From: Arachidicoccus terrestris
GTDB lineage: Bacteria; Bacteroidota; Bacteroidia; Chitinophagales; Chitinophagaceae
Direction of reading: 5' to 3'
Length of the DNA stretch: 64,000 nt
Assembly (NCBI RefSeq): GCF_020042345.1
Contig: NZ_CP083387.1
Location: forward strand, 2,480,001 to 2,544,000
Below are positions 1 through 64,000 of the stretch, in pieces. Below the pieces are notes generated by a model. The model had not been told where the DNA came from, ran no database searches, and was given only the letters and a program-made list of their open reading frames with translations. Position 1 is the first letter of the stretch. Each line of letters starts with the position of its first letter. The translations under genes and the position numbers were made by a program.

Positions 1-27
1 ACAGACTGATGCGGCTATGTTTTAAAA

Positions 28-2331
28 ATGAAACAGAACATGCAAAGATTATTATTTATCGTTTGTGGATGGCTGATGTTATCCGCGGTGGCAAGTGCAC
101 AAACTTCAGCAGGGGCAACTGATTATGCTGACCTGGTCAATCCTTTAATGGGGACGGATTCCAAGCCCAGCCTTTCCAATGGCAATACCTATCCGGCCAT
201 TGGGCTGCCTTGGGGAATGAATCTGTGGACACCGCAAACCGGAAAAATGGGCGATGGCTGGGCCTACCAATATACCAAAGACAAGATCAATGGGTTTAAA
301 CAGACGCATCAGCCTTCACCATGGATGAATGATTATGGTGCTTTTGCTATTATGCCGATTACAGGAACCGTCCGTTTTAAAGAAGACGACCGTGCCAGCT
401 GGTTCTCCCATAAAGCAGAGGTCGCTAAGCCTTATTATTATAAAGTCTACCTGGCGGACGCTGACGTAACAACAGAGATCACACCTACCGAAAGAGCCGC
501 CAGTTTCAGGTTTACCTTTCCGAAGGCAGACAGCAGTTCTGTTGTGATCGACGCATTGGATAAAGGATCCTATATAAAAGTCATTCCTTCTGAGAACAAA
601 ATCATAGGCTATACCAAACGCAATAGCGGAGGTGTGACTGATAATTTCAAAAACTATTTTGTAGTTGTTTTCGACAGGCCCTTTGACTATGTTTATACAT
701 ACAAAGATAATAACCGGACAACGGCCCACGAACAAAGTTGCGACCACGCCGGCGCAGTGATAGGTTTCAAGAACACGGTAAAAGGACAGAAGGTACATGC
801 AAAAGTAGCCTCATCTTTTATCAGTTTTGATCAGGCTGCACAGAATTTAAAAGAAATCGGTACCGATAATTTTGAGACTGTCAAGAATAAAGCCCATAAA
901 ACCTGGAATGAGGTACTGAGTAAGGTAGAAGTGTCGGGCGGTACGAGCGAACAGCTGAAAACTTTTTATTCTTGTCTGTATCGGATGGTTTTCTTTCCAT
1001 TAAAGTTCTATGAGATCAATCAGGCCGGGAAAGTCGTGCATTATAGTCCATATAACGGTAAAGTGGAGCCGGGATATATGTTTGGCGGAACCGGATTCTG
1101 GGATACATTCCGGGCGCTGTATCCGTTTCTGAACCTGGTGTATCCGCATATTGTCCGGGAAATGCAGGAAGGCCTCATCAACGATTATAAAGAAGGTGGC
1201 TGGCTGCCTGAATGGTCCGCACCCGGGTACCGTAATATTATGATCGGTAACAATTCAGCCTCTATCGTCGCGGAATCTTATATAAAAGGGCTACGGGGCT
1301 ATGATATTGAGACGCTTTATAAAGCGTTGATCCATGATGCCAATAACGAAGGCCCTATGCAGGCAGTAGGCCGTGCGGGTGTTAAATATTATAATGAATT
1401 AGGGTACGTGCCTTACGATGTTAAGATTAATGAGAATGCCGCCCGTACATTAGAGTATGCCTATGACGATTATTGTATATATACCTTAGGCAAAGCGCTG
1501 GGCAAGCCAGAAGCAGAGATTGATATTTATCGTAAGAGAGCGATGAACTACAAAAACCTTTTTGATCCGACACACCTGTTGATGCGCGGTAAAAATAAAG
1601 ATGGGCAGTTTCAGTCGCCGTTTAATCCATTTAAATGGGGTGATGCCTTTACAGAAGGCAATAGCTGGCATTACAGCTGGTCCGTGTTTCAGGATGTAGA
1701 AGGGCTTATCGGCCTGATGGGTGGAAACGCGAAGTTTACGGCGATGCTGGACTCGGTATTTGTGATGCCGCCTACATTTGATGATAGCTATTATGGTGGG
1801 GTGATCCATGAAATCCGCGAAATGCAGATTGCCGATATGGGTCAATATGCGCATGGCAACCAACCGATTCAGCATATGATCTACTTATACGACTATGCGG
1901 CTGAGCCCTGGAAAACGCAGTATTGGGTCAGGGAAACCATGAACAAGCTATATAAGGCTACGCCGGACGGCTATTGCGGTGACGAAGATAACGGACAAAC
2001 CTCTGCGTGGTATGTATTCTCGGCGCTGGGTTTTTATCCAGTAACACCCGCCAGTACACAGTATGCCACCGGAGCGCCACTTTTTAAACATGCAAAAATT
2101 CATTTTGAAAACGGTAAAACATTATCCATAGATGCTCCGGATAACACAGAAAATACCCGTTATATTCAATCTGCCACATTCAACGGGAAGACTTACACGC
2201 AGAACTATCTGGATCATTTCACGCTTCAGAAAGGAGGTAAACTGGTGTTGAAAATGGGCAGGACGCCTAACCGGCAAAGAGGAATTACAGCGAAAGATGC
2301 CCCGTTCTCCCTGTCAAATTTAAAAAACTAA
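28..2331 (+). CDS. GH92 family exo-alpha-mannosidase, secreted
   Basis: Predicted Ca2+-dependent exo-acting alpha-mannosidase (GH92). The 767-residue protein starts with a signal peptide ending near AVASAQ and has the usual family length. Family landmarks are visible: NPLMGTDS near the N-terminus, GGTGFWDTFRALYP in the middle, EGNSWHYSW with the probable general acid E543, and GDEDNGQTSAWYVFSALGFYP, whose acidic residues D652 and D654 match the position of the GH92 base pair. The gene begins 27 bases into the window, so its promoter and any upstream operon partners are out of view. A metallopeptidase follows after 7 bp, indicating co-transcription. The linkage it cleaves (alpha-1,2, 1,3, 1,4 or 1,6) cannot be read from the sequence. 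The mannosidase activity does not fit the rhamnose/pectin theme to the right, so this may be the tail of a separate glycoprotein-processing locus. Confidence 0.93.
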   Translation: MKQNMQRLLFIVCGWLMLSAVASAQTSAGATDYADLVNPLMGTDSKPSLSNGNTYPAIGLPWGMNLWTPQTGKMGDGWAYQYTKDKINGFKQTHQPSPWMNDYGAFAIMPITGTVRFKEDDRASWFSHKAEVAKPYYYKVYLADADVTTEITPTERAASFRFTFPKADSSSVVIDALDKGSYIKVIPSENKIIGYTKRNSGGVTDNFKNYFVVVFDRPFDYVYTYKDNNRTTAHEQSCDHAGAVIGFKNTVKGQKVHAKVASSFISFDQAAQNLKEIGTDNFETVKNKAHKTWNEVLSKVEVSGGTSEQLKTFYSCLYRMVFFPLKFYEINQAGKVVHYSPYNGKVEPGYMFGGTGFWDTFRALYPFLNLVYPHIVREMQEGLINDYKEGGWLPEWSAPGYRNIMIGNNSASIVAESYIKGLRGYDIETLYKALIHDANNEGPMQAVGRAGVKYYNELGYVPYDVKINENAARTLEYAYDDYCIYTLGKALGKPEAEIDIYRKRAMNYKNLFDPTHLLMRGKNKDGQFQSPFNPFKWGDAFTEGNSWHYSWSVFQDVEGLIGLMGGNAKFTAMLDSVFVMPPTFDDSYYGGVIHEIREMQIADMGQYAHGNQPIQHMIYLYDYAAEPWKTQYWVRETMNKLYKATPDGYCGDEDNGQTSAWYVFSALGFYPVTPASTQYATGAPLFKHAKIHFENGKTLSIDAPDNTENTRYIQSATFNGKTYTQNYLDHFTLQKGGKLVLKMGRTPNRQRGITAKDAPFSLSNLKN

Positions 2332-2338
2332 GCAGACG

Positions 2339-3043
2339 ATGTTGAAGAAAATTGCATTTATCGGATTGTTCGTATGTACTGTTACTGCGTTGCGTGCACA
2401 GAAACATTGGAGCAAGATATATTCTGACAGGGACCTGTCCAGAGATACGATTACTAAAAGAGGGATTACCCTTATTTTTATTAACAAGGAAAAGGAATTT
2501 TCCAGAGCGGAACAGCTGCGCATGCAAGAAACCTTTTTCAAGATCTACCCGCAGGAAATCAAGACTTATAACAAGAAGGCGGCAAAGAAGGTGGCAATGA
2601 TCATTGATCCCGACTACACCGGTGTTGCTGCGACTTCCGGAAATGTGATCCGCGTGAATCCGCAGTGGATGGCGAAACATCCCGAGGATTTGGATGTGGT
2701 AACGCACGAAGCGATGCATATTGTTCAGGCCTATCAGGGGCATTCCGGCCCTGGCTGGATTACGGAAGGGATTGCGGATTATGTCAGACATCAGTTCGGC
2801 GTTAATAACAAAGCTGCCGGCTGGTCACTGACCCCATTTAATGCGAAACAAAGCTATACCAATGCCTACCGGATCACCGCGCGTTTTTTATTGTGGATTA
2901 CCCAAAAATATAAAAAGCACTTTGTACGGTCTTTGAATACCGCCATGCGCGAAGGGACCTATACAGCGCGTTTCTGGAAAATGCAGACAGGTAAGACCGT
3001 GGATGAATTGTGGGCCATCTATAGCCAGGATCCGGTGATCTGA
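2339..3043 (+). CDS. BSP-family secreted zinc metallopeptidase
   Basis: Member of the plant/bacterial basic secretory protein peptidase family. The 234-residue product has a signal peptide (MLKKIAFIGLFVCTVTALRA) and the zinc-binding helix HEAMHIVQAYQG, followed by GPGWITEGIADYVRHQFG, in which the Glu and the aromatic/basic residues are the typical downstream element of this family. The start is 7 bp after the GH92 stop, so the two are probably one operon, and a Rho-independent terminator follows at 3071. Pairing of an alpha-mannosidase with a secreted peptidase suggests attack on glycoproteins, but that is inference. The substrate is unknown. Confidence 0.85.
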   Translation: MLKKIAFIGLFVCTVTALRAQKHWSKIYSDRDLSRDTITKRGITLIFINKEKEFSRAEQLRMQETFFKIYPQEIKTYNKKAAKKVAMIIDPDYTGVAATSGNVIRVNPQWMAKHPEDLDVVTHEAMHIVQAYQGHSGPGWITEGIADYVRHQFGVNNKAAGWSLTPFNAKQSYTNAYRITARFLLWITQKYKKHFVRSLNTAMREGTYTARFWKMQTGKTVDELWAIYSQDPVI

Positions 3044-3070
3044 GATCCGATTTAATTACGATATGCAATA

Positions 3071-3104
3071 AACCTGATGACAAGCCATTGTTCTCAGGTT
3101 TTTT
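3071..3104 (+). terminator. Rho-independent terminator after GH92/BSP operon
   Basis: Inverted repeat AACCTGA (3071-3077) / TCAGGTT (3094-3100), with an additional inner ACAA/TTGT pairing, runs directly into a T tract. It lies 28 bp after the stop of the BSP peptidase gene and separates that operon from the first SusC gene. Confidence 0.8.
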
Positions 3105-3120
3105 ATGGAGTATACCTTTA

Positions 3121-3193
3121 TTACAGCTGTTAACAATTATGCCGGTATTTTACAAGATTTTTGTTAAGCACAGAAGGAAAAATTACAGCTGTT
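3121..3193. repeat. Pair of TTACAGCTGTT repeats upstream of SusC pair 1
   Basis: TTACAGCTGTT occurs at 3121-3131 and again at 3183-3193, each around a CAGCTG palindrome. The pair lies 200-275 bp upstream of the SusC start and may be binding sites for a regulator of this operon. Confidence 0.4.
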
Positions 3194-3396
3194 TTATTTT
3201 TTTTTTGGGAAGCTAAGAGGGTCGTGAAATTCTATAAGGCCCTATTTATGGGGGTGTTGCATGTCAATTGTCTTATAAGTTTTATCTATCATTTAATGTT
3301 CGTTAATAATATAGAGAGTATCTATTAACACAGATGCTAAAAAAACCTTTATAGCTTTATGATTGGAATTTGATTTTTAACTCCACGTAAAACGCT

Positions 3397-6300
3397 ATGA
3401 AAACATCTTATTTTCAAAGGATGCTTATCTGCATCCTTGTAGGCCTGTGTTCACACTCGCTACTTTTTGCGCAACAAAGAGTGCTTACCGGAACAGTAAC
3501 AGACCAAAAATCTGCAGAAGGATTAAGCGGGGTATCGATATCCGCGCCCAAGACCATCGGCACATTAACCGACACGAAAGGCAATTATTCGATAAAACTT
3601 GACGGCTCAGTCGATTCACTCACTTTTTCATATGTAGGCTATCAATCAAAGATAATTCTGCTCGATTCCATTACAACGGATACACTGAATGTTGCATTGC
3701 TCCCTGAAAACGAATCATTGGAGCAGGTTGTTGTGGTTGGTTATGGAACACAGAAAAGGAAAGAAATCACTTCAGCCATTGCCAGTCTTTCTCCGGAAGA
3801 CTTTAATAAAGGTGGCGTGAATAATCCCATGGACCTGATTCAGGGAAAAGTGGCGGGGTTATCCATTACCAATACAAAAGGCAATAATCCGAATGCCGGC
3901 CCTTCTATTCAGTTAAGAGGCGTAACATCTTTAACAGGTACCAATACTCCTCTCATCGTCATTGACGGTATTCCCGGTGGTAGTCTGGATCTGGTTCAGC
4001 AAGATGACATTGAATCAATCGATGTGCTGAAAGACGGATCTGCGGCCGCTATATATGGTACGCGTGCCAATGGAGGGGTTATTCTGATCACCACCAAGAA
4101 GGGAAAGAAAGGAGAAACGCAGTATAGTTTCAATACCTATGCACAGCGGGATTTCGTTGATAAACGCCCCGATAATCTTTCAGCTGCGGAGTTCAGGAAT
4201 CTGATTAAGGAAGGCGTCATTGATGAAAGCCAGGATTTCGGCGCAACGACCGATCTTTTTGACGAGTTGGTCAATAAAGATAATTTAAGCACCTATTATA
4301 ACCTGGCTGCTGCCGGCGGTTCCGAAAATGCGAATTACCGCGCTTCCGTTTTTTATCATGATGCGCAATCTATCGCTAAAGAAGACGGTAGAAAAGAGTT
4401 TGGCGGAAGGATCAGTCTGAATCAGACGGGATTAAAAGGCCGGCTTACTTTACAGACCAACTTAGCGGTTAATCTGAATAAGGCCAATTTACTGGGCGGC
4501 GGTACGCTTGAAGATGGAGGAGACAACTCCATCGGCAACTTTGAACAGGCGGTACAGTGGAACCCGACCGCACCATTGATCCAGCCCGACGGAACCTATA
4601 CACAATTGCAGGCATTTAATAACTATAACCCGCTGTCAAGACTGGCATACCGGATTTATGAAAGAGACCAGTCTACGATATCCGCAGATTCAAAACTGTC
4701 CCTTGAAATAACGAATGACCTGAAAGCATCTGTATTTGGCTCATACACACGGAACCAATACAATGACAGGCGGTTCCGTTCTTCTAAAGACTGGGATCAG
4801 AGAGCTGAAACAAGTTATGGAGGCATGTCCTGGGCACAAAAGGCCAATTATTTGGACTGGACCAAGACGCTCGAGGCAACGGTCAATTACGATAAATCCT
4901 TTGGCAAAAGCGAAATTCATGCATTGGGCGGTTATAGCTACCAGTATGGAACCAGTGAAAACTATTCCGTAAGTAATGACGGCTTTCCAACCGATACTTA
5001 TCTGGACTGGAATTTAGGTGCGGGCACCGGTATTAATAACCTGAACCTGCCAAGACCGGCATTAAGTAGTTATAAAGAAGACAATACATTGATCGCATTT
5101 TTTGGCAGGGTGAGCTATGCATTTGATAACCGGATCTTCTTACAGGCGATCTTAAGACATGAAGGCTCTTCCCGCTTTGGTATTAACAATAAATGGGGTA
5201 ATTTCCCGGCCATTTCTGCCGGCTGGACACTGACCAACGAAGCATTCATGAAGGACGTTAGCTGGTTGAATTACCTGAAAGTGCGTGCGGGTTATGGTGT
5301 AACCGGTAATCAGGGTATTCCTAACTACCAATCTTTATATTTACTGTCTACCGGCGGCGTCTATCCGCAGGTGGCACCGGGAACCGGTTATGATCCGAAC
5401 AGCCCTAATACAACGCAGTTCTTCCAGACCTATGGCATCCGCTGGAACGTGAACCCAAATTTAAGGTGGGAGAAAAAAGGAGAGTTTAATGCGGGGATTG
5501 ATTTTGGCGTGGTTAACAACCGGATTTCCGGATCACTGGACTTTTACAGCAGAAAAACAAAAGACCTGTTGTATGCTTATACCGTCCCTCAGCCTTCTTT
5601 TGTCCAAAGTACCTTGCTGACCAATATCGGATCTGTTTCCAGCAAGGGTCTTGAATTGACATTGAATGGCAAAGCCGTCGATAATAAAGATTTCAAATGG
5701 GATGTAACACTTACCGGAAGCTACAACTCCAATAAGCTGACCAAGCTCTCCAGCGAAAACTTCAAAGTAAACTACCTGGAATTCGGAGGCCTGCCTTCTC
5801 CTGGTAACCTGGGCAACACGATACGCCTTTATGAGGGTAGCGCCATCGGCAACTTCTATGGATATCGTTTTGCCGGTTTCACCGATGACGGCAAGTGGCA
5901 GTTTTATAAAGCAGACGGGACACTTGGACAGGCAGGTGATATGAGCCCTGATGATCGGACGGTGATCGGAAATGGTGTGCCAAAGATCAATGCTTCCTTA
6001 GGCAACCGGTTTTATTACAAAGGCTTTGACCTCACTATCTTTTTCAGAGGGAAATTTAAATATGATATCCTCAACACACCTGCACTCTTCTTTGGTAATA
6101 AAAGATGGTTACCCAATAACTTGTTGAAGTCAGCAGTTACGACCTACAATCAGCTGGATGACGATCCTCAGTATTCTGACTATTACCTGGAGAATGGCAA
6201 TTTTGTCAAGTTAGATAATATTACGTTGGGCTACACCTTTAATTTCAAAACAGACTACATTAAAAGTTGCTATCTCTATGTCACAGGTAGGAACATAGCC

Positions 6301-6426
6301 ACTTTCACTGGCTATTCCGGATTGGATCCTGAATTGGAGGATACAGGATTCACAACGGGCATAGACAACCGGGGTTTCTTTCCAAGAACCAAATCATGGA
6401 TGATTGGTCTGAACCTCAACTTTTAA
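3397..6426 (+). CDS. SusC-like TonB-dependent outer-membrane transporter (pair 1)
   Basis: Outer-membrane glycan importer of the SusC/RagA family, 1009 residues. In order: signal peptide ending at LLFAQ, a carboxypeptidase-D regulatory-like domain (about residues 27-110, VLTGTVTDQKSAEGLSGVSIS), the TonB-box/plug transition with VVVVGYGTQKRKE, the plug with DVLKDGSAAAIYGTRANGGVILITTKKG, and a C-terminal beta-barrel ending in aromatic/hydrophobic residues (GLNLNF). The SusD partner starts 31 bp downstream. The substrate is not readable. Neighbours are a mannosidase operon upstream and a LacI regulator downstream. It lacks the direct-repeat promoter shared by the rhamnose/RG genes, so it may import something else or be controlled separately. 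Confidence 0.96.
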   Translation: MKTSYFQRMLICILVGLCSHSLLFAQQRVLTGTVTDQKSAEGLSGVSISAPKTIGTLTDTKGNYSIKLDGSVDSLTFSYVGYQSKIILLDSITTDTLNVALLPENESLEQVVVVGYGTQKRKEITSAIASLSPEDFNKGGVNNPMDLIQGKVAGLSITNTKGNNPNAGPSIQLRGVTSLTGTNTPLIVIDGIPGGSLDLVQQDDIESIDVLKDGSAAAIYGTRANGGVILITTKKGKKGETQYSFNTYAQRDFVDKRPDNLSAAEFRNLIKEGVIDESQDFGATTDLFDELVNKDNLSTYYNLAAAGGSENANYRASVFYHDAQSIAKEDGRKEFGGRISLNQTGLKGRLTLQTNLAVNLNKANLLGGGTLEDGGDNSIGNFEQAVQWNPTAPLIQPDGTYTQLQAFNNYNPLSRLAYRIYERDQSTISADSKLSLEITNDLKASVFGSYTRNQYNDRRFRSSKDWDQRAETSYGGMSWAQKANYLDWTKTLEATVNYDKSFGKSEIHALGGYSYQYGTSENYSVSNDGFPTDTYLDWNLGAGTGINNLNLPRPALSSYKEDNTLIAFFGRVSYAFDNRIFLQAILRHEGSSRFGINNKWGNFPAISAGWTLTNEAFMKDVSWLNYLKVRAGYGVTGNQGIPNYQSLYLLSTGGVYPQVAPGTGYDPNSPNTTQFFQTYGIRWNVNPNLRWEKKGEFNAGIDFGVVNNRISGSLDFYSRKTKDLLYAYTVPQPSFVQSTLLTNIGSVSSKGLELTLNGKAVDNKDFKWDVTLTGSYNSNKLTKLSSENFKVNYLEFGGLPSPGNLGNTIRLYEGSAIGNFYGYRFAGFTDDGKWQFYKADGTLGQAGDMSPDDRTVIGNGVPKINASLGNRFYYKGFDLTIFFRGKFKYDILNTPALFFGNKRWLPNNLLKSAVTTYNQLDDDPQYSDYYLENGNFVKLDNITLGYTFNFKTDYIKSCYLYVTGRNIATFTGYSGLDPELEDTGFTTGIDNRGFFPRTKSWMIGLNLNF

Positions 6427-6457
6427 TATTATAAAGTGAACCTGAAAATAAAAAACA

Positions 6458-8101
6458 ATGAAATACATAAATAAATGTTTTGGAAAGGTCCTTTTGCTAG
6501 CATTGACTGTTTTGGTGTTGGCTACAGGTTGTACAAAACTTACAGAAAATACCTATACAGATATCCAATACAATCAGTTCTATAAAAACAGACGTGATGT
6601 AATGGAAGCCGCATTACGGCCTTTTACCCACATGCAGGCATGGTTGGCGCCCACGGGGCAGAATGGTTATTATTATCATAGTGAGCTCTCTGCGGATCAG
6701 CTGGCCTGGCCGCAAAAAGGCAGACATGGGTATGATGGAGGGGATCATATCAGAATGCACTATCACACCTGGACCGCGGATGAAAACAGGATGCAGAATT
6801 GCTGGAGTCTGATCTGGACCGGTATCGGATTTTGTAATTCTGCGATTACTGATATTGCAAAGCTGGATACCGCCCAGGTTGGCATGTCCGAAGTGGAGTT
6901 GACGGCGGTTCTGTCAGAATTAAAAGTGCTGAGAGCATTTAGTTATATGAAAGCGATGGACCTTTGGGGTAATATCCCTATCTCTACAGATGTACCGGTC
7001 GGCAGCCAGATTGTGCTTACGGCCACCAAGCCCCGGGATTCAGTATTTGATTTTGTCCGCAAAGAATTGGAAGAGAATGTTCCAAAGTTACTGCCTAACA
7101 GCAATGAGCTGATCGGCCGGGTTTCCCAGACGGCCGGTTACGCGATGCTGGCGGAGCTTTATTTAAATGCACAGACCTGGAGAGGCGTGCCGATGTGGGA
7201 TGAATGTATCAAGGCCTGTGATAAGATCCTGTCCGGTCAGGCGGGCGGCATTAACGGCGGTCCTGCTTTGGCGCCTGATATTAATGAAGTGTTTTCTAAT
7301 ACCAACTGGAGATCTAAAGAGCCGCTGTTTGAGATTGCCTATAGCAAAAAAGGCGGATTTACCTTTGACTGGACTGGTTTTTTCAGCAGCTATGACTATA
7401 TGGAAGCGGCACTGGGCGTTGACTACAGCGGCTGGAATGCCTTTGTAACCACGCCTTCGGGATTTAATCAGTTTGACGACGCGGATTTGCGTAAGAAAGA
7501 CTGGTTTCTGTTCGGCCCTCAGTATGAATTGGGGACAAAGACGCCTATATTGGGATCTGAAGAATATAAAGGTAAACCCATCGTATTTGTTAACTCTATC
7601 CGTAGGGAAAGTGAAGGGGATCACACAAGCGCCGGGGGAATGACCAAAGGCGAAGAGAACAGTGGTGCCCGTTTTAATAAATATAAATCCGGAAGACTGG
7701 GTGATCCTAACTACCGTGAAAATCATTATATCATCTATCGCCTGACTGAAATTTACTTTGATAAGGCAGAAGCCTTGATGCGTAAAAACGGCGGAAAAGC
7801 AACAGCAGAGGCTGTACAGTTAATCAACGATTCCCGGAAGCGCGCTTTTTCAGCGAAAGATTGGCCGTCCAAACAATATACAACCAGCAACTTCACATTG
7901 GATTCGCTGCTGGCAGAACGCGGCCGTGAATTCTTCTTTGAAGGAAAGCGCAGAGAGGACCTGATCCGTTTTGGAAAGTTTACGACAACAAGCTGGTGGG
8001 ATCATAAAGCGGATAATGATCCTAATAAGGCATTATTTCCGATCCCGAATACGCAGTTAGGTGCTAATCCTGAGTTAAAACAAAACCCGGGGTACGAATA
8101 A
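6458..8101 (+). CDS. SusD/RagB-like surface glycan-binding lipoprotein (pair 1)
   Basis: Lid lipoprotein that works with the SusC-like transporter just upstream. The 547-residue product has a lipoprotein signal with the lipobox LATGC (Cys about residue 25), the TPR-rich RagB/SusD fold, and the C-terminal SusD signature (LLAERGREFFFEGKRREDLIRFGKF, ending FPIPNTQLGANPELKQNPGY). The gap to SusC is 31 bp, indicating a two-gene operon closed by the hairpin at 8131. Ligand unknown. Confidence 0.95.
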   Translation: MKYINKCFGKVLLLALTVLVLATGCTKLTENTYTDIQYNQFYKNRRDVMEAALRPFTHMQAWLAPTGQNGYYYHSELSADQLAWPQKGRHGYDGGDHIRMHYHTWTADENRMQNCWSLIWTGIGFCNSAITDIAKLDTAQVGMSEVELTAVLSELKVLRAFSYMKAMDLWGNIPISTDVPVGSQIVLTATKPRDSVFDFVRKELEENVPKLLPNSNELIGRVSQTAGYAMLAELYLNAQTWRGVPMWDECIKACDKILSGQAGGINGGPALAPDINEVFSNTNWRSKEPLFEIAYSKKGGFTFDWTGFFSSYDYMEAALGVDYSGWNAFVTTPSGFNQFDDADLRKKDWFLFGPQYELGTKTPILGSEEYKGKPIVFVNSIRRESEGDHTSAGGMTKGEENSGARFNKYKSGRLGDPNYRENHYIIYRLTEIYFDKAEALMRKNGGKATAEAVQLINDSRKRAFSAKDWPSKQYTTSNFTLDSLLAERGREFFFEGKRREDLIRFGKFTTTSWWDHKADNDPNKALFPIPNTQLGANPELKQNPGYE

Positions 8102-8130
8102 TAAGACCGCGTTTTAAATGGTGAATGAGG

Positions 8131-8166
8131 GGAGGCTGCTTTTAATTAAGTAGTCTCCTTTATTTT
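8131..8166 (+). terminator. Terminator after SusC/SusD pair 1
   Basis: Stem GGAGGCTGCTT (8131-8141) / AAGTAGTCTCC (8148-8158), with two G-T wobble pairs and a 6-base loop, is followed by TTTATTTT. It sits 30 bp after the SusD stop and just before the convergent LacI gene. Confidence 0.75.
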
Positions 8167-8196
8167 GTAGGCCCTGTCAAGTTATACACAAAGGGC

Positions 8197-9216
8197 TCAT
8201 CTTTTTCTGAGGGAAGACTGTCTTATAAGCAAGGGCGTTTTAAGGATAATATTGGCCGTCAGGTTTATATCGATTCTTTCCTCAATATGCGCCAAAAGGT
8301 TCTTTGCTGCTAATTCGCCCATTTGCAGCCCCGGATAGTCTACTGTTGTTAAAGAAGGATCGATGATCCGGGAGATCATGTCATTGTTAAACCCGGCAAT
8401 TAGAATATCGTTCGGGATCTGCTTACCGTTGTGTTTAAGTTCATGCATGCAACTGGCCGCGCAATGATCATTGGCAACAAATACACCGTCCGCTTCTAAT
8501 TTTATAATGCTGTGAGCGGCGTTAATGCCCGCTTGTTCGGACAAATCATTGATGATGACAAGGCTATCATCATAACTGAGGTTAAACTCCGCAAGCGCTT
8601 TCCGATACCCGGCCAGTCTTTCTCTGTATACATTGCTTAGTTGATTGCCGGTGATATGTACGATTTTTGTGGCGCCTTGCTCGATCAGGTGCCTGGTGAT
8701 GCTATAACCTGCTACTTCATTATTAATCGTTAAAACAGGAAGGTCACTGCCCGAAGGAGTACGGTCGAAAAACAGGACGGGAACGCCTTGTTTCTTCATA
8801 ACATTAAAATGAGTAATGTCTCTGGTGTTTTCTGCGAGTGATACCAGTAATCCCGCTACACGGTTATCAAACATTGTCTGGACATTGATGGCTTCTTTGC
8901 TCACATCTTCCAGGGACTGGCTGATGAGCAGGTTATATCCGGCATCATTAATAACCTTTTCAATACCTGCGATCACCTGTGACATGAAATAACTGTTCAG
9001 TTTGGGAACAATAATGCCAATGGTGCTGGTTTTATTGTTCCTCAGGTTAATGGCGAAAGTATTGGCACGGTAGCCCATTTCCTGCGCCGTTTTAATGATT
9101 TTTTCCTGTGTGTGTTGGTTGACAGATGCGTGCCGTTTAAGCCCCCGGCTGATGGTAGAGGGTGCCAGGTGCAGCTTCTTGGCAATATCATAGATGGTCA
9201 CGGGCTTACTTATCAT
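8197..9216 (-). CDS. LacI/GalR-family transcriptional regulator
   Basis: DNA-binding sugar-responsive regulator, 339 residues, normal family length. The N-terminus is a LacI helix-turn-helix (TIYDIAKKLHLAPSTISRGLKRHASVN, residues about 7-33), followed by the hinge and a periplasmic-binding-protein-like effector domain (TSTIGIIVPKLNSYFMSQVIAGIEKVINDAGYNLLI). It lies on the minus strand between SusC/D pair 1 and GH78, and is separated from the GH78 stop by 270 bp. A near-perfect palindrome with a central CG lies 47-64 bp upstream of its start and is a good autoregulatory operator candidate. The effector sugar is unknown. Neighbourhood suggests control of the flanking GH78 and SusC/D genes. Confidence 0.93.
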   Translation of the reverse strand: MISKPVTIYDIAKKLHLAPSTISRGLKRHASVNQHTQEKIIKTAQEMGYRANTFAINLRNNKTSTIGIIVPKLNSYFMSQVIAGIEKVINDAGYNLLISQSLEDVSKEAINVQTMFDNRVAGLLVSLAENTRDITHFNVMKKQGVPVLFFDRTPSGSDLPVLTINNEVAGYSITRHLIEQGATKIVHITGNQLSNVYRERLAGYRKALAEFNLSYDDSLVIINDLSEQAGINAAHSIIKLEADGVFVANDHCAASCMHELKHNGKQIPNDILIAGFNNDMISRIIDPSLTTVDYPGLQMGELAAKNLLAHIEERIDINLTANIILKTPLLIRQSSLRKR

Positions 9217-9262
9217 ATGTCTGTGGGATCTTTAAACAAATGTATTGGTTTTTACTGTAAAT

Positions 9263-9280
9263 AATGCAATCGATTGTATT
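9263..9280. promoter_or_regulatory. Putative LacI-type operator
   Basis: AATGCAATCGATTGTATT is an 18-bp palindrome around a central CG with eight of nine arm pairs matched. Position, length and CG centre are typical of LacI-family operators. It lies 47 bp upstream of the LacI gene start, so autoregulation is the simplest reading. Confidence 0.55.
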
Positions 9281-9486
9281 AAATCAATATAACGTTGCTC
9301 ATTTTCCTGATAAATCTTTATCTCGAGTGAGCGTATTTGTTGCTCTCACATTATACCCGCCTGGGATGGCATATTTCCTATCCACTCATAACAGTCGATT
9401 GTGTTGCCGCCCTGGCAAGACGGCTATAGTAATAGTAAATGATGGTGTGATGGCCATAATCAGGACAGATCAAAGATCCGCTTTGC

Positions 9487-11814
9487 TTACCCGTTTATCA
9501 TAAAAAGATGTTTTCCGGAGGAAACCTGAGTGACAATCCAATAACCGTCTTCGTAGGAGGCATTGACGGGGCGTCCATCCATCATAATTTGTACACCTTC
9601 TTTATCAGGGAAAGGCAAGTATATTGTAGCAGTTGTATTACCGGGTATCATGACCTGCATTTTGAACCGGTCACCAGCCTTTTGAAAGTCAACCTGAATG
9701 ACCCCGTTTACTGTGCTGTATTTAATAGAAGCTTGTCCGAGTGTGCCGGGATGTGGTTGAATCCTTATTGCTTTAAATCCCGGTTTTGCCGGCCGGATGC
9801 CCATCAGATGACGGACAATATAGTTGGCAGGAGCTGTTCCCCATGCGTGGTTCCAGTCCTGATTGGGTTTAAACGCCTGCCCCCAGGCTTCCATGGTCAT
9901 CGTGGCGCCTTCCTGCAACATATTTATCCAGCTTCTTTTATTCGTAGCGGTTAAGAGTCGTAAGGCATAGCCGGAACGGTCTTGCTCGCCTAAGGCTTCC
10001 AGTAGGAATTGCGCGCCATACACACTACAGGAGACACGACGTGATTTTATAAAGCGCAGTACATGTTTAATATTGTCTTTTGGTACCAGACCGAAGGCTA
10101 ACGCAAACATATTGGCGTGCAAAGAACGATGATCTGTTCCGATACCGTCTACAACAAGCCCGGATGCAGGATCCATAAAATGGGCGATAAAAGATTTTCT
10201 GACGGCCTCGGCCTTTCTCTGATACAAACGGGCTTCAGACGGCTTTTGCAGCTCTTTCGCTATTGCTGCCATAGCCAGTAACCCGCGATAGTAAAAAGCA
10301 TTGACAACCGCATTATAATCTGTAAAAACAAAGCCGTCCGTTTCTTTCTCAGTATGAGGCCAGTCAACGATATCCTTAAGCCCCCCATTACCGTCGAAGG
10401 TTTTATAATGGATGGATTTCAAAAACGCTGGTAATTGTTTCCCGGTTCGTGTACTGATCAGGCCGTTGTCTTCCTGTAGTGCAGTCAATGTCTTGGATTT
10501 CAGATCGGTGTAGATGCTAACAAGATTGCGGAGGTCACCACTGTACATATAGTCGTAGTAAGCGATCAGCGGATTTTGGAGCGACCATTCTGTAGGCCAG
10601 GTGGGATGATAGATCAAAAAATCCAATGTTCTTTTGGCCATATTAAATGCTGCATCGGAACTATAATGCGATAGCTGATTAATCAACGCATCCGCCTCAT
10701 AGGGAATCCGCTCTCTGTCTCCATCCACATAATAACCTGTAAAGGAGGTTGCTTGAATGGTGTATTTACATAGCTCCCAAACGCGGTTTAAGTTACTATC
10801 CGAGCTTGTAAATTGGGTGGCATCATTGTCGAATGGCACATGGACTATATCTCTGCAGACCTGTAGAATCCTGTTATTTTTAAGATTGCCCATGATCTCC
10901 AGATACCGGAATGGCAGCACCTCCCCGATATAAGCTGGCATTTTAATAGCGTTAGGGCCGGTGTTCCTCTTATCGGCCAAAAGAGCAATTGCATAAGTAT
11001 GCTGACCCTTTCTGAGCGCGAGCTTGATTTCCCGGTAGCGCACCGTTCCGGGAGGATCCGAATTAATAAAACCATTAACGCTCAGCATTTCTCCCAGCCG
11101 GACGGTCAATGAATCATCATGCTCTGCATCAACTTCTATCCATGGCTGACTAAATCCGTCTTTACCAAAATCGTGGAGAAGGATATTTTTATTGAGGGTT
11201 TTTGTACACACCGGGAACTGCCTGGTTTTGGTAACCACATATGAAGGTAAGGCGTAATCAGACAGGCTGTCACTTGTTCTAAAAGCCTGTATGGCGGAGT
11301 AGGCACTGTGTTTATTTTTTCCCCATACCCGCACCTGCCAAAAATAAACGGTGCCGGGTTGAAGCGCAGGACCGCCGTATTTAATATTAATATTGTTGCC
11401 GCTATAAACTTTTTCTGAATTCCAGATATCAGCATGCGCCTTTTGCAGGCTTTTCTCACTACTTGCCACCATTATCTGAAAGGCCGTCTGCTGCTTTATG
11501 AACGGGGGATCCACCCATGTAAAGCCCGGAAACTTGCTGTTTATTGCAGTGTATTGAAGGGAATCCTTATCCATTGTATGGATCGAGGCTAATGCGTAAT
11601 TTGTTAAATGGCCGCGGGCATATACCCGCTCCGGATATCGCAGCAGATCAACCCTTAATTGTGTCGGAACTGCCAGGGGTATAGAAGGGGGGATCGGTTT
11701 TTGACAATGAGCCCACGCCGGCAAAATGATCAGACATACAATACTGCTCAGCAGATACGGCACCCTGATTTTTTTGTCCCACTTGAGATATACTTTAATT
11801 GTGCTTGACCCCAT
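9487..11814 (-). CDS. GH78 alpha-L-rhamnosidase, secreted
   Basis: Retaining/inverting assignment is not attempted here; the family is GH78, inverting by family knowledge, releasing terminal alpha-L-rhamnose. The 775-residue protein has an N-terminal membrane/signal segment (PYLLSSIVCLIILPAWAHCQ), then a Fn3-like/beta-sandwich N-terminal part with PALQPGTVYFWQVRVWG, the (alpha/alpha)6 barrel with the conserved acidic loop YVDGDRERIPYEADALINQL, the motif EGATMTMEAWGQAFKPNQDWNHAWGTAP, and a C-terminal beta-sandwich (GIRPAKPGFKAIRIQPHPG). It is divergent from SusC pair 2, whose start is 293 bp away, and that gap contains two LacI-like sites. Together with GH106 it gives the window two rhamnosidase families. 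Exact linkage specificity is not readable. Confidence 0.93.
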   Translation of the reverse strand: MGSSTIKVYLKWDKKIRVPYLLSSIVCLIILPAWAHCQKPIPPSIPLAVPTQLRVDLLRYPERVYARGHLTNYALASIHTMDKDSLQYTAINSKFPGFTWVDPPFIKQQTAFQIMVASSEKSLQKAHADIWNSEKVYSGNNINIKYGGPALQPGTVYFWQVRVWGKNKHSAYSAIQAFRTSDSLSDYALPSYVVTKTRQFPVCTKTLNKNILLHDFGKDGFSQPWIEVDAEHDDSLTVRLGEMLSVNGFINSDPPGTVRYREIKLALRKGQHTYAIALLADKRNTGPNAIKMPAYIGEVLPFRYLEIMGNLKNNRILQVCRDIVHVPFDNDATQFTSSDSNLNRVWELCKYTIQATSFTGYYVDGDRERIPYEADALINQLSHYSSDAAFNMAKRTLDFLIYHPTWPTEWSLQNPLIAYYDYMYSGDLRNLVSIYTDLKSKTLTALQEDNGLISTRTGKQLPAFLKSIHYKTFDGNGGLKDIVDWPHTEKETDGFVFTDYNAVVNAFYYRGLLAMAAIAKELQKPSEARLYQRKAEAVRKSFIAHFMDPASGLVVDGIGTDHRSLHANMFALAFGLVPKDNIKHVLRFIKSRRVSCSVYGAQFLLEALGEQDRSGYALRLLTATNKRSWINMLQEGATMTMEAWGQAFKPNQDWNHAWGTAPANYIVRHLMGIRPAKPGFKAIRIQPHPGTLGQASIKYSTVNGVIQVDFQKAGDRFKMQVMIPGNTTATIYLPFPDKEGVQIMMDGRPVNASYEDGYWIVTQVSSGKHLFMING

Positions 11815-11843
11815 GGTGATTGAGATTAATTTTACTCTGGCAA

Positions 11844-11856
11844 TGTAACGTTTTCA
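11844..11856. promoter_or_regulatory. Putative LacI-family operator upstream of GH78
   Basis: Read on the minus strand it is TGAAAACGTTACA, a CG-centred imperfect palindrome 30 bp upstream of the GH78 start. The half-site TGANAACG recurs at 11946 and 38086 in this window. Short and degenerate, hence low confidence. Confidence 0.35.
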
Positions 11857-11945
11857 GAGGGATTTCTGCGTAATTCCGTTTATAAGATTCATCTTTATTA
11901 AATGCCAAAACCTGTGTTGACATTATTTCGGAAGAGCCTGCTATC

Positions 11946-11959
11946 TGATAACGATTTCA
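11946..11959. promoter_or_regulatory. Putative LacI-family operator upstream of SusC pair 2
   Basis: TGATAACGATTTCA has a central CG and five of seven matched arm positions. It shares the half-site TGANAACG with the site at 11844, and the two occupy the divergent GH78/SusC intergenic region. Confidence 0.33.
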
Positions 11960-12023
11960 GCGGTATGCTACAAATGATTCAAAACCTTTTATCAAAACTT
12001 TATATAAAGAAAAGTAAATTTTT

Positions 12024-12031
12024 TATATTTG
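12024..12031 (+). promoter_or_regulatory. Bacteroidota -7 box for SusC pair 2
   Basis: TATATTTG is an exact match to the Bacteroidota -7 consensus TAnnTTTG. It lies 76 bp before the chosen SusC start at 12108. No TTTG -33 element is evident at the usual spacing. Confidence 0.45.
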
Positions 12032-12107
12032 TCAAGGGAGTTAGCCATATCGGTTAATGCCATTATTCTTTTGATTGACATCCTTTCATCCTAAAAAAAC
12101 TTCATCT

Positions 12108-15100
12108 ATGACATCGAAACGATTATCGTCCAGACTCGTTCTGTGCATGGGCTTACTGTTGCTGTCTCTTGCAGGGTTTGCCCAAACCAAAACAATAACG
12201 GGCAATGTGACAAATGAAAAAGGAAATCCTGTTTCAGGTGCTTCTATTAAAGCGATCGGGACTACCTCCGGGACCTTTACTTCTTCGACCGGGGATTTCG
12301 AGTTGGATATTCCAGGCACGGTGACCCAGTTAGAGGTCAGTTATGTCGGATACGCTACTCAAACGGTAAGTATTGCCGGACTTACGACCATAAAAGTGCA
12401 ACTTCAGCCTTCGGCTGATCAGTCGTTAGACGAAGTTGTTGTTATCGGGTATGGCCAGGTCAGAAAGAAAGACCTGACAGGTTCGGTTGCCAGTATCGGC
12501 GCGAAAGATTTTAATAAGGGCGTTATTACGGCACCTGACCAATTGATACAGGGAAAAACACCCGGTGTAATGATCATTAATAACACCGGACAGCCAGGAG
12601 GTTCTACTACCGTAAAGATCAGAGGTAATTCATCCATCAGGGCCGGTAATAACCCGCTGTTTGTACTGGATGGTATTCCATTATCTGGTACATCCGCAAG
12701 GCCTGGTGGTAGCGGAGGATTCAGTACGGACGGAGGTAACCCGCTAACCTACCTGAATCCCAGTGATATCGCGAGTATCGACATTCTGAAAGACGCTTCG
12801 GCTACGGCGATCTACGGATCCAGAGGTGCCAACGGCGTTGTAATTATTACCACTAAACGCGCTAAATCCGGAGAGCCCACCCTCACCGTCGCTGCTTCAG
12901 GCGGCGTTTCAAAGCTCTTAAAAAAACCTGACGTGCTGGATGCCGGTGAGTTTAGACAAGCTATTCAAAATTATACACCTGGTGACGTTGAGACCGCTGA
13001 TTTTGGGAGTGACGTAGATGCTTTCCAGGAAATTACAAGGACCGCGCCGACACAGAATTACTATGGTGGTATCACGGGAGGCACAGAGAACGGACGTTAC
13101 CGGCTATCTGTTGGTTTCTTAGATCAGAAAGGGATTATAAAGACCTCCGATTTAAAAAAGTATACCGCCAATTTAAGCAGTAATTTTAAGTTCCTCGAGA
13201 ACAAAAGGCTGGGACTGGACCTGAATCTTCTGGTAACCCAAACCAATGAGAATCTGGCCCCGATCGATGTTGGCGTGGGGTTCACCGGGAACGTTATCTC
13301 TCAGGCCCTTCAATGGAACCCCACACGCCCCTTATATGATGCCAACGGGAACCCGACTTATGTCTCCTCTAATCAGATCAATCCCATGACCTCCCTTGCA
13401 GCTTATAAGGACAAAGCTACAGTGAATACCATCGTGGCCAGCATTTCTCCTTATTATAAAATAACGGACAATCTGGAGTATAAACTGATATATAGTGTTA
13501 CCCGGCAGACAGGTAACAGGACAGGCCGGTATATCGCCGGGATGATTGATTCCAGCCAGATAGACAACGGAATGGCTTTTATCGGCAATAACACAGAAAC
13601 CGATCAGCAATTAACGCAGACAGTGACCTACAATAAGGAGATTGCTGACGGGCTTAATTTAAACGCAGTTGCCGGTTATGAATTCCTGGATTATAAGATG
13701 CGCTGGAATTCTGAATCAGGTAGCGGATTTACCTATAACGGCCTGGATTTTTATGATTATCTAAATTACTCTACGGCCAATAACAGGGGAGTCAATTCTC
13801 ACAGGGACCCCAGTAATCAACTTCAATCGTTTTTCTTAAGGGCGTCCTTTAATTATCTGGACAGATACCTGTTGACTGCAACTGTCAGACGTGACGGCTC
13901 CACAAAGTTTGGTGAAAATAACCGGTATGCCAATTTTCCTTCGGTAGCCTTTGCATGGAATCTATCCAATGAAGATTTTTTGAAAGGCAGCAGTGTAGTG
14001 GACAACCTGAAACTTAGATTAGGTTGGGGACAAACCGGGAACTCAGCTTTCCCATCCGGCGCTTCCAGAGACAGGTTTACCTTCGGGACACAATCCATTA
14101 CACAGGCAAACTTTGGTAATCCGGACTTAAAGTGGGAAGCATCTACTACGCTGAATGCAGGTATTGATTTTGGCTTCTTCCAGAACAGGCTCTCTGGTTC
14201 GCTGGATTATTTTAATAAGAAAACAACGGACGCTTTATTTGAAAGCATTATTGCCCAACCGGCCCCTCCCAGCGGGAAAATATGGGTTAATCTGCCAGGA
14301 GAAGTTTCCAATCAGGGTTTTGAACTTTCCTTGACCGGCAATATTATCAGTCAGAAGGACCTTCACTGGAACCTTACTGCCAATGCTACCTATATCAAAA
14401 ATGATGTGTCCGGATTGACGGGTTATTATTCAACTGCGGCGTTAAGAGGCCAGGGCTTTTCCGGGGTTTTAGGTCAGCGAATGGTGAATGACCAACCGCT
14501 GAATGTCTGGTATCTCGCTAAATACGCTGGCATTGATCCTGCTACCGGAACAAGCATGTATGAGGCTATGGATGGTACCGTCGGAACGCCTGCAACAGAT
14601 GCCAAGTATGACCCGGCCTTAAATAAATTCTATGTAGGAAGCCCCAATCCTAAGTATTTGCTCGGCATCTCTACAGACGTGACCTATAAGAAGTTCACCG
14701 CTACCTTTAATATGAACGGTGCTTTTGGTCATTACCTGTTTAATAACACGATGGCTACTGTTTTGGGGTTGAGTAATCTTCCGGGCAGAAATATCGGGAA
14801 TGTATATTTTAACCCATCTGCTAAAGAATCTGTTTCCAATTCCGCTTCTGCCTCTACCCGGTATTTGGAGAAAGGTGATTATATGAAAATGTCCAATATT
14901 ACACTCAGTTACAGGGTCGGGGACATAGGAAAATCAATCAAGAACTTAAACATTTCCCTTACAGGGCAGAACCTGTTTGTCCTGACCGGTTACAATGGGT
15001 TTGATCCTGAAGTTAATACAGACGGGGCCAGCTCTGATATACCTTCTCTGGGGATTGAATATCTTCCATATCCACCTGCAAGAACGATTCTGTTAGGTGT

Positions 15101-15116
15101 CAACTTTTCATTATAA
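12108..15116 (+). CDS. SusC-like TonB-dependent outer-membrane transporter (pair 2)
   Basis: Outer-membrane glycan importer of the SusC family. The reading frame is open from a TTG at 12075, but the ATG at 12108 gives a clean signal peptide (MTSKRLSSRLVLCMGLLLLSLAGFAQ), so 12108 is preferred (1002 residues). Order: carboxypeptidase-regulatory-like domain (TITGNVTNEKGNPVSGASI), TonB-box region DEVVVIGYGQVRKKD, plug with DILKDASATAIYGSRGANGVVIITTK, then the barrel ending VNFSL. The SusD partner begins 26 bp downstream. It diverges from GH78 and sits next to GH106, so import of rhamnose-containing oligosaccharides is a reasonable inference, though it lacks the shared direct-repeat promoter. Confidence 0.96.
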   Translation: MTSKRLSSRLVLCMGLLLLSLAGFAQTKTITGNVTNEKGNPVSGASIKAIGTTSGTFTSSTGDFELDIPGTVTQLEVSYVGYATQTVSIAGLTTIKVQLQPSADQSLDEVVVIGYGQVRKKDLTGSVASIGAKDFNKGVITAPDQLIQGKTPGVMIINNTGQPGGSTTVKIRGNSSIRAGNNPLFVLDGIPLSGTSARPGGSGGFSTDGGNPLTYLNPSDIASIDILKDASATAIYGSRGANGVVIITTKRAKSGEPTLTVAASGGVSKLLKKPDVLDAGEFRQAIQNYTPGDVETADFGSDVDAFQEITRTAPTQNYYGGITGGTENGRYRLSVGFLDQKGIIKTSDLKKYTANLSSNFKFLENKRLGLDLNLLVTQTNENLAPIDVGVGFTGNVISQALQWNPTRPLYDANGNPTYVSSNQINPMTSLAAYKDKATVNTIVASISPYYKITDNLEYKLIYSVTRQTGNRTGRYIAGMIDSSQIDNGMAFIGNNTETDQQLTQTVTYNKEIADGLNLNAVAGYEFLDYKMRWNSESGSGFTYNGLDFYDYLNYSTANNRGVNSHRDPSNQLQSFFLRASFNYLDRYLLTATVRRDGSTKFGENNRYANFPSVAFAWNLSNEDFLKGSSVVDNLKLRLGWGQTGNSAFPSGASRDRFTFGTQSITQANFGNPDLKWEASTTLNAGIDFGFFQNRLSGSLDYFNKKTTDALFESIIAQPAPPSGKIWVNLPGEVSNQGFELSLTGNIISQKDLHWNLTANATYIKNDVSGLTGYYSTAALRGQGFSGVLGQRMVNDQPLNVWYLAKYAGIDPATGTSMYEAMDGTVGTPATDAKYDPALNKFYVGSPNPKYLLGISTDVTYKKFTATFNMNGAFGHYLFNNTMATVLGLSNLPGRNIGNVYFNPSAKESVSNSASASTRYLEKGDYMKMSNITLSYRVGDIGKSIKNLNISLTGQNLFVLTGYNGFDPEVNTDGASSDIPSLGIEYLPYPPARTILLGVNFSL

Positions 15117-15142
15117 TATTATAAATAGCTAAATGATAATTT

Positions 15143-16699
15143 ATGAAAGCTTCAAAAATATATTTTACGATGCTCATTTTATGCAGCCTGATGTTTTCCT
15201 GTACCAAGCTCAATGAGGATCTGTATAGCGAACTAGAAGATGCGGGCAGTGTCTCCAAGTCGGTAGACGACCTGCTGACCAGCGCCTACTCCACCCTGAA
15301 CGGGCCTTACCAACAGGATAACAGATGGGCACTCCAGGAAATAACAACCGATGAGGCGATGGCGCCAACCAGGGGGGGAGACTGGGATGATAATGGTATC
15401 CACAGGGCGCTTCATCTCCATTTATGGAATGCGGATAATTCCTATATGGCTAATACATTCAATGGCCTGGGAAACGCTATTTTCCAGGGGTCCAATGTGC
15501 TGCGTTTTAAACCTTCCGTTCAACAGGCCGCCGAGGCGAAATTTATCCGCTCCCTGGCCATGTTTGATATGCTGGATCTATGGGATCAGGTGCCATACCG
15601 GGAAAGCCTGGAATCTTTTAAAACACCTCCTTCCGTTTTGAAAGGTCAGGAGGCCATCGATTTTATCATTAAGGACATAAACGATGCAATGGGGGCCTTG
15701 CCTGACAAAACAGAAGCATATGTTGCCAATAAGAATGCAGCGAGGGTGCTTTTAATGAAACTCTATCTGAATAAGGGTGCTTTTCTCAACAGGCAGGCGC
15801 CGACATTTAGTAAGGAGGATATGAATAAAGTGATCGCACTTGCCAAGGAGATTACTGCCAGCGGGGAATACTCTGTTTCTGCGCCTGGCCATTATTTTGA
15901 TAATTTTGCGCCTAACAATGATAAGATTTCCACTGAAAATATTTTTACGCTTTATAATGAAAATGGTGTAAGAGGAGGCAGCGTGGATAGAACCTGGAAT
16001 ACCGTTGCGCATTATAATATGTTACCTGGCGGATGGAATGGATGGTGCACACTTTCTGATTTTTACGATAAATTCCAAAGTAGTGATGAAAGAAGGGGCA
16101 TCTATTATGACTATCCTGCAGATACCACTTCCAATCGTAAAAAAGACTATCATAGGCAGAACGTTGGCTTCTTTGCCGGCCAGCAGTATAACTGGACGAC
16201 CAATAAGCCTTTAATGGCCAGAAATCCAAGTACGGCACCACTGGTTTTCACACCGGAAGTGACGCTAAGAACCTCCGGTGCCACGCTTGAAACGGCAGGA
16301 ATCCGGCCTATGAAATATGCCTATGATTATAGCAGTACCGGGCAAAAGAATAATGATTGGGTTGTTTATCGATATTCAGATGTACTGTTAATGGAAGCAG
16401 AAGCTATTTTGAGAGGAGGAGATGGTACGGCTATTGAAGCGCTGGCATTGGTGAATAAGATCCGGATTAATCGAGGCGTTCTGCCGCTTACGGCTCTCAC
16501 ACTGGACAATTTGCTGGATGAACGCGGCCGCGAGCTCTATTGGGAAGGTTGGAGAAGACAGGATCTGATCCGTTTTGGTAAATTTCTGGAGGCCTGGCAG
16601 GAAAAGCCGGCTGACGCGAGCGCCAATACACTTTTATTTGCAATACCTGCACAACAGGTTGCCTCCAATCCGAATCTGACGCAGAATCCCGGATTCTAG
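15143..16699 (+). CDS. SusD/RagB-like surface glycan-binding lipoprotein (pair 2)
   Basis: Partner of the SusC transporter ending 26 bp upstream. The 518-residue protein has a lipoprotein signal with lipobox LMFSC, the SusD helical repeat region (AAEAKFIRSLAMFDMLDLWDQVPY), and the C-terminal signature LLDERGRELYWEGWRRQDLIRFGKFLE, ending NPNLTQNPGF. Expression probably ends at the hairpins at 16703-16770. Ligand unknown. Confidence 0.95.
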   Translation: MKASKIYFTMLILCSLMFSCTKLNEDLYSELEDAGSVSKSVDDLLTSAYSTLNGPYQQDNRWALQEITTDEAMAPTRGGDWDDNGIHRALHLHLWNADNSYMANTFNGLGNAIFQGSNVLRFKPSVQQAAEAKFIRSLAMFDMLDLWDQVPYRESLESFKTPPSVLKGQEAIDFIIKDINDAMGALPDKTEAYVANKNAARVLLMKLYLNKGAFLNRQAPTFSKEDMNKVIALAKEITASGEYSVSAPGHYFDNFAPNNDKISTENIFTLYNENGVRGGSVDRTWNTVAHYNMLPGGWNGWCTLSDFYDKFQSSDERRGIYYDYPADTTSNRKKDYHRQNVGFFAGQQYNWTTNKPLMARNPSTAPLVFTPEVTLRTSGATLETAGIRPMKYAYDYSSTGQKNNDWVVYRYSDVLLMEAEAILRGGDGTAIEALALVNKIRINRGVLPLTALTLDNLLDERGRELYWEGWRRQDLIRFGKFLEAWQEKPADASANTLLFAIPAQQVASNPNLTQNPGF

Positions 16700-16702
16700 T
16701 TA

Positions 16703-16770
16703 GTTCCGTAAGGAACAGAGGTTTTTTAATTAATGAACTCCCGCCATGCAGACGGGGGTTCATTATTTTG
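16703..16770 (+). terminator. Double hairpin terminator after SusC/SusD pair 2
   Basis: Two hairpins follow the SusD stop. The first is GTTCC-GTAA-GGAAC (16703-16716) followed by AGAGGTTTTTT. The second is TGAACTCCCG (16734-16743) / CGGGGGTTCA (16753-16762) followed by TTATTTT. Confidence 0.75.
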
Positions 16771-16857
16771 AAGGCCGATAGCAAAGACAGCCGAAGGAGG
16801 AAAACTATTTTTTAGTATCTGGCTGTCAATTAAATACAGGGACGATTGACAGTTGGG

Positions 16858-16902
16858 CAGGACAGTGCGGGATGGTTGGATAAAAAATTTCTTTTATAAT
16901 TG
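16858..16902 (+). promoter_or_regulatory. Shared direct-repeat activator site and -7 box, GH106 promoter (site G)
   Basis: Direct repeat CAGGACAGTG-CGGGATGGTT (16858-16877, 10-bp period), then 17 bp, then TATAATTG (16895-16902), a near-match to the TAnnTTTG -7 box. The same architecture with identical 17-bp spacing occurs at six other promoters in the window. The second half-site here has CGGG in place of CAGG. Confidence 0.75.
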
Positions 16903-17077
16903 CATTATAATCGGAATTTAACGAATGTTCACTTGTTTTTGGGTGGTAGTGGACTGACCGGGCTAAACGGCACATGACAGCAATTGCTTTTAACCGTTTG
17001 CTGGTAACGGGTGTATGCAATACAACCTGGCTTATTTTTAAATAAATTGTTCAAATTTTTATTCAAGCAGTAAATCA

Positions 17078-19978
17078 ATGCATTCTCGTCATAAATGTAA
17101 AAACCGCATCTCTGTGTTTAAAAAAAGCCTGGGACTTGCTTTTGTTTCCTTTATAGCCTTGAGTACGAATGCTCATGCTCAATTGGAGTGGCCTGTTATT
17201 ACCCAGCAGGCAAAGCCTTGGGCACGTTGGTGGTGGGAAGGTAGCGCCGTTAATGAAAAAGACCTTTCTGATGTTTTGCATCTCTACAAAGACGCAGGGC
17301 TGGGGGGCCTTGAAATAACGCCTATCTATGGGGTGAAAGGAGAAGAGGCAGATAATATTCTATTTCTCTCTAAAAAGTGGATGCAGGTTTTTGATTACAC
17401 TTTGAAGGAGGGCAAAAAGCTGGATCTTGGAATGGACCTGGCAAATGCCACCGGATGGCCTTTTGGTGGCCCATGGGTAACAGATGCAGATGCCAGCAAA
17501 TCCATGGAATTCAAACAGTATACACTGCAAAAAGGCGAAAGCATCCAAGAGCCGATTACCTTTATACAAAAGGCCTTGGTGCGTGGTGAACACAGGCCTG
17601 CGGTAGATATTTCATTGATAAAAGATCCTATTAGCCTCAATAGCAGTGCTGACCTCCAAAAATGGGCATTGGATCAGGTACGCTTTCCCGTAAAATTACC
17701 GCTGATCTGCCTGATGGCCTATGATGAGAAAGGCCGTCAGACGGACTTAACTTCTTTGGTAGATAAAACGGGCCATCTCAATTGGAAAGCGCCTGCTGAC
17801 GGTTATAGGCTGTATGCGGTTTTTCAGGGGCTGCACGGAAAAATGGTAGAAAGAGCCGCACCCGGGGGAGAAGGCTTTGTAATTGATCATTTTTCCGCCG
17901 CCGCAGTAGACCATTATCTGGCGCATTTTGATTCAGCCTTTAATGGAGACGCATTAGATGGACTGCGCGGGTTTTTTAATGACTCTTATGAGGTGGACGA
18001 TGCAGCTGGTGAAGCAGATTTTACGCCGAAGCTATTTGGTGAATTTAAAGCGATGCATGGCTACGATTTAAAGCAATATTTGCCCCTGTTACTGGATAAA
18101 GATAACGAGACTGAGCAGGCGTCGCGGGTGTTGTCCGATTACCGGGAAACCATCGGCGATCTGCTTTTAAGGCATTTTACGGAAAAATGGCAACATTGGG
18201 GAAAATCAAAAGAGAAGCTGATCCGCAATCAATCGCACGGTTCTCCGGCTAATATTCTGGATCTTTACGCAGCTGTAGATATTCCCGAAACCGAAGGGAC
18301 AGATAAACTACGATTTAAGTTTGCTTCGTCTGCCGCAAATGTAACCGGAAAAACATTGACGTCCTCAGAATCTGCGACCTGGCTAAAAGATCATTTTCTT
18401 TCTTCTCTGGCGGATGTCAAAAAAGCAATTGACCTGTATTTCCTGGGCGGGGTTAACCATATATTTTATCATGGTGTGGCTTATTCTCCGGTGAACGCCG
18501 TCTGGCCGGGATGGTTATTCTATGCCGCCGTGCATTTTCAGCCGACCAACCCACAGTGGCATAACTTTTCTAAGCTTAATGAATATATCGCCCGCTGCCA
18601 GTCTTTTTTGCAAAACAGCGAGGCTGACAATGATGTGTTGCAGTATTTTCCGATTTATGATAGTTATGCGTCCAGAGGAAGATCATTATTAAAGCACTAT
18701 GACGGTATGAAAGGCTTTGAGGGGACGGCGTTTAAAAGTAATGCGGAGTGGATGCTGAATAATGGATATAGTTTTGATTTTATATCGGATCGTCAGATCG
18801 GCCAACTGAGTTTTGACGATGATGGGATTAAAACTGCCGGAGGCCACTATCAAACCATCTTGGTTTCCGCAGTTACCTACATGCCGGAACGTACTTTAGA
18901 GAAGATCCTGCAACTGGTCAGAGCAGGTGCCACGGTACTGGTATATGATCATTTGCCTGAAAGCGTCAATGGGCTTGGCCGGCAGGCAGGCAGACAAAAG
19001 AAATTTGATAACCTGATTCAGTCGCTGCGTTTTGCTACTTCAAAGCGGGGTATTCAGAAAGCCTCGCTTGGGAAAGGAACGGTATTGCTGTCTAATGATC
19101 TTGCCGCTTTACTGGCGGCCGGGAAGATAAGAAAAGAGACCATCAGTGATCAGACAGGCCTTCAGTTTATTCGCAGAAAGCAGGGTAATGGTCATTATTA
19201 CTTTATCGATAATCGTAGTGACAGTGCCTTTGAAGGCTGGGTAAGCTTGCAGGCAATTAAAAAAGGTGCAGCTTCTTATGCACTGTTTAGCCCTATGCGG
19301 CATAGTAGCGGGATAGCCCGTACCAGAGATATCAATGGCAAAAAAATGGTGCTGCTACAACTCCGGCCTTGGGAAAGTATTATTATTCAAGCGAGTACCG
19401 CCCCGGTCAGAGGGGCCGGATATGTCTATACAGAAAAGCTAGCTGACCCAATACCACTGAAAGGCACCTGGAAATTAAGCTTTAAATCGGGTGGGCCTGT
19501 CCTTCCTAAAGCTGTTACTATGAGTCAGTTACAGTACTGGTCGACCCTTTCTGATACCAACGCCCTTAACTTTTCAGGAACAGCAGATTATACACTCGAA
19601 TTTAAAAAGCCGATTCCTGACAACTCGGCAAAATGGTGGCGTTTAGACATGGGTGATGTAAAAGAAAATGCGGAAGTCTTTTTAAATGGTCAGAAGCTGG
19701 CGACACTGATCGGCCCCGATTTTACCCTGGATATTGACGATAATCTACTGAAAAAGAATAACCAGATAACGATTCGGGTATCCAATCTCATGGCTAACAG
19801 AATCCACTATATGGATAGAAGCGGCCTCAATTATAAGATGTTTTATAATATCAACTTCCCGGCTCACGAAGCGGAAAACAGAGGCAGGGATGGGTTATTT
19901 ACGACAATAAATTGGGATGTAAAGCCTTCGGGATTAACAGGCCCCGTCACCTTAACCCCAATTGGGCCCAAGCCCTAA
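17078..19978 (+). CDS. GH106 alpha-L-rhamnosidase, secreted
   Basis: Predicted GH106 alpha-L-rhamnosidase, a family known from Bacteroidota rhamnogalacturonan and RG-II loci. The 966-residue protein has a signal peptide ending ALSTNAHAQ, immediately followed by the family's N-terminal barrel hallmark PWARWWWEGSAVNEKDLSDVL and GGLEITPIYGVKG. Acid-rich barrel segments (GFFNDSYEVDDAAGEADFTPKLFGEF) and a C-terminal galactose-binding-like beta-sandwich (WWRLDMGDVKENAEVFLNGQKLATLIGP) are present; the overall length is near the family norm. It has its own copy of the shared promoter and precedes the rhamnose operon, so hydrolysis feeds free L-rhamnose to RhaT. The exact linkage attacked is unknown. 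Confidence 0.92.
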   Translation: MHSRHKCKNRISVFKKSLGLAFVSFIALSTNAHAQLEWPVITQQAKPWARWWWEGSAVNEKDLSDVLHLYKDAGLGGLEITPIYGVKGEEADNILFLSKKWMQVFDYTLKEGKKLDLGMDLANATGWPFGGPWVTDADASKSMEFKQYTLQKGESIQEPITFIQKALVRGEHRPAVDISLIKDPISLNSSADLQKWALDQVRFPVKLPLICLMAYDEKGRQTDLTSLVDKTGHLNWKAPADGYRLYAVFQGLHGKMVERAAPGGEGFVIDHFSAAAVDHYLAHFDSAFNGDALDGLRGFFNDSYEVDDAAGEADFTPKLFGEFKAMHGYDLKQYLPLLLDKDNETEQASRVLSDYRETIGDLLLRHFTEKWQHWGKSKEKLIRNQSHGSPANILDLYAAVDIPETEGTDKLRFKFASSAANVTGKTLTSSESATWLKDHFLSSLADVKKAIDLYFLGGVNHIFYHGVAYSPVNAVWPGWLFYAAVHFQPTNPQWHNFSKLNEYIARCQSFLQNSEADNDVLQYFPIYDSYASRGRSLLKHYDGMKGFEGTAFKSNAEWMLNNGYSFDFISDRQIGQLSFDDDGIKTAGGHYQTILVSAVTYMPERTLEKILQLVRAGATVLVYDHLPESVNGLGRQAGRQKKFDNLIQSLRFATSKRGIQKASLGKGTVLLSNDLAALLAAGKIRKETISDQTGLQFIRRKQGNGHYYFIDNRSDSAFEGWVSLQAIKKGAASYALFSPMRHSSGIARTRDINGKKMVLLQLRPWESIIIQASTAPVRGAGYVYTEKLADPIPLKGTWKLSFKSGGPVLPKAVTMSQLQYWSTLSDTNALNFSGTADYTLEFKKPIPDNSAKWWRLDMGDVKENAEVFLNGQKLATLIGPDFTLDIDDNLLKKNNQITIRVSNLMANRIHYMDRSGLNYKMFYNINFPAHEAENRGRDGLFTTINWDVKPSGLTGPVTLTPIGPKP

Positions 19979-20000
19979 TGTTAAAAGAAAATGACGGGGA

Positions 20001-20045
20001 CAGGATAGCACAGGATAGTCATAAACAATCATAAGTTTATTTTTG
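20001..20045 (+). promoter_or_regulatory. Shared direct-repeat activator site and -7 box, rhaT promoter (site A)
   Basis: CAGGATAGCA-CAGGATAGTC (20001-20020) is the cleanest tandem copy of the motif. After 17 bp comes TATTTTTG (20038-20045), a full match to TAnnTTTG. The -7 box is only 34 bp from the rhaT start, giving a short leader. Confidence 0.85.
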
Positions 20046-20079
20046 AAAAATATAATTATAGAATTTCTAACCCTTCTTT

Positions 20080-21156
20080 ATGCAGTTAATACTTGGGATC
20101 ATTTATCATTTCTTGGGAGGATTTGCTTCAGGAAGCTTTTATATTCCCTATAAGAAAGTAAAGGGCTGGGCCTGGGAATCCTTATGGATTGCTGGCGGTA
20201 TATTCTCCTGGCTGATCATTCCCTTTCTGGCTGCCTGGCTGACCATCCCGGATTTTACTGCAATAATCAGCCATGCGGACGCCCATACTATTACCATTAC
20301 CTATATATTTGGCGTACTTTGGGGAATAGGTGGCCTGACCTATGGACTGGGCGTACGGTATTTAGGAGTCGCATTAGGCAGCACGATTATTCTGGGGCTC
20401 TGCTCAGTGTTTGGATCCCTGATCCCTTCCGTATACTATAATTTTTACCCAGCCGAAGGGCATGATTCTTTTACAGATTTATTGCATAATACCTGGGGAC
20501 AGACCGTACTGCTGGGTATTCTGATTTGTGTTGTGGGTATCATTGTATGTGGCAAGGCGGGCATGCTGAAAGATAAAGATCTGCAAAAAGACACTGAATT
20601 AAAGAAAAAGGAAGAGTATAAGATTGGCCTTGGCCTGACTGTCGCTATTATCTCCGGTATATTAAGCGCCTGCTTCGCTTTCGGCATTGATGCAGGAAAA
20701 TCCATGGCTAATGAGGCCAACGATATATGGAAACTGACTCATACAGGTCAGGGAGAGTTTCTGTTTCAGAATAATGTCACCTACATTATTATATTATTGG
20801 GGGGACTGACCACTAATTTTATCTGGTGTATGATGCTGAACGCCCGCAACAGAACCTTTGGCGATTATACCAATAAGAAAACCCCTTTGATCAAGAACTA
20901 TTTATTCTGTGCACTTGCCGGAACGACCTGGTTCTTACAGTTCTTTTTTTATGGAATGGGGGAAAGCAGGATGGGTAATGGGCCAAGCTCCTGGATTCTG
21001 CATATGGCCTTTATCATCCTCGTCGCCAATTTGTGGGGCCTGGCTCTCAAAGAATGGAAAGGCGTGCAAAAGAGAACCTATGCCGCTATTTTGGCAGGGA
21101 TTGCCCTGATTATTATATCAGTTCTCGTCGTTGGTTACGGAAATTCATTAAAATAA
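20080..21156 (+). CDS. rhaT: L-rhamnose/H+ symporter RhaT
   Basis: Inner-membrane L-rhamnose-proton symporter of the drug/metabolite transporter superfamily. The 358-residue protein is almost entirely hydrophobic with about ten predicted membrane segments, close to the 344 residues of the E. coli protein. Family features include the N-terminal LGIIYHFLGGFASGSFYIPYKKVKGWAWE and VLWGIGGLTYGLGVRYLGVALGS, and the C-terminal ILVANLWGLALKEWKG. It is the first gene of the rhamnose operon, 35 bp before the aldolase/dehydrogenase gene, and is driven by the promoter at 20001-20045. The run of rhamnose enzymes downstream makes the assignment secure. Confidence 0.96.
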   Translation: MQLILGIIYHFLGGFASGSFYIPYKKVKGWAWESLWIAGGIFSWLIIPFLAAWLTIPDFTAIISHADAHTITITYIFGVLWGIGGLTYGLGVRYLGVALGSTIILGLCSVFGSLIPSVYYNFYPAEGHDSFTDLLHNTWGQTVLLGILICVVGIIVCGKAGMLKDKDLQKDTELKKKEEYKIGLGLTVAIISGILSACFAFGIDAGKSMANEANDIWKLTHTGQGEFLFQNNVTYIIILLGGLTTNFIWCMMLNARNRTFGDYTNKKTPLIKNYLFCALAGTTWFLQFFFYGMGESRMGNGPSSWILHMAFIILVANLWGLALKEWKGVQKRTYAAILAGIALIIISVLVVGYGNSLK

Positions 21157-21191
21157 AACATCATTAAATTAAAAAATAAACACAAATTGAT

Positions 21192-23312
21192 ATGTCTGAA
21201 GTAAAAACACAATTTAAACACGTAAGCTACTTATGGGATGACGACCAGGCAGCGAAACTGGCTGGCGATGAAGTCGCATTGCTGGTTTATCGTTCTAATT
21301 TGTTAGGTGCCGATTTACGTCTCACTAATTATGGAGGAGGGAATACCTCCTGTAAAGCGATGGCAAAGGATCCTCTCACGGGAAATGAAGTAGAGGTCAT
21401 GTGGGTAAAAGGAAGTGGCGGCGATCTGGGTACGATGAAAAGAAGCGGACTTGCAGCTTTATATGTTGACAGGTTAAGAGCGCTTAAGAATATTTACAGA
21501 GGAATTGAACATGAAGATGAAATGGTGGGTCTGTTTAATCACTGTATTTATGATCTGGCTAGCAAGGCACCTAGTATTGATACACCGTTACATGGGTTTT
21601 TACCATTTAAGCATATTGATCACCTGCACCCGGATGCTGCGATTGCCATCGCGGCAGCAAAAGATGGAAAGAAGATTACTCAGGAACTATTTGAAGGCAC
21701 CATCGGCTGGGTTGACTGGCAGAAACCGGGATTTGATCTGGGTTTACAATTGAAGCAATGTCTGGATGAGAACCCTGGTATACGGGGGATTATGCTGGGA
21801 TCCCATGGCCTGTTTACCTGGGGTGATACAGCCTATGAAAGCTATATCAATACGCTCGAGGTAATTGAACGTTGTGCAGACTATATTGAGGAGCATATTG
21901 GAAAAGATAAACCTGTATTTGGTGGTCAAAAGATAGAATCTCTGGCAAAACAACAGCGTCTGTCACAGGCGGCTGCTCTTGCGCCGGTTCTTAGAGGATT
22001 TTGTTCTTCCGAGCGGAAAATGTTGGGTCATTTTACGGATGATGACCGTGTTCTGCAATTTATCAACTCTAATGACCTGGACCGTTTAGCCCCTTTAGGT
22101 ACCAGTTGCCCGGATCATTTCTTAAGAACTAAAATTTCACCTCTGGTGCTGAACCTGGCGCCTGATGAAGATCTGAGTGACGTCAAGGCCATAAAAGAAA
22201 AGCTGCAGCCTCTGTTTGTGGATTACCGGAAGATGTATACCGAGTATTACGAGACTTGCAAACATCCGAACAGCCCGGCGATCCGTGATGCCAATCCGGT
22301 TGTTATTCTCTACCCGGGGGTGGGAATGTTTACTTTCTCCAAAGATAAACAAACTGCTCGTGTCGCCGCAGAATTCTATATCAACGCGATCAATGTAATG
22401 CGCGGATCTGAAGCTATTTCAGAATACACTTCGCTACCCCGTCAGGAAGCGTTCAATATTGAATATTGGTTACTGGAAGAAGCGAAGTTGCAGCGCATGC
22501 CCAAGCCTAAATCTCTGAGTGGGAGAATTGCATTGATCACCGGCAGTGCAGGTGGAATTGGTAAAGCCATCGCGAAGAAATTTGTAGAAGAAGGTGCCTG
22601 CGTGATTTTAAATGATGTTAACGAAGAGCGACTGGAAGGTGCTGTAGAAGAATTTAAAGGATTATTTGGTAAGGACGCAGTTGCCTCTACTACTTTAAAC
22701 GTCACCGATAATCAAAGTATCGTCGCTGCGTTTGACGCAACCGCTCTGGCATTTGGCGGTGTGGATATTGTTGTCAATAACGCAGGTATCAGCATTTCCA
22801 AATCCATCGAGGATCACTCCATTGAAGAGTGGGATAAGTTGTATGATATTTTAGTCAAAGGTCAATTCCTGGTTTCCAAGGCAGCCGCTGTCGTTTTGCG
22901 CAAGCAAGACATTGGCGGTGATATCGTCAATATCGTTTCCAAGAACTCGGTGGTCGCAGGCCCGAATAATGCGGGTTATGGCTCTGCAAAAGCAGCTCAG
23001 GCGCATCTGACCAGGCTTTTGGCAGCAGAACTCGGAAAAGATAAGATCCGGGTTAACACCGTGAATCCTGACGCAGTCATCGCTAACAGTAATATCTGGG
23101 CCGGCGGTTGGGCTGAAGGACGTGCAAAGGCTTATGGTATTACAGTAGATGAACTGCCTGCATATTATGCAAAAAGAACGCTTCTTAATGAAATCATTCT
23201 TCCCGAAGATATTGCCGATGCCTGTTATGCATTTGTTGGCGGTCTGTTGAATAAGTCAACAGGTAATATCCTGAATGTGGATGGTGGCGTAGCCATGGCT
23301 TTTGTTAGGTAA
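21192..23312 (+). CDS. rhaD: Bifunctional rhamnulose-1-phosphate aldolase/L-lactaldehyde dehydrogenase
   Basis: Fusion enzyme (the type called RhaEW in Bacillus) that cleaves L-rhamnulose 1-phosphate to dihydroxyacetone phosphate and L-lactaldehyde and oxidises the latter to L-lactate. Residues about 1-400 are a class II aldolase domain, with metal-ligand histidine segments TPLHGFLPFKHIDHLHPDA and GSHGLFTWGD. Residues about 440-706 are a short-chain dehydrogenase with the nucleotide motif ITGSAGGIGKA (about 448), NNAGIS, and the active-site YGSAKAA (Tyr about 596). The length, 706 residues, is that of the full fusion. It lies between rhaT and rhaI in the same orientation. A downstream L-lactate dehydrogenase fits L-lactate as the product. 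Confidence 0.95.
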   Translation: MSEVKTQFKHVSYLWDDDQAAKLAGDEVALLVYRSNLLGADLRLTNYGGGNTSCKAMAKDPLTGNEVEVMWVKGSGGDLGTMKRSGLAALYVDRLRALKNIYRGIEHEDEMVGLFNHCIYDLASKAPSIDTPLHGFLPFKHIDHLHPDAAIAIAAAKDGKKITQELFEGTIGWVDWQKPGFDLGLQLKQCLDENPGIRGIMLGSHGLFTWGDTAYESYINTLEVIERCADYIEEHIGKDKPVFGGQKIESLAKQQRLSQAAALAPVLRGFCSSERKMLGHFTDDDRVLQFINSNDLDRLAPLGTSCPDHFLRTKISPLVLNLAPDEDLSDVKAIKEKLQPLFVDYRKMYTEYYETCKHPNSPAIRDANPVVILYPGVGMFTFSKDKQTARVAAEFYINAINVMRGSEAISEYTSLPRQEAFNIEYWLLEEAKLQRMPKPKSLSGRIALITGSAGGIGKAIAKKFVEEGACVILNDVNEERLEGAVEEFKGLFGKDAVASTTLNVTDNQSIVAAFDATALAFGGVDIVVNNAGISISKSIEDHSIEEWDKLYDILVKGQFLVSKAAAVVLRKQDIGGDIVNIVSKNSVVAGPNNAGYGSAKAAQAHLTRLLAAELGKDKIRVNTVNPDAVIANSNIWAGGWAEGRAKAYGITVDELPAYYAKRTLLNEIILPEDIADACYAFVGGLLNKSTGNILNVDGGVAMAFVR

Positions 23313-23372
23313 TTTAAAGTAAGATAGTTTTGAATAGTGGGTGGAAGAAAGTTTCTGTGATGTGGAAACTGT

Positions 23373-23457
23373 ATTATTTTACACATTGTAATTTAGACAG
23401 GTATTGATTTTGATGAAGTGGGATGTGAACCCGTTGGATTACTTTGTGTAAAATAAT
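23373..23457. repeat. 13-bp perfect inverted repeat between rhaD and rhaI
   Basis: ATTATTTTACACA (23373-23385) is the exact reverse complement of TGTGTAAAATAAT (23445-23457); the arms are separated by 59 bp. It fills most of the 179-bp gap between the aldolase fusion and the isomerase genes and ends 34 bp before the rhaI start. In RNA it could form a long-looped stem that acts as a processing or attenuation element. It is not followed by a T tract, so it is not an ordinary terminator. Confidence 0.6.
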
Positions 23458-23491
23458 CTTCCTAAAACAATTAATCTTAAAAGAATAAAAC

Positions 23492-24766
23492 ATGCGTATA
23501 GATAAACAGCAAATTGCTTCCTTTAACGAAGGTTTGTTATCCGAACATACGAAACGTTTTGACTACATATCTTCATATATTAATGATGTCGATACGGTTA
23601 TAGAGAAGTTAGTGGCTTTTCAGATTGGCATTCCAAGTTGGGCATTAGGTGCGGGCGGTACACGTTTTGGCCGGTTTCATTTTGGCGGCGCGCCCAGTAC
23701 ACTTGAAGAAAAAATTGATGATGTGGGCTTATTACATGCCCTCAACCGCAATAGTGGTTCCATCTCCTTACATATCCCCTGGGATATCCCTGCAGATTAT
23801 GCTGCGATCAAGAAAGCGGCCGCAGATAATGAGCTGAAATTTGATGCGGTTAACTCCAATACGTTTCAAGATCAGCCTGATCAGCCTCTGAGTTATAAAT
23901 ACGGGTCACTGCAAAATGTGGACAAAGCCACTAGGAAGCAGGCTATTCAGCATAATATTGAAGTGATCAAGCATGGTGTGGAATTGGGATCTAAGGCATT
24001 AACGGTTTGGCTGGCGGATGGATCTTGCTTTCCCGGACAATTAAGTTTTAGGAGAGCCTTTGATAATACGCTGGAAAGCCTGCAGGAAATCTATAGTGCG
24101 CTTCCTGAAGATTGGAAGGTATTTGTTGAGTATAAAGCATTTGAGCCCAATTTTTATTCTACTACGGTAGGCGATTGGGGCCAATCTTATTTGTATGCCA
24201 GTAAATTAGGTAAGAAGGCATATACGCTGGTAGACTTGGGGCATCACTTACCTAATGCCAATATTGAACAGATTGTTGCTTTGTTACTAAATGAAGGTAA
24301 GTTAGGTGGTTTTCATTTTAACGATTCTAAATACGGGGATGATGATCTCACTGCCGGGAGCATTAAGCCTTATCAGCTTTTCCTTATTTTCAATGAATTG
24401 GTGGATGGTATGGATGCCCGCGGCATGAACCATGCAAGTGATCTCGGATGGATGATTGACGCTTCACATAACGTAAAAGATCCGCTGGAGGATCTGTTAC
24501 AGTCTGTGGAGGCAATAATGGCCGCCTATGCGCAGGCTTTATTGGTTGATAAAAAGGCGCTGGAAGATGCCAGAAACAACAGCGATGTTGTCAGGGCCCA
24601 GGAGATCCTTCAGAATGCCTTCAGGACAGATGTCAGACCGCTCGTAGCGGAAGCAAGAAGAAGAGCAGGGGGTGCGTTACAACCACTATCTTTGTATCGG
24701 CAACTGGATGTAAGAGCGCAATTGATTAAAGAGAGAGGGGAAGATTCTAAAACAACCGGATTGTAA
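23492..24766 (+). CDS. rhaI: L-rhamnose isomerase (RhaI type)
   Basis: Converts L-rhamnose to L-rhamnulose in the cytoplasm. The 424-residue TIM-barrel protein is of the RhaI type, as in Pseudomonas stutzeri and many Bacteroidota, and not the E. coli RhaA type. The four expected metal ligands are visible in order: E213 (FVEYKAFEP), D248 (VDLGHHLPNAN), H275 (GGFHFNDSKYGDDDLTAGS) and D323 (LGWMIDASHN). This spacing matches the ligand spacing of the P. stutzeri enzyme. It is third in the rhamnose operon and the kinase gene follows after 3 bp. Confidence 0.95.
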   Translation: MRIDKQQIASFNEGLLSEHTKRFDYISSYINDVDTVIEKLVAFQIGIPSWALGAGGTRFGRFHFGGAPSTLEEKIDDVGLLHALNRNSGSISLHIPWDIPADYAAIKKAAADNELKFDAVNSNTFQDQPDQPLSYKYGSLQNVDKATRKQAIQHNIEVIKHGVELGSKALTVWLADGSCFPGQLSFRRAFDNTLESLQEIYSALPEDWKVFVEYKAFEPNFYSTTVGDWGQSYLYASKLGKKAYTLVDLGHHLPNANIEQIVALLLNEGKLGGFHFNDSKYGDDDLTAGSIKPYQLFLIFNELVDGMDARGMNHASDLGWMIDASHNVKDPLEDLLQSVEAIMAAYAQALLVDKKALEDARNNSDVVRAQEILQNAFRTDVRPLVAEARRRAGGALQPLSLYRQLDVRAQLIKERGEDSKTTGL

Positions 24767-24769
24767 AAA

Positions 24770-26146
24770 ATGATTATGGACAAAATACCTGTCATCGCAT
24801 TATTTGATATTGGGAAAACAAATAAAAAGATCTTTCTTTTTGATGAGCATTACCGGATCGTATTTGAAAAGTCTGAATGTTTACCAGAATCTGTGGATGA
24901 AGATGGGTTCCCTTGTGAGGATGTAAATAAGCTTCGTGACTTTGTTGTAAGCGGGCTGGATGAATTACTGAGGAAGCGTAAGTTCATGATCCGGGCCGTG
25001 AATATCAGTTCTTATGGTGCCAGCTTGGTTTATATAGATGACAAGGGTAACCCGATTGCACCGTTGTATAATTATCTGAAGCCATTTCCAAAAGCACTGG
25101 AAGGTCAATTTTATGATACGTATGGCGGTTGTGAAAAGGTAGCGCTTAAAACGGCCTCTCCGTGTTCGGGCAGCCTGAATTCAGGGTTGCAACTGTACCG
25201 GATTAAGTATGAACAGCCCGCATTGTTCGAAAACATTCATTATGCACTACATCTTCCTCAATATCTGAGCTCACTGATTACCGGGAAGTTTTATTCTGAT
25301 ATTACCAGCCTGGGCTGCCATACACAGTTATGGGACCTGGCTAAGGAAGATTATCATCAGTGGGTATACGCGGAAGGCCTGGATAAGAAATTAGCGCCTC
25401 TTTTCCCTTCAGATGAGATTGTGCAACCGGATACGGCTAAGTACAGTGTCTCTGCAGGTGTCGGATTGCATGACAGCTCGGCAGCCTTGATTCCTTATCT
25501 GTCTAACTTTAGTGAGCCCTTCGTCTTGATCTCCACCGGTACCTGGTGCATCAGTCTGAATCCATTCAATGACAGTCCATTAACCGAAAAGGAGATACAA
25601 CAAAATTGTCTCTGTTATATCAGCTACAAGGGGACGGCGGTGAAGGCGTCCAGATTGTTTGCCGGGTATGAACATGAACAACAGTCGGGCCGTATCGCAG
25701 AGCATTTTCATATAGACATCGATGCATTAAGAAACGCGGAATATAACCGCGCGATTATCAATAAATTGAATACGTCGACTGTTTTCGAAACAGAAAGTTT
25801 TGCAGAAGTGCCACTGGAGAAGTTTGAAGACGGGATAGAGGCCTATCATGCGCTGATGATGTTTATCGTTTCAGAACAGTTCAACAGTACCTCCATTATT
25901 TTACAACGAGGTGTGACGAAAAAGATTTTTGTCGATGGCGGGTTTGGACGCAATACCATCTATATGAATCTGCTGGCCGCTGTCTTCCCGGAGATTGAGG
26001 TGTATGCAGCCTCCATGGCGCAGGCAACTGCACTGGGAACTGCCCTGGCGATACATTCGAGTTGGAATGACCGTCAGCTACCCAATGATATCATTGACCT
26101 GAAATATTATTCTGCACCTTATTATGCAATAAATCTAAGAGTCTGA
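24770..26146 (+). CDS. rhaB: L-rhamnulokinase, FGGY family
   Basis: Predicted to phosphorylate L-rhamnulose at C1. The 458-residue FGGY-family kinase has the N-terminal phosphate motif ALFDIGKTNKKIFLFDE, the substrate-domain loop SCGxHTQLWDL-like segment GCHTQLWDLAKEDYHQW, and the C-terminal ATPase-domain motif FVDGGFGRNTIYMNLLAA. It starts 3 bp after rhaI, so it is translationally close-coupled. ATG codons at 24770 and 24776 are both possible starts. Although FGGY kinases vary in substrate, the position directly after rhaI makes rhamnulose the likely one. Confidence 0.9.
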   Translation: MIMDKIPVIALFDIGKTNKKIFLFDEHYRIVFEKSECLPESVDEDGFPCEDVNKLRDFVVSGLDELLRKRKFMIRAVNISSYGASLVYIDDKGNPIAPLYNYLKPFPKALEGQFYDTYGGCEKVALKTASPCSGSLNSGLQLYRIKYEQPALFENIHYALHLPQYLSSLITGKFYSDITSLGCHTQLWDLAKEDYHQWVYAEGLDKKLAPLFPSDEIVQPDTAKYSVSAGVGLHDSSAALIPYLSNFSEPFVLISTGTWCISLNPFNDSPLTEKEIQQNCLCYISYKGTAVKASRLFAGYEHEQQSGRIAEHFHIDIDALRNAEYNRAIINKLNTSTVFETESFAEVPLEKFEDGIEAYHALMMFIVSEQFNSTSIILQRGVTKKIFVDGGFGRNTIYMNLLAAVFPEIEVYAASMAQATALGTALAIHSSWNDRQLPNDIIDLKYYSAPYYAINLRV

Positions 26147-26215
26147 TAGTTGGATAACGTATAAATCAGATCGTAAGTTGCTAAGATAATACAGAAAATT
26201 TCCCGTGTTTCGAAT

Positions 26216-26223
26216 TACATTTG
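26216..26223 (+). promoter_or_regulatory. Possible -7 box upstream of lldD
   Basis: TACATTTG is an exact match to TAnnTTTG, 42 bp upstream of the L-lactate dehydrogenase start. A CGGAC/GTCCG inverted repeat follows it. No good -33 element is seen, so lldD may also be read through from the rhamnose operon. Confidence 0.35.
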
Positions 26224-26265
26224 CATATACCGGACCAGAAAAAATAGTCCGTTTTATTACTAGTT

Positions 26266-27408
26266 ATGGATACTCGATACAATACCAATTACCCGTCTGT
26301 AGATTATCTCAGAAAAAAAGCAAAAAAGAAGATACCTGGATTTGCTTTTGATTATCTGGACGGAGCCTGTAACGAAGAAATCAACCTTGACAAGAATACG
26401 GCTGAGTTGAGGGAGGTTGAGTTACTTCCGTATTATCTGTCCGGAAATAAAGTGCCGGATATGAAAACGGAACTGTTTGGTCACGTTTATGATGCACCCT
26501 TCGGCATCGCACCGGTAGGTTTACAGGGATTGGTTTGGCCTGGCGCACCAGAGATTCTGGCTAAAGCGGCTTTTGAGCAAAACATTCCTTTTATCCTGAG
26601 TACGGTTACCACCAGTTCCATTGAACGGGTCGCGGAAATTACAGAAGGGAAAGCATGGTTCCAGTTGTATCACCCGCAGGAAGATGAACTTAGAGATAAA
26701 ATATTAAAACGGGCGGGTGAGCATTGCCCGGTATTGGTAATTTTGAGCGATGTGCCTGCATTTGGTTACAGATCTAAAGAAATAAAGAACGGGTTATCTA
26801 TGCCCCCGAGAATGACACTGCATAATGTTCTACAGATCATGGGCAGACCGCATTGGGCGCTCCGTACGTTGTTATATGGAACCCCAAAATTCCAAACCTT
26901 GCTGCCTTATATCCCTAAAGGGATGAACATGCACCATCTCGGCCTTTTTATGAACAAGACTTTCAACGGCAAGCTCAACCTGGATAAGGTGGCTGCACTC
27001 AGAGATAAATGGAAGGGTAAACTGGTCATTAAAGGCGTTGTAACGGAAGAAGATACAGAAAAGGTGGTAAAACTTGGTTTAGATGGCATTATCGTTTCCA
27101 ATCATGGCGGAAGACAGCTGGATGCTGCAGAGTCATCTGTACACTCTTTGCAAAGAGTGCTGCAGTATAAAGATAAAATAAAAGTGATGCTGGATAGTGG
27201 CCTGCGTTCCGGTCCGGATATTGCCCGGGCAATGGCTGCGGGTGCCGACTTTACTTTTATGGGGCGCTCATTTATGTATGGTGTAGGCGCTTTGGGCGCT
27301 GAAGGCGGAACGCATACCATTAACATCCTGAAAAACCAGTTGCGACAAGTGATGCTTCAGGTAGGGTGTGAGACACCTCTTGACTTCCCGGGCTTTCTGG
27401 TGAAGTAG
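26266..27408 (+). CDS. lldD: FMN-dependent L-lactate dehydrogenase (alpha-hydroxy-acid oxidase family)
   Basis: Predicted flavoenzyme oxidising L-lactate to pyruvate with electrons passed to the respiratory chain. The 380-residue protein has the family TIM barrel: FAFDYLDGACNEEINLDKNTAELREVELLP at the start, GIAPVGLQGLVWPGAPEILAKAA, the substrate/FMN site SNHGGRQLD with the catalytic His (about H280), and the FMN-phosphate region LDSGLRSGPDIARAMAAGADFTFMGRSFMYG. Placement directly after the rhamnose genes, whose fusion enzyme makes L-lactate, fits a lactate-clearing role. Glycolate or other 2-hydroxy acids remain possible substrates. A strong terminator follows. Confidence 0.9.
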   Translation: MDTRYNTNYPSVDYLRKKAKKKIPGFAFDYLDGACNEEINLDKNTAELREVELLPYYLSGNKVPDMKTELFGHVYDAPFGIAPVGLQGLVWPGAPEILAKAAFEQNIPFILSTVTTSSIERVAEITEGKAWFQLYHPQEDELRDKILKRAGEHCPVLVILSDVPAFGYRSKEIKNGLSMPPRMTLHNVLQIMGRPHWALRTLLYGTPKFQTLLPYIPKGMNMHHLGLFMNKTFNGKLNLDKVAALRDKWKGKLVIKGVVTEEDTEKVVKLGLDGIIVSNHGGRQLDAAESSVHSLQRVLQYKDKIKVMLDSGLRSGPDIARAMAAGADFTFMGRSFMYGVGALGAEGGTHTINILKNQLRQVMLQVGCETPLDFPGFLVK

Positions 27409-27495
27409 GGAGGCGTTGATCCATTGGGTGATCTGCGCTTTTGAAGTCAATAATCTGACTTTTCAAAATTTTACTTGATAAAATGAATCGATAGT

Positions 27496-27532
27496 TAAGC
27501 GAATCTAACTAAAAGGATTCGCTTATTTTTTT
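27496..27532 (+). terminator. Strong terminator after rhamnose operon/lldD
   Basis: A perfect 10-bp stem, TAAGCGAATC (27496-27505) / GATTCGCTTA (27516-27525), is followed by a T run to 27532. It is the clearest terminator in the window. Confidence 0.9.
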
Positions 27533-27688
27533 CTTCCATCTGGAAATAATCCCCGAGTGTGAATTATTTTTTTTATGTTATTCGTCAGAACTGATTGACC
27601 CATTAATAATTAGAAGTTGAACCGATTTATGCTTTGTTTTCATTGCGTTCTTTTCCCGGCAACGATTGCATAATTAATACGCTAAAAG

Positions 27689-27733
27689 CAGGATGGTACA
27701 GGATAGTTTCGATTTTTTACTTACTTATCTTCG
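27689..27733 (+). promoter_or_regulatory. Shared direct-repeat activator site and -7 box, SusC pair 3 promoter (site B)
   Basis: CAGGATGGTA-CAGGATAGTT (27689-27708), 17 bp, then TATCTTCG (27726-27733), one mismatch from TAnnTTTG. The 20-mer is identical to that at 37858. The implied leader to the SusC start is about 190 nt. Confidence 0.83.
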
Positions 27734-27927
27734 TTAGCACTTGCACAAATATTAACGCGGACATCTTAAATGTTTTTTAATCGATGTGGCAAGCATAAAC
27801 AGTGGAATTGATTAAAAGTATTTCTGTATCTGTATCGTGATCAGCTGTTGGAATTGAGCAATATTTTAAATTGTAGAATCCTGTGTTTTAATCCGTTGCA
27901 GAAAACATCAACACAATTAACTTTAGC

Positions 27928-30900
27928 ATGAAAAAGAAAATCCTTCTATTACAAGGGTTGTTCGTACTGGCAATGACCTTGTTTTTTCTGAGTCCCGCGA
28001 AATTGCTGGCACAGGAAGTTCAGACAATTGATGTAAAAGGTACGGTCGTAGATGAGAGTGGCCAGCCACTGTCCGGCGCTACGATTCAGTTAAAAGGTAA
28101 ACAAGTATTTAAAATCGCAGATTCCAATGGTGCATTTGACATCCAGGCTCCAAGTGCAGCCACGTTGATCGTGACTAGCATAGGATATGTAAAACAAGAA
28201 GTAGCTGTAACGGGGCCTACCATAAAGGTTGTCATGCATCCCGAAGCGGTGAATGCGGATTCCGTAGTGGTGATCGGTTATGGATCGGTCAAACGGACTG
28301 ATCTGACGGGTGCGGTCGCGTCCATGGATGCCAAAGACATTAAAGACCGCCCTTTGGCGAGAGCCGAAACGGCCCTGCAGGGTAAGCTGGCTGGTGTGAC
28401 CGTCAGAACAACCACTGGCGAACCGGGTGCTGATATGCAGATCCGGGTCCGTGGTGCGGCATCGGTGAACGCCAGTTCCGATCCCTTATACGTGGTTGAT
28501 GGAGTACCCATTCAGACACTGGCCGGATTAAATCCTGACGACATTGCTTCAATTGAGGTATTAAAAGATGCAGCCTCGGCTGCTATCTATGGTTCCCGCG
28601 GTTCGAACGGTGTCGTACTTGTCACCACCAAACGCGGGAAAAGTGGTAAACCCAGAATCGCCTACAGTCAAACCTATGGTGTGCAGTCTCTGGAAAAGAA
28701 AATGGATATACTGAGCGCACGGGAGTGGATGGAGTTTAAAATGAAGACCAATGACGCGATGTATCTGAGAGATGCAGCCACTAAAGGGATTACTGACGCT
28801 TCTATTAAGGATGACAATGCGACCAGGCTGGCCAATCTCGGGATTGCAGAAGGCAGTACCACTTCTTATCAATATGTACTTGACGACCGGTGGTTTAATT
28901 ACCTAAGCGATGCATTGAGGTCGACACACAGCTATGACCCCAATGCAGGCAGTTTGGCGCTGTTGGACTGGCAGGATGAATTTTTCCGGCATGCACCCGT
29001 TCAGGACTATAACGTAAATGTCTCCGGCGGCTCTGACAATACCAAATATATGTTCTCCGGCGGCTATATGAAACAAGATGGTATTGCTACCGGGACCGAT
29101 TATGACCGGTTTACCTTTAGGATGAATGTTGAGTCCAGGATTAATAAAGTATTGACAGCCGGCATGACCCTTGCCCCGACTTTTATCAGAAGGGACGGCT
29201 CGGGTCGCGCAAACGGAAAAGATGCTGAGGTTCATCACGTACTGACTTCAACACCGGTGTCTGAACCGGAAGTTGGCTATATGACCAATGTGGAGCCCAA
29301 CGAGAAATATCCCTGGGCGGGAAGTACTTCGAGTCCTTCCTATGTGTTGGGTACCAATATCCGCCATGATGAATACTTGCGGATTATGGGTAGTGCCTTT
29401 TTAAGGGCCACACCACTTGACGGATTAAAGATCGAGTTGTCTGCTTCCACCAATTATTACGATCTGGAAGGATCAACGTATTCCTTTACCAGTACCAGCA
29501 GTAAATGGGCACAGGGAGTAGGTTCTCAGTCATCGGGAGCGCATAATACGGCAAGAACCTGGTCTACTTTGCTTCAGGCCCTGGCTAATTACGATCATTC
29601 CTTTGGAAAATCTTCTATCAGCGCCATGCTTGGGGTTTCTTCTGAACGGAGCAATGCCGGATTTTCTACCAACCAGTCGTTTAATAAGCCATTCCCTAAT
29701 GACGAGATACCCTATTCATTCGATGGCGGTACTTTGACGGTAGGTACATCCAGAGTTTTGCAGGCAACGCCCGATAAGCTGAACTCAGCCTTTGGACGTG
29801 TCTCTTACAATTACGACAGCCGGTATTTATTGTCCGCCAGTTTGCGTTATGATGGGGGCTCCGTCTTTGGACAAGATAATAAATGGGGTGCGTTTCCTGC
29901 CGCATCCGCCGGTTGGGTGATCTCTAATGAAAATTTCTTCAAAAACTGGAATCAGTCTTGGTGGAACAACTTTAAATTAAGAGGTAGCTTCGGTGTGACG
30001 GGTAATAACTCCATTAGTTCTACTGCGGCTTACGCCTCTCTGGCGGCGCTCAACTATGGCGGAGCCGTCGGCTACAGTGCCAATTCACTGGGCAATCCTG
30101 ATCTGGGCTGGGAAAAAACAAACAGTACCGACCTGGCGGCCGACCTGGGTTTTTTGAATAACAGATTGCAGTTATCACTGGACTGGTATACCAAGACCAC
30201 GAAAGACCTGCTCTATCAGGTACCTACGCTGGCTGCTTCGGGTTTTACAACCACCTTTGAAAATTTAGGCTCCATTCGCAATCACGGTTTTGAAATCGAG
30301 TTGAAGTCAGCGAATACAACCGGCGAACTGAAATGGAATACGGCATTGAACGTTGCTTTTAATAAAAACAAAGTATTGTCCCTGGGGCTTGACAACACAC
30401 CGGTATACTCCGGATTTGGCAGCGGTAATCCTTCAAATATCCTGGAAGTGGGCCGTCCGATCAATACGTTTTATATGTATGATGCCATTGGCGTTTGGAT
30501 GAATCAAAAGGAGATCGATGATTATAGTGCGGCGCATGGCGGAACTCCTGTTACTTTTGAAGGCAAGACCATCCACCCGGGCGACATCCGCTATAAGGAC
30601 GTCAATAACGATGGTGCATTTACTAAAGAAGACGACAGGGATTATCTGGGGGGGCCGGTTCCAACCGTTGTCTACGGTATGACCAATAACTTCACGTATA
30701 AGAACTTTGATCTGTCTATACTGCTGACGGCGCAGACCGGTGGAAAGATCTTTGGGGTTTTGGGTAGAGCGTTTGACAGGCCCAGTATGGGGGCTTCGTC
30801 TAACGTGATCGGTAAATGGCGCAATGCCTGGTGGTCTGAAGAGGATCCGGGCGATGGGAAAACGCCCTATATCTTAAGTAGCACGACTGGCACGACTTTA

Positions 30901-31176
30901 GACTCCAGATGGCTGTATTCTTCCAATTATCTGAGAGTGAAGAACGTAACACTGGGCTATACGATTCCGTTCAGAACCAAGGCTATCTCGAATGCCAGGG
31001 TGTTTCTGTCCGTTGAGAACTTGCTCAGATGGGACAGTTATGAAGAAGATTACTCACCCGAAGCCGCTAATACGGCGCCGAGTTCCTCTCCCGGCGGACA
31101 GAGCGCCGTTGGACTGGATTACGGAGGTTATCCGATTCCAAGAATCGTTACCATGGGGATAAACATTACGTTCTAA
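27928..31176 (+). CDS. SusC-like TonB-dependent outer-membrane transporter (pair 3)
   Basis: Outer-membrane glycan importer, 1082 residues. Order: signal peptide ending SPAKLLAQ, carboxypeptidase-regulatory-like domain (DVKGTVVDESGQPLSGATI), TonB-box region DSVVVIGYGSVKRTD, plug with EVLKDAASAAIYGSRGSNGVVLVTTKRGK, beta-barrel ending MGINITF. The SusD partner begins 19 bp downstream and a GH28 follows. The shared activator site places it in the same putative regulon as the rhamnose catabolic operon, which argues that it imports rhamnogalacturonan-type oligosaccharides. That specificity is inference. Confidence 0.96.
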   Translation: MKKKILLLQGLFVLAMTLFFLSPAKLLAQEVQTIDVKGTVVDESGQPLSGATIQLKGKQVFKIADSNGAFDIQAPSAATLIVTSIGYVKQEVAVTGPTIKVVMHPEAVNADSVVVIGYGSVKRTDLTGAVASMDAKDIKDRPLARAETALQGKLAGVTVRTTTGEPGADMQIRVRGAASVNASSDPLYVVDGVPIQTLAGLNPDDIASIEVLKDAASAAIYGSRGSNGVVLVTTKRGKSGKPRIAYSQTYGVQSLEKKMDILSAREWMEFKMKTNDAMYLRDAATKGITDASIKDDNATRLANLGIAEGSTTSYQYVLDDRWFNYLSDALRSTHSYDPNAGSLALLDWQDEFFRHAPVQDYNVNVSGGSDNTKYMFSGGYMKQDGIATGTDYDRFTFRMNVESRINKVLTAGMTLAPTFIRRDGSGRANGKDAEVHHVLTSTPVSEPEVGYMTNVEPNEKYPWAGSTSSPSYVLGTNIRHDEYLRIMGSAFLRATPLDGLKIELSASTNYYDLEGSTYSFTSTSSKWAQGVGSQSSGAHNTARTWSTLLQALANYDHSFGKSSISAMLGVSSERSNAGFSTNQSFNKPFPNDEIPYSFDGGTLTVGTSRVLQATPDKLNSAFGRVSYNYDSRYLLSASLRYDGGSVFGQDNKWGAFPAASAGWVISNENFFKNWNQSWWNNFKLRGSFGVTGNNSISSTAAYASLAALNYGGAVGYSANSLGNPDLGWEKTNSTDLAADLGFLNNRLQLSLDWYTKTTKDLLYQVPTLAASGFTTTFENLGSIRNHGFEIELKSANTTGELKWNTALNVAFNKNKVLSLGLDNTPVYSGFGSGNPSNILEVGRPINTFYMYDAIGVWMNQKEIDDYSAAHGGTPVTFEGKTIHPGDIRYKDVNNDGAFTKEDDRDYLGGPVPTVVYGMTNNFTYKNFDLSILLTAQTGGKIFGVLGRAFDRPSMGASSNVIGKWRNAWWSEEDPGDGKTPYILSSTTGTTLDSRWLYSSNYLRVKNVTLGYTIPFRTKAISNARVFLSVENLLRWDSYEEDYSPEAANTAPSSSPGGQSAVGLDYGGYPIPRIVTMGINITF

Positions 31177-31195
31177 TCTTATTAAACCGAGTATA

Positions 31196-32860
31196 ATGAA
31201 AAAGATATTAAGTAATAAGAAACTTTTATTTTTTGGGGTCATGATCCTGATGATGGCCTCTTGCAAAAAGGAACTGAATGTTCCACCTTCCGATCTGCTA
31301 GGGTCAGAAGGGTTCTATCAAACGCCCGCACAATGTGAACAGGGGATAATCGGGATCTATGGCAATCTGAGAAACCTCTCTAGCGATGAATATTTATATA
31401 TGTCAGAAGCCCGTTCTGATAACGCCTGGGTGACACCCATCAGTAATGGCCTTCGTGAGTATGTAGAAATCGCAACTTTCAGGGCAGGAAATGACATTTC
31501 AACCTTTAATAATATTTGGAATGAATGGTATAGGGTGATTTTTAATGCCAACGGCGCCCTTGCAAGGATTCCGGACTGTGATTTTGGAACCAACGAACTG
31601 CTGAAAAAGCAGTTATTGGGCGAGGCTCATTTTTTAAGAGGCTGGGCTTATTTTGAATTGGCCCGTCTGTTTGGTAACGTCCCGCTGATCGATAAGCAAA
31701 TGCTTCCGGCTGAAGTCAATACCGTACCGCAGTCCAGCGCATCAGATATCATCAATAAAATTGCTATACCGGATTTAAAATCTGCCATCGACCAGTTGCC
31801 GGTGGCAGATCAAATGGTGGACAACACCGGTAAAACCATTGCGAAGTCCGGCAGGGCAGACAAAATTGCAGCCCAGGCGATGCTGGGAAGAGTTTATATG
31901 ACGCTGGCAGGGTTTCCCTTTAATGATAATTCTGCCGTATCAGAAGCGGAGACACAACTGAAGGCGGTGATTGATTATTCCAATGCCAATGGCAATAAAT
32001 ATTGGGCACCCGATAGTACGGAGTGGCGTAAGCAGTTTATGCCGACCGGCGACTATTATAATAAGTATTCCATTTTTGCGATCCAGTATCGCACCGGTGG
32101 TTCCGGTAATCCGGCTATATTCAATTTCAGCCCGGCGCTTCCACCGACTTATACCGATCAGCGTATTTTTGGGAATTCTATTTTTGTGGAAAAGACACTG
32201 ATGTATCAGTTTGACAGAGTGTATGGAACCGGTGCCAGTGCACATCATGATGCAAGAGGACTGGGCTATTCTGTGCTGACAGGATTTGATGCGGAAAAGA
32301 ATTTTCCGGCCTATACGCAGACGACCGACACCTTGCATCTTCCTGACGGCTCAGTTGTAGATGAACTTACCAGTTCTATGTTCTATAAATTTATGCCGTC
32401 CAAAAGAAAAATCGCTGCGCTGGGTATGTCACTCGATGCAGAGGCCGAAATGAAAGACCACGATGACTGGGGCGTTAACCTGCCGATCATCCGGCTGGAG
32501 GATGTAATGTTGATGTACGCAGAAATTCTTTCAAAAGCGAATCCGGCAGGCGCAATGGCCATTGTCAATAAGATTCGGCAGCGTGCAGGTTGCAGCGTCG
32601 AAACAGCCAGTTCGTCTGCGCAGGCACTGCAATATGTCAAAGAAGAGCGTCGTATAGAGCTGATGGGAGAGGGTGTCCGGTGGTTTGACCTGGTGCGCTG
32701 GAACGAATGGAAGAGTGCTACGATCGAAAAATTCAACCGGTATAACAATCCCGATGGTACGGATATCGCAAATGTAAGGGACGGAAGGTATCTCTATCCC
32801 ATTCCATTGAGCCAGATGCAGGTTAAACCGGGGTTGTATACGCAGAATACCGGCTATTAA
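31196..32860 (+). CDS. SusD/RagB-like surface glycan-binding lipoprotein (pair 3)
   Basis: Lid lipoprotein for the SusC ending 19 bp upstream. The 554-residue protein starts at a lipoprotein signal with lipobox MMASC, carries RagB/SusD helical repeats (HFLRGWAYFELARLFGNVPLI), and ends in the family signature (KEERRIELMGEGVRWFDLVRWNEW, then YPIPLSQMQVKPGLYTQNTGY). Second gene of the pair 3 operon. Ligand unknown. Confidence 0.95.
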   Translation: MKKILSNKKLLFFGVMILMMASCKKELNVPPSDLLGSEGFYQTPAQCEQGIIGIYGNLRNLSSDEYLYMSEARSDNAWVTPISNGLREYVEIATFRAGNDISTFNNIWNEWYRVIFNANGALARIPDCDFGTNELLKKQLLGEAHFLRGWAYFELARLFGNVPLIDKQMLPAEVNTVPQSSASDIINKIAIPDLKSAIDQLPVADQMVDNTGKTIAKSGRADKIAAQAMLGRVYMTLAGFPFNDNSAVSEAETQLKAVIDYSNANGNKYWAPDSTEWRKQFMPTGDYYNKYSIFAIQYRTGGSGNPAIFNFSPALPPTYTDQRIFGNSIFVEKTLMYQFDRVYGTGASAHHDARGLGYSVLTGFDAEKNFPAYTQTTDTLHLPDGSVVDELTSSMFYKFMPSKRKIAALGMSLDAEAEMKDHDDWGVNLPIIRLEDVMLMYAEILSKANPAGAMAIVNKIRQRAGCSVETASSSAQALQYVKEERRIELMGEGVRWFDLVRWNEWKSATIEKFNRYNNPDGTDIANVRDGRYLYPIPLSQMQVKPGLYTQNTGY

Positions 32861-32893
32861 TAGCATGACGTTATGCTTGGTTAGATAATATGG

Positions 32894-32936
32894 GGTGATC
32901 CTTCACAGTGTTTTCTGTAGCAGGATCATCTTTTAT
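32894..32936 (+). terminator. Possible terminator/attenuator after SusD pair 3
   Basis: Stem GGTGATCC (32894-32901) / GGATCATC (32923-32930), with an inner CACAG/CTGT pairing, is followed by TTTTAT. It could terminate partially, lowering expression of the downstream GH28 and DUF4450 genes relative to SusC/D. Confidence 0.55.
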
Positions 32937-33064
32937 CCAATGCCAGTCGAACAGCACGAAAAGATAGAAACCGTTGAAGCGGCACAATGAACTGGATTGA
33001 ATAGATTTGCGGGAGACCCCCGGGTTTCACAAAAATGCAATGATATTTTAAAAATCAATGAGAG

Positions 33065-34447
33065 ATGATTATGAGAAAAAAACTGAAAATCCGCAGAAGC
33101 GGTATATTTAGCCTGATGACAGTTTGCCTGTTGCTGGGAACGTTGTCTATTTCCAACAGCCTTGCGCAAGGAACTAATTCAGGAGATAAGTTTCCCGACG
33201 GCACACCTGTTCCTGCATGGTTCTCCGATGTCAGGGTGCCGGAACTCAGCGAACAGGGTAAACAGTATAATCTTTATGATAACGGCGTTCAGGACGACAG
33301 CACTATCGTCCAGACTGCAGAGATACAGGCAGTAATAGATAAGGCCGCTGCCGCCGGCGGGGGCGTTATCATACTGCCAAAAGGTATTGTGCTGACAGGA
33401 TCCCTGTTTTTTAAACCCCATACGAAACTCTATATTGCCAAAGGAGCGACACTTAAAGGCAGCGATGATATTTCCGATTTTAAAGTGGTATCCACCAGAA
33501 TAGAAGGTCAGACGGTCAAATATTTTGCCGCTATCATCAATGCTGATCATGTAGACGGCTTTTCTATTACCGGCGGCGGGACGGTTAACGGCAATGGGCT
33601 TCGCTACTGGAAAGCATTTTGGTTACGTCGCAAATGGAATCCCAAATGTACGAATATGGACGAGCAGAGGCCCAGGCTATTATTTGTCTCAAACAGCGAT
33701 CATGTGCTGATCGCCAATGTAAATCTGCTTAACTCACCTTTTTGGACATCCCACTATTATAAATGTAACCATCTGAAAATATTGGGTGTCAACATTGCGG
33801 CAGGTACCAATAACGGCTTTATGGTGCGGGCGCCAAGTTCGGACGGCATCGATATTGATGTCTGTCAGAATGTGCTGGTGAAAGGATGTCATATTTCTGT
33901 AAACGATGACGGTCTTGTACTCAAAGGCGGTAAAGGTCCGGTGGCGGACAAGGATCCAAATAACGGCCCCAACAAAAACATCATTGTGGAGAACAACACG
34001 TTTATCAATTGCCCGTCACTTACGCTTGGCAGCGAATCTGTCTTTACACATAATGTGATCCTGCGTAACTGCGTTGTCAACGGAGGGCGCGTACTCTATC
34101 TAAAAATGCGTCCGGATACCCCGCAACAACATGATTATATTTCTGTTTACGGCATCACGGGTAGCCCCAGCAACTTTTTTGAAATCAGCGCCTGGAGGCA
34201 GTTCTTTGACTTAAAAGGGCATCAACCTCCGCATTCATCCGCCAGACATATCACCATTCGTGATTGTAATGTTTCATGTAAGACATTCATAAACATTGAT
34301 TCTTCCGATCAATATACGCTCTCTGATTTTAAATTGGACGACCTGACTATCAAAAGCCCGGGTAAAACCTATACCCGGCCGGATTTTATTCAGGGACTTC
34401 AATTAGAAAATATTACTCTAAACGGTAAAAATTGGCCAGAGCAGTAA
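33065..34447 (+). CDS. GH28-family glycosidase (polygalacturonase/rhamnogalacturonan hydrolase type)
   Basis: Right-handed beta-helix glycosidase of GH28, 460 residues, with an N-terminal signal (LLLGTLSISNSLAQG). Visible landmarks are the start of the helix (TAEIQAVIDKAAAAGGGVIILPKGIVLTGSLFFK), the acidic motif SSDGIDIDVCQNVLVKGCHISVNDDGLVLKGG supplying the Asp and Asp-Asp catalytic set, and SLTLGSESVF followed by LYLKMRPDT in place of the textbook GHG and RIK motifs. The GHG histidine is not obvious, so this is a divergent member and substrate (galacturonan or RG-I) is not settled. It is downstream of SusC/D pair 3 after 204 bp. Confidence 0.85.
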   Translation: MIMRKKLKIRRSGIFSLMTVCLLLGTLSISNSLAQGTNSGDKFPDGTPVPAWFSDVRVPELSEQGKQYNLYDNGVQDDSTIVQTAEIQAVIDKAAAAGGGVIILPKGIVLTGSLFFKPHTKLYIAKGATLKGSDDISDFKVVSTRIEGQTVKYFAAIINADHVDGFSITGGGTVNGNGLRYWKAFWLRRKWNPKCTNMDEQRPRLLFVSNSDHVLIANVNLLNSPFWTSHYYKCNHLKILGVNIAAGTNNGFMVRAPSSDGIDIDVCQNVLVKGCHISVNDDGLVLKGGKGPVADKDPNNGPNKNIIVENNTFINCPSLTLGSESVFTHNVILRNCVVNGGRVLYLKMRPDTPQQHDYISVYGITGSPSNFFEISAWRQFFDLKGHQPPHSSARHITIRDCNVSCKTFINIDSSDQYTLSDFKLDDLTIKSPGKTYTRPDFIQGLQLENITLNGKNWPEQ

Positions 34448-34558
34448 GGATGAAAAAGATGTTCGCCAGTGATTAGATGGTTCACCGCGCTATAGTAAAG
34501 AGATCTTCCTCGTATGTTGCGGGGCTGGTTCGCACCTGGAAATATAATTAAATTAAGA

Positions 34559-37500
34559 ATGAGGCGTTTAATTACATTTTTATCTTTAGTTTACTTGTTG
34601 TCATGCGTTAGTGAGGTGGCAGCGCAAACACCCGTTACAAAAAAAGTGGGGGATTTGCCGGGCGGCATGCTCAGGGAAAGCGGTAATCGCAGGGCCATAC
34701 GTCTCTTACAGTACCGACCGGAAGAGGGCGGTTTTGTATCTGTAAATGGGAAGAACCGGTTTACCAGAGCGCTATATGGAAGTCACTCGCTTTTCAGAAT
34801 TGAAACCAGTGACCGGCCTGTTTTTGCAACTTATAACAAAAAGAATAATAAACATTTAAGTTTTAGGATTATTGCCGGCGATAAGACAATTGCGCTGGAT
34901 TCAACTGACTATTGCAAATCTGTTTATTTTCCTGGTAAACGAATCTATGAACTAAAAGATAAGCGCCTGGGAACTTCAATGCTTAAGGTTGAGGTGAATG
35001 CCTTTTATGACACAGAAGGCGGCATATGGAAATTTGACGGGACCGGTTTGGCTTCAGGGGTGAAACTTGTTTGCCAGATCACTGAGATCCGGTCAAAGCA
35101 TCTGAACCGAAATGGTGATATGGGTGCAGATCCTATTGATGCGTTTGAAGCTCCTTTACACCCTAAAGACCTCAAATCATTTGCAATTGCTTTAGGAAAA
35201 GAACCGGTATTTGTGGAATTTGAAAATTCAACATTAAAAATTGTTGACCATGAGAAAGGGCAAATGGATTTTGATAAAGCTGAACAGGCCAGAACAAAAC
35301 TGGCTGGTACTTTAAAGATCAATACGCCTGATCCTTATATCAATACTTTGGGTGGAACAATCTCAATGGCAGCTGATGCAATCTGGGATGGAAACGTCTG
35401 GCTGCATGGAGCGGTAGGCTGGCGGAGCCAGTTACCGGGTTGGCGTGCTGCCTATACCGGAGATATGCTGGGGTGGCCGGCGCGTTCCGACATTCACTTT
35501 GATAATTATGCGGCTTCCCAGGTAACGGGTGTGCCACCTGTTTATCCTCAACCTCAACTTGATACGTCAATGAATCTGGCTCGGGGAGCTTATAGGTGGG
35601 GCTCTCCCATGTATAGCAATGGGTATATCTGTCGAAGCCCCAGGGATAATCATCGGATGCATCACTATGACATGAATATGGTATACATAGATGAGCTATT
35701 GACGCATTTGCAATGGTCAGGAGATTTGGAATATGCCAGAAAGATGTTTCCGGTTATTAAAAGTAGTATCGAGTGGGAGAAGAGAAATTGGGACGCAGAT
35801 GGAGATGGTCTCTATGATAATTATGCCGGTACCTGGGCCTCAGATGCGTTGGGGTATAATAGTGGAGGAACAGCGGTAGCGTCCGCCTATAACTATCGGG
35901 CGAATAAACTAGCTGCTGAGATTGCCAAACTTATAGGAGAGAACCCTCGTCCCTACGGGCAAGAGGCCGAGAAGATACAGAAGGCCATGAATGACAAACT
36001 CTGGTTGAAAGACAAAGGCTGGTGGGCAGAGTATGTGGATTTTATGGGAAATCAACTTACTCATCCGAATGCGGCCGTCTGGTCTATCTATACACCGATT
36101 AATTCCGGAGTATCCACTATTTTCCAGGCCTATCAGGCTACGCGTTATATTGATGCGTATATTCCTCACATTCCTGTTATGTCCAACGGGTTTTCCGGCA
36201 AAGACAAGTATGCAACCCTGTCCACGAGTTCATGGCTGCCATATGTCTGGAGTGTTAATAATGTCGCTTTTGGCGAAGTCGGTAATACGGCACTTGCCTA
36301 TTGGCAGGCAGGCCGCCCAGATGCCGCATTTAAACTGTTCAAAAGTTCGGTGCTGGATGGAATGTATTTAGGAAATTCTCCTGGTAATATCGGCCAGATT
36401 AGTTTTTATGATGCGGCTTTAGGAGAAACCTATCGTGATTTTGGCGATGTAATAGGTGTATATAGCCTGGATGTTGTGCAAGGCTTATTCGGAATCTATC
36501 CGGATGCATTACATAATAAGTTATTCATTCGACCGGGATTCCCGTCCGATTGGAATTTTGCAGAGATTACGCAATCCAGGATAGGGTATAAATTTAAACG
36601 AAGTCGAGATAAGGACATTTATATAGTTAACAGCAAATTTAAGGACTCACTGGATTTGAAGTTACTGGTCAATGCGCCAAAAGATCAGATTTCGGGGGTT
36701 ACCGTAAACGGCCGGCCAGTAAAATGGGTGATTAAGGACGGTATTAATCGCCCTTTAATAGAAATATCCTGCGGTATTGCAGCTAATTACAAGGTAGAAA
36801 TCAATTGGTCCGGTAATGCGATTGCTGCACCTGTAAATGTTCCAAACGGTGTTGAACAATCTTTTGCTAAAATGAATCAGGGCGGACTCTGGTGGTGGAA
36901 ACCTGTCAACCCTGCTTTGTGGAACCAACCGGACTTTAGTCGGAACGTGTTGGCTGGCTATGATTTTACTGCCCGACATAAGTATGTTCAGGTGAACATG
37001 GACCAGGTACTGAATGCAAAGGTGACTGATATTTTTACCAACAAATATCTTACGCCAAGATCGCCTTATACCACTTTGCAAACGCCGACCCAGGGTGTCG
37101 GAGACTGGTGCCAGCCCAAACTTACTTATCAGATTGATGACGCTGGAATCCGGTCCAAAGTACAGGATCATACCTTTATGACACCTATGGGCATTCCATT
37201 CAGACTGGCTGCCCGGGGTAACAATATAGCCTTTGTCACACTGTGGGATAATTATCCCGACTCTATTACCGTACCGCTTAGCGGAAAGGCTGAAATGGCC
37301 GTCTTATTAATGACAGGGACCACCAATCCGATGCAGTACGGAATTGTAAACGGCCTTGTAAGGGTGCATTATAAAGATGGATCAACCGCTGACCTGGATT
37401 TAAAAAATCCCGATACCTGGTGCCCGATCCAGGAAGTTTTTTTCAGGGATAGCATGGCGTTTCATGTAAAAACGCCAAGGCCCTACCGGGTTTCTTTTAA

Positions 37501-37699
37501 AAAGGGAATTGTCAGTAAGGATATGGGAGCAGCCATGGGTATTTCGCCTAAGAATGTGGGAAACAGGGAGATCAAGGGAGGCGCTGGGATCATTTTAAAT
37601 ATTCCGCTGGATAAAAATAAAGAATTAAGCGCTATTGAATGGAAGGCGGTCGCCAATGAGGTCATTGTGGGAATGATGGCAGTAACACTCGTAAAATAA
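34559..37699 (+). CDS. DUF4450-type multidomain putative glycosidase
   Basis: Large secreted protein resembling DUF4450-containing proteins of Bacteroidota glycan loci. The frame opens at ATG 34514, but ATG 34559 gives a proper signal sequence (MRRLITFLSLVYLLSCVSEVAAQ), so 34559 is preferred (1046 residues). That signal ends either at AAQ or, if lipidated, at LLSC. The N-terminal beta-rich part has ALYGSHSLFRIETSDRPVFATYNKK. The centre looks like an (alpha/alpha)6 barrel (HGAVGWRSQLPGWRAAYTGDMLGWPARSDIHFDNYA; NWDADGDGLYDNYAGTWASDALGYN), as in clan GH-L/GH-M-like glycosidases. The C-terminus is beta-rich. Catalytic residues and substrate are not known to me. It follows GH28 after 111 bp in the pair 3 operon. 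Confidence 0.7.
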   Translation: MRRLITFLSLVYLLSCVSEVAAQTPVTKKVGDLPGGMLRESGNRRAIRLLQYRPEEGGFVSVNGKNRFTRALYGSHSLFRIETSDRPVFATYNKKNNKHLSFRIIAGDKTIALDSTDYCKSVYFPGKRIYELKDKRLGTSMLKVEVNAFYDTEGGIWKFDGTGLASGVKLVCQITEIRSKHLNRNGDMGADPIDAFEAPLHPKDLKSFAIALGKEPVFVEFENSTLKIVDHEKGQMDFDKAEQARTKLAGTLKINTPDPYINTLGGTISMAADAIWDGNVWLHGAVGWRSQLPGWRAAYTGDMLGWPARSDIHFDNYAASQVTGVPPVYPQPQLDTSMNLARGAYRWGSPMYSNGYICRSPRDNHRMHHYDMNMVYIDELLTHLQWSGDLEYARKMFPVIKSSIEWEKRNWDADGDGLYDNYAGTWASDALGYNSGGTAVASAYNYRANKLAAEIAKLIGENPRPYGQEAEKIQKAMNDKLWLKDKGWWAEYVDFMGNQLTHPNAAVWSIYTPINSGVSTIFQAYQATRYIDAYIPHIPVMSNGFSGKDKYATLSTSSWLPYVWSVNNVAFGEVGNTALAYWQAGRPDAAFKLFKSSVLDGMYLGNSPGNIGQISFYDAALGETYRDFGDVIGVYSLDVVQGLFGIYPDALHNKLFIRPGFPSDWNFAEITQSRIGYKFKRSRDKDIYIVNSKFKDSLDLKLLVNAPKDQISGVTVNGRPVKWVIKDGINRPLIEISCGIAANYKVEINWSGNAIAAPVNVPNGVEQSFAKMNQGGLWWWKPVNPALWNQPDFSRNVLAGYDFTARHKYVQVNMDQVLNAKVTDIFTNKYLTPRSPYTTLQTPTQGVGDWCQPKLTYQIDDAGIRSKVQDHTFMTPMGIPFRLAARGNNIAFVTLWDNYPDSITVPLSGKAEMAVLLMTGTTNPMQYGIVNGLVRVHYKDGSTADLDLKNPDTWCPIQEVFFRDSMAFHVKTPRPYRVSFKKGIVSKDMGAAMGISPKNVGNREIKGGAGIILNIPLDKNKELSAIEWKAVANEVIVGMMAVTLVK

Positions 37700-37857
37700 A
37701 GGTCTACAGTTATGAGATCCGGAAGGCTTTGGGGGGAACTTCTCTTAGAAGTGCTTTCTGATGACAGCCGCGTGTACGAATAAATTGTCCGCCAATCCCA
37801 TAGGTCGTGCTTACTGATTTTCCTGTCGGCAATTGTCGCGATTATATGTCGAACTTA

Positions 37858-37902
37858 CAGGATGGTACAGGATAGTTATGTAAATAATGATTTTTAGATT
37901 TG
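37858..37902 (+). promoter_or_regulatory. Shared direct-repeat activator site and -7 box, SusC pair 4 promoter (site C)
   Basis: CAGGATGGTA-CAGGATAGTT (37858-37877), 17 bp, then TAGATTTG (37895-37902), an exact TAnnTTTG box. No -33 TTTG is present where it would be expected, consistent with activator dependence. Confidence 0.85.
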
Positions 37903-38086
37903 TCTACGCATTAACAGTTGTATGTTTTATGAAGAAGCATCGGGTAAGCTCTATATTGATTCATGATGCTTTCCAGTTTGGATGAATGTGATTAATAAGT
38001 CCTTGATTTAATGCAGAATTACCGTTCTGGGGTGAAAAGTGTGAATTGCTTTCTGCAGGTAAATTGTTGTCTCTGTCAAACAGTTT

Positions 38087-38098
38087 GAAAACGTTTTC
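38087..38098. promoter_or_regulatory. Perfect CG-centred palindrome in SusC pair 4 leader
   Basis: GAAAACGTTTTC is a perfect 12-bp palindrome 36 bp before the SusC start and about 190 bp downstream of the -7 box. It resembles LacI-family operators and shares TGAAAACG with the site at 11844. A downstream repressor site or a second, internal promoter region are the options. Confidence 0.45.
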
Positions 38099-38134
38099 TT
38101 ATAAATTTTTCTTTAACCTAAATCCCTGCAAAGT

Positions 38135-41100
38135 ATGAAAACTACTATCTATGATTTGCTGGCTCCGCCATCACAGCAAACCAATGCGTGTAAGAAAATG
38201 GGCGCATGTAAGCCCGTTTTATTTATTGTTTTTTTATTAGTAATCGTTTTGCATTATGGAGTCTTTGCCGAACCGGTTACGCTTTTAAACCATGATACGT
38301 CTGTTCAGCCGGCTACCATATCGGGAAAGGTCACTGACAGTATGGGTACTCCCCTTTCCGGCGTGAGCGTATTGTTGAAAGGAACAAAGACGGGGGCACT
38401 GACGGATGCAACTGGTCGTTATACGATCACCTTATCGACCACCAAAGGTGTTTTGGTATTTTCGTACATCGGATATGATACCAAAGAAGTGGCATTTGAC
38501 AATTCTTCTGTCCTGGATGTTACATTGTCCTTGAAGGCTAATAGCCTAAATGACATAGTTGTGGTAGGTTATGGAACACAGAAGCGAAAGGATGTGACCG
38601 GTGCTATTGCTGGGATTAGCCAAAAAGAAATAGAATCCAGACCGGTAGCGGACGCGCTTCAGGCGATGCAGGGCAAGGTGGCCGGCGTGGATATATCGAC
38701 TACCCAAAGGCCTGGTACAGTCCCGGATATTAATATCCGCGGCGTCAGATCCCTGACTGCCTCTAATTCTCCACTGTTTGTTGTAGACGGAATTCCCCTG
38801 ACGACTGGAGGGATCGATTATCTGAACCCCAGTGATATCGCTTCTATTGATGTTTTGAAAGACGCTTCTGCGACCGCTATTTATGGATCAAGGGGCGCCA
38901 ATGGCGTTGTAATTGTCACCACCAAACAAGGGAAGGTCGGCAGAACAGCACTCGATCTGAATCTGTCGACGACGGTGGAGAACCTTGAGAACAAAATGAA
39001 GATGATGAATGCGGGTGATTATATCACTTTTAAGCGCTGGGCCTATTATTACAAAAACCCTTCCGTTTATCCAAGAGGCGATGAGCCGACAATCGACAAC
39101 GATAAGGCTATATTCCTGGCCAGCAGCGATCCTGCCGCATGGGCTAATATAGAAAAAGGCTGGAATGGTGGTGCCTGGGATGGGTCCAAAGTGGCCACAA
39201 CCGACTGGTTAGGGATGGTGGCTCAAACGGGAATTACGCAGAACCTGAATTTAAGTGTCAGCGGTGGAACAGATAAGATCAAGTCATACGCTTCATTTGG
39301 CTATTTAGATAATAAAGGGACGCAAAAAGGGCAACACTATAAGAGATACTCTGCTAATGTAAACGTGGATATCAAAGCCACTAAATGGTTTTCGATGGGG
39401 GGTAATCTGCAGGCATCCTATAGTGTACAGGAATATGGTCAGTCAACACTGGGGGGTAATCCGCTTTCCTCCCGTGGATCAATATATGAACAGGCAAGGT
39501 ATGAACTACCTTACACTGTACCGTATGACGCGGACGGAAACAGAATCGAGTACCCAGGTGGTGATGTGGCGATCAAAACAGTGGCAGGTGAATGGAATTT
39601 AAGCCAGGATCAAAGAACGACTTTACGCGCCTTTGGCAGTTTTTACGGGCAAATTGATTTTGGTGAGATCCTGCCTGTTTTAAAGAATTTAAAATACCGG
39701 GTGAACTTTGGTCCGGATATCTCCAGCTATCGGGACGGGGTATATATTGATTCGGCTTCTGTCAGGAGCAGTGGCGTCAACTATGCTTCGCTGGAAAAGA
39801 AGCAGAATGTCTCCTATACACTGGATCATTTAATCTATTATAATAATAGTATAGGAAAGCATGATTTTGGGCTTACTTTACTGGGCAGCTGGACACAGTA
39901 TTCTACGGAAAGCAGCAGTATTGCGGCCTACGGGATCGCTTTTCCCAGTCAAAAGTGGAATGCGCTGACAAGTAGTTATATATCTTCGACTGACCTGACT
40001 GATTATTCGTCAGGCCTCACGAAAAGCCAGTTGCAATCCTATATGGCAAGAGTGAATTATAGCTATGATGATAAGTATATCCTCACGGCTTCAGCAAGAC
40101 GGGATGGTGCTTCACAGTTGGCAGAAGGCCACAAGTATTCCTGGTTTCCCTCCGCTGCCCTTGCCTGGCGGCTTGATAAAGAAGGATTTATGAGTGGTGT
40201 AAGCTGGATTAATGATCTGAAGTTGAGACTGGGTGTAGGCGTAACGGGCAACTCTGCCATAGATGCCTACGCGACTCAGGGGGCACTTACATCTTTGTTT
40301 TATCCATATACCAGCACGCTTACGTCAGGTACTACTCCTTCGACGACCATGGCCAATCAGGACCTTGGCTGGGAAAAAACAACGCAGTATAATGTGGGTA
40401 TTGACTTTTCCCTGTTTAACAGAAGGGTAATGGGAAGTCTGGATCTTTACAAATCCAAGACGACAGACCTGTTAATGCAGATGGATATTCCGACAACTAC
40501 AGGTTATACGCAGACTTATGCCAATGTGGGTGCAACAGCCAATAAAGGCATAGACCTGAGTCTCACGACGATTAATATTAATAAAAAGGATTTTAACTGG
40601 ACAACGACAACCAATGTCTCCTGGCAAAATGATCATATCGTTTCTCTGGCCAATGGAAATCAGGATGACATTAACAATAACTGGTTTATCGGAGCGCCTA
40701 TTGGCGTCATATATGGGTATAGGAATGCCGGCTTATGGCATGCGGAGGATGAAGCCATTTATGAAATGTACAATGCCCATGGCAGCTCCTTCTCTCCAGG
40801 TAATGTGAGACCGGTAGATATCAACGGGGATACAGCCATTGATGCCAATAATGACCGGGTGATCATCGGAAATACCCGACCCAGGTGGATTGTGGGGATG
40901 ACCAATACATTTGTTTATAAGTCCTTTGAATTATCTGTACTGCTGTACGGGCGCTTAAAGTACACATATAATACCGATGGAGAAAATCAGGGGGCCCGGC
41001 AGTCCCAGAGGCAAATCGATTACTATACAGAAGTCAATACAAATGCGGAGTATCAAAAGCCAATCCGCTCAGACGGCAGTGGGGATATCTATTATACGGC

Positions 41101-41323
41101 ACTGGGTTATAAAGATGGCTCTTTTATCAAGATCCGTAATATCTCTCTGGGCTATAACCTGAGTCCCAAAATCCTAAAGAAGACCTCTATAACAGGTCTG
41201 AAAGCCTATATCCAGATCGCCAACCCGGGAATGCTTTTCTCAAACATTGACTGGATGGATATGGATCTTCTGAGCCCTACCTATAACAGAGGGATCACTT
41301 TTGGGGTAAATGCGTCATTTTAA
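38135..41323 (+). CDS. SusC-like TonB-dependent outer-membrane transporter (pair 4)
   Basis: Outer-membrane glycan importer, 1062 residues. It has an unusually long polar N-terminus before the hydrophobic signal core (PVLFIVFLLVIVLHYGVFA); a later Met (residue 22) would shorten it to a normal signal. Then the carboxypeptidase-regulatory-like domain (TISGKVTDSMGTPLSGVSV), TonB-box region DIVVVGYGTQKRKDV, plug with DVLKDASATAIYGSRGANGVVIVTTKQGK, and a barrel ending GVNASF. SusD follows after 34 bp, then esterase, GH28 and GH43. The shared activator site ties it to the rhamnose regulon. Confidence 0.96.
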   Translation: MKTTIYDLLAPPSQQTNACKKMGACKPVLFIVFLLVIVLHYGVFAEPVTLLNHDTSVQPATISGKVTDSMGTPLSGVSVLLKGTKTGALTDATGRYTITLSTTKGVLVFSYIGYDTKEVAFDNSSVLDVTLSLKANSLNDIVVVGYGTQKRKDVTGAIAGISQKEIESRPVADALQAMQGKVAGVDISTTQRPGTVPDINIRGVRSLTASNSPLFVVDGIPLTTGGIDYLNPSDIASIDVLKDASATAIYGSRGANGVVIVTTKQGKVGRTALDLNLSTTVENLENKMKMMNAGDYITFKRWAYYYKNPSVYPRGDEPTIDNDKAIFLASSDPAAWANIEKGWNGGAWDGSKVATTDWLGMVAQTGITQNLNLSVSGGTDKIKSYASFGYLDNKGTQKGQHYKRYSANVNVDIKATKWFSMGGNLQASYSVQEYGQSTLGGNPLSSRGSIYEQARYELPYTVPYDADGNRIEYPGGDVAIKTVAGEWNLSQDQRTTLRAFGSFYGQIDFGEILPVLKNLKYRVNFGPDISSYRDGVYIDSASVRSSGVNYASLEKKQNVSYTLDHLIYYNNSIGKHDFGLTLLGSWTQYSTESSSIAAYGIAFPSQKWNALTSSYISSTDLTDYSSGLTKSQLQSYMARVNYSYDDKYILTASARRDGASQLAEGHKYSWFPSAALAWRLDKEGFMSGVSWINDLKLRLGVGVTGNSAIDAYATQGALTSLFYPYTSTLTSGTTPSTTMANQDLGWEKTTQYNVGIDFSLFNRRVMGSLDLYKSKTTDLLMQMDIPTTTGYTQTYANVGATANKGIDLSLTTININKKDFNWTTTTNVSWQNDHIVSLANGNQDDINNNWFIGAPIGVIYGYRNAGLWHAEDEAIYEMYNAHGSSFSPGNVRPVDINGDTAIDANNDRVIIGNTRPRWIVGMTNTFVYKSFELSVLLYGRLKYTYNTDGENQGARQSQRQIDYYTEVNTNAEYQKPIRSDGSGDIYYTALGYKDGSFIKIRNISLGYNLSPKILKKTSITGLKAYIQIANPGMLFSNIDWMDMDLLSPTYNRGITFGVNASF

Positions 41324-41357
41324 TTGAAATCATTCACATGCGTAAAAATCAACAATA

Positions 41358-43313
41358 ATGAAAAAGTATAAACTATATATATCTGTTGCCCTTTTTTCCG
41401 GATGCCTGTTTATAGGGTCCTGCAAAAAAGACTTCCTTGGAGAAGAGTTAGAAACAGAAAGAGGAATGAGCTTTTATCAAACGGATGCCGGTATTAAATC
41501 GCTATCCACCGGTACGTATTATCAGGTATTTAAAACCCCGTTCAGCGCTGAATGGATCTATTGTAATACCATTTATGGCGTGGATGAATTTTGCGTCGGA
41601 GGTGATGGGTCTAATGCCGTGTGGAATGATTATGACGGTGGTTTTAAATCGATCGTCTCTGAAGTGAATAGCAATACTTCTTCAACCAATGCGCAATGGG
41701 ATAATCTCTATATCGGCATCGGAGATGCCAACCTTTTGATTCAGAATGCAACAGCGAGTGCTTCTACGGCAGATGAAATTAAGAAGGTGGCGTTGGGAGA
41801 GGGATATTTTTTCCGGGCCTATTGCTACCTGAGACTGGTGTCGCAATATGGTGGGGTTCCATTAGTGACGACACCCAGTACGACTGTCAATCTTGAGTTT
41901 ACGAGAGCGACTCCGCAGGAAGTGTATAATCAGATTATTGAGGACTTTAAACAAGCCTATGAACTCTTACCCAATAGTGGTGCGCCTGCCAAAATCACTA
42001 AAGACGCGGCAGCACATTTCCTGGCAAAAGCTTATTTATATAGAGCGAGTGAAATAAACGATTCCTGGAACGCTCCGACAAAGGCCGCCGATCTGGCCGC
42101 TATCGTGCCTTTATGTGATGAAGTGATTGCTAATCATCCGTTGGCAGCTGATTTTGCGGCCTTATGGGATTATACCGAACCCGATGGTGCAAATGAACAA
42201 CTGCCTGAACTTATTCTTTCTGCACAGTTTACGGCTGATGTGTCTGCCACAGGCGGCAATCATCAGCATATTTATTTTGGCGGCCGATATGATGATCTAG
42301 CGCAGATGCAACGCGATGTGACCGGGGACCGGCCATACTCTCGTTTACGACCCAGTTACTATATGTATAGAGTGTATGACCTGGTAAAAGATTCCAGATT
42401 CTGGAAGAGCTTCAGAACAAAATACCGGCTGAATAAAGCATCTGGCGGGTATTACAAAAATGGCGATCTGGGAATTATTTATATAGTGAACCAGCCGGGA
42501 GACACGCGTTTCTCTTCTTATGAACTGAATGATGTTGTAAAAGACCCAAAGACAGGCAAGACAATCCCCAATGCCTATATTGCCTATCCAAAAGCAATGA
42601 CAGCCGATGGCGCCCTGAATGTTGACGTCAGGTATCCTTCTCTCAGTAAATTTTTTGATGGTTCGAGGCCTGCGGTTAATGATACCCGTGGATTCAGAGA
42701 TATTATTCTGGCCAGATCAGCAGAAACTTATCTGATAGCCGCAGAGGCTAAGATCAGGCTGGCTAAATTAGGTAAGGGCACCTACGCTGAAGCGCTGCCA
42801 TATATTAATGCTGTCCGGAACAGGGCTGCATACAAAAGCGGGGAAGACCGCTCTGTATACTATGATGGAGGCGGCGCCCTTGGGGCCTCTACCTCCGGAC
42901 AAGATCCAAACATAAATTCTTTTGTGGCGGAGAATTCCTATTACGAATCAAATAACATTCCTGCAACCACAGCAGCAACCGATTTGTCCATTTCCAGTAC
43001 AGGCGCATTACCCGCCTCTGATAATTATATCATATCCAAGCTGGGATTAAGCAGCGACTATGACAGGATGTTGGCATTGGTATTAGATGAGCGTTCCAGG
43101 GAACTAGCCGGCGAATTTGTACGCTGGGAAGACCTTTCCAGAACAGAGACGTTAGTACCACGTGTGAAGGCATTTAATTTTCAGGCATCTGCTAATGTTC
43201 AGCCTTTCCATGAGTTAAGGCCTATACCGCAAACTTATCTGGATGGAATACAGTTAAACGGTAGTGCACTTACGGTTGAAGAAAAAGAGGCGCAACAGAA
43301 TCCCGGATTTTAA
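41358..43313 (+). CDS. SusD/RagB-like surface glycan-binding lipoprotein (pair 4)
   Basis: Partner of the SusC ending 34 bp upstream. At 651 residues it is longer than the other three SusD proteins here (518-554). The lipoprotein signal has lipobox FIGSC. SusD features include ALGEGYFFRAYCYLRLVSQYGGVPLV and the C-terminal LVLDERSRELAGEFVRWEDLSRTETL, ending EEKEAQQNPGF. The additional length lies in inserts in the second half (about residues 400-540), which could widen the ligand site for a large or branched glycan; that is inference. Confidence 0.95.
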   Translation: MKKYKLYISVALFSGCLFIGSCKKDFLGEELETERGMSFYQTDAGIKSLSTGTYYQVFKTPFSAEWIYCNTIYGVDEFCVGGDGSNAVWNDYDGGFKSIVSEVNSNTSSTNAQWDNLYIGIGDANLLIQNATASASTADEIKKVALGEGYFFRAYCYLRLVSQYGGVPLVTTPSTTVNLEFTRATPQEVYNQIIEDFKQAYELLPNSGAPAKITKDAAAHFLAKAYLYRASEINDSWNAPTKAADLAAIVPLCDEVIANHPLAADFAALWDYTEPDGANEQLPELILSAQFTADVSATGGNHQHIYFGGRYDDLAQMQRDVTGDRPYSRLRPSYYMYRVYDLVKDSRFWKSFRTKYRLNKASGGYYKNGDLGIIYIVNQPGDTRFSSYELNDVVKDPKTGKTIPNAYIAYPKAMTADGALNVDVRYPSLSKFFDGSRPAVNDTRGFRDIILARSAETYLIAAEAKIRLAKLGKGTYAEALPYINAVRNRAAYKSGEDRSVYYDGGGALGASTSGQDPNINSFVAENSYYESNNIPATTAATDLSISSTGALPASDNYIISKLGLSSDYDRMLALVLDERSRELAGEFVRWEDLSRTETLVPRVKAFNFQASANVQPFHELRPIPQTYLDGIQLNGSALTVEEKEAQQNPGF

Positions 43314-43735
43314 TATTATGGGCACAATTGAATAAGTGATTGAGATCCTATCTTAAATACTACCTGTAACCGCAAAGGTAATTGGGCGTTATGGGTAGTA
43401 TTTATGACGGGGATTTTTTATTTTTATCTGCCTGGATAAGACAGATTAATAACAGAAAGAAATTCAGACTTACAATTCTATATTAGTATGTTTGTATATT
43501 TTGACAGTCTGCTTTCCGGAGATACCTGATTTTGTTGATTTACAGACAAGAAACGACAGGATGCGCTGAAAGGCACAATTTCCTCTGCCGTATTTTAACA
43601 GACACTGTGCCGGCGATTATTGCAAGCCTGTTTTATACAATTTTTGCCCGCGATCCTTGCCAGAACTGAGAAGATCCTGTCCGGAACTGATGATCACGTT
43701 ACAATTTATCAGTCTGGCGGTGTATTGAGTTAAAA
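43314..43735. other. Intergenic region between SusD pair 4 and esterase
   Basis: It contains the stem-loop at 43355. Beyond it there is a TATGTTTG (43487-43494) that matches the -7 consensus but is about 240 bp from the next start. The shared 20-bp direct repeat is not present. No gene is seen. Confidence 0.5.
43355..43420 (+). terminator. Probable terminator after SusC/SusD pair 4
   Basis: Perfect 10-bp stem AAATACTACC (43355-43364) / GGTAGTATTT (43394-43403) with a long loop, followed ten bases later by a T run starting at 43413. The gap between stem and T run makes it a less certain intrinsic terminator. Confidence 0.5.
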
Positions 43736-45526
43736 ATGATTATGATGAAAATATACAAGCTTCTTTTTGTATTGGCTGCACTATTTATGGGTTGCCAGCT
43801 GTTTGGACAAACGCACGTGATCATCACCGCCGGCCAGTCCAATACCGATGGCAGGGTTTCGACCAGGGATCTGCCCGATTATATAAAAGCTTTATCAACG
43901 GATCCGGTGAGTTTTAAAACCGGTGCTTACAAATATTGTAAAATTGACCAGAATAGAGAGGATGGGGAATTTGTGCCGTTCTATCCCAAAGGCAGAATAA
44001 CGCCCGGTCTCTGGGCTTATGATGCCGTTACCTATTATAAACTGGGACATGCTTTGAAGCAGGATTTCTATGTAATTAAATATGCGGTTGGCGGCACATC
44101 AATCCAATATTCCAAACACATTCCGCCTAAGGGCAAAGGACGTTACTGGTCTGCCGATCCGGATTTTCTGAAAAACACTTCGTCATATGAAACGGGAGGC
44201 CATTCGTTATTGTTGTCTTTTACAGACGCCATAGATGCGTCCATCGACAAGACTCTTTCGAAACTAAAAGGCGGGTATCAAATCGATGCTTTTTTATGGC
44301 ACCAGGGGGAAAGTGACGGTGCTCATGCCAGTCAATATTACGACAACTTAAAGGCCGTAATTGCCTATGTGAGAAAACACCTGAGCGAAAAGACCGGTAA
44401 AGACTATTCCAGGCTGCCATTCATATTCGGGTCCATCCCAACGACAAACCGGGACTATAGCCCAATTGTCGAGCTGGCTATGAAACGCATTGCCGAAGAG
44501 GATCCCAATGCCTACCTGATAGACATGAGTAAGGGACAATTACAACGCGACCACCTGCATTTTACTGCTGCATCTGCAGAATATCTGGGTACCCGGATGT
44601 ATGGTATTCTGGCCAAAATAATGCATCTGAATATGGAAGGCTTCAGGGTTGCCCGGTATTTGAATGACAAACAGGCTGCCATCAGTTTCACATTCGATGA
44701 CGGGCTGGCAGAGCAGGCGACGCTGGTGGCACCTCATTTTAACAGACTCGGATTCAAAGCGACTTTTTTTGTAAACGGGCGGTCCATTTCAGACTCAGCG
44801 GCTAACGACGGTAAACCGAGGATGAGCTGGGGACAGTTGAGATCGATGTCGAAAGAAGGCCACGAAATTGCCAGCCACGGGTGGCAGCACAGGAATTTTG
44901 GTAAGTTCCCGCTTGCTGAGATTAAAACAGATATTGATAAAAATGACAGCGCGATCTACACCGAGCTCGGCGTGAAACCCCTGACATTTGCCTATGCCAA
45001 CAACACGAAAGTTGCAGACGGAATGGTTGAAGTGTATAAACATCACATCGCCAGTCGTCTGCTGCAGATTTCTCTGGGAAGTAAGTGGACCGCTGCTGAC
45101 TTGGAGAATCGGTTAGAGAAGCTATTGACAACAGATGGCTGGGAAGTCACCATGACACATGGTATCACTTATGGCTATGATCATTTTAAGGATCCTGATA
45201 TCTTATGGAACTATCTGAAAAGGATCAAGTCGCTGGAAGACAAAATCTGGGTGGGTACTTTCTACGATGTGGCGGCCTATACGAAAGAGCGGAAATTGGT
45301 TACTTTTGACATTGCGCCTATCGGTAGAGGTTTTGTCATATCGCCTACTTTACATCTGGATATGTCGCTGTATACCGAGCCGCTGACCGGGCTGGTCGAT
45401 CAAAAGGGGATAAAAAAAATAACTGTCACACAAAATGGCAAAAGACTGAAGACCGTTGAAAAAGACGGAAAATATCAGTTTAATTTTGATCCGTTTGGCG
45501 GGAAGATCACAGTAAAGACAAATTGA
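43736..45526 (+). CDS. Two-domain carbohydrate esterase: SGNH acetylesterase fused to NodB-type deacetylase
   Basis: Secreted 596-residue fusion. Residues about 20-290 form a sialate O-acetylesterase-like SGNH domain: GQSN with nucleophile S35, the oxyanion block FLWHQGESDGAHASQYYDNL, and the catalytic pair D272/H275 in DHLHFTA. Residues about 300-510 form a NodB/CE4-like polysaccharide deacetylase domain: SFTFDDG (D321, D322), FKATFFVNG, and the zinc-type SHGWQH. A short C-terminal beta-rich tail follows. Signal peptide ends at CQLFGQ. It lies between SusC/D pair 4 and GH28, so removal of O-acetyl groups from pectic polysaccharide is a reasonable role; the NodB half would imply a second deacylation. 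Starts at 43736, 43742 or 43745 are all possible. Confidence 0.85.
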   Translation: MIMMKIYKLLFVLAALFMGCQLFGQTHVIITAGQSNTDGRVSTRDLPDYIKALSTDPVSFKTGAYKYCKIDQNREDGEFVPFYPKGRITPGLWAYDAVTYYKLGHALKQDFYVIKYAVGGTSIQYSKHIPPKGKGRYWSADPDFLKNTSSYETGGHSLLLSFTDAIDASIDKTLSKLKGGYQIDAFLWHQGESDGAHASQYYDNLKAVIAYVRKHLSEKTGKDYSRLPFIFGSIPTTNRDYSPIVELAMKRIAEEDPNAYLIDMSKGQLQRDHLHFTAASAEYLGTRMYGILAKIMHLNMEGFRVARYLNDKQAAISFTFDDGLAEQATLVAPHFNRLGFKATFFVNGRSISDSAANDGKPRMSWGQLRSMSKEGHEIASHGWQHRNFGKFPLAEIKTDIDKNDSAIYTELGVKPLTFAYANNTKVADGMVEVYKHHIASRLLQISLGSKWTAADLENRLEKLLTTDGWEVTMTHGITYGYDHFKDPDILWNYLKRIKSLEDKIWVGTFYDVAAYTKERKLVTFDIAPIGRGFVISPTLHLDMSLYTEPLTGLVDQKGIKKITVTQNGKRLKTVEKDGKYQFNFDPFGGKITVKTN

Positions 45527-45602
45527 GGAAGAACCTATAAAAAGGACATTTTATACATTAAAAGGCAACGATGTTGCCACTATTTAGTCACTACAAATCA
45601 AA

Positions 45603-47129
45603 ATGATGAAGATAATTGCATTTCTGACAAGCTTTGTTCTAACGTTCCAGGCGTCAGCCGCGGTTCAAAAACCGGTCAATCTGACACTGGCGCCTGGAAC
45701 GGTTCGCTCAACCGGTGCGAGTTTTATTTGGGATAAACCGGAACAATATGATGATATAAAGACCTATCATTTATTTCTGAACAGTAAAGAGATTGCAACA
45801 TCTGATAAATGCAATTTCAGGTTAACTGAGCTCAAGCCAGCTACATCCTATAGCTTTTATGTAAAGGCTGAAACCAATACCGGTATTTTTTCAGAGGCCA
45901 GCAATGCGGTCAGTTTCAGTACCAGGGCGGAGGGTGCAGTTCTGAATATTGAGGATTTTGGAGCGATAGGAGATAATAAGACGCTCAATACGAAAGCCAT
46001 CCAAAAAGCGATAGATCAATGCCCTGTAGGTGGCACTGTGCTGGTTCCGGCCGGTACTTTTCTGAGTGGTGCGATTTTCCTAAAGAGCAATATGACCCTG
46101 AGAATAGCCGAAGGTGGCGTTTTGCAAGGCAGTGGCAATGTAGCAGATTACCTTCCCATGATAGATAACCGGTTTGAAGGCTGGGAGATGAAGACCTATG
46201 CCAGTCTGGTAAATGCGGGGGTGATGAATCATAAGGGCGGCTTTTCCGTAGAGAATTTGTCAATAATAGGGAAAGGAACCATTAGAGGTGCCGGTGGGGC
46301 TCTTGGTGCGGCCATGAGAAAGGAGAGTGGCATCAGAAGCCGGGGCCGGTTAATTCTTTTGATGAATTGCAAGAATGTAGACCTACAGGGCCTGCACATT
46401 GAAAATCCGCCATGCTGGACGATCCATTACCTTTATTGCCAGGGCGTAACCCTTCATGATCTGATGATCCATAGCACGGCACCCAATGGCGATGGCATTG
46501 ATCCTGATTCGTCTGTTGATAGCTATATTTTTAATTGCAGTTTCTCAACCGGAGATGACTGCATTGCCATAAAATCAGGGAAAAATCCCGAAGGCTATGA
46601 GATCGGGCGGCCGACTAAGGGTGTCCGGATTACCGAGTGCAATTTTATCAAAGGGCATGGTATCTCTATCGGCAGTGAGATGTCCGGAGGCGTGAGTGAT
46701 GTCGTGGTCAGAGATTGCCAGGCAGGTCCACTGCTCCATGGTTTTCAGATCAAGGCCACCAAACAAAGAGGCGGTTATGTAAGGAATGTACGGGTTATGG
46801 ATTGCCAGTTGCAGAAAATTACCGTGTACTCCTCCGTTAATTATAATAATGACGGTAAGGCGGCACCGGTCGTCCCGGTATTTGAAAACTACCTGTTTAA
46901 AAACATTGACCTCACGACAGCTCCTGTAAACAAACCCGTCATCGATATCAATGGCTTTGCAGAAGACGGGCATGCGTTGAAAAATGTACGTTTTGAAAAT
47001 GTGCGCTTACCTGAAAAGGCTGAAATATCTGTTACAGATGGTAAAAATATCAGATTCGAAAATGTAAAGACGGTTTCCGGGAAGAAGGCCATTTATAAAA
47101 TTACGGACTGCGAACGTATTGAATATTAG
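45603..47129 (+). CDS. GH28 polygalacturonase-family enzyme with N-terminal Fn3 domain
   Basis: Secreted 508-residue enzyme. After a signal peptide (IIAFLTSFVLTFQASAA) comes a fibronectin type III module (residues about 22-105, PVNLTLAPGTVRSTGASFIWDKP). The GH28 beta-helix follows with the catalytic set intact: D300 in NGDGIDPDSS, D318 and D319 in TGDDCIAIKSGKN, H352 in GHGISIGSE, and the RIK-like FQIKATKQRGG. Unlike the GH28 at 33065, all classical motifs are present, so it should be an active hydrolase on galacturonan or related backbones; endo or exo mode cannot be told. It is 76 bp after the esterase and 123 bp before GH43, in the same operon direction. Confidence 0.93.
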   Translation: MMKIIAFLTSFVLTFQASAAVQKPVNLTLAPGTVRSTGASFIWDKPEQYDDIKTYHLFLNSKEIATSDKCNFRLTELKPATSYSFYVKAETNTGIFSEASNAVSFSTRAEGAVLNIEDFGAIGDNKTLNTKAIQKAIDQCPVGGTVLVPAGTFLSGAIFLKSNMTLRIAEGGVLQGSGNVADYLPMIDNRFEGWEMKTYASLVNAGVMNHKGGFSVENLSIIGKGTIRGAGGALGAAMRKESGIRSRGRLILLMNCKNVDLQGLHIENPPCWTIHYLYCQGVTLHDLMIHSTAPNGDGIDPDSSVDSYIFNCSFSTGDDCIAIKSGKNPEGYEIGRPTKGVRITECNFIKGHGISIGSEMSGGVSDVVVRDCQAGPLLHGFQIKATKQRGGYVRNVRVMDCQLQKITVYSSVNYNNDGKAAPVVPVFENYLFKNIDLTTAPVNKPVIDINGFAEDGHALKNVRFENVRLPEKAEISVTDGKNIRFENVKTVSGKKAIYKITDCERIEY

Positions 47130-47252
47130 AAGGGAAGGTACGTCAGCCGTCTTTTTTATCGGTCCATAAAAAAGCAACACGTGTCTGCCAGGGGGTATGG
47201 TGGTTGATCTGCAGCACAAAGCAGTATTAAAGATGAAAATTATATATCCAAT

Positions 47253-48929
47253 ATGATCTTTAAAAAGTCTGATTTCAAGGCCAGGGTGCTCATTGCCGCA
47301 CGGACTGTCATTATCGGTGCTGTTTGTTTTTTAGCGAGTAACAACGCACTGATGGCGCAGACGGTTGCAAAGAACCCGCCCGCGACGTTTAAGAACCCGG
47401 TATTAACCGGGTTTAACCCTGACCCTTCCATCTGTAGGGTCGGTGCCGACTATTATATGGTCACTTCTTCCTTTACCTGGTACCCGGGTATTCCGGTCTA
47501 TCATAGTAGGGATCTCGTCAACTGGGAATTGATCGGCCATGGCATCGATCGTATGGGGATGGTAAAGCTGGGAGGGCTAAGTGATAATGACGGAATCTGG
47601 GCGGTAACCATTCGTTACCATGACGGAACGTATTATCTTATTACTAACTGCTCTCACGGTGGCGGTAATTTTTATATCACGGCTAAAGATCCCCGGGGGC
47701 CCTGGTCGGATCCGGTATGGCTAAAAAGTGCCGATGGCGTGGATCCGTCATTATTTTGGGACAGGGACGGAAGATGTTATTACATCGGAAATCAATGGGA
47801 AGGATTTAAGAAGTCTTGGACGCATCAAACTGCCATTTGGATGCAGCAGCTGGATTTAAAAAAGGGGAAATTGGTGGGTAAGCGTAAAATCCTGACCTAT
47901 GGATTCGCATCCAATGCGGCTTACACAGAAGCGCCGCACCTTTACCGGATCAATGGAAAATATCTGCTCATGACCGCTGAAGGGGGTACGGATGAACACC
48001 ACGCTGTGACGGTCTTCCATAGTGATTCGCTTTGGGGGCCTTATGAAGCTGATCTGACTAATCCGGTGCTGTCGCACCGGCAAATGGGCAGTAAATACCC
48101 TGTTCAGGCGGTTGGACATGCTGACTTGGTGCAGACACAACGTGGCGACTGGTTTGCCGTATGCCTGGGCAAAAGAATGATCGGCGGGGTTGATCCCCTC
48201 TCCAGAGAGACCTTTTTGTGTAAAGTCGATTTTGAAAACGGTACACCCATTTTTAATCCAGGTTTTGGCCGTGTGCGCATGGAAGATCAGCCGAGGCCTG
48301 ATCTTCCATGGACGCCCGTGCCTATGGCTACTGGAAAGGATGATTTTGATGGGCCGGAGAATGCTGATGCTGGCTGGTATGCGCCGGGAAATGAAGAGAT
48401 GATCGGGCGGTTTATTCAGGCCGGTGCCTGCCGGTTGCCACTGGCAGGCCCGACTGCCGATAGCTTGAAAGGCAGGTCGCTGTTTTTAAAAAAAGTGAAG
48501 GATTTTTGTTTTACTGCGACGACCAGGATGAATTTTGCGGTTGGAAACGCTTACGGGCAGGCGGGTATGATTCTCTACCGGACGGCCGATGGCTATTTTA
48601 GCCTGGTAAAAACGAAAGATAGCGTATTGGTGATAAAAAAAGATCGGGGCATCAAATCGGTCATAGCGAAAGCGGCTTATAACTATGATGAGATACTGCT
48701 ACGTGTCACCGCCAATAAAACTGAACTGAGATTCAGTTATGGTCGGACGGTTGACCATATGAACACGCTTGGGAAGATACAATCCATTACACCGATCACC
48801 GATAATACGTTCAATCGTTTTAACGGTCCCGGTATCGGTATTTATGCAAGTTCCGGCGGTTATCCATCTACGGAAAGCGCCCGCTTTGATTGGTTTGATT
48901 ATGAAAGTAACGATGAAAAATTATATTAG
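47253..48929 (+). CDS. GH43 glycosidase (beta-xylosidase/alpha-L-arabinofuranosidase type)
   Basis: Secreted 558-residue enzyme with signal peptide ending NNALMAQ. The five-bladed propeller carries the full GH43 catalytic set: base D57 in GFNPDPSICR, modulator D164 in GVDPSLFWD, acid E226 in TEAPHLYRINGKYLLMTAEGGT. A C-terminal concanavalin-like sandwich (about residues 360-550) is of the beta-xylosidase C-terminal type. Family members cleave xylosides or arabinofuranosides, and in a pectin context side-chain arabinose is plausible. It is the last intact gene of the pair 4 cluster; a transposon scar begins 10 bp after its stop. Confidence 0.92.
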   Translation: MIFKKSDFKARVLIAARTVIIGAVCFLASNNALMAQTVAKNPPATFKNPVLTGFNPDPSICRVGADYYMVTSSFTWYPGIPVYHSRDLVNWELIGHGIDRMGMVKLGGLSDNDGIWAVTIRYHDGTYYLITNCSHGGGNFYITAKDPRGPWSDPVWLKSADGVDPSLFWDRDGRCYYIGNQWEGFKKSWTHQTAIWMQQLDLKKGKLVGKRKILTYGFASNAAYTEAPHLYRINGKYLLMTAEGGTDEHHAVTVFHSDSLWGPYEADLTNPVLSHRQMGSKYPVQAVGHADLVQTQRGDWFAVCLGKRMIGGVDPLSRETFLCKVDFENGTPIFNPGFGRVRMEDQPRPDLPWTPVPMATGKDDFDGPENADAGWYAPGNEEMIGRFIQAGACRLPLAGPTADSLKGRSLFLKKVKDFCFTATTRMNFAVGNAYGQAGMILYRTADGYFSLVKTKDSVLVIKKDRGIKSVIAKAAYNYDEILLRVTANKTELRFSYGRTVDHMNTLGKIQSITPITDNTFNRFNGPGIGIYASSGGYPSTESARFDWFDYESNDEKLY

Positions 48930-48938
48930 GTAAGTGAA

Positions 48939-49207
48939 CTACCCACCCACGCTAAAGCGATGGGTGGGGCTTCGGGTTTCAAGGGACGTGCTACCTGAGT
49001 AGTCTGATCTATCCTCCACCTTTGTAATAGGCAGTCCCTGCCCATATATTTTCAAACCTTCTTTTCGAATATTTATACTCGCATTAACATCTCTGTCGTG
49101 TACAACACCACAAGAACTACAAGTCCATTCTCTGTCAGAAAGCTTTAAATTTTGATTTATCCAACCACAATCATTACAAGTTTTTGATGATGAATAGAAA
49201 CGATTAC
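48939..49207 (-). pseudogene. TnpB C-terminal fragment (IS200/IS605 remnant)
   Basis: Read on the minus strand from about 49207 to the stop at 48939-48941, the frame encodes the C-terminal part of an IS200/IS605-family Tnp[16 protein letters not shown], then [20 protein letters not shown]. These are the four-cysteine zinc ribbon and the last RuvC Asp (DRDVNASIN). The rest of TnpB, including the first two RuvC motifs, is missing, and no TnpA is present, so this is a dead fragment of about 89 codons. It abuts a glycosidase remnant on the other strand at about 49200-49210. Confidence 0.88.
48942..48968. mobile_element. IS200/IS605 right-end hairpin overlapping tnpB 3' end
   Basis: CCCACCCA-CGCT-AA-AGCG-A-TGGGTGGG forms a near-perfect hairpin overlapping the last codons of the tnpB fragment. 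Subterminal hairpins of this kind mark IS605-type right ends and the 3' portion of TnpB guide (omega/re) RNA. Here it lies directly after the GH43 gene and marks the left edge of the scar. Confidence 0.65.
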
Positions 49208-49341
49208 CGCTGGTGGTCGTCGGCGTCAGGAAAGAAACAAAATGCCCGGATCTCTGGTTGCATGGAGACCTGGGACAGCTGAAAAATGCCTCCGAATTTT
49301 TGATACCCAGGCATGGAATCGTGGTATTGAGAACATTATAA
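49208..49341 (+). pseudogene. C-terminal remnant of a probable GH27 alpha-galactosidase
   Basis: A plus-strand frame ending at the stop 49339-49341 reads [19 protein letters not shown] followed by [13 protein letters not shown]. This resembles the C-terminal beta-sandwich of GH27 enzymes, which typically reads VRDLWxHKDLG...(V/I)PxHGVVxLR. There is no start codon or catalytic domain; the frame is closed upstream by a stop at 49195. The simplest reading is a GH27 gene following GH43 in the pair 4 operon, lost by insertion and deletion around the TnpB fragment. Family identity rests on about 35 residues, so other alpha-galactosidase-like families remain possible. Confidence 0.5.
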
Positions 49342-49352
49342 GCAGTTGCTGC

Positions 49353-50756
49353 CTAAGGTGTAACACTTAAATGGTCCAGGCTAACAAAATTTCCGGTGCT
49401 TCCGTAGTCTGATCTCCTTTTGTCCGACCAACTGGGATGTACGCCCAGCACCGTTACTGTGAGGTGATAGGTGTCTTTTGGCATGCCGGGGCTGATGAAC
49501 TTAATCGCCTTGTCTGGGTAGAGGCAGTACAGGTCGATAATAGCTGAATATAGAATGCTTCCGTTTTTGTCGTGAATAACAGTTTTGGCATAACCTCCTT
49601 TGCGGGATGAGTGTCCGGACCACGCGATCCGGGTTCCTGTAAACTGAATCTGAAAACTGTCGCCTTTTTGGTCAGAACACATTCCACCGGTTGTGTCTTG
49701 ATGCCAGTTACCCTTGTATAGTATACGCCGGCTTTGGTTGGAAATGCGCTGATTATTTGGAGATAAATGGCCAACCTGCCCCGTACGTAGATTGACCGTC
49801 CAGCCTTGTTGAAGCTCCGGGATTGAAATTTTGGTTCCGTGGACAGCCATGGGCTGCCATACATAGGTGGCGGCAGAGGCCTGTTTTGGATAAGACCACC
49901 GGTCACCCATATAAATAAAGGCCGTATCTTCCGAGCCGTTTACCTGAAGGACAAATGTTGTCTGTGAGTTCCAGGTCAATGTATTTTTCGGTGCAAATAA
50001 GCCTTGTTTTGTCCACGGGCCGCTCAACGATTTTGCGGTAAAGTAATAGTTATCGTTTTTCTCCCAGCTGGTGAGGTTGGAACCTAAAAAGAAGTAGATG
50101 TTGTCTTTTTTAAATAAAGCAGGAGACTCAAAGCCTGAGGTCATCGATTTGTTGACATGTGCGACAACAGAAGTATAGTCGTCCGACAATTTATAGATAT
50201 GGCCACCGTGTATCAAAATGTAACCGCTGCCGTCTGTATCCTGGAAGGTACCCATATCCCATTTTCTGATGGGTTTCCCGCCAAAAAGCAGGGGACCTTT
50301 AAAATCATAGGGCCCCGTAATTTTGTCTGCTGTTGCGTAGCCGACAAATTGGTCTTTATAGTTCAGGCTATCGACATGCATATACATCACATATTTTCCG
50401 GTAGCAGGGCACCTCATGACTTTCGGGCGTTCTCCGACGCGGTTAGGGCCTAATTTTCCGGTTTTTTGTGGTCTTAGTGCCGCCGATTTAAATGCCCAGT
50501 TATACAGGTCAGTTGACGCGTAACAATTAAACCCGGCAAATGCGTTACTGGTATCTGAGTGTACTTCGCCAAAAAGATAGTACACGTCGTCGTCTTTGAT
50601 GATATTGGCGCCGTGTGCGCTGAGGATGCTATCCCTGTTGTCGAACCAGGGGACACCCGAGTAGATGGCACGATAGGGCCGTTGCGTCTTTTGTGCCTGT
50701 ATTTTTGATACGAATGTGAACACGAGGATAAAAATAAAAAGGAAAGTATATTTCAT
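49353..50756 (-). CDS. GH43-like glycosidase, exo-beta-1,3-galactanase type
   Basis: Secreted 467-residue protein (signal IFILVFTFVSKIQAQ). The five-bladed propeller resembles GH43 subfamilies 24/34: ILSAHGANIIKDDDVYYLFGEVHSD at blade 1, CYASTDLYNWAFKSAAL, ERPKVMRCPATGKYVMYMH, WDMGTFQDTDGSGYILI and FESPALFKKDNIYFFLGS with the probable acid Glu. The normal base Asp of blade 1 is replaced by the HGAN segment, as in exo-beta-1,3-galactanases. The C-terminal beta-sandwich (residues about 340-467) is probably a carbohydrate-binding module. Galactan or arabinogalactan side chains are candidate substrates. The related gene upstream ends 20 bp before its start. Confidence 0.8.
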   Translation of the reverse strand: MKYTFLFIFILVFTFVSKIQAQKTQRPYRAIYSGVPWFDNRDSILSAHGANIIKDDDVYYLFGEVHSDTSNAFAGFNCYASTDLYNWAFKSAALRPQKTGKLGPNRVGERPKVMRCPATGKYVMYMHVDSLNYKDQFVGYATADKITGPYDFKGPLLFGGKPIRKWDMGTFQDTDGSGYILIHGGHIYKLSDDYTSVVAHVNKSMTSGFESPALFKKDNIYFFLGSNLTSWEKNDNYYFTAKSLSGPWTKQGLFAPKNTLTWNSQTTFVLQVNGSEDTAFIYMGDRWSYPKQASAATYVWQPMAVHGTKISIPELQQGWTVNLRTGQVGHLSPNNQRISNQSRRILYKGNWHQDTTGGMCSDQKGDSFQIQFTGTRIAWSGHSSRKGGYAKTVIHDKNGSILYSAIIDLYCLYPDKAIKFISPGMPKDTYHLTVTVLGVHPSWSDKRRSDYGSTGNFVSLDHLSVTP

Positions 50757-50776
50757 ATTGCCATTTTTGTAATAGA

Positions 50777-52426
50777 TTATTTATCCGTCCTGACCAGCGC
50801 AACGTCGTCTACCAGACACCAGCCATTAGCTGCTCCGTCAGCGTAGAACCCCACTTCGACTTGTCCTGAATCGACCTTTATTTCGGGCACGTGGTAGGTA
50901 TGCCAGGTTGAGTCTGGCCTGTAAATCGAAACTGCCCTGGTTTTACCATTAACGGTTACATACATGGTTAATTTCCGGAATGCACCTCCGGCTTTTACTT
51001 TCGCCGATAGCTCGTAGGAGCCATCTTTTAGTGGAACGTCGCGCGTGGATTTAATGACCTGAGACACTTTGCGCTCAAAGGGTACCTGGTCACTGATATT
51101 CAGGCTCTTTTCTCCGATAACGGTTTTTCGCTCTATGCTGTCGTTAAAATGGTTCAGTTCCGGTGAATTTTTATCGCCGATTTTAATCGGTGACCCTTTG
51201 ATGACTTTGCTGCTCCAGCCCAGTAGCTGTTGCTGCACGGGCTTTACCGGGCTGGGTATTTTTCGCCTGTCCGCTTCAAAGCTTCCGTTTTTAATATAAT
51301 TGTTGTCGCCCGCTACCTTCCACAGTCCTGTGCCCGCATCCAGTTGCCATGAATTTAATGAATTAAACTCTGGCTGATCGTCATAAAACGATAGTGGACA
51401 CCACTGATTGTACCCTAGGCCATTGCCCGCAAAATCAGCCCAGCGGTCTCCGCAATAAACCACTGTTTGCTGTATGCTGCCATAAATCGTAACAAAGAAG
51501 CCGGTTTGTGATACGTGCGCGTAATCCGACTCGGCTCCCGACATAATACGCATATTGTTCGTTGGTTTGTAAGGCCCCCGTATATTGTCTGCCACAAGAT
51601 AATAGGCGTAAGAACCGTCCCACCCATAGAGGTTAGAGGCACACATGTAGTATTTGCCTTTATATTTAAACATACAATTGCCTTCCCGACCGGCACCGTG
51701 ATAGACCTCCGTGCAATCCAAAAGGCCGATCTTTCCGTCCTTGACGCCGATTTCGGAAACGTAAATTCTGTTTCTGCCGCGGCCATAAGAGTATATTAAA
51801 TATGATTTTCCGGTTTGATCGTCTGTAAAAACAGTTTGGTCCCCGGTGTTGGTCGTACCGATCAGTGGCTGCATATTGATTTGCCGGTACCATTTAAATG
51901 GGCCATTGGGTTGATCAGCTACTGTAATGAGTACATAACGGCCATGCTGGACGAACATCGCATATTTGCTTAGTTCTTTGATGTACGCCACTCCCAGCCT
52001 GCCAACCCAAGTCAGCCTTTCTCTGCTTAGAGCCTGTTTTGTCAATACATCCCCCTCAAATTTCCAGTCAACCAGATTGTCAGAGCTATAACAGGTCACT
52101 GATTGAAAGCTACTTCCGCGCTGTGTTCGAGAGGGGTCCTTAAGATATCTATCAGCCTGCTGATAATGTACACCATACCAGTAATATTTCAATTTCCCAT
52201 TTTCGGGATCCTTAAAACGGAAAATGCCGCCGCCCTGGCTATAGATGGGAGCGCCCGAGCCAGTGTACCAGAACTGGTCATTGTGAATAGGTCTAATCTG
52301 GCTATAGACTGATTCAATGGAGGAAACTAAAACGGCCAGCCAAAATAAAAGGATGCATTTTAAGGAAATAGATTTGATCCAATGAAATTTGAATAATGGG
52401 GGTAGATTGGAATTAGTCAGGTTCAT
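50777..52426 (-). CDS. GH43-like five-bladed propeller protein with C-terminal beta-sandwich
   Basis: 549 residues with an N-terminal hydrophobic segment (CILLFWLAVLVSSIESVYSQ) preceded by about 28 polar residues. The propeller has IYSQGGGIFRFKDPENGKLKYYWYGVHY, VTCYSSDNLVDWKFEGDVLT, DQTVFTDDQTGKSYLIYSYG and GREGNCMFKYKGKYYMCASN. As in its neighbour, blade 1 has a GGG segment where standard GH43 enzymes have the base Asp. Residues about 390-549 form a carbohydrate-binding-like sandwich (YIKNGSFEADRRKIPSP ... GWCLVDDVAL). Substrate unknown. No copy of the shared promoter is present in the 120 bp upstream, where a terminator instead separates it from rhaM; it may depend on read-through or its own promoter. 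Confidence 0.75.
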   Translation of the reverse strand: MNLTNSNLPPLFKFHWIKSISLKCILLFWLAVLVSSIESVYSQIRPIHNDQFWYTGSGAPIYSQGGGIFRFKDPENGKLKYYWYGVHYQQADRYLKDPSRTQRGSSFQSVTCYSSDNLVDWKFEGDVLTKQALSRERLTWVGRLGVAYIKELSKYAMFVQHGRYVLITVADQPNGPFKWYRQINMQPLIGTTNTGDQTVFTDDQTGKSYLIYSYGRGRNRIYVSEIGVKDGKIGLLDCTEVYHGAGREGNCMFKYKGKYYMCASNLYGWDGSYAYYLVADNIRGPYKPTNNMRIMSGAESDYAHVSQTGFFVTIYGSIQQTVVYCGDRWADFAGNGLGYNQWCPLSFYDDQPEFNSLNSWQLDAGTGLWKVAGDNNYIKNGSFEADRRKIPSPVKPVQQQLLGWSSKVIKGSPIKIGDKNSPELNHFNDSIERKTVIGEKSLNISDQVPFERKVSQVIKSTRDVPLKDGSYELSAKVKAGGAFRKLTMYVTVNGKTRAVSIYRPDSTWHTYHVPEIKVDSGQVEVGFYADGAANGWCLVDDVALVRTDK

Positions 52427-52463
52427 CTTCTGTACGTTTATTGTTTACAGAGTTGGTATTTAA

Positions 52464-52502
52464 CAAAAAGAGGCGCCATATTCAGATACAATCGCGCCTC
52501 TT
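52464..52502 (-). terminator. Terminator after GH2-GH105-rhaM operon
   Basis: On the minus strand, stem AAGAGGCGC/GCGCCTCTT (arms 52494-52502 and 52468-52476, 9 bp perfect) is followed by TTTTTGTT. It lies 45 bp after the rhaM stop and before the two GH43-like genes. Confidence 0.8.
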
Positions 52503-52546
52503 GCCATGGTTTAATAGAATGAACGGTTCTTTTCCGTTGAACAGTC

Positions 52547-52861
52547 TTAGGGCATATAGAACATTTCTACAAGTGGAACGCTAACGGGAGAATGGTCATC
52601 GTTTGTTTCCATAAGATCCTTCATGTAGGTCCACCATTTTCGCATAATCTCTTCGGTTTGGAGCCCTTCCAATTTATCAGGGTCATCAGCGGTGAGAATC
52701 GCAAAAAGTATATCTGTCTCATCATCTAAAAATATGGAGTAGTCACTGATGCCATATGATTTTAACAGAGCCGCCAGTTCCGGCCATATCGGATTATGAC
52801 GTTTTTTATATTCCGCTACGAAGCCTTTGTAAAGCTTCATTTTTGTCGCAACTTTAGCCAT
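52547..52861 (-). CDS. rhaM: L-rhamnose mutarotase RhaM
   Basis: Small cytoplasmic enzyme that interconverts alpha- and beta-L-rhamnose, supplying the anomer used by the isomerase. The 104-residue protein aligns without shifts to E. coli RhaM over EYKKRHNPIWPELAALLKSYG; the catalytic Tyr18 and His22 are at the same numbers as in E. coli, which supports the start at 52861. The downstream KWWTYMKDLMETNDDHSPVS and the terminal EMFYMP are also family features. It is the third gene of the GH2-GH105-rhaM operon and starts 21 bp after GH105, so it is separated from the rest of the rhamnose pathway by 25 kb but tied to it by the shared promoter motif. Confidence 0.96.
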   Translation of the reverse strand: MAKVATKMKLYKGFVAEYKKRHNPIWPELAALLKSYGISDYSIFLDDETDILFAILTADDPDKLEGLQTEEIMRKWWTYMKDLMETNDDHSPVSVPLVEMFYMP

Positions 52862-52882
52862 AGCAGTAACGCTTAAATATGT

Positions 52883-54058
52883 TTAGTTTAATTTATAGAG
52901 TTCAGAACCGGCTAAGAGTAAACATCCCAGTCCAAAATCTTCAAAATCAGGTTGATGATCATAGCCGACTGGCTGGCTGTCTTTAGGTTCCTTTCCGGTT
53001 CCCTGAACATAACCCAGAAAGCCGTTGGGGTGAACACAGCTGACCAGTGACTGCCATGCCAGGCTGATGGGTTTGAGATACCTGGCCTTCTTGAGATATC
53101 CATTGTTTACGCCCCAGGCCATCGCATAGGTAAATAAGGCTGTTCCCGTAAGTTCCTTCCCGCCGAAATGTGTCGGATCTGCAAGGCTTACATTCCAATA
53201 TCCTTTCGGGTCCTGATATTTTAAAATGGCGTGCATCATCATTATATAGTCCTGAAGATAGTCCTTATAATGGGGGGCATTTTTGGGCAACTCGTTCAGG
53301 ACGCGCACCAAAGCTGCCGCAACCCAGCCATTACCCCGGCTCCAGTAACAGTCTTCACCGTTAGGTTCCTTGTACGGAGGCATAAAATCTTTGTCTCTCC
53401 ACCATAAACCGGTTTTCGTGTCAAACAGTCCGATTTTGTTCAGCTCACTTCTGGTATAATGATACATTTGCCACATTCGGTCGTAATACTTCTGATCTCC
53501 CGTGATTTTTCCCAGTTTGGCAAATACAGGCATTCCCATCTGAATGGCATCCACCCAAGACCAGTCGTCTATTTTGTCAGTAGCGAGCATGTTGCCAATG
53601 GTGGCTTTGATATTGGACATCAGCGCAGTATCTTTTTTAAGAATGGCCAGGTCAATATAAGTCTGTCCAGCACACTGGTTGTCGGCATTTCTGGTTGTAT
53701 TTCCATCTCTAAGTGACCAGTGATGTGCATTGCCCCAGTCCATGGCATATTTAATATATGTTGGATTCGGATCGATTTTATGGAAGGCCATTAACCCTTC
53801 GTAATATACTGCTCTTGTCCAGATATGACTGGGCCAGCTTTTCTTTTTAGACGGAACATAGATGATTTTACCTACGTCCTGCCACTTATCCATAAAATAA
53901 TTATTGGCAACCCGTAATGTTTTGACAATGGCTGATTTGTTTGAAATTGATGATGCCTGCTTATCATGTGTCGCCTGCGCCTTTGTCAGCCCTGGTGCCA
54001 TCATAGCTAATGAAAGAAGACCGGCTGCGGCCCTGGTAAAGTTTGAAAACCTTTGCAT
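52883..54058 (-). CDS. GH105 unsaturated rhamnogalacturonyl hydrolase
   Basis: Removes the unsaturated galacturonyl residue left by pectate or rhamnogalacturonan lyases. The 391-residue protein has a signal peptide ending GLTKAQ and the (alpha/alpha)6 barrel of GH105: SHIWTRAVYYEGLMAFHKIDP, ADNQCAGQTYIDLAIL, WQMYHYTRSELNKIGLFDTKTGLWWRDKDF, CYWSRGNGWVAAALVRVLNELP (family signature), and DFEDFGLGCLLLAGSELYKL at the end. It lies between GH2 and rhaM. It would act after the PL9-like lyase encoded divergently from this operon. Confidence 0.93.
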   Translation of the reverse strand: MQRFSNFTRAAAGLLSLAMMAPGLTKAQATHDKQASSISNKSAIVKTLRVANNYFMDKWQDVGKIIYVPSKKKSWPSHIWTRAVYYEGLMAFHKIDPNPTYIKYAMDWGNAHHWSLRDGNTTRNADNQCAGQTYIDLAILKKDTALMSNIKATIGNMLATDKIDDWSWVDAIQMGMPVFAKLGKITGDQKYYDRMWQMYHYTRSELNKIGLFDTKTGLWWRDKDFMPPYKEPNGEDCYWSRGNGWVAAALVRVLNELPKNAPHYKDYLQDYIMMMHAILKYQDPKGYWNVSLADPTHFGGKELTGTALFTYAMAWGVNNGYLKKARYLKPISLAWQSLVSCVHPNGFLGYVQGTGKEPKDSQPVGYDHQPDFEDFGLGCLLLAGSELYKLN

Positions 54059-54133
54059 ACTGGAAGTTATTTTAAATATGTGAATGAATTGTTTTTGCGG
54101 TATCGCCTTTGTTTTTAGTATTGCCCTGATTAA

Positions 54134-57031
54134 TTATTTGGTGAGATCTGCCTTCGGCTTGAGTTCATCCGGGCTATCTCTCGCAAACGGGTCAAACGTG
54201 AATTTTGACGGCTTTGTTATTAAGTCTTTTATTAATTGTAGGCCTATTTGCTGTTTGGGATTAAATGCCGGCGATAACATATATTTTTCCAGACTATAAA
54301 GAAGCTGTTGACCTGCCGGGTTATTGGATGGCTCTTTTCCCTTAATGTTTAAACTGCTGACTATTATTTTTCCTTTACCCACTTTTGCTTCAAACAGGCT
54401 GGCCAGCCTTCTGCTTAAAAACCAGGTATCGATGGGCTGAACCAATGGCCTGAAATTTTTCGGGAAATCTTCCAGATGCATCACCTGAGCTCTGTTTACC
54501 AGTTGCCACCACTGGAGGTCACTATGATAAGATGTTGGAAAGTCTCGGAATGCTGGATTTTTGGGATCCAAAACAAAGCCGGTTGTATGCGGTGGCCGCA
54601 TCTTAAACCAGGAGGTGTTCCAGAAGACTGGTAAGAAATGTTGTACGATTTCTTTGCCTTTGACGACTTCACCGGCAACATTTAAAAAGACTTTACCCCC
54701 TGCATTCAATACCTGTTCAGCTTTGCTGTCGAGTCTGGTCGTGTAGTAAATGGAACTTATATCCAGCTTGGGCAGATCTTTAGGAAAGACCCATATGTTC
54801 CAGTTGTTTTTATAGGAAGTGCCTTTTATTCCCAGCGTTACAACGAGCCGTTGCGCCCGGTGAATAGTGGAAAGGTCAAAACTGATATCCCCGACTGGTG
54901 TATTTGTGCCCGCGATAATGTCTTTGTGAAAGTCGCCCGATTGCAGGATCCTGCCTAAGGAATCGGCAATATTCCAATAAATATCCGCTCCCTTTATATC
55001 TGTTTCGGTATAATGGAAAATCTCTGCGGATCCCCAGAAGGTCTCATCATTGGTATAAACAAAACTATGTGTTTTAAGCAGCGGTACCGTGCTGTTGCAG
55101 AACTTGGAAAATATGTTTGCGTCAGTATAGCCCTTTTCTTTCCAAAAAACATTTAAAACGCCTACCAGGGCTGTTCCCTGGCCTGAATAATCATTAAGCG
55201 CCAGTAACTGGAAGCCGCCGTTTAACGGTGTGCGGAAGGATTTTTCTATCTCATTTTTATAACATAAGGCCTGCAATTTACCGGAAGCCATCAAAAAAGA
55301 TCCCGCTTCATTGCCCATGCCCTGATCTTTTAGGATATCCCGGAACATTTCAAAATTTCTGGCTTCATAGAGACCGGTATACCGGCCGATTTCTCTGAAA
55401 TCTGGAAAGACGCAATATTGCCCCATTTCGTGGGCAATATAAGGCACATTGTATTTCTTGATCGCATCGGTATAATCGGAATAACTCTCCGGCTGATGAT
55501 TCCACGAGAGCCCCCTGGCTCCGGACTTAATCATGTATTGATTGGCCGGAACAATCGGCCAGCTCATAGCAACAGAGGCACCCGTATATACGCGCCTGCT
55601 GTCTTTTTGTTCCCAATAATGAATGAACTTGGTCAGATATTCAACCTGATGGCCTCCCCGAGGTTCGTTGCCGTAGGCCAACATGCAATAGGAAGGGTGG
55701 TTACCGTAATATTTTTCCATCCTGTCTGTCTCATCGAAGATATACTGATCCACGGGCTTGCCGTCTCCCAGCGACGTGCCGTGGTTGGCCCAGCTTGGCC
55801 CCTCTGGCTGTAAATATATCCCTACCAGATCGGCTGCTTCAAATGCTGCTTCCGGAGGGCAGTAGGAATGAAAACGCATATGATTTAATCCGTAGCTTTT
55901 GCAGATTTTAAATATCCGGATCCAGTCTTTTTTATCCATGGGTGGATAGCCCGTGAGTGGAAAATCGCAGTTTTCCACCGTTCCACGCAAAAAAGTCTTG
56001 TGGCCGTTTATTTCAAATTGCTTTCCTTTGACATTAAAGTCCCGCATTCCAAAGCTTACCTGTTTTTCGGATCGGGTGCCGTCTTTATTGATTAGTACGA
56101 CCGTCAATTGATATAACGCCGGGTGAAATTCGCTCCAGAGCAGCACCTCTTTGCCGAGGTCATAATTAATAAGAATCGAGTCCTTAGATTTAATTTTTAT
56201 CAGTTTTGTGGTTAAGGACTTGACAATGTCCTGTTTTGGGCTATTGTAGCTTTTAGCTGAAAGCACAATTGATTTTGCATTGTCAATATTGCCCGACAAA
56301 GACAAATGAATCGTGGCACTGTGATTTTCAATATCCGGATATACCTGGACCTCCTCGATGGCTGTCATTGGGTTTGATCGCAATTCCATTTTGCCAATAA
56401 TGCCATTCCAGTTCCCCTGTGTCTGGTCGGTGACACTGTGGGAATCCTTACCGACATTAATGGTTGTAAGCCGGTTGTCGATACGGATAGTCAGTATATG
56501 TCTGCCAGGGGTTGCTATTGTTGAAAGGTCGTACTCATGTGGGGCGACCAGACTATTTCTGGTGCCTAAACGTTTATTGTCGAGCCACACGGTGGTTTCC
56601 GTATGACATCTTTCCAGAAATAATTTGACTTGTGTGTTTTGCCAAGAATCCGGGATGGTAATCTCTTTTTGATACCAGGCTGCACCGGTGTAATGATATT
56701 TAGGTGTTAACCAGAAAGGAAACATAGGGATATCCTGGTTTCTGTATTTAGCCATTCGTGGATTAAAATACCAGCTACTGTCGTAAATGCTGGCAGTCCA
56801 TGTGGTATTTAAGGATACTTTGTCGCCTTTGTTGTTTTCAAGCATGGAACCTGGTAGATATACCGAATCCTTAAGTGTGTTGTCAAACCATTTCTGAATA
56901 ATACCCTGATCGGTTGGATCTATGGCAAATGACCATTTGCCTGCAATGGAAATAACTGACTGAGCCTCTGAGGAAATGAGGGTGAATGAACAAAAAATAA
57001 ACGATAAAAGACAATAAAGGATCCTGTTCAT
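54134..57031 (-). CDS. GH2-family glycosidase, secreted
   Basis: 965-residue member of GH2 (beta-galactosidase/beta-glucuronidase clan GH-A). Signal peptide ends LISSEAQ. Order: N-terminal jelly-roll (KYHYTGAAWYQKEITIPDSWQ, HTETTVWLDNKRLG), immunoglobulin-like domain, then the TIM barrel with FEINGHKTFLRGTVENCDFPLTGYPPMDKKDW, NHMRFHSYCPPEAAFEAADLVGIYLQPEGPSW, the acid/base motif AYGNEPRGG, and the probable nucleophile Glu in IAHEMGQYCVFPD. The C-terminal part is beta-rich. In pectin loci GH2 enzymes act as beta-galactosidases or beta-glucuronidases; the exact sugar cannot be read. First gene of the minus-strand operon, under the shared promoter at 57070-57114. Confidence 0.9.
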   Translation of the reverse strand: MNRILYCLLSFIFCSFTLISSEAQSVISIAGKWSFAIDPTDQGIIQKWFDNTLKDSVYLPGSMLENNKGDKVSLNTTWTASIYDSSWYFNPRMAKYRNQDIPMFPFWLTPKYHYTGAAWYQKEITIPDSWQNTQVKLFLERCHTETTVWLDNKRLGTRNSLVAPHEYDLSTIATPGRHILTIRIDNRLTTINVGKDSHSVTDQTQGNWNGIIGKMELRSNPMTAIEEVQVYPDIENHSATIHLSLSGNIDNAKSIVLSAKSYNSPKQDIVKSLTTKLIKIKSKDSILINYDLGKEVLLWSEFHPALYQLTVVLINKDGTRSEKQVSFGMRDFNVKGKQFEINGHKTFLRGTVENCDFPLTGYPPMDKKDWIRIFKICKSYGLNHMRFHSYCPPEAAFEAADLVGIYLQPEGPSWANHGTSLGDGKPVDQYIFDETDRMEKYYGNHPSYCMLAYGNEPRGGHQVEYLTKFIHYWEQKDSRRVYTGASVAMSWPIVPANQYMIKSGARGLSWNHQPESYSDYTDAIKKYNVPYIAHEMGQYCVFPDFREIGRYTGLYEARNFEMFRDILKDQGMGNEAGSFLMASGKLQALCYKNEIEKSFRTPLNGGFQLLALNDYSGQGTALVGVLNVFWKEKGYTDANIFSKFCNSTVPLLKTHSFVYTNDETFWGSAEIFHYTETDIKGADIYWNIADSLGRILQSGDFHKDIIAGTNTPVGDISFDLSTIHRAQRLVVTLGIKGTSYKNNWNIWVFPKDLPKLDISSIYYTTRLDSKAEQVLNAGGKVFLNVAGEVVKGKEIVQHFLPVFWNTSWFKMRPPHTTGFVLDPKNPAFRDFPTSYHSDLQWWQLVNRAQVMHLEDFPKNFRPLVQPIDTWFLSRRLASLFEAKVGKGKIIVSSLNIKGKEPSNNPAGQQLLYSLEKYMLSPAFNPKQQIGLQLIKDLITKPSKFTFDPFARDSPDELKPKADLTK

Positions 57032-57069
57032 GCGGTGATATTTGATTTAGCTTGTTTTTTGCAGCTGAG

Positions 57070-57114
57070 TAAAAATAATAACAAACGAGGGTTTGTCCGT
57101 CCTGTACCGTCCTG
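57070..57114 (-). promoter_or_regulatory. Shared direct-repeat activator site and -7 box, GH2-GH105-rhaM promoter (site E)
   Basis: On the minus strand CAGGACGGTA-CAGGACGGAC (57114 down to 57095), 17 bp, then TATTTTTA (57077 down to 57070), one mismatch from TAnnTTTG. The leader to the GH2 start is short, about 38 bp. Confidence 0.8.
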
Positions 57115-57469
57115 TATGAAATGTGTTGTACATGATTTTGTTTTATATGTGAATATATGATTCTTATATGAATCGCTATAGTTTGAATTTTTTGTATTGT
57201 AGCGTGTCAGAATTTGATTTTTGAGTTTAAAAAAGGGAAAAAATCTGGCAGCTTTAGAATTTTTTTTGACGGGCACATAATTTTTATTCAAAAAAATTTT
57301 TCTTTTCTTTATTTTTTCTCAAATGCTTAATATGACGGAGTTTCAGCCTATTGGACATAAAATAATTAGTCCGGCTATTTGACTTTATATTTGACCGTTT
57401 TTCATGCATTTTTGTTGCGTTTATATATTGATAACCATTTTACTGTGAATTAATTTATAGACTATTTAC

Positions 57470-57489
57470 TTACGGAAACGGTTGCGTAA
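57470..57489. promoter_or_regulatory. 20-bp imperfect palindrome upstream of PL9-like promoter
   Basis: TTACGGAAACGGTTGCGTAA has eight of ten arm positions matched and a central CG. It ends 15 bp before the shared direct repeat at 57505. It may bind a second regulator. Confidence 0.4.
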
Positions 57490-57504
57490 ATAAATGCCAT
57501 AGAG

Positions 57505-57549
57505 CAGGATGGTACAGGACAGTTGATCGTAGCCGATATTTTATTTTCG
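57505..57549 (+). promoter_or_regulatory. Shared direct-repeat activator site and -7 box, PL9-like gene promoter (site D)
   Basis: CAGGATGGTA-CAGGACAGTT (57505-57524), 17 bp, then TATTTTCG (57542-57549), one mismatch from TAnnTTTG. The leader to the start codon is about 125 nt. Confidence 0.83.
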
Positions 57550-57674
57550 TTATGAAGTTATCGTTAGTAAGTAAACCAATTGTTAATTGATTACAGCCGC
57601 CTGATGACCGTCAGTCCCGTGAAAACGAATTCAACTGTATCACTGCTTTTCTAATAAAACAAAATTCAAAATCG

Positions 57675-60600
57675 ATGAAAGGAATTTTACTATTGATCGC
57701 AGTTTATTTATTGTCCAATGGAATCCCTGTATCGGGACAATCCACATTGAATCCAGACGGAACGCACACCTATTTTATAGCGACAGACGGAAATGATAGT
57801 AATAATGGTTCAATTTCCAGCCCTTTTGCTACATTGATGCGCGCACATAGGAATCTTGTTGCCGGTGATACTGTTTTTATCCGGGGTGGTGATTATAAAA
57901 TACCTGCAGCGGTAGTTCCTGCTACTACCGATAAAAGTGGCTTATATGCTGATATTAATTATTTTGATAAGGCTGGAACCGCCAACATGAATATCTGCAT
58001 CTGGGGGTACAAAGGCGAACGGCCGGTCTTTGATTTTTCCGAAGTTAAACCAGCAAATCAGCGGGTTACAGCATTTTTCGTTACCGGTGATTATTATTAT
58101 TTTAAGAATTTTGAGGTGACAGGAGTGCAGGTGACTATACTGACTCATACTCAATCTGAATGTTTTAGAAACGAGGATGGTAATTATAATAGATATGAAA
58201 ACCTTTCCATGCATGACGGACAGGCTATTGGATTTTATCTTACCAATGGCATAGGTAATATTGTTCGGAATTGCGACGCTTATAACAACTGCGACGTTAC
58301 CTCTGAAGGAGGCGCAGGAGGCAATGTAGACGGATTTGGCTGTCACCCTTCTCGGGAATCCGGTATGGGTAATAAATTTATAGGCTGCAGAGCCTGGCTT
58401 AACAGTGACGATGGCTACGATCTGATTAATGCCTATGCTGCCGTTACCTTTGACAGCTGTTGGGCTTTTTATAACGGCTATTCTAAAGACGCGGCAGGCA
58501 ATCTGGTCTCAAGGGGGGATGGAAATGGTTTCAAATCCGGAGGATACGGTATGCCGGATGTTGTTACAAAATATCCACATGATTCTATCCCGCATCATAT
58601 TGTTGAACATTGCCTTGCCTATTATAACAAGTCATCGGGCTTTTATGCCAACCATCATCTGGGCGGAAACTATTATTTGAATAATTCCGCTTACCGGAAC
58701 GGAACTAATTTTAATATGGTGAATAGAAAATCTCCTGAGGAAGATTTCGATGTTCCAGGCTATGATCATGTCCTGATTAATAATCTTTCCTATGCTCCCA
58801 GAAGCACAGGTGCTGATTTAAGAAATCTTGATAAAAGTCTAAGTACGGATGAAAATAATTCATTTACAGAACCTGTTATTTTAGGTGCCGACGATGATTT
58901 TAATAGCCTTGACGCGGCGCAGTTGGAACTCTCCAGGCAGTCCGGAGGACAATTGCCAGAGATAGATTTTCTGACACTTAGGACAGATAAGTTTATTGAC
59001 AAAGGGCAAGACCTGGGTTTTCCTTATTACGGGGCTGCACCCGACTTAGGATACCATGAGACAACTGTTCCTCCTGTCATTATACCCACGGATCCGAATT
59101 TAAATCCAGATGGCACACATACCTATTTCGTTGCACCCGACGGCAGCGATGATGATAACGGAACAATTTCAGCACCGTTTGCGACAATTATGTTTGCCAA
59201 TGGTAAAATTGTGCCGGGCGATACAGTTTTTATCCGGGGTGGTAGATACAAGGTTGCTGCTGACGTGGTGGCTGCAACAATGGATGGAGGGAAATATTTT
59301 GACGTGAATTTTTTTAATCAAAAAGGCAGCCCTGATCATAACTTCTATATCTGGGGATATAAAAATGAGCGCCCCGTATTTGATTTTTCCGATGTCAGGC
59401 CAGCAGGTCAGGGGGTAAATGCCTTCTACGTCACGGGTAGCTATTATTACTTTAGAAATATCGAAGTAACAGGGCTTCACACAGCTCTGTCCGGGGAAAA
59501 TAAAGCTTCCGGATTTCGTAACAACAGAGGTAACCATAACATTTTCGAAAACCTATCTGTTCATGATGGTCAGGTCAATGGCTTCTATATTACGCAAGGG
59601 ATAGGCAATCTGCTCCATAATTGTGATGCCTTTAATAATTATGTTGACGGAGGAGCGGTAGATGGCTTTGTGTGCCAGCCGTCCAGTACAGGAGGTAAGA
59701 ATAACCAGATTATCGGCTGCAGGGCATGGCACAACAGCGATGATGGGTTCGATCTCAGCTTCGCCTACACTTCTGTAATTCTTGATAGCTGTTGGGCGTT
59801 TGAAAACGGCTATTCAGAGAATCCGGACGGGTCGCTGACGGTTCGTGGAGACGGCAATGGTTTCAAAACAGGGGGATATGGCATGCAGGACATAGTTACC
59901 AAATACCCTGACCCAATACCACAGCATGTTATAGAGCACTGTTTAGCTTATAATAATAAACGCGCCGGTTTTTATGCCAATGATCATCTGGGGGGAAACC
60001 TCTATTACAATAATACGGCCTATAAGAACGATATCAATTTTGATATGGTAAACAGAAAATCTGTTAATGAAAATATTGAAGTTGCCGGTTATGGTCATGT
60101 ATTAAAAAATAATATTTCTTATAGTCCGCGGACAGCAGATGCTGAGATCGTTAATCTGGATCAAACTTTGAGCATGGATACATGCAATTCTTTCTCTGCT
60201 CCAATGATAGCTGTTACCGACCATGACTTCAATAGTCTGGATGCGACAAAACTGACATCAGATAGAAAAACGGATGGTGGACTGCCCGAAGTTGAATTTC
60301 TAACTTTGAAAACCAATAAACTTGTCGATAAGGGGGTGAATGTCGGACTGGAATATAATGGCAATGCGCCGGATCTGGGGTATGCTGAGTCCTCTATAAC
60401 TCCACAGTCATCAACTATTTATAGTTCCTCTTTTAATGGGCATATACTGGATGGAAAGGCTGTGCTTCATTGGGCAACCGCCAATGAAACCGGAAATAAA
60501 GGGTTCGAAATTCAAAGAAGCCCGAATGGAATCCCGGGCTGGCAGACAATAGCTTTTGTCAGCGGGCATGATGATACTGAAAACCGGAAAGGGTACTCCT

Positions 60601-60986
60601 ATCGTTTTATTGACAATGAACCGCTTAACACGCTTACATATTATAGATTGGTTCAAATTGTGCTCAGCGGAGCGCCTCATTATAGCGATGCTATTTCTCT
60701 GACCCCGAGTGGCAAACAGGCGAAGGAAGGCGTCATTTTATATCCAAACCCAGTTTCAAGGGGAACAAGTACTATTACGTTGAGAACTGAAAAAGCTATA
60801 GAAGGAAAAGCCTTAGTATCAATCTATAATGCGAGCGGAAGAGTTGTTTATCAATCTCCATTGAATGGTGGGTCGCGTGAATATAAAGTCAAGCTTCCCA
60901 GCCTCATCCCCGGAATCTATTATCTGAAAGTAGGCACCCACAGTAAAATAGTAGCAAGCGCGCATTTTATTGTTAATAAAAATTAA
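57675..60986 (+). CDS. Tandem-duplicated PL9-like polysaccharide lyase with T9SS sorting domain
   Basis: 1103-residue secreted protein with signal peptide (LLLIAVYLLSNGIPVSGQ). It contains two homologous right-handed beta-helix units with a 451-residue period: the first from about residue 25 (LNPDGTHTYFIATDGNDSNNG), the second from about 476 (LNPDGTHTYFVAPDGSDDDNG). Both carry DTVFIRGG, GNGFK(S/T)GGYGM, CRAW(L/H)NSDDG(Y/F)DL and the closing APDLGY. The overall pattern matches PL9-type pectate/rhamnogalacturonan lyases. After an Ig-like segment (residues about 940-1010) comes a T9SS type A C-terminal domain (LYPNPVSRGTSTITL ... GIYYLKV), implying export by the type IX system and surface attachment. 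It would feed GH105 and the SusC/D systems. Which of the two units is active is not known. Confidence 0.85.
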   Translation: MKGILLLIAVYLLSNGIPVSGQSTLNPDGTHTYFIATDGNDSNNGSISSPFATLMRAHRNLVAGDTVFIRGGDYKIPAAVVPATTDKSGLYADINYFDKAGTANMNICIWGYKGERPVFDFSEVKPANQRVTAFFVTGDYYYFKNFEVTGVQVTILTHTQSECFRNEDGNYNRYENLSMHDGQAIGFYLTNGIGNIVRNCDAYNNCDVTSEGGAGGNVDGFGCHPSRESGMGNKFIGCRAWLNSDDGYDLINAYAAVTFDSCWAFYNGYSKDAAGNLVSRGDGNGFKSGGYGMPDVVTKYPHDSIPHHIVEHCLAYYNKSSGFYANHHLGGNYYLNNSAYRNGTNFNMVNRKSPEEDFDVPGYDHVLINNLSYAPRSTGADLRNLDKSLSTDENNSFTEPVILGADDDFNSLDAAQLELSRQSGGQLPEIDFLTLRTDKFIDKGQDLGFPYYGAAPDLGYHETTVPPVIIPTDPNLNPDGTHTYFVAPDGSDDDNGTISAPFATIMFANGKIVPGDTVFIRGGRYKVAADVVAATMDGGKYFDVNFFNQKGSPDHNFYIWGYKNERPVFDFSDVRPAGQGVNAFYVTGSYYYFRNIEVTGLHTALSGENKASGFRNNRGNHNIFENLSVHDGQVNGFYITQGIGNLLHNCDAFNNYVDGGAVDGFVCQPSSTGGKNNQIIGCRAWHNSDDGFDLSFAYTSVILDSCWAFENGYSENPDGSLTVRGDGNGFKTGGYGMQDIVTKYPDPIPQHVIEHCLAYNNKRAGFYANDHLGGNLYYNNTAYKNDINFDMVNRKSVNENIEVAGYGHVLKNNISYSPRTADAEIVNLDQTLSMDTCNSFSAPMIAVTDHDFNSLDATKLTSDRKTDGGLPEVEFLTLKTNKLVDKGVNVGLEYNGNAPDLGYAESSITPQSSTIYSSSFNGHILDGKAVLHWATANETGNKGFEIQRSPNGIPGWQTIAFVSGHDDTENRKGYSYRFIDNEPLNTLTYYRLVQIVLSGAPHYSDAISLTPSGKQAKEGVILYPNPVSRGTSTITLRTEKAIEGKALVSIYNASGRVVYQSPLNGGSREYKVKLPSLIPGIYYLKVGTHSKIVASAHFIVNKN

Positions 60987-61051
60987 ATCAATTTTCTATT
61001 TTCTAAAAAAAATAAGAATATTGTTTGTATAATAAAACATTATAAATCAAG

Positions 61052-61071
61052 GTTCTATTTAAAAATAGAAC
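61052..61071. terminator. AT-rich hairpin after PL9-like gene
   Basis: GTTCTATTT-AA-AAATAGAAC is a perfect 9-bp stem with a 2-base loop (effectively a shorter stem with a larger loop). It is followed by CAAAAATATTT and not a T tract, so its role as terminator is uncertain. Confidence 0.4.
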
Positions 61072-61098
61072 AAAAATATTTAAAGAATAGACGAAAAG

Positions 61099-61143
61099 CA
61101 GCACAGTACAGGACGGTTAAAACTAAAAGAAAACATAATATTG
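61099..61143 (+). promoter_or_regulatory. Shared activator site (degenerate first half) and -7 box, FAS1/SusC promoter (site F)
   Basis: CAGCACAGTA-CAGGACGGTT (61099-61118) has a weaker first half-site. After 17 bp comes TAATATTG (61136-61143), one mismatch from TAnnTTTG. The conserved spacing is the main support. The leader to the FAS1 gene is about 300 nt. Confidence 0.65.
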
Positions 61144-61445
61144 CTAACAATTATTTGTGAGTTGTTTGCAAATAATTAAAAGAAGCTCAAAAACTTATTG
61201 CAGATAATATCAAAATATGCTTAGAATAAGTTTCCCGAATTTGAGAAGCATTGAAAATTAAAACGACAAGTCAACGGTAAACCCCGACCTGTTTATTCTT
61301 AGAATTGAAAGACAAAATATACTGAATTGTATTAACCGTTAAAAAGAGATATAACATTATAGTTTAATAAGAAAATAAGTCTATTATTTGTGAAAAATAT
61401 ACGCTATTTTATAGTGCTGGCAATACTTTGCCTGAACAGAAAAAA

Positions 61446-63659
61446 ATGAATGATCAAAAACTAAATACAATGATGCGGACAAGAATTTTGATTTTGATTT
61501 GTTGTGTTTTAAGTATAGTGGCTTGCAGAAAACAGAGTTGGGATGAATATTACGGCAGGCCGGATTCGCTGGCACAACCTATATATCAGGTATTACAAAA
61601 AAAAGGAAATTTTGTTCATTTTCTGAAATGTATCGACAAATCCGGGTACAAGAAAACACTGAGCAATGGTGGCTACTGGACATGTATCGCTCCTAATGAC
61701 GAGGCGTTCGAAAAATTCTTTAAGGATAACGGAATAAGCGGAGACGAAGGTATCGATTCAGTAATGGCGCAGAAGATCGTGAAATATTCATTGATATATA
61801 ATGCTTACCGGAAGGAATCTTTGACTGATTATCAACAGTCGTCCGGACCGGATACCAGTATCGCATTTAAAAGGAAAACAGCTTACTATTCCTGGGTATA
61901 CAAAAATGGAGATTCTTTAATACTTTCTTCAAATGCCAATGGCTTTTTTGTTCCGGAAGATAATAATAATAAGTATTTACCTTATTTTCTGGATAAATTC
62001 TTCACCTTTAAAGGGTTGTCCGCCTATGATTATAATTTTTTCTATCCGGAATCTAAATACACTGGATTTAATATTGCCGGAGCCTCTGTGGTTGAAAGCG
62101 ATATCCCGGCAGAAAATGGGTTAATAGACATTGTTGATCGTGTAATAATGCCTTTGCCTGACTTAGATGACTATCTGAATTCTAAAGATCAATATAGTGA
62201 ATTCCGGAGATTGCTGGCAATGGTGGTATCCTATCAGTCCAATCCGGAGATAACCCAGAGAAACTATGCGTTATCGGGACAACCGGACTCTGTTTATATT
62301 AAATATTTTGATGCCGGGAATGCGCTGGGGCTGGCCTTTTCGCCAAATAATGAGAACTATTTGCTGGGAGGAACGGATGCGCAGATAGATGGGTATGGAA
62401 TGGTTGTTCCTACAAATGATGCGCTGATACCTTATGAGGCAACCATATTACAACATTATAAAACCTTTGAAGCCGCTCCGGTCAGTGTATTGGTAGCCTT
62501 ACTGAATGCACACTTATGGACTTCCGGCCCATGGCCAAGTAACTTAATCAGCTCAGTCAACAGCTCATCAGAACCACCCACCTTCTCTCTTTCCGATATC
62601 GTTGACAAGAAAGTGTGCAGTAATGGATTCTTTTATGGAATCAATAAGGTACAGCAGGCGAATGTTTTCAGAACTGTTTACGGAAAGCCGTTCCTGGATC
62701 CGAATTATACATTAATTACTAAAGCATTGGACCAGGATATTAAGTTCTCTTTGATCAATCCGGCTTTAAAGTTTACGATGGTCATGATTTCAAATGATGT
62801 ATTGAATAATAATGGCTATAGCTATAATACTGATCGCGATGAATGGGTATACCAGCCACCTGGCGGGACGGAGACCGGAGGGTCATTGTCGCAGGCAAGA
62901 GTTAACAGGATATTGGCCTCTTCCGTTTTTTTAACCATGAACGGCGAAATGGATGACCTTTCAGGTGAAGGTATCGTTGAATCATGGAATGGAGAATATG
63001 TCCGGTACAAGGACAATACACTATTTGCCAGCGGAAATATGGATGATGGAACCGTGGTACGTATTGATAGCACTGCCCAGACATTTAATGGGAAGGTTCT
63101 GTACACCACAGGTTTGTTGACATTCTCTGAAGTAGCCACAGGAGCGCATCTTGGCAGGCTGGCCGAATCTGATCCAGATGATTACAGTTATTTTTTCAAA
63201 TATCTGGTTAAATCAAGTATATGGAGTAAATCCGACAGTACGATTACAGGTATGACTGCCGGAAGTCCTTACACGATATTTGTTCCCACCAACGCTGCTA
63301 TAATGGACGCTGTAAGGGCTGGTCTGCTGCCCGGCGACAAAACTACCGGTGAACCTGACTTTAGCCCCTCAGATTTTGGGGACCAACAAAATGTAATCAG
63401 TTTTATCCAATACAACATTTTAAATAAGAACATGGTGGCCCCCGATGGGAAGAAGAACGGGGACTTTGTTACACTGCTTCAAACATTAGATGGGGTCGCA
63501 ACTAAACTAAAGATTGCTAATTCAGTGGGGAGTATGCAGATTTACGGAATGAAGGGCGATGTTGCCAACATGAATGTTGCCAAAAGTAACATCTTATGTG
63601 ATATGGCGATTATTCACAGTATCGATAAGGTCCTTGATTTCAGAACCAGTAGTGAATAG
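61446..63659 (+). CDS. FAS1 (fasciclin) domain lipoprotein
   Basis: Predicted surface lipoprotein of 737 residues. The frame opens at a TTG at 61428, but ATG 61446 is preferred; it gives a lipoprotein signal with lipobox SIVAC. At least two FAS1-type domains can be seen: an N-terminal one (YQVLQKKGNFVHFLKCIDKSGYKKTLSNGGYWTCIAPNDEAFEKFF) and a C-terminal one (SPYTIFVPTNAAIMDAVRAGLLPG ... MNVAKSNILCDMAIIHSIDKVLDF); the middle has a further related segment (DGYGMVVPTNDALIPYE). FAS1 proteins accompany SusC/SusD in many Bacteroidota glycan loci and are thought to bind or present glycans; this is by family knowledge. The next gene is a SusC, and the shared promoter lies upstream. Confidence 0.85.
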   Translation: MNDQKLNTMMRTRILILICCVLSIVACRKQSWDEYYGRPDSLAQPIYQVLQKKGNFVHFLKCIDKSGYKKTLSNGGYWTCIAPNDEAFEKFFKDNGISGDEGIDSVMAQKIVKYSLIYNAYRKESLTDYQQSSGPDTSIAFKRKTAYYSWVYKNGDSLILSSNANGFFVPEDNNNKYLPYFLDKFFTFKGLSAYDYNFFYPESKYTGFNIAGASVVESDIPAENGLIDIVDRVIMPLPDLDDYLNSKDQYSEFRRLLAMVVSYQSNPEITQRNYALSGQPDSVYIKYFDAGNALGLAFSPNNENYLLGGTDAQIDGYGMVVPTNDALIPYEATILQHYKTFEAAPVSVLVALLNAHLWTSGPWPSNLISSVNSSSEPPTFSLSDIVDKKVCSNGFFYGINKVQQANVFRTVYGKPFLDPNYTLITKALDQDIKFSLINPALKFTMVMISNDVLNNNGYSYNTDRDEWVYQPPGGTETGGSLSQARVNRILASSVFLTMNGEMDDLSGEGIVESWNGEYVRYKDNTLFASGNMDDGTVVRIDSTAQTFNGKVLYTTGLLTFSEVATGAHLGRLAESDPDDYSYFFKYLVKSSIWSKSDSTITGMTAGSPYTIFVPTNAAIMDAVRAGLLPGDKTTGEPDFSPSDFGDQQNVISFIQYNILNKNMVAPDGKKNGDFVTLLQTLDGVATKLKIANSVGSMQIYGMKGDVANMNVAKSNILCDMAIIHSIDKVLDFRTSSE

Positions 63660-63770
63660 TTCAGTTGTATGGTGGAGGCTTATTCATATAAGAGACTGGT
63701 CCTGAAAAGGAGGGCTACATTTTATCAATGAAATATTCGCCGCGTTTGCGGAAAATTAAAATATACACGA

Positions 63771-64000
63771 ATGACTAGGATTATAGGAAAATTCTTTCTC
63801 GCAGCAGTTATACTTGTTTTTTCTGCAATAGCAATATGCAGCAGCAACTCCGTTATGGCGCAGGATGGAGCAAAGCGGACAATTATACGCGGTAGGGTAT
63901 TAGATGGGAATACCCATCTGCCACTTAGAGGAGCGACAGTCACTGAGATCGATAAAGATGACCGTACGATTAATGGAACCGCTACTGACATTGATGGTAA
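63771..64000 (+). CDS. SusC-like TonB-dependent transporter, N-terminal part only (runs off the window)
   Basis: The ATG at 63771 opens a frame that is still open at the window end. The visible 76 residues are a signal peptide (FFLAAVILVFSAIAICSSNSVMAQ) followed by the start of a carboxypeptidase-regulatory-like domain (IIRGRVLDGNTHLPLRGATVTEID). This is the standard N-terminus of SusC proteins. It lies 111 bp after the FAS1 gene and presumably in the same operon, with a SusD expected beyond the edge. Confidence 0.85.
   Translation, partial: MTRIIGKFFLAAVILVFSAIAICSSNSVMAQDGAKRTIIRGRVLDGNTHLPLRGATVTEIDKDDRTINGTATDIDG

Follow-up and report, generated by a model that had tools for sequence, protein, structure and literature searches.

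Promoters of the pectin and rhamnose genes share one layout

The analyzed DNA of Arachidicoccus terrestris (the window; 64,000 nucleotides, NZ_CP083387.1 positions 2,480,001 to 2,544,000) carries a GH106 enzyme, a rhamnose operon, two SusC/D operons, a GH2-GH88/105-rhaM group, a PL9 lyase, and a FAS1 gene, gene names of the initial annotation that held up, mainly by Pfam (Table 1). The putative rhaI ORF had no Pfam match at 1e-8 and is presumably rhaI, given its position in the operon. The FAS1 gene is followed by SusC (Pfam), just beyond the window edge, and then by SusD, named by eye. As annotated, a 20-bp repeat is present upstream of all seven transcription units, with zero to two mismatches to CAGGAYRGTRCAGGAYRGTT, and the distance from repeat to −7 box is exactly 17 bp at 7/7 sites, with the box letters as quoted. 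The units of the repeat have a period of 10 bp and direct orientation in all aligned sites, and these show no conserved TTTG around −33. Chance was excluded as the origin of the repeat pattern, since it matched the genome 18 times at up to three mismatches, as compared to two matches for a reversed-pattern control.

Table 1. Promoter sites and target genes in the window (window coordinates)
Feature	Position	Strand	Detail	Basis
Site 1	16858–16902	+	repeat 16858–16877, 17-bp spacer, −7 box TATAATTG 16895–16902; upstream of GH106	
Site 2	20001–20045	+	repeat 20001–20020, 17-bp spacer, box TATTTTTG 20038–20045; upstream of rhaT-rhaEW-rhaI-rhaB-FMN dehydrogenase	
Site 3	27689–27733	+	repeat 27689–27708, box TATCTTCG 27726–27733; upstream of SusC/D-GH28-DUF4450	
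Site 4	37858–37902	+	repeat 37858–37877, box TAGATTTG 37895–37902; upstream of SusC/D-esterase-GH28-GH43	
Site 5	57070–57114	−	repeat 57114–57095, box TATTTTTA 57077–57070; upstream of GH2-GH88/105-rhaM	
Site 6	57505–57549	+	repeat 57505–57524, box TATTTTCG 57542–57549; upstream of PL9	
Site 7	61099–61143	+	repeat 61099–61118, box TAATATTG 61136–61143; upstream of FAS1, then SusC outside window	
GH106 alpha-L-rhamnosidase	17078–19978	+	target	Pfam
Rhamnose operon	20080–27408	+	target; rhaT, rhaEW, rhaI (by position), rhaB (FGGY), FMN-dependent dehydrogenase	Pfam
SusC/D, GH28, DUF4450 protein	27928–37699	+	target	Pfam
SusC/D, esterase/deacetylase, GH28, GH43	38135–48929	+	target	Pfam
GH2, GH88/105, rhaM	52547–57031	−	target; rhaM 52547–52861	Pfam
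PL9-like lyase	57675–60986	+	target	Pfam
FAS1-domain protein	61428–63659	+	target	Pfam

The 4.9-Mb genome was scanned with a site model trained on 65 sites from other genomes and none from its own, 150 of 3716 first-look candidates being scored. Twelve sites were obtained at E ≤ 2.3e-4, namely the seven window sites and five new ones, with the next match at 0.08. The consensus pattern search likewise placed the seven window sites and five new ones at two mismatches or fewer (12 of the 18 matches), while the six three-mismatch matches had only 0–3 of the 6 TAnnTTTG letters at 17 bp and appear chance-like. Ten of the twelve sites lie within one 84-kb pectin/rhamnose region; the other two are upstream of GH28 and oligogalacturonate-lyase genes. 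Wherever the downstream gene was readable (11/11 sites), it was a pectin or rhamnose gene or an in-cluster SusC/D or FAS1 gene. The single rhamnogalacturonan/rhamnose regulon proposed in the initial annotation is well supported by the twelve sites and the gene set downstream.

The distance from repeat to box is nearly invariant

The logo and matrix were built from 54 of the 67 sites with up to two mismatches (12 with fewer than four of six box letters at 17 bp were dropped, as was one duplicate). Since these sites were pre-selected by a box at 17 bp, spacing was assessed instead by a free search, within the fetched stretches, for a 5-of-6 box match at 0–44 bp from the repeat. The box was found at 17 bp in 11/12 sites of the A. 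terrestris genome, the twelfth being at 16 bp, and at 17 bp in 31/33 and 16 bp in 2/33 sites of three other Arachidicoccus genomes. Sites from eight other genera, a count which includes chance matches and inner units of tandem arrays, had the box at 17 bp in 9/21 and at 16 bp in 3/21 cases. No clear box at 17 bp was seen at the sites fetched in genomes G014, G013, G059, and G081, which were taken as chance or decayed and still counted in the linkage and spacing denominators. Some arrays have three to four 10-bp units in tandem, and the half-site letters vary by lineage (CAGGA, CATGA, AAGGA) around a constant 10-bp period and 16–17-bp spacing. The CATGA variant in unchanged layout gave 10 matches as compared to none for its reversed pattern, nine upstream of rhaT and the tenth upstream of GH78.

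Fixed spacing of 16–17 bp is typical of promoters recognized by ECF sigma factors, and a Sphingobacterium site precedes an ECF sigma gene, a pattern that would fit the near half-site serving an alternative (ECF) sigma factor as its −35 element. However, the downstream box is the housekeeping promoter box TAnnTTTG (PMC9723704), and such a promoter would not be expected to have another conserved unit 10 bp farther upstream; we consider this reading scarcely credible.

An AraR-like GntR protein is the most likely reader of the repeat

The best candidate reader, and most likely the actual one, is an AraR-like GntR protein of ~340 aa, named RhaR-G here. An N-terminal GntR winged helix (PF00392, cut-off 27) was detected over cut-off in both A. 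terrestris copies, P0006 (40.2) and P0007 (29.9), and in P0002, P0003, and P0004. A C-terminal LacI/periplasmic-binding-protein sensor (PF13377, cut-off 26.5) was over cut-off in P0006 (28.4), P0007 (27.0), and P0003 (35), just under it in P0002 (26.4), and under it in P0004 (20.1). The structure model predicted from three sequences had low confidence (mean pLDDT 65) and contributes domain order only; a fold search with this model returned LacI-type folds at the top.

RhaR-G is encoded in 23/23 motif-bearing named genomes tested, as compared to 44/119 in the set of relatives, and in many genera a GntR/LacI-sensor gene neighbors both the motif and the rhamnose operon. Outside the A. terrestris genome, 12/132 motif sites have a RhaR-G gene within 10 kb (0.76 expected) and 5/132 have one within 2 kb (0.18 expected); this test used RhaR-G matches to ~E 1e-64 (at least 50 places outside that genome) and DeoR matches to 8e-41 (at least 53 places), with expectations assuming 4.5-Mb genomes and uniform placement. 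Among the CATGA matches, 6/10 are within ~300 bp of a RhaR-G gene and a seventh is within 10 kb. In scans of upstream regions and loci that allowed the box at 16 or 17 bp only, repeat and −7 box (≥14 bits) were present in 24/30 rhaT/rhaEW upstream regions adjoining RhaR-G, versus 0/600 random Markov controls, and in 21/27 when L231–L233, the loci first suggesting the link, were removed. The association has exceptions: in Arachidicoccus the regulator gene is unlinked to the sites; G005 encodes RhaR-G and has one weak site only; in G003 a relative adjoins rhaB, yet no site is found upstream of rhaEW; no RhaR-G was detected at E 1e-25 in G021 (CATGA site before rhaT) or G081 (one-mismatch site); and the Sphingobacterium RhaR-G loci examined have neither a site nor a rha gene nearby. 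RhaR-G, the most likely reader, is a putative sugar-sensing regulator without earlier description that adjoins rhamnose genes in many related bacteria.

Of the two A. terrestris paralogs, the acting regulator is probably the unlinked gene G000:C1:971011-972030 (minus strand), which retains the ISRDTAEKGY segment of the Pedobacter protein. A Pedobacter steynii RhaR-G is encoded at L166:2941-3972. Promoters neighboring the second paralog have changed half-sites in the same 20+17 layout. The LacI protein of the window (8197–9216) was rejected as a candidate; its head domain is genuinely of the LacI type (31.1 bits, cut-off 27), and it shares no meaningful similarity with the GntR proteins. A LytTR response regulator near 2,592,300 recurs next to the cluster in just three of the twelve genomes compared, G000, G002, and G004.

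A DeoR-family RhaR was our first hypothesis, because the period of DeoR-type RhaR motifs fits and a DeoR gene adjoins the site at 1,075,290. Published motifs of this family (Rhizobium, Chloroflexus, Thermotoga) are, like the repeat described here, direct repeats of 10–11-bp period before rhamnose genes, although the proteins belong to another family than RhaR-G and the Rhizobium one is described as a repressor (PMC3870299). A DeoR gene adjoins the GH28 site in G000 and G004, and such genes lie within 2 kb of 2/132 sites (0.13 expected); within 10 kb the count is still 2/132 (0.53 expected), as compared to 12/132 for RhaR-G. Presence or absence alone does not single out RhaR-G, which is found in 17 of the 18 genomes with a zero- or one-mismatch site, a DeoR homologue being found in 15. 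However, a close DeoR ortholog (75%) was found in G004 only, the homologues of G001 and G002 reach just 34–37%, and motif-rich G051 has none at E 1e-20. The DeoR reader was rejected on ortholog distribution and linkage and is highly improbable.

The initial annotation favored an AraC-type activator. RhaR of Bacteroides thetaiotaomicron, of the same phylum, is an AraC-family protein, and it and the hybrid two-component system (HTCS) regulators share with the present system rhamnose or rhamnogalacturonan targets and direct-repeat operators; their published period is ~21 bp rather than 10, and these proteins are unrelated to RhaR-G (PMC3870299, PMC3878776). The A. terrestris genome has 54 AraC-domain matches, and in G000, G002, and G004 the GH28 site has a GlxA-like AraC gene ~3 kb away. 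This gene was rejected as a candidate, its distribution not tracking the motif (69% homologue in motif-poor G003; ≤54% in motif-bearing G001, G019, and G051). Among the matches listed for seven motif-bearing genomes, inspected by eye, the only AraC genes less than 10 kb away from a site were those near the GH28 site in three congeners and one elsewhere in G004; none was seen beside the Pedobacter, Rufibacter, and Flavobacterium rha sites, where genes were named by similarity or by eye. The longer tandem arrays, with three to four units, also argue against an AraC-type or HTCS reader, which we regard as quite improbable. The AraC assignment is not supported, a GntR/LacI-sensor gene adjoining motif and rhamnose operon instead.

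Comparison with known GntR regulators and proposed mechanism

RhaR-G is reminiscent of AraR of Bacillus subtilis (GntR family, AraR subfamily), which likewise joins a GntR winged helix to a LacI-type sugar sensor. It matches the AraR DNA-binding domain (4egy) at 1.2e-9 and the effector domain (3tb6) at 2e-5 by fold, the latter with the low-confidence model; by sequence, no match to the AraR sensor was found at 1e-3. GntR proteins usually bind palindromes, and AraR binds palindromic operators and represses. Because the operator described here repeats directly every 10 bp and keeps one place in the promoter, rather than being a palindrome, RhaR-G was not classified as an AraR ortholog and only the architecture is considered shared.

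Most of the sugar sensors characterized among GntR and LacI-type proteins act as repressors; AraR is one of them and is titled a repressor in PDB entries. By analogy, the GntR/LacI-sensor protein might block polymerase at the −33 region and be released upon sugar binding. However, a repressor would not need a single fixed distance such as the 17 bp observed at 11/12 A. terrestris and 31/33 congener sites, and the −33 position lacks a conserved TTTG; we consider repression unlikely. Activation is suggested by the fixed spacing together with the missing −33 box, and an activator in place of the −33 element is plausible given the near-invariance of that spacing. MocR-type GntR proteins (TauR, PdxR, GabR), several of which are activators, likewise combine a GntR winged helix with direct-repeat operators at whole helix turns, and the unit bound by TauR, CTGGACYTAA, has the same length of 10 bp (PMC5320631, PMC4494728). 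They differ in carrying an aminotransferase-like domain where RhaR-G has a LacI-type sensor; no Pfam match to that domain was found in the five proteins scanned, and NCBIfam MocR models aligned mainly to the N-terminal part, far under cut-off.

Taken together, the repeat likely serves as operator for a rhamnose/rhamnogalacturonan-I regulon, read most likely by RhaR-G and probably as an activator. If the −7 box spans −12 to −5 (PMC9723704), the near unit would fall at approximately −39 to −30 and the far unit at −49 to −40, the region otherwise taken by a −33 element. Two or more winged helices may bind the 10-bp units directly and in head-to-tail order, with one on each turn of the DNA helix, and RhaR-G bound to sugar, presumably rhamnose or a derivative, would probably recruit RNA polymerase to promoters with a good −7 box and no recognizable −33 TTTG.

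Implications for sugar regulons in Bacteroidota

No regulator or operator for rhamnose or rhamnogalacturonan-I use in Flavobacterium, Pedobacter, Arachidicoccus, and relatives was found in the searchable literature, and the present analysis supplies a likely pair. If correct, the phylum would have two unrelated rhamnose regulators, an AraC type in Bacteroides and a GntR/LacI-sensor type elsewhere, the latter acting on direct repeats at the −33 position. More tentatively, and with somewhat less than even confidence, GntR/LacI-sensor activators may be widespread in Bacteroidota outside Bacteroides, docking head-to-tail on arrays of two to four 10-bp units, always equally far from a −7 box, and thereby replacing the −33 element. 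Letters would vary by paralog or lineage while geometry stays constant, a general plug-in design for sugar-regulon promoters, in places with a LacI operator inside the spacer. The fixed 20+17+8 layout provides a straightforward rule by which such regulons can be located and inducible promoters for Bacteroidota designed.

Layout and extent of the direct-repeat promoter

The initial annotation described seven operons in the window as one rhamnogalacturonan/rhamnose regulon with a shared promoter, and all seven blocks were borne out: each has two 10-bp units in direct repeat (20 bp in all), followed after a 17-bp spacer by a TAnnTTTG-like box. To build a model on sequence alone, 65 sites were taken from other genomes and none from the own genome, 33 of them from congeners or counterparts of congener sites. 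With 150 of 3716 first-look candidates scored, this model detected 12 own-genome sites at E ≤ 2.3e-4, the next match lying at E 0.08 with partial model coverage; scanned over the window with filters off, it recovered the seven sites and nothing else below E 0.36. The five extra sites constitute an independent test, having played no role in the original claim, and their spacing is kept, with the box at 17 bp in four and at 16 bp in one (1,075,290; box TATCTTTA). Wherever a downstream gene is readable (11 sites), it fits pectin/rhamnose use. Two G002 promoters ahead of FAS1/SusC genes (L135 and L165) share the spacer letters of the twelfth own-genome site (2,581,025), and another site of this congener (L098) lies ahead of SusC/D-like frames. 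A SusC/D pair adjoins the regulon, beside GH78 and LacI genes; the direct-repeat promoter was not found there in the model scan of the window, and the pair is probably under other control.

When the box was sought freely 0–44 bp after the repeat, a 5-of-6 match was placed at 17 bp in 11/12 own, 31/33 congener and 9/21 other-genus sites, and at 16 bp in 1/12, 2/33 and 3/21, respectively. The 16-bp spacing is shared by the equivalent GH28 promoters of the congeners G002 and G004; in the own genome and G004, a DeoR gene ends ∼30 bp ahead of this GH28 site. Some sites in G019, G034 and G051 exhibit three or four tandem units, the final one ending 17 bp before the box.

Own-genome sites and associated features
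Feature	Location	Target or remark
Site	1,075,290	GH28
Site	1,608,383	oligogalacturonate lyase PL22; true start downstream of site, as longest ORF begins just ahead of it
Site	window	GH106
Site	window	rhamnose operon
Site	window	SusC/D-GH28
Site	window	SusC/D-esterase-GH28-GH43
Site	window	GH2-GH88/105-rhaM
Site	window	PL9
Site	window	FAS1-SusC
Site	2,561,444	GH2-type gene (by eye; counterpart in L139)
Site	2,575,222	SusC/D (by eye; counterparts L158, L162)
Twelfth site	2,581,025	outside the eleven with readable downstream gene
SusC/D pair	window 12075-16699	
RhaR-G copy B	G000:971011-972030	keeps ISRDTAEKGY
RhaR-G copy A	G000:1466388-1467410	has IGRNTVEKAY
LacI gene	window 8197-9216 (minus)	
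CAATCGATTG	window 9267-9276	51 bp before LacI gene
CAATCGATTG	L025 18045	in spacer of twelfth site
CAATCGATTG	L114 13028, 19036	in spacers of two G002 sites
TTTACAAATAAACGTTTGTAAA	L025 18070-18091; L114 12991-13012	
DeoR gene	L027 8510-9259	
GH28 promoter site	L027 9291	

Distribution

Across the 119-genome relatives set (own genome included), the repeat at ≤2 mismatches matched 144 times in 50 genomes, as compared to six matches for a reversed-pattern control. The exact repeat, spacer and box pattern occurs at 37 loci of an 84,980-genome collection, in Arachidicoccus, Flavobacterium, Sphingobacterium, Pedobacter, Adhaeribacter, Rufibacter, Arenibacter, Kriegella, Paraflavisolibacter and Chitinophagaceae MAGs, all of them Bacteroidota by record title. 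Many of these loci have rha genes, SusC/D, GH78, GH28 or GH88/105 around them, as judged from similarity to window proteins. At five Sphingobacterium loci (L134, L142, L144, L155 and L159), this promoter lies ahead of a gene for an ECF sigma factor (named by Pfam in L134 and by sequence likeness in the others), which is followed by SusC/D genes; several of the loci also have GH78 upstream. A regulatory cascade is possible.

A GntR-type candidate regulator

In two Pedobacter genomes and one Rufibacter genome, the gene just ahead of the motif and rhaT or rhaEW encodes a GntR protein of 343 aa that carries a LacI-type sensor (RhaR-G); a relative lies near rhaEW in Arenibacter. A profile (cut-off E 1e-25 in the relatives set) was built from three of these proteins. 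RhaR-G was present in 23/23 named motif-bearing genomes (the 37 loci minus nine of two already-covered Arachidicoccus genomes and five MAG contigs; four of the 23 are profile source genomes or near kin of one) versus 44/119 relatives, a contrast that is inflated by kinship. Presence alone does not discriminate RhaR-G from a DeoR homologue: where a genome has a site at 0–1 mismatch (18 genomes), the two occur in 17 and 15, respectively; linkage is weightier. Outside the own genome there are 132 sites, of which 12 lie ≤10 kb from RhaR-G (0.76 expected) and five ≤2 kb (0.18 expected), as compared to two near a DeoR gene at either distance (0.53 and 0.13 expected).

Upstream regions (400 bp before rhaT or rhaEW) were scored at the 30 of 50 regulator loci with such a start. 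Of these, 24 reached 14 bits, although not as 24 independent events, since many loci are close kin, and 22 reached 20 bits; first-order Markov controls yielded 0/600 at 14 bits (best 3.0). Omission of the loci that suggested the link (L231–L233) left 21/27. The remainder scored 13.6 (L179), 11.9 (L200), 9.1 (L194), 1.3 (L245), −8.9 (L196) and −24.8 bits (L189); at L189, a CATGA site close to the regulator falls beyond the scored stretch.

Several observations count against RhaR-G. The regulator is unlinked to sites in Arachidicoccus; G005 has RhaR-G and one weak site only; in G003, a relative adjoins rhaB and no site was found before rhaEW; G021 and G081 carry sites, and RhaR-G was not found there at the profile cut-off; and the Sphingobacterium RhaR-G loci examined have no rha genes or sites close by. 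Neither the motif nor a GntR-type rhamnose regulator in Bacteroidota was found in titles and abstract starts of open-licence literature. The nearest papers concern AraC-type RhaR of Bacteroides (PMC3870299 and PMC3878776); the passages of PMC5507952 covered here describe sugar regulators of the GntR family, in Halomonas among others, and no rhamnose regulator among them.

Half-site variation and paralogs

In Flavobacterium rhaT promoters, the first unit reads AAGGA; in many genera of the own family, both units read CATGA. The CATGA form with box gave 10 exact matches in the 119-genome set (reversed-pattern control, 0), with rhaT downstream of nine and GH78 of one. Six lie within ∼300 bp of RhaR-G (G064, G020, G049, G033, G043 and G014), one more lies within 10 kb (G039), and the other three are away from it (G026, G071 and G021, the last without RhaR-G at the cut-off). 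Arachidicoccus has two RhaR-G paralogs, as resolved in a tree with many weak inner forks and unsettled bootstrap. In G000 and G004, the promoter divergent from copy A has other half-site letters in the same 20 + 17 layout, as does the GH78 promoter beside this copy in G001; each is the best match of its intergenic region and scores low with a B-type matrix (−2.0, −9.6 and 6.5 bits). This suggests that protein and half-site may change together. In G002, which is assembled as one contig and has 16 sites, the regulator copy (L211) falls into two adjacent reading frames, through either sequencing error or a real break.

Putative mode of control

The −33 element has the consensus TTTG, and no conserved TTTG was found at the expected position in the alignment of sites. 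The Flavobacterium −7 box spans −12 to −5 (PMC9723704); by this measure, the repeat would extend from about −49 to −30. A constant repeat–box distance over many promoters is the need of a polymerase-touching activator, not of a repressor, and suggests putative activation. Most helix-turn-helix proteins are symmetric dimers needing dyad operators (PMC9723621), but some GntR relatives use direct repeats (PMC4494728 and PMC5320631), so that head-to-tail docking of RhaR-G units on the repeat is plausible; its ligand is assumed from the target genes. A palindrome, CAATCGATTG, precedes the LacI gene of the window and recurs within the 17-bp spacer of three sites, and a second, TTTACAAATAAACGTTTGTAAA, lies immediately 3′ of the −7 box at CAATCGATTG-bearing promoters. 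In these spacers, CAATCGATTG would lie between the activator site and the −7 box as a candidate operator for LacI, which would amount to combined control.
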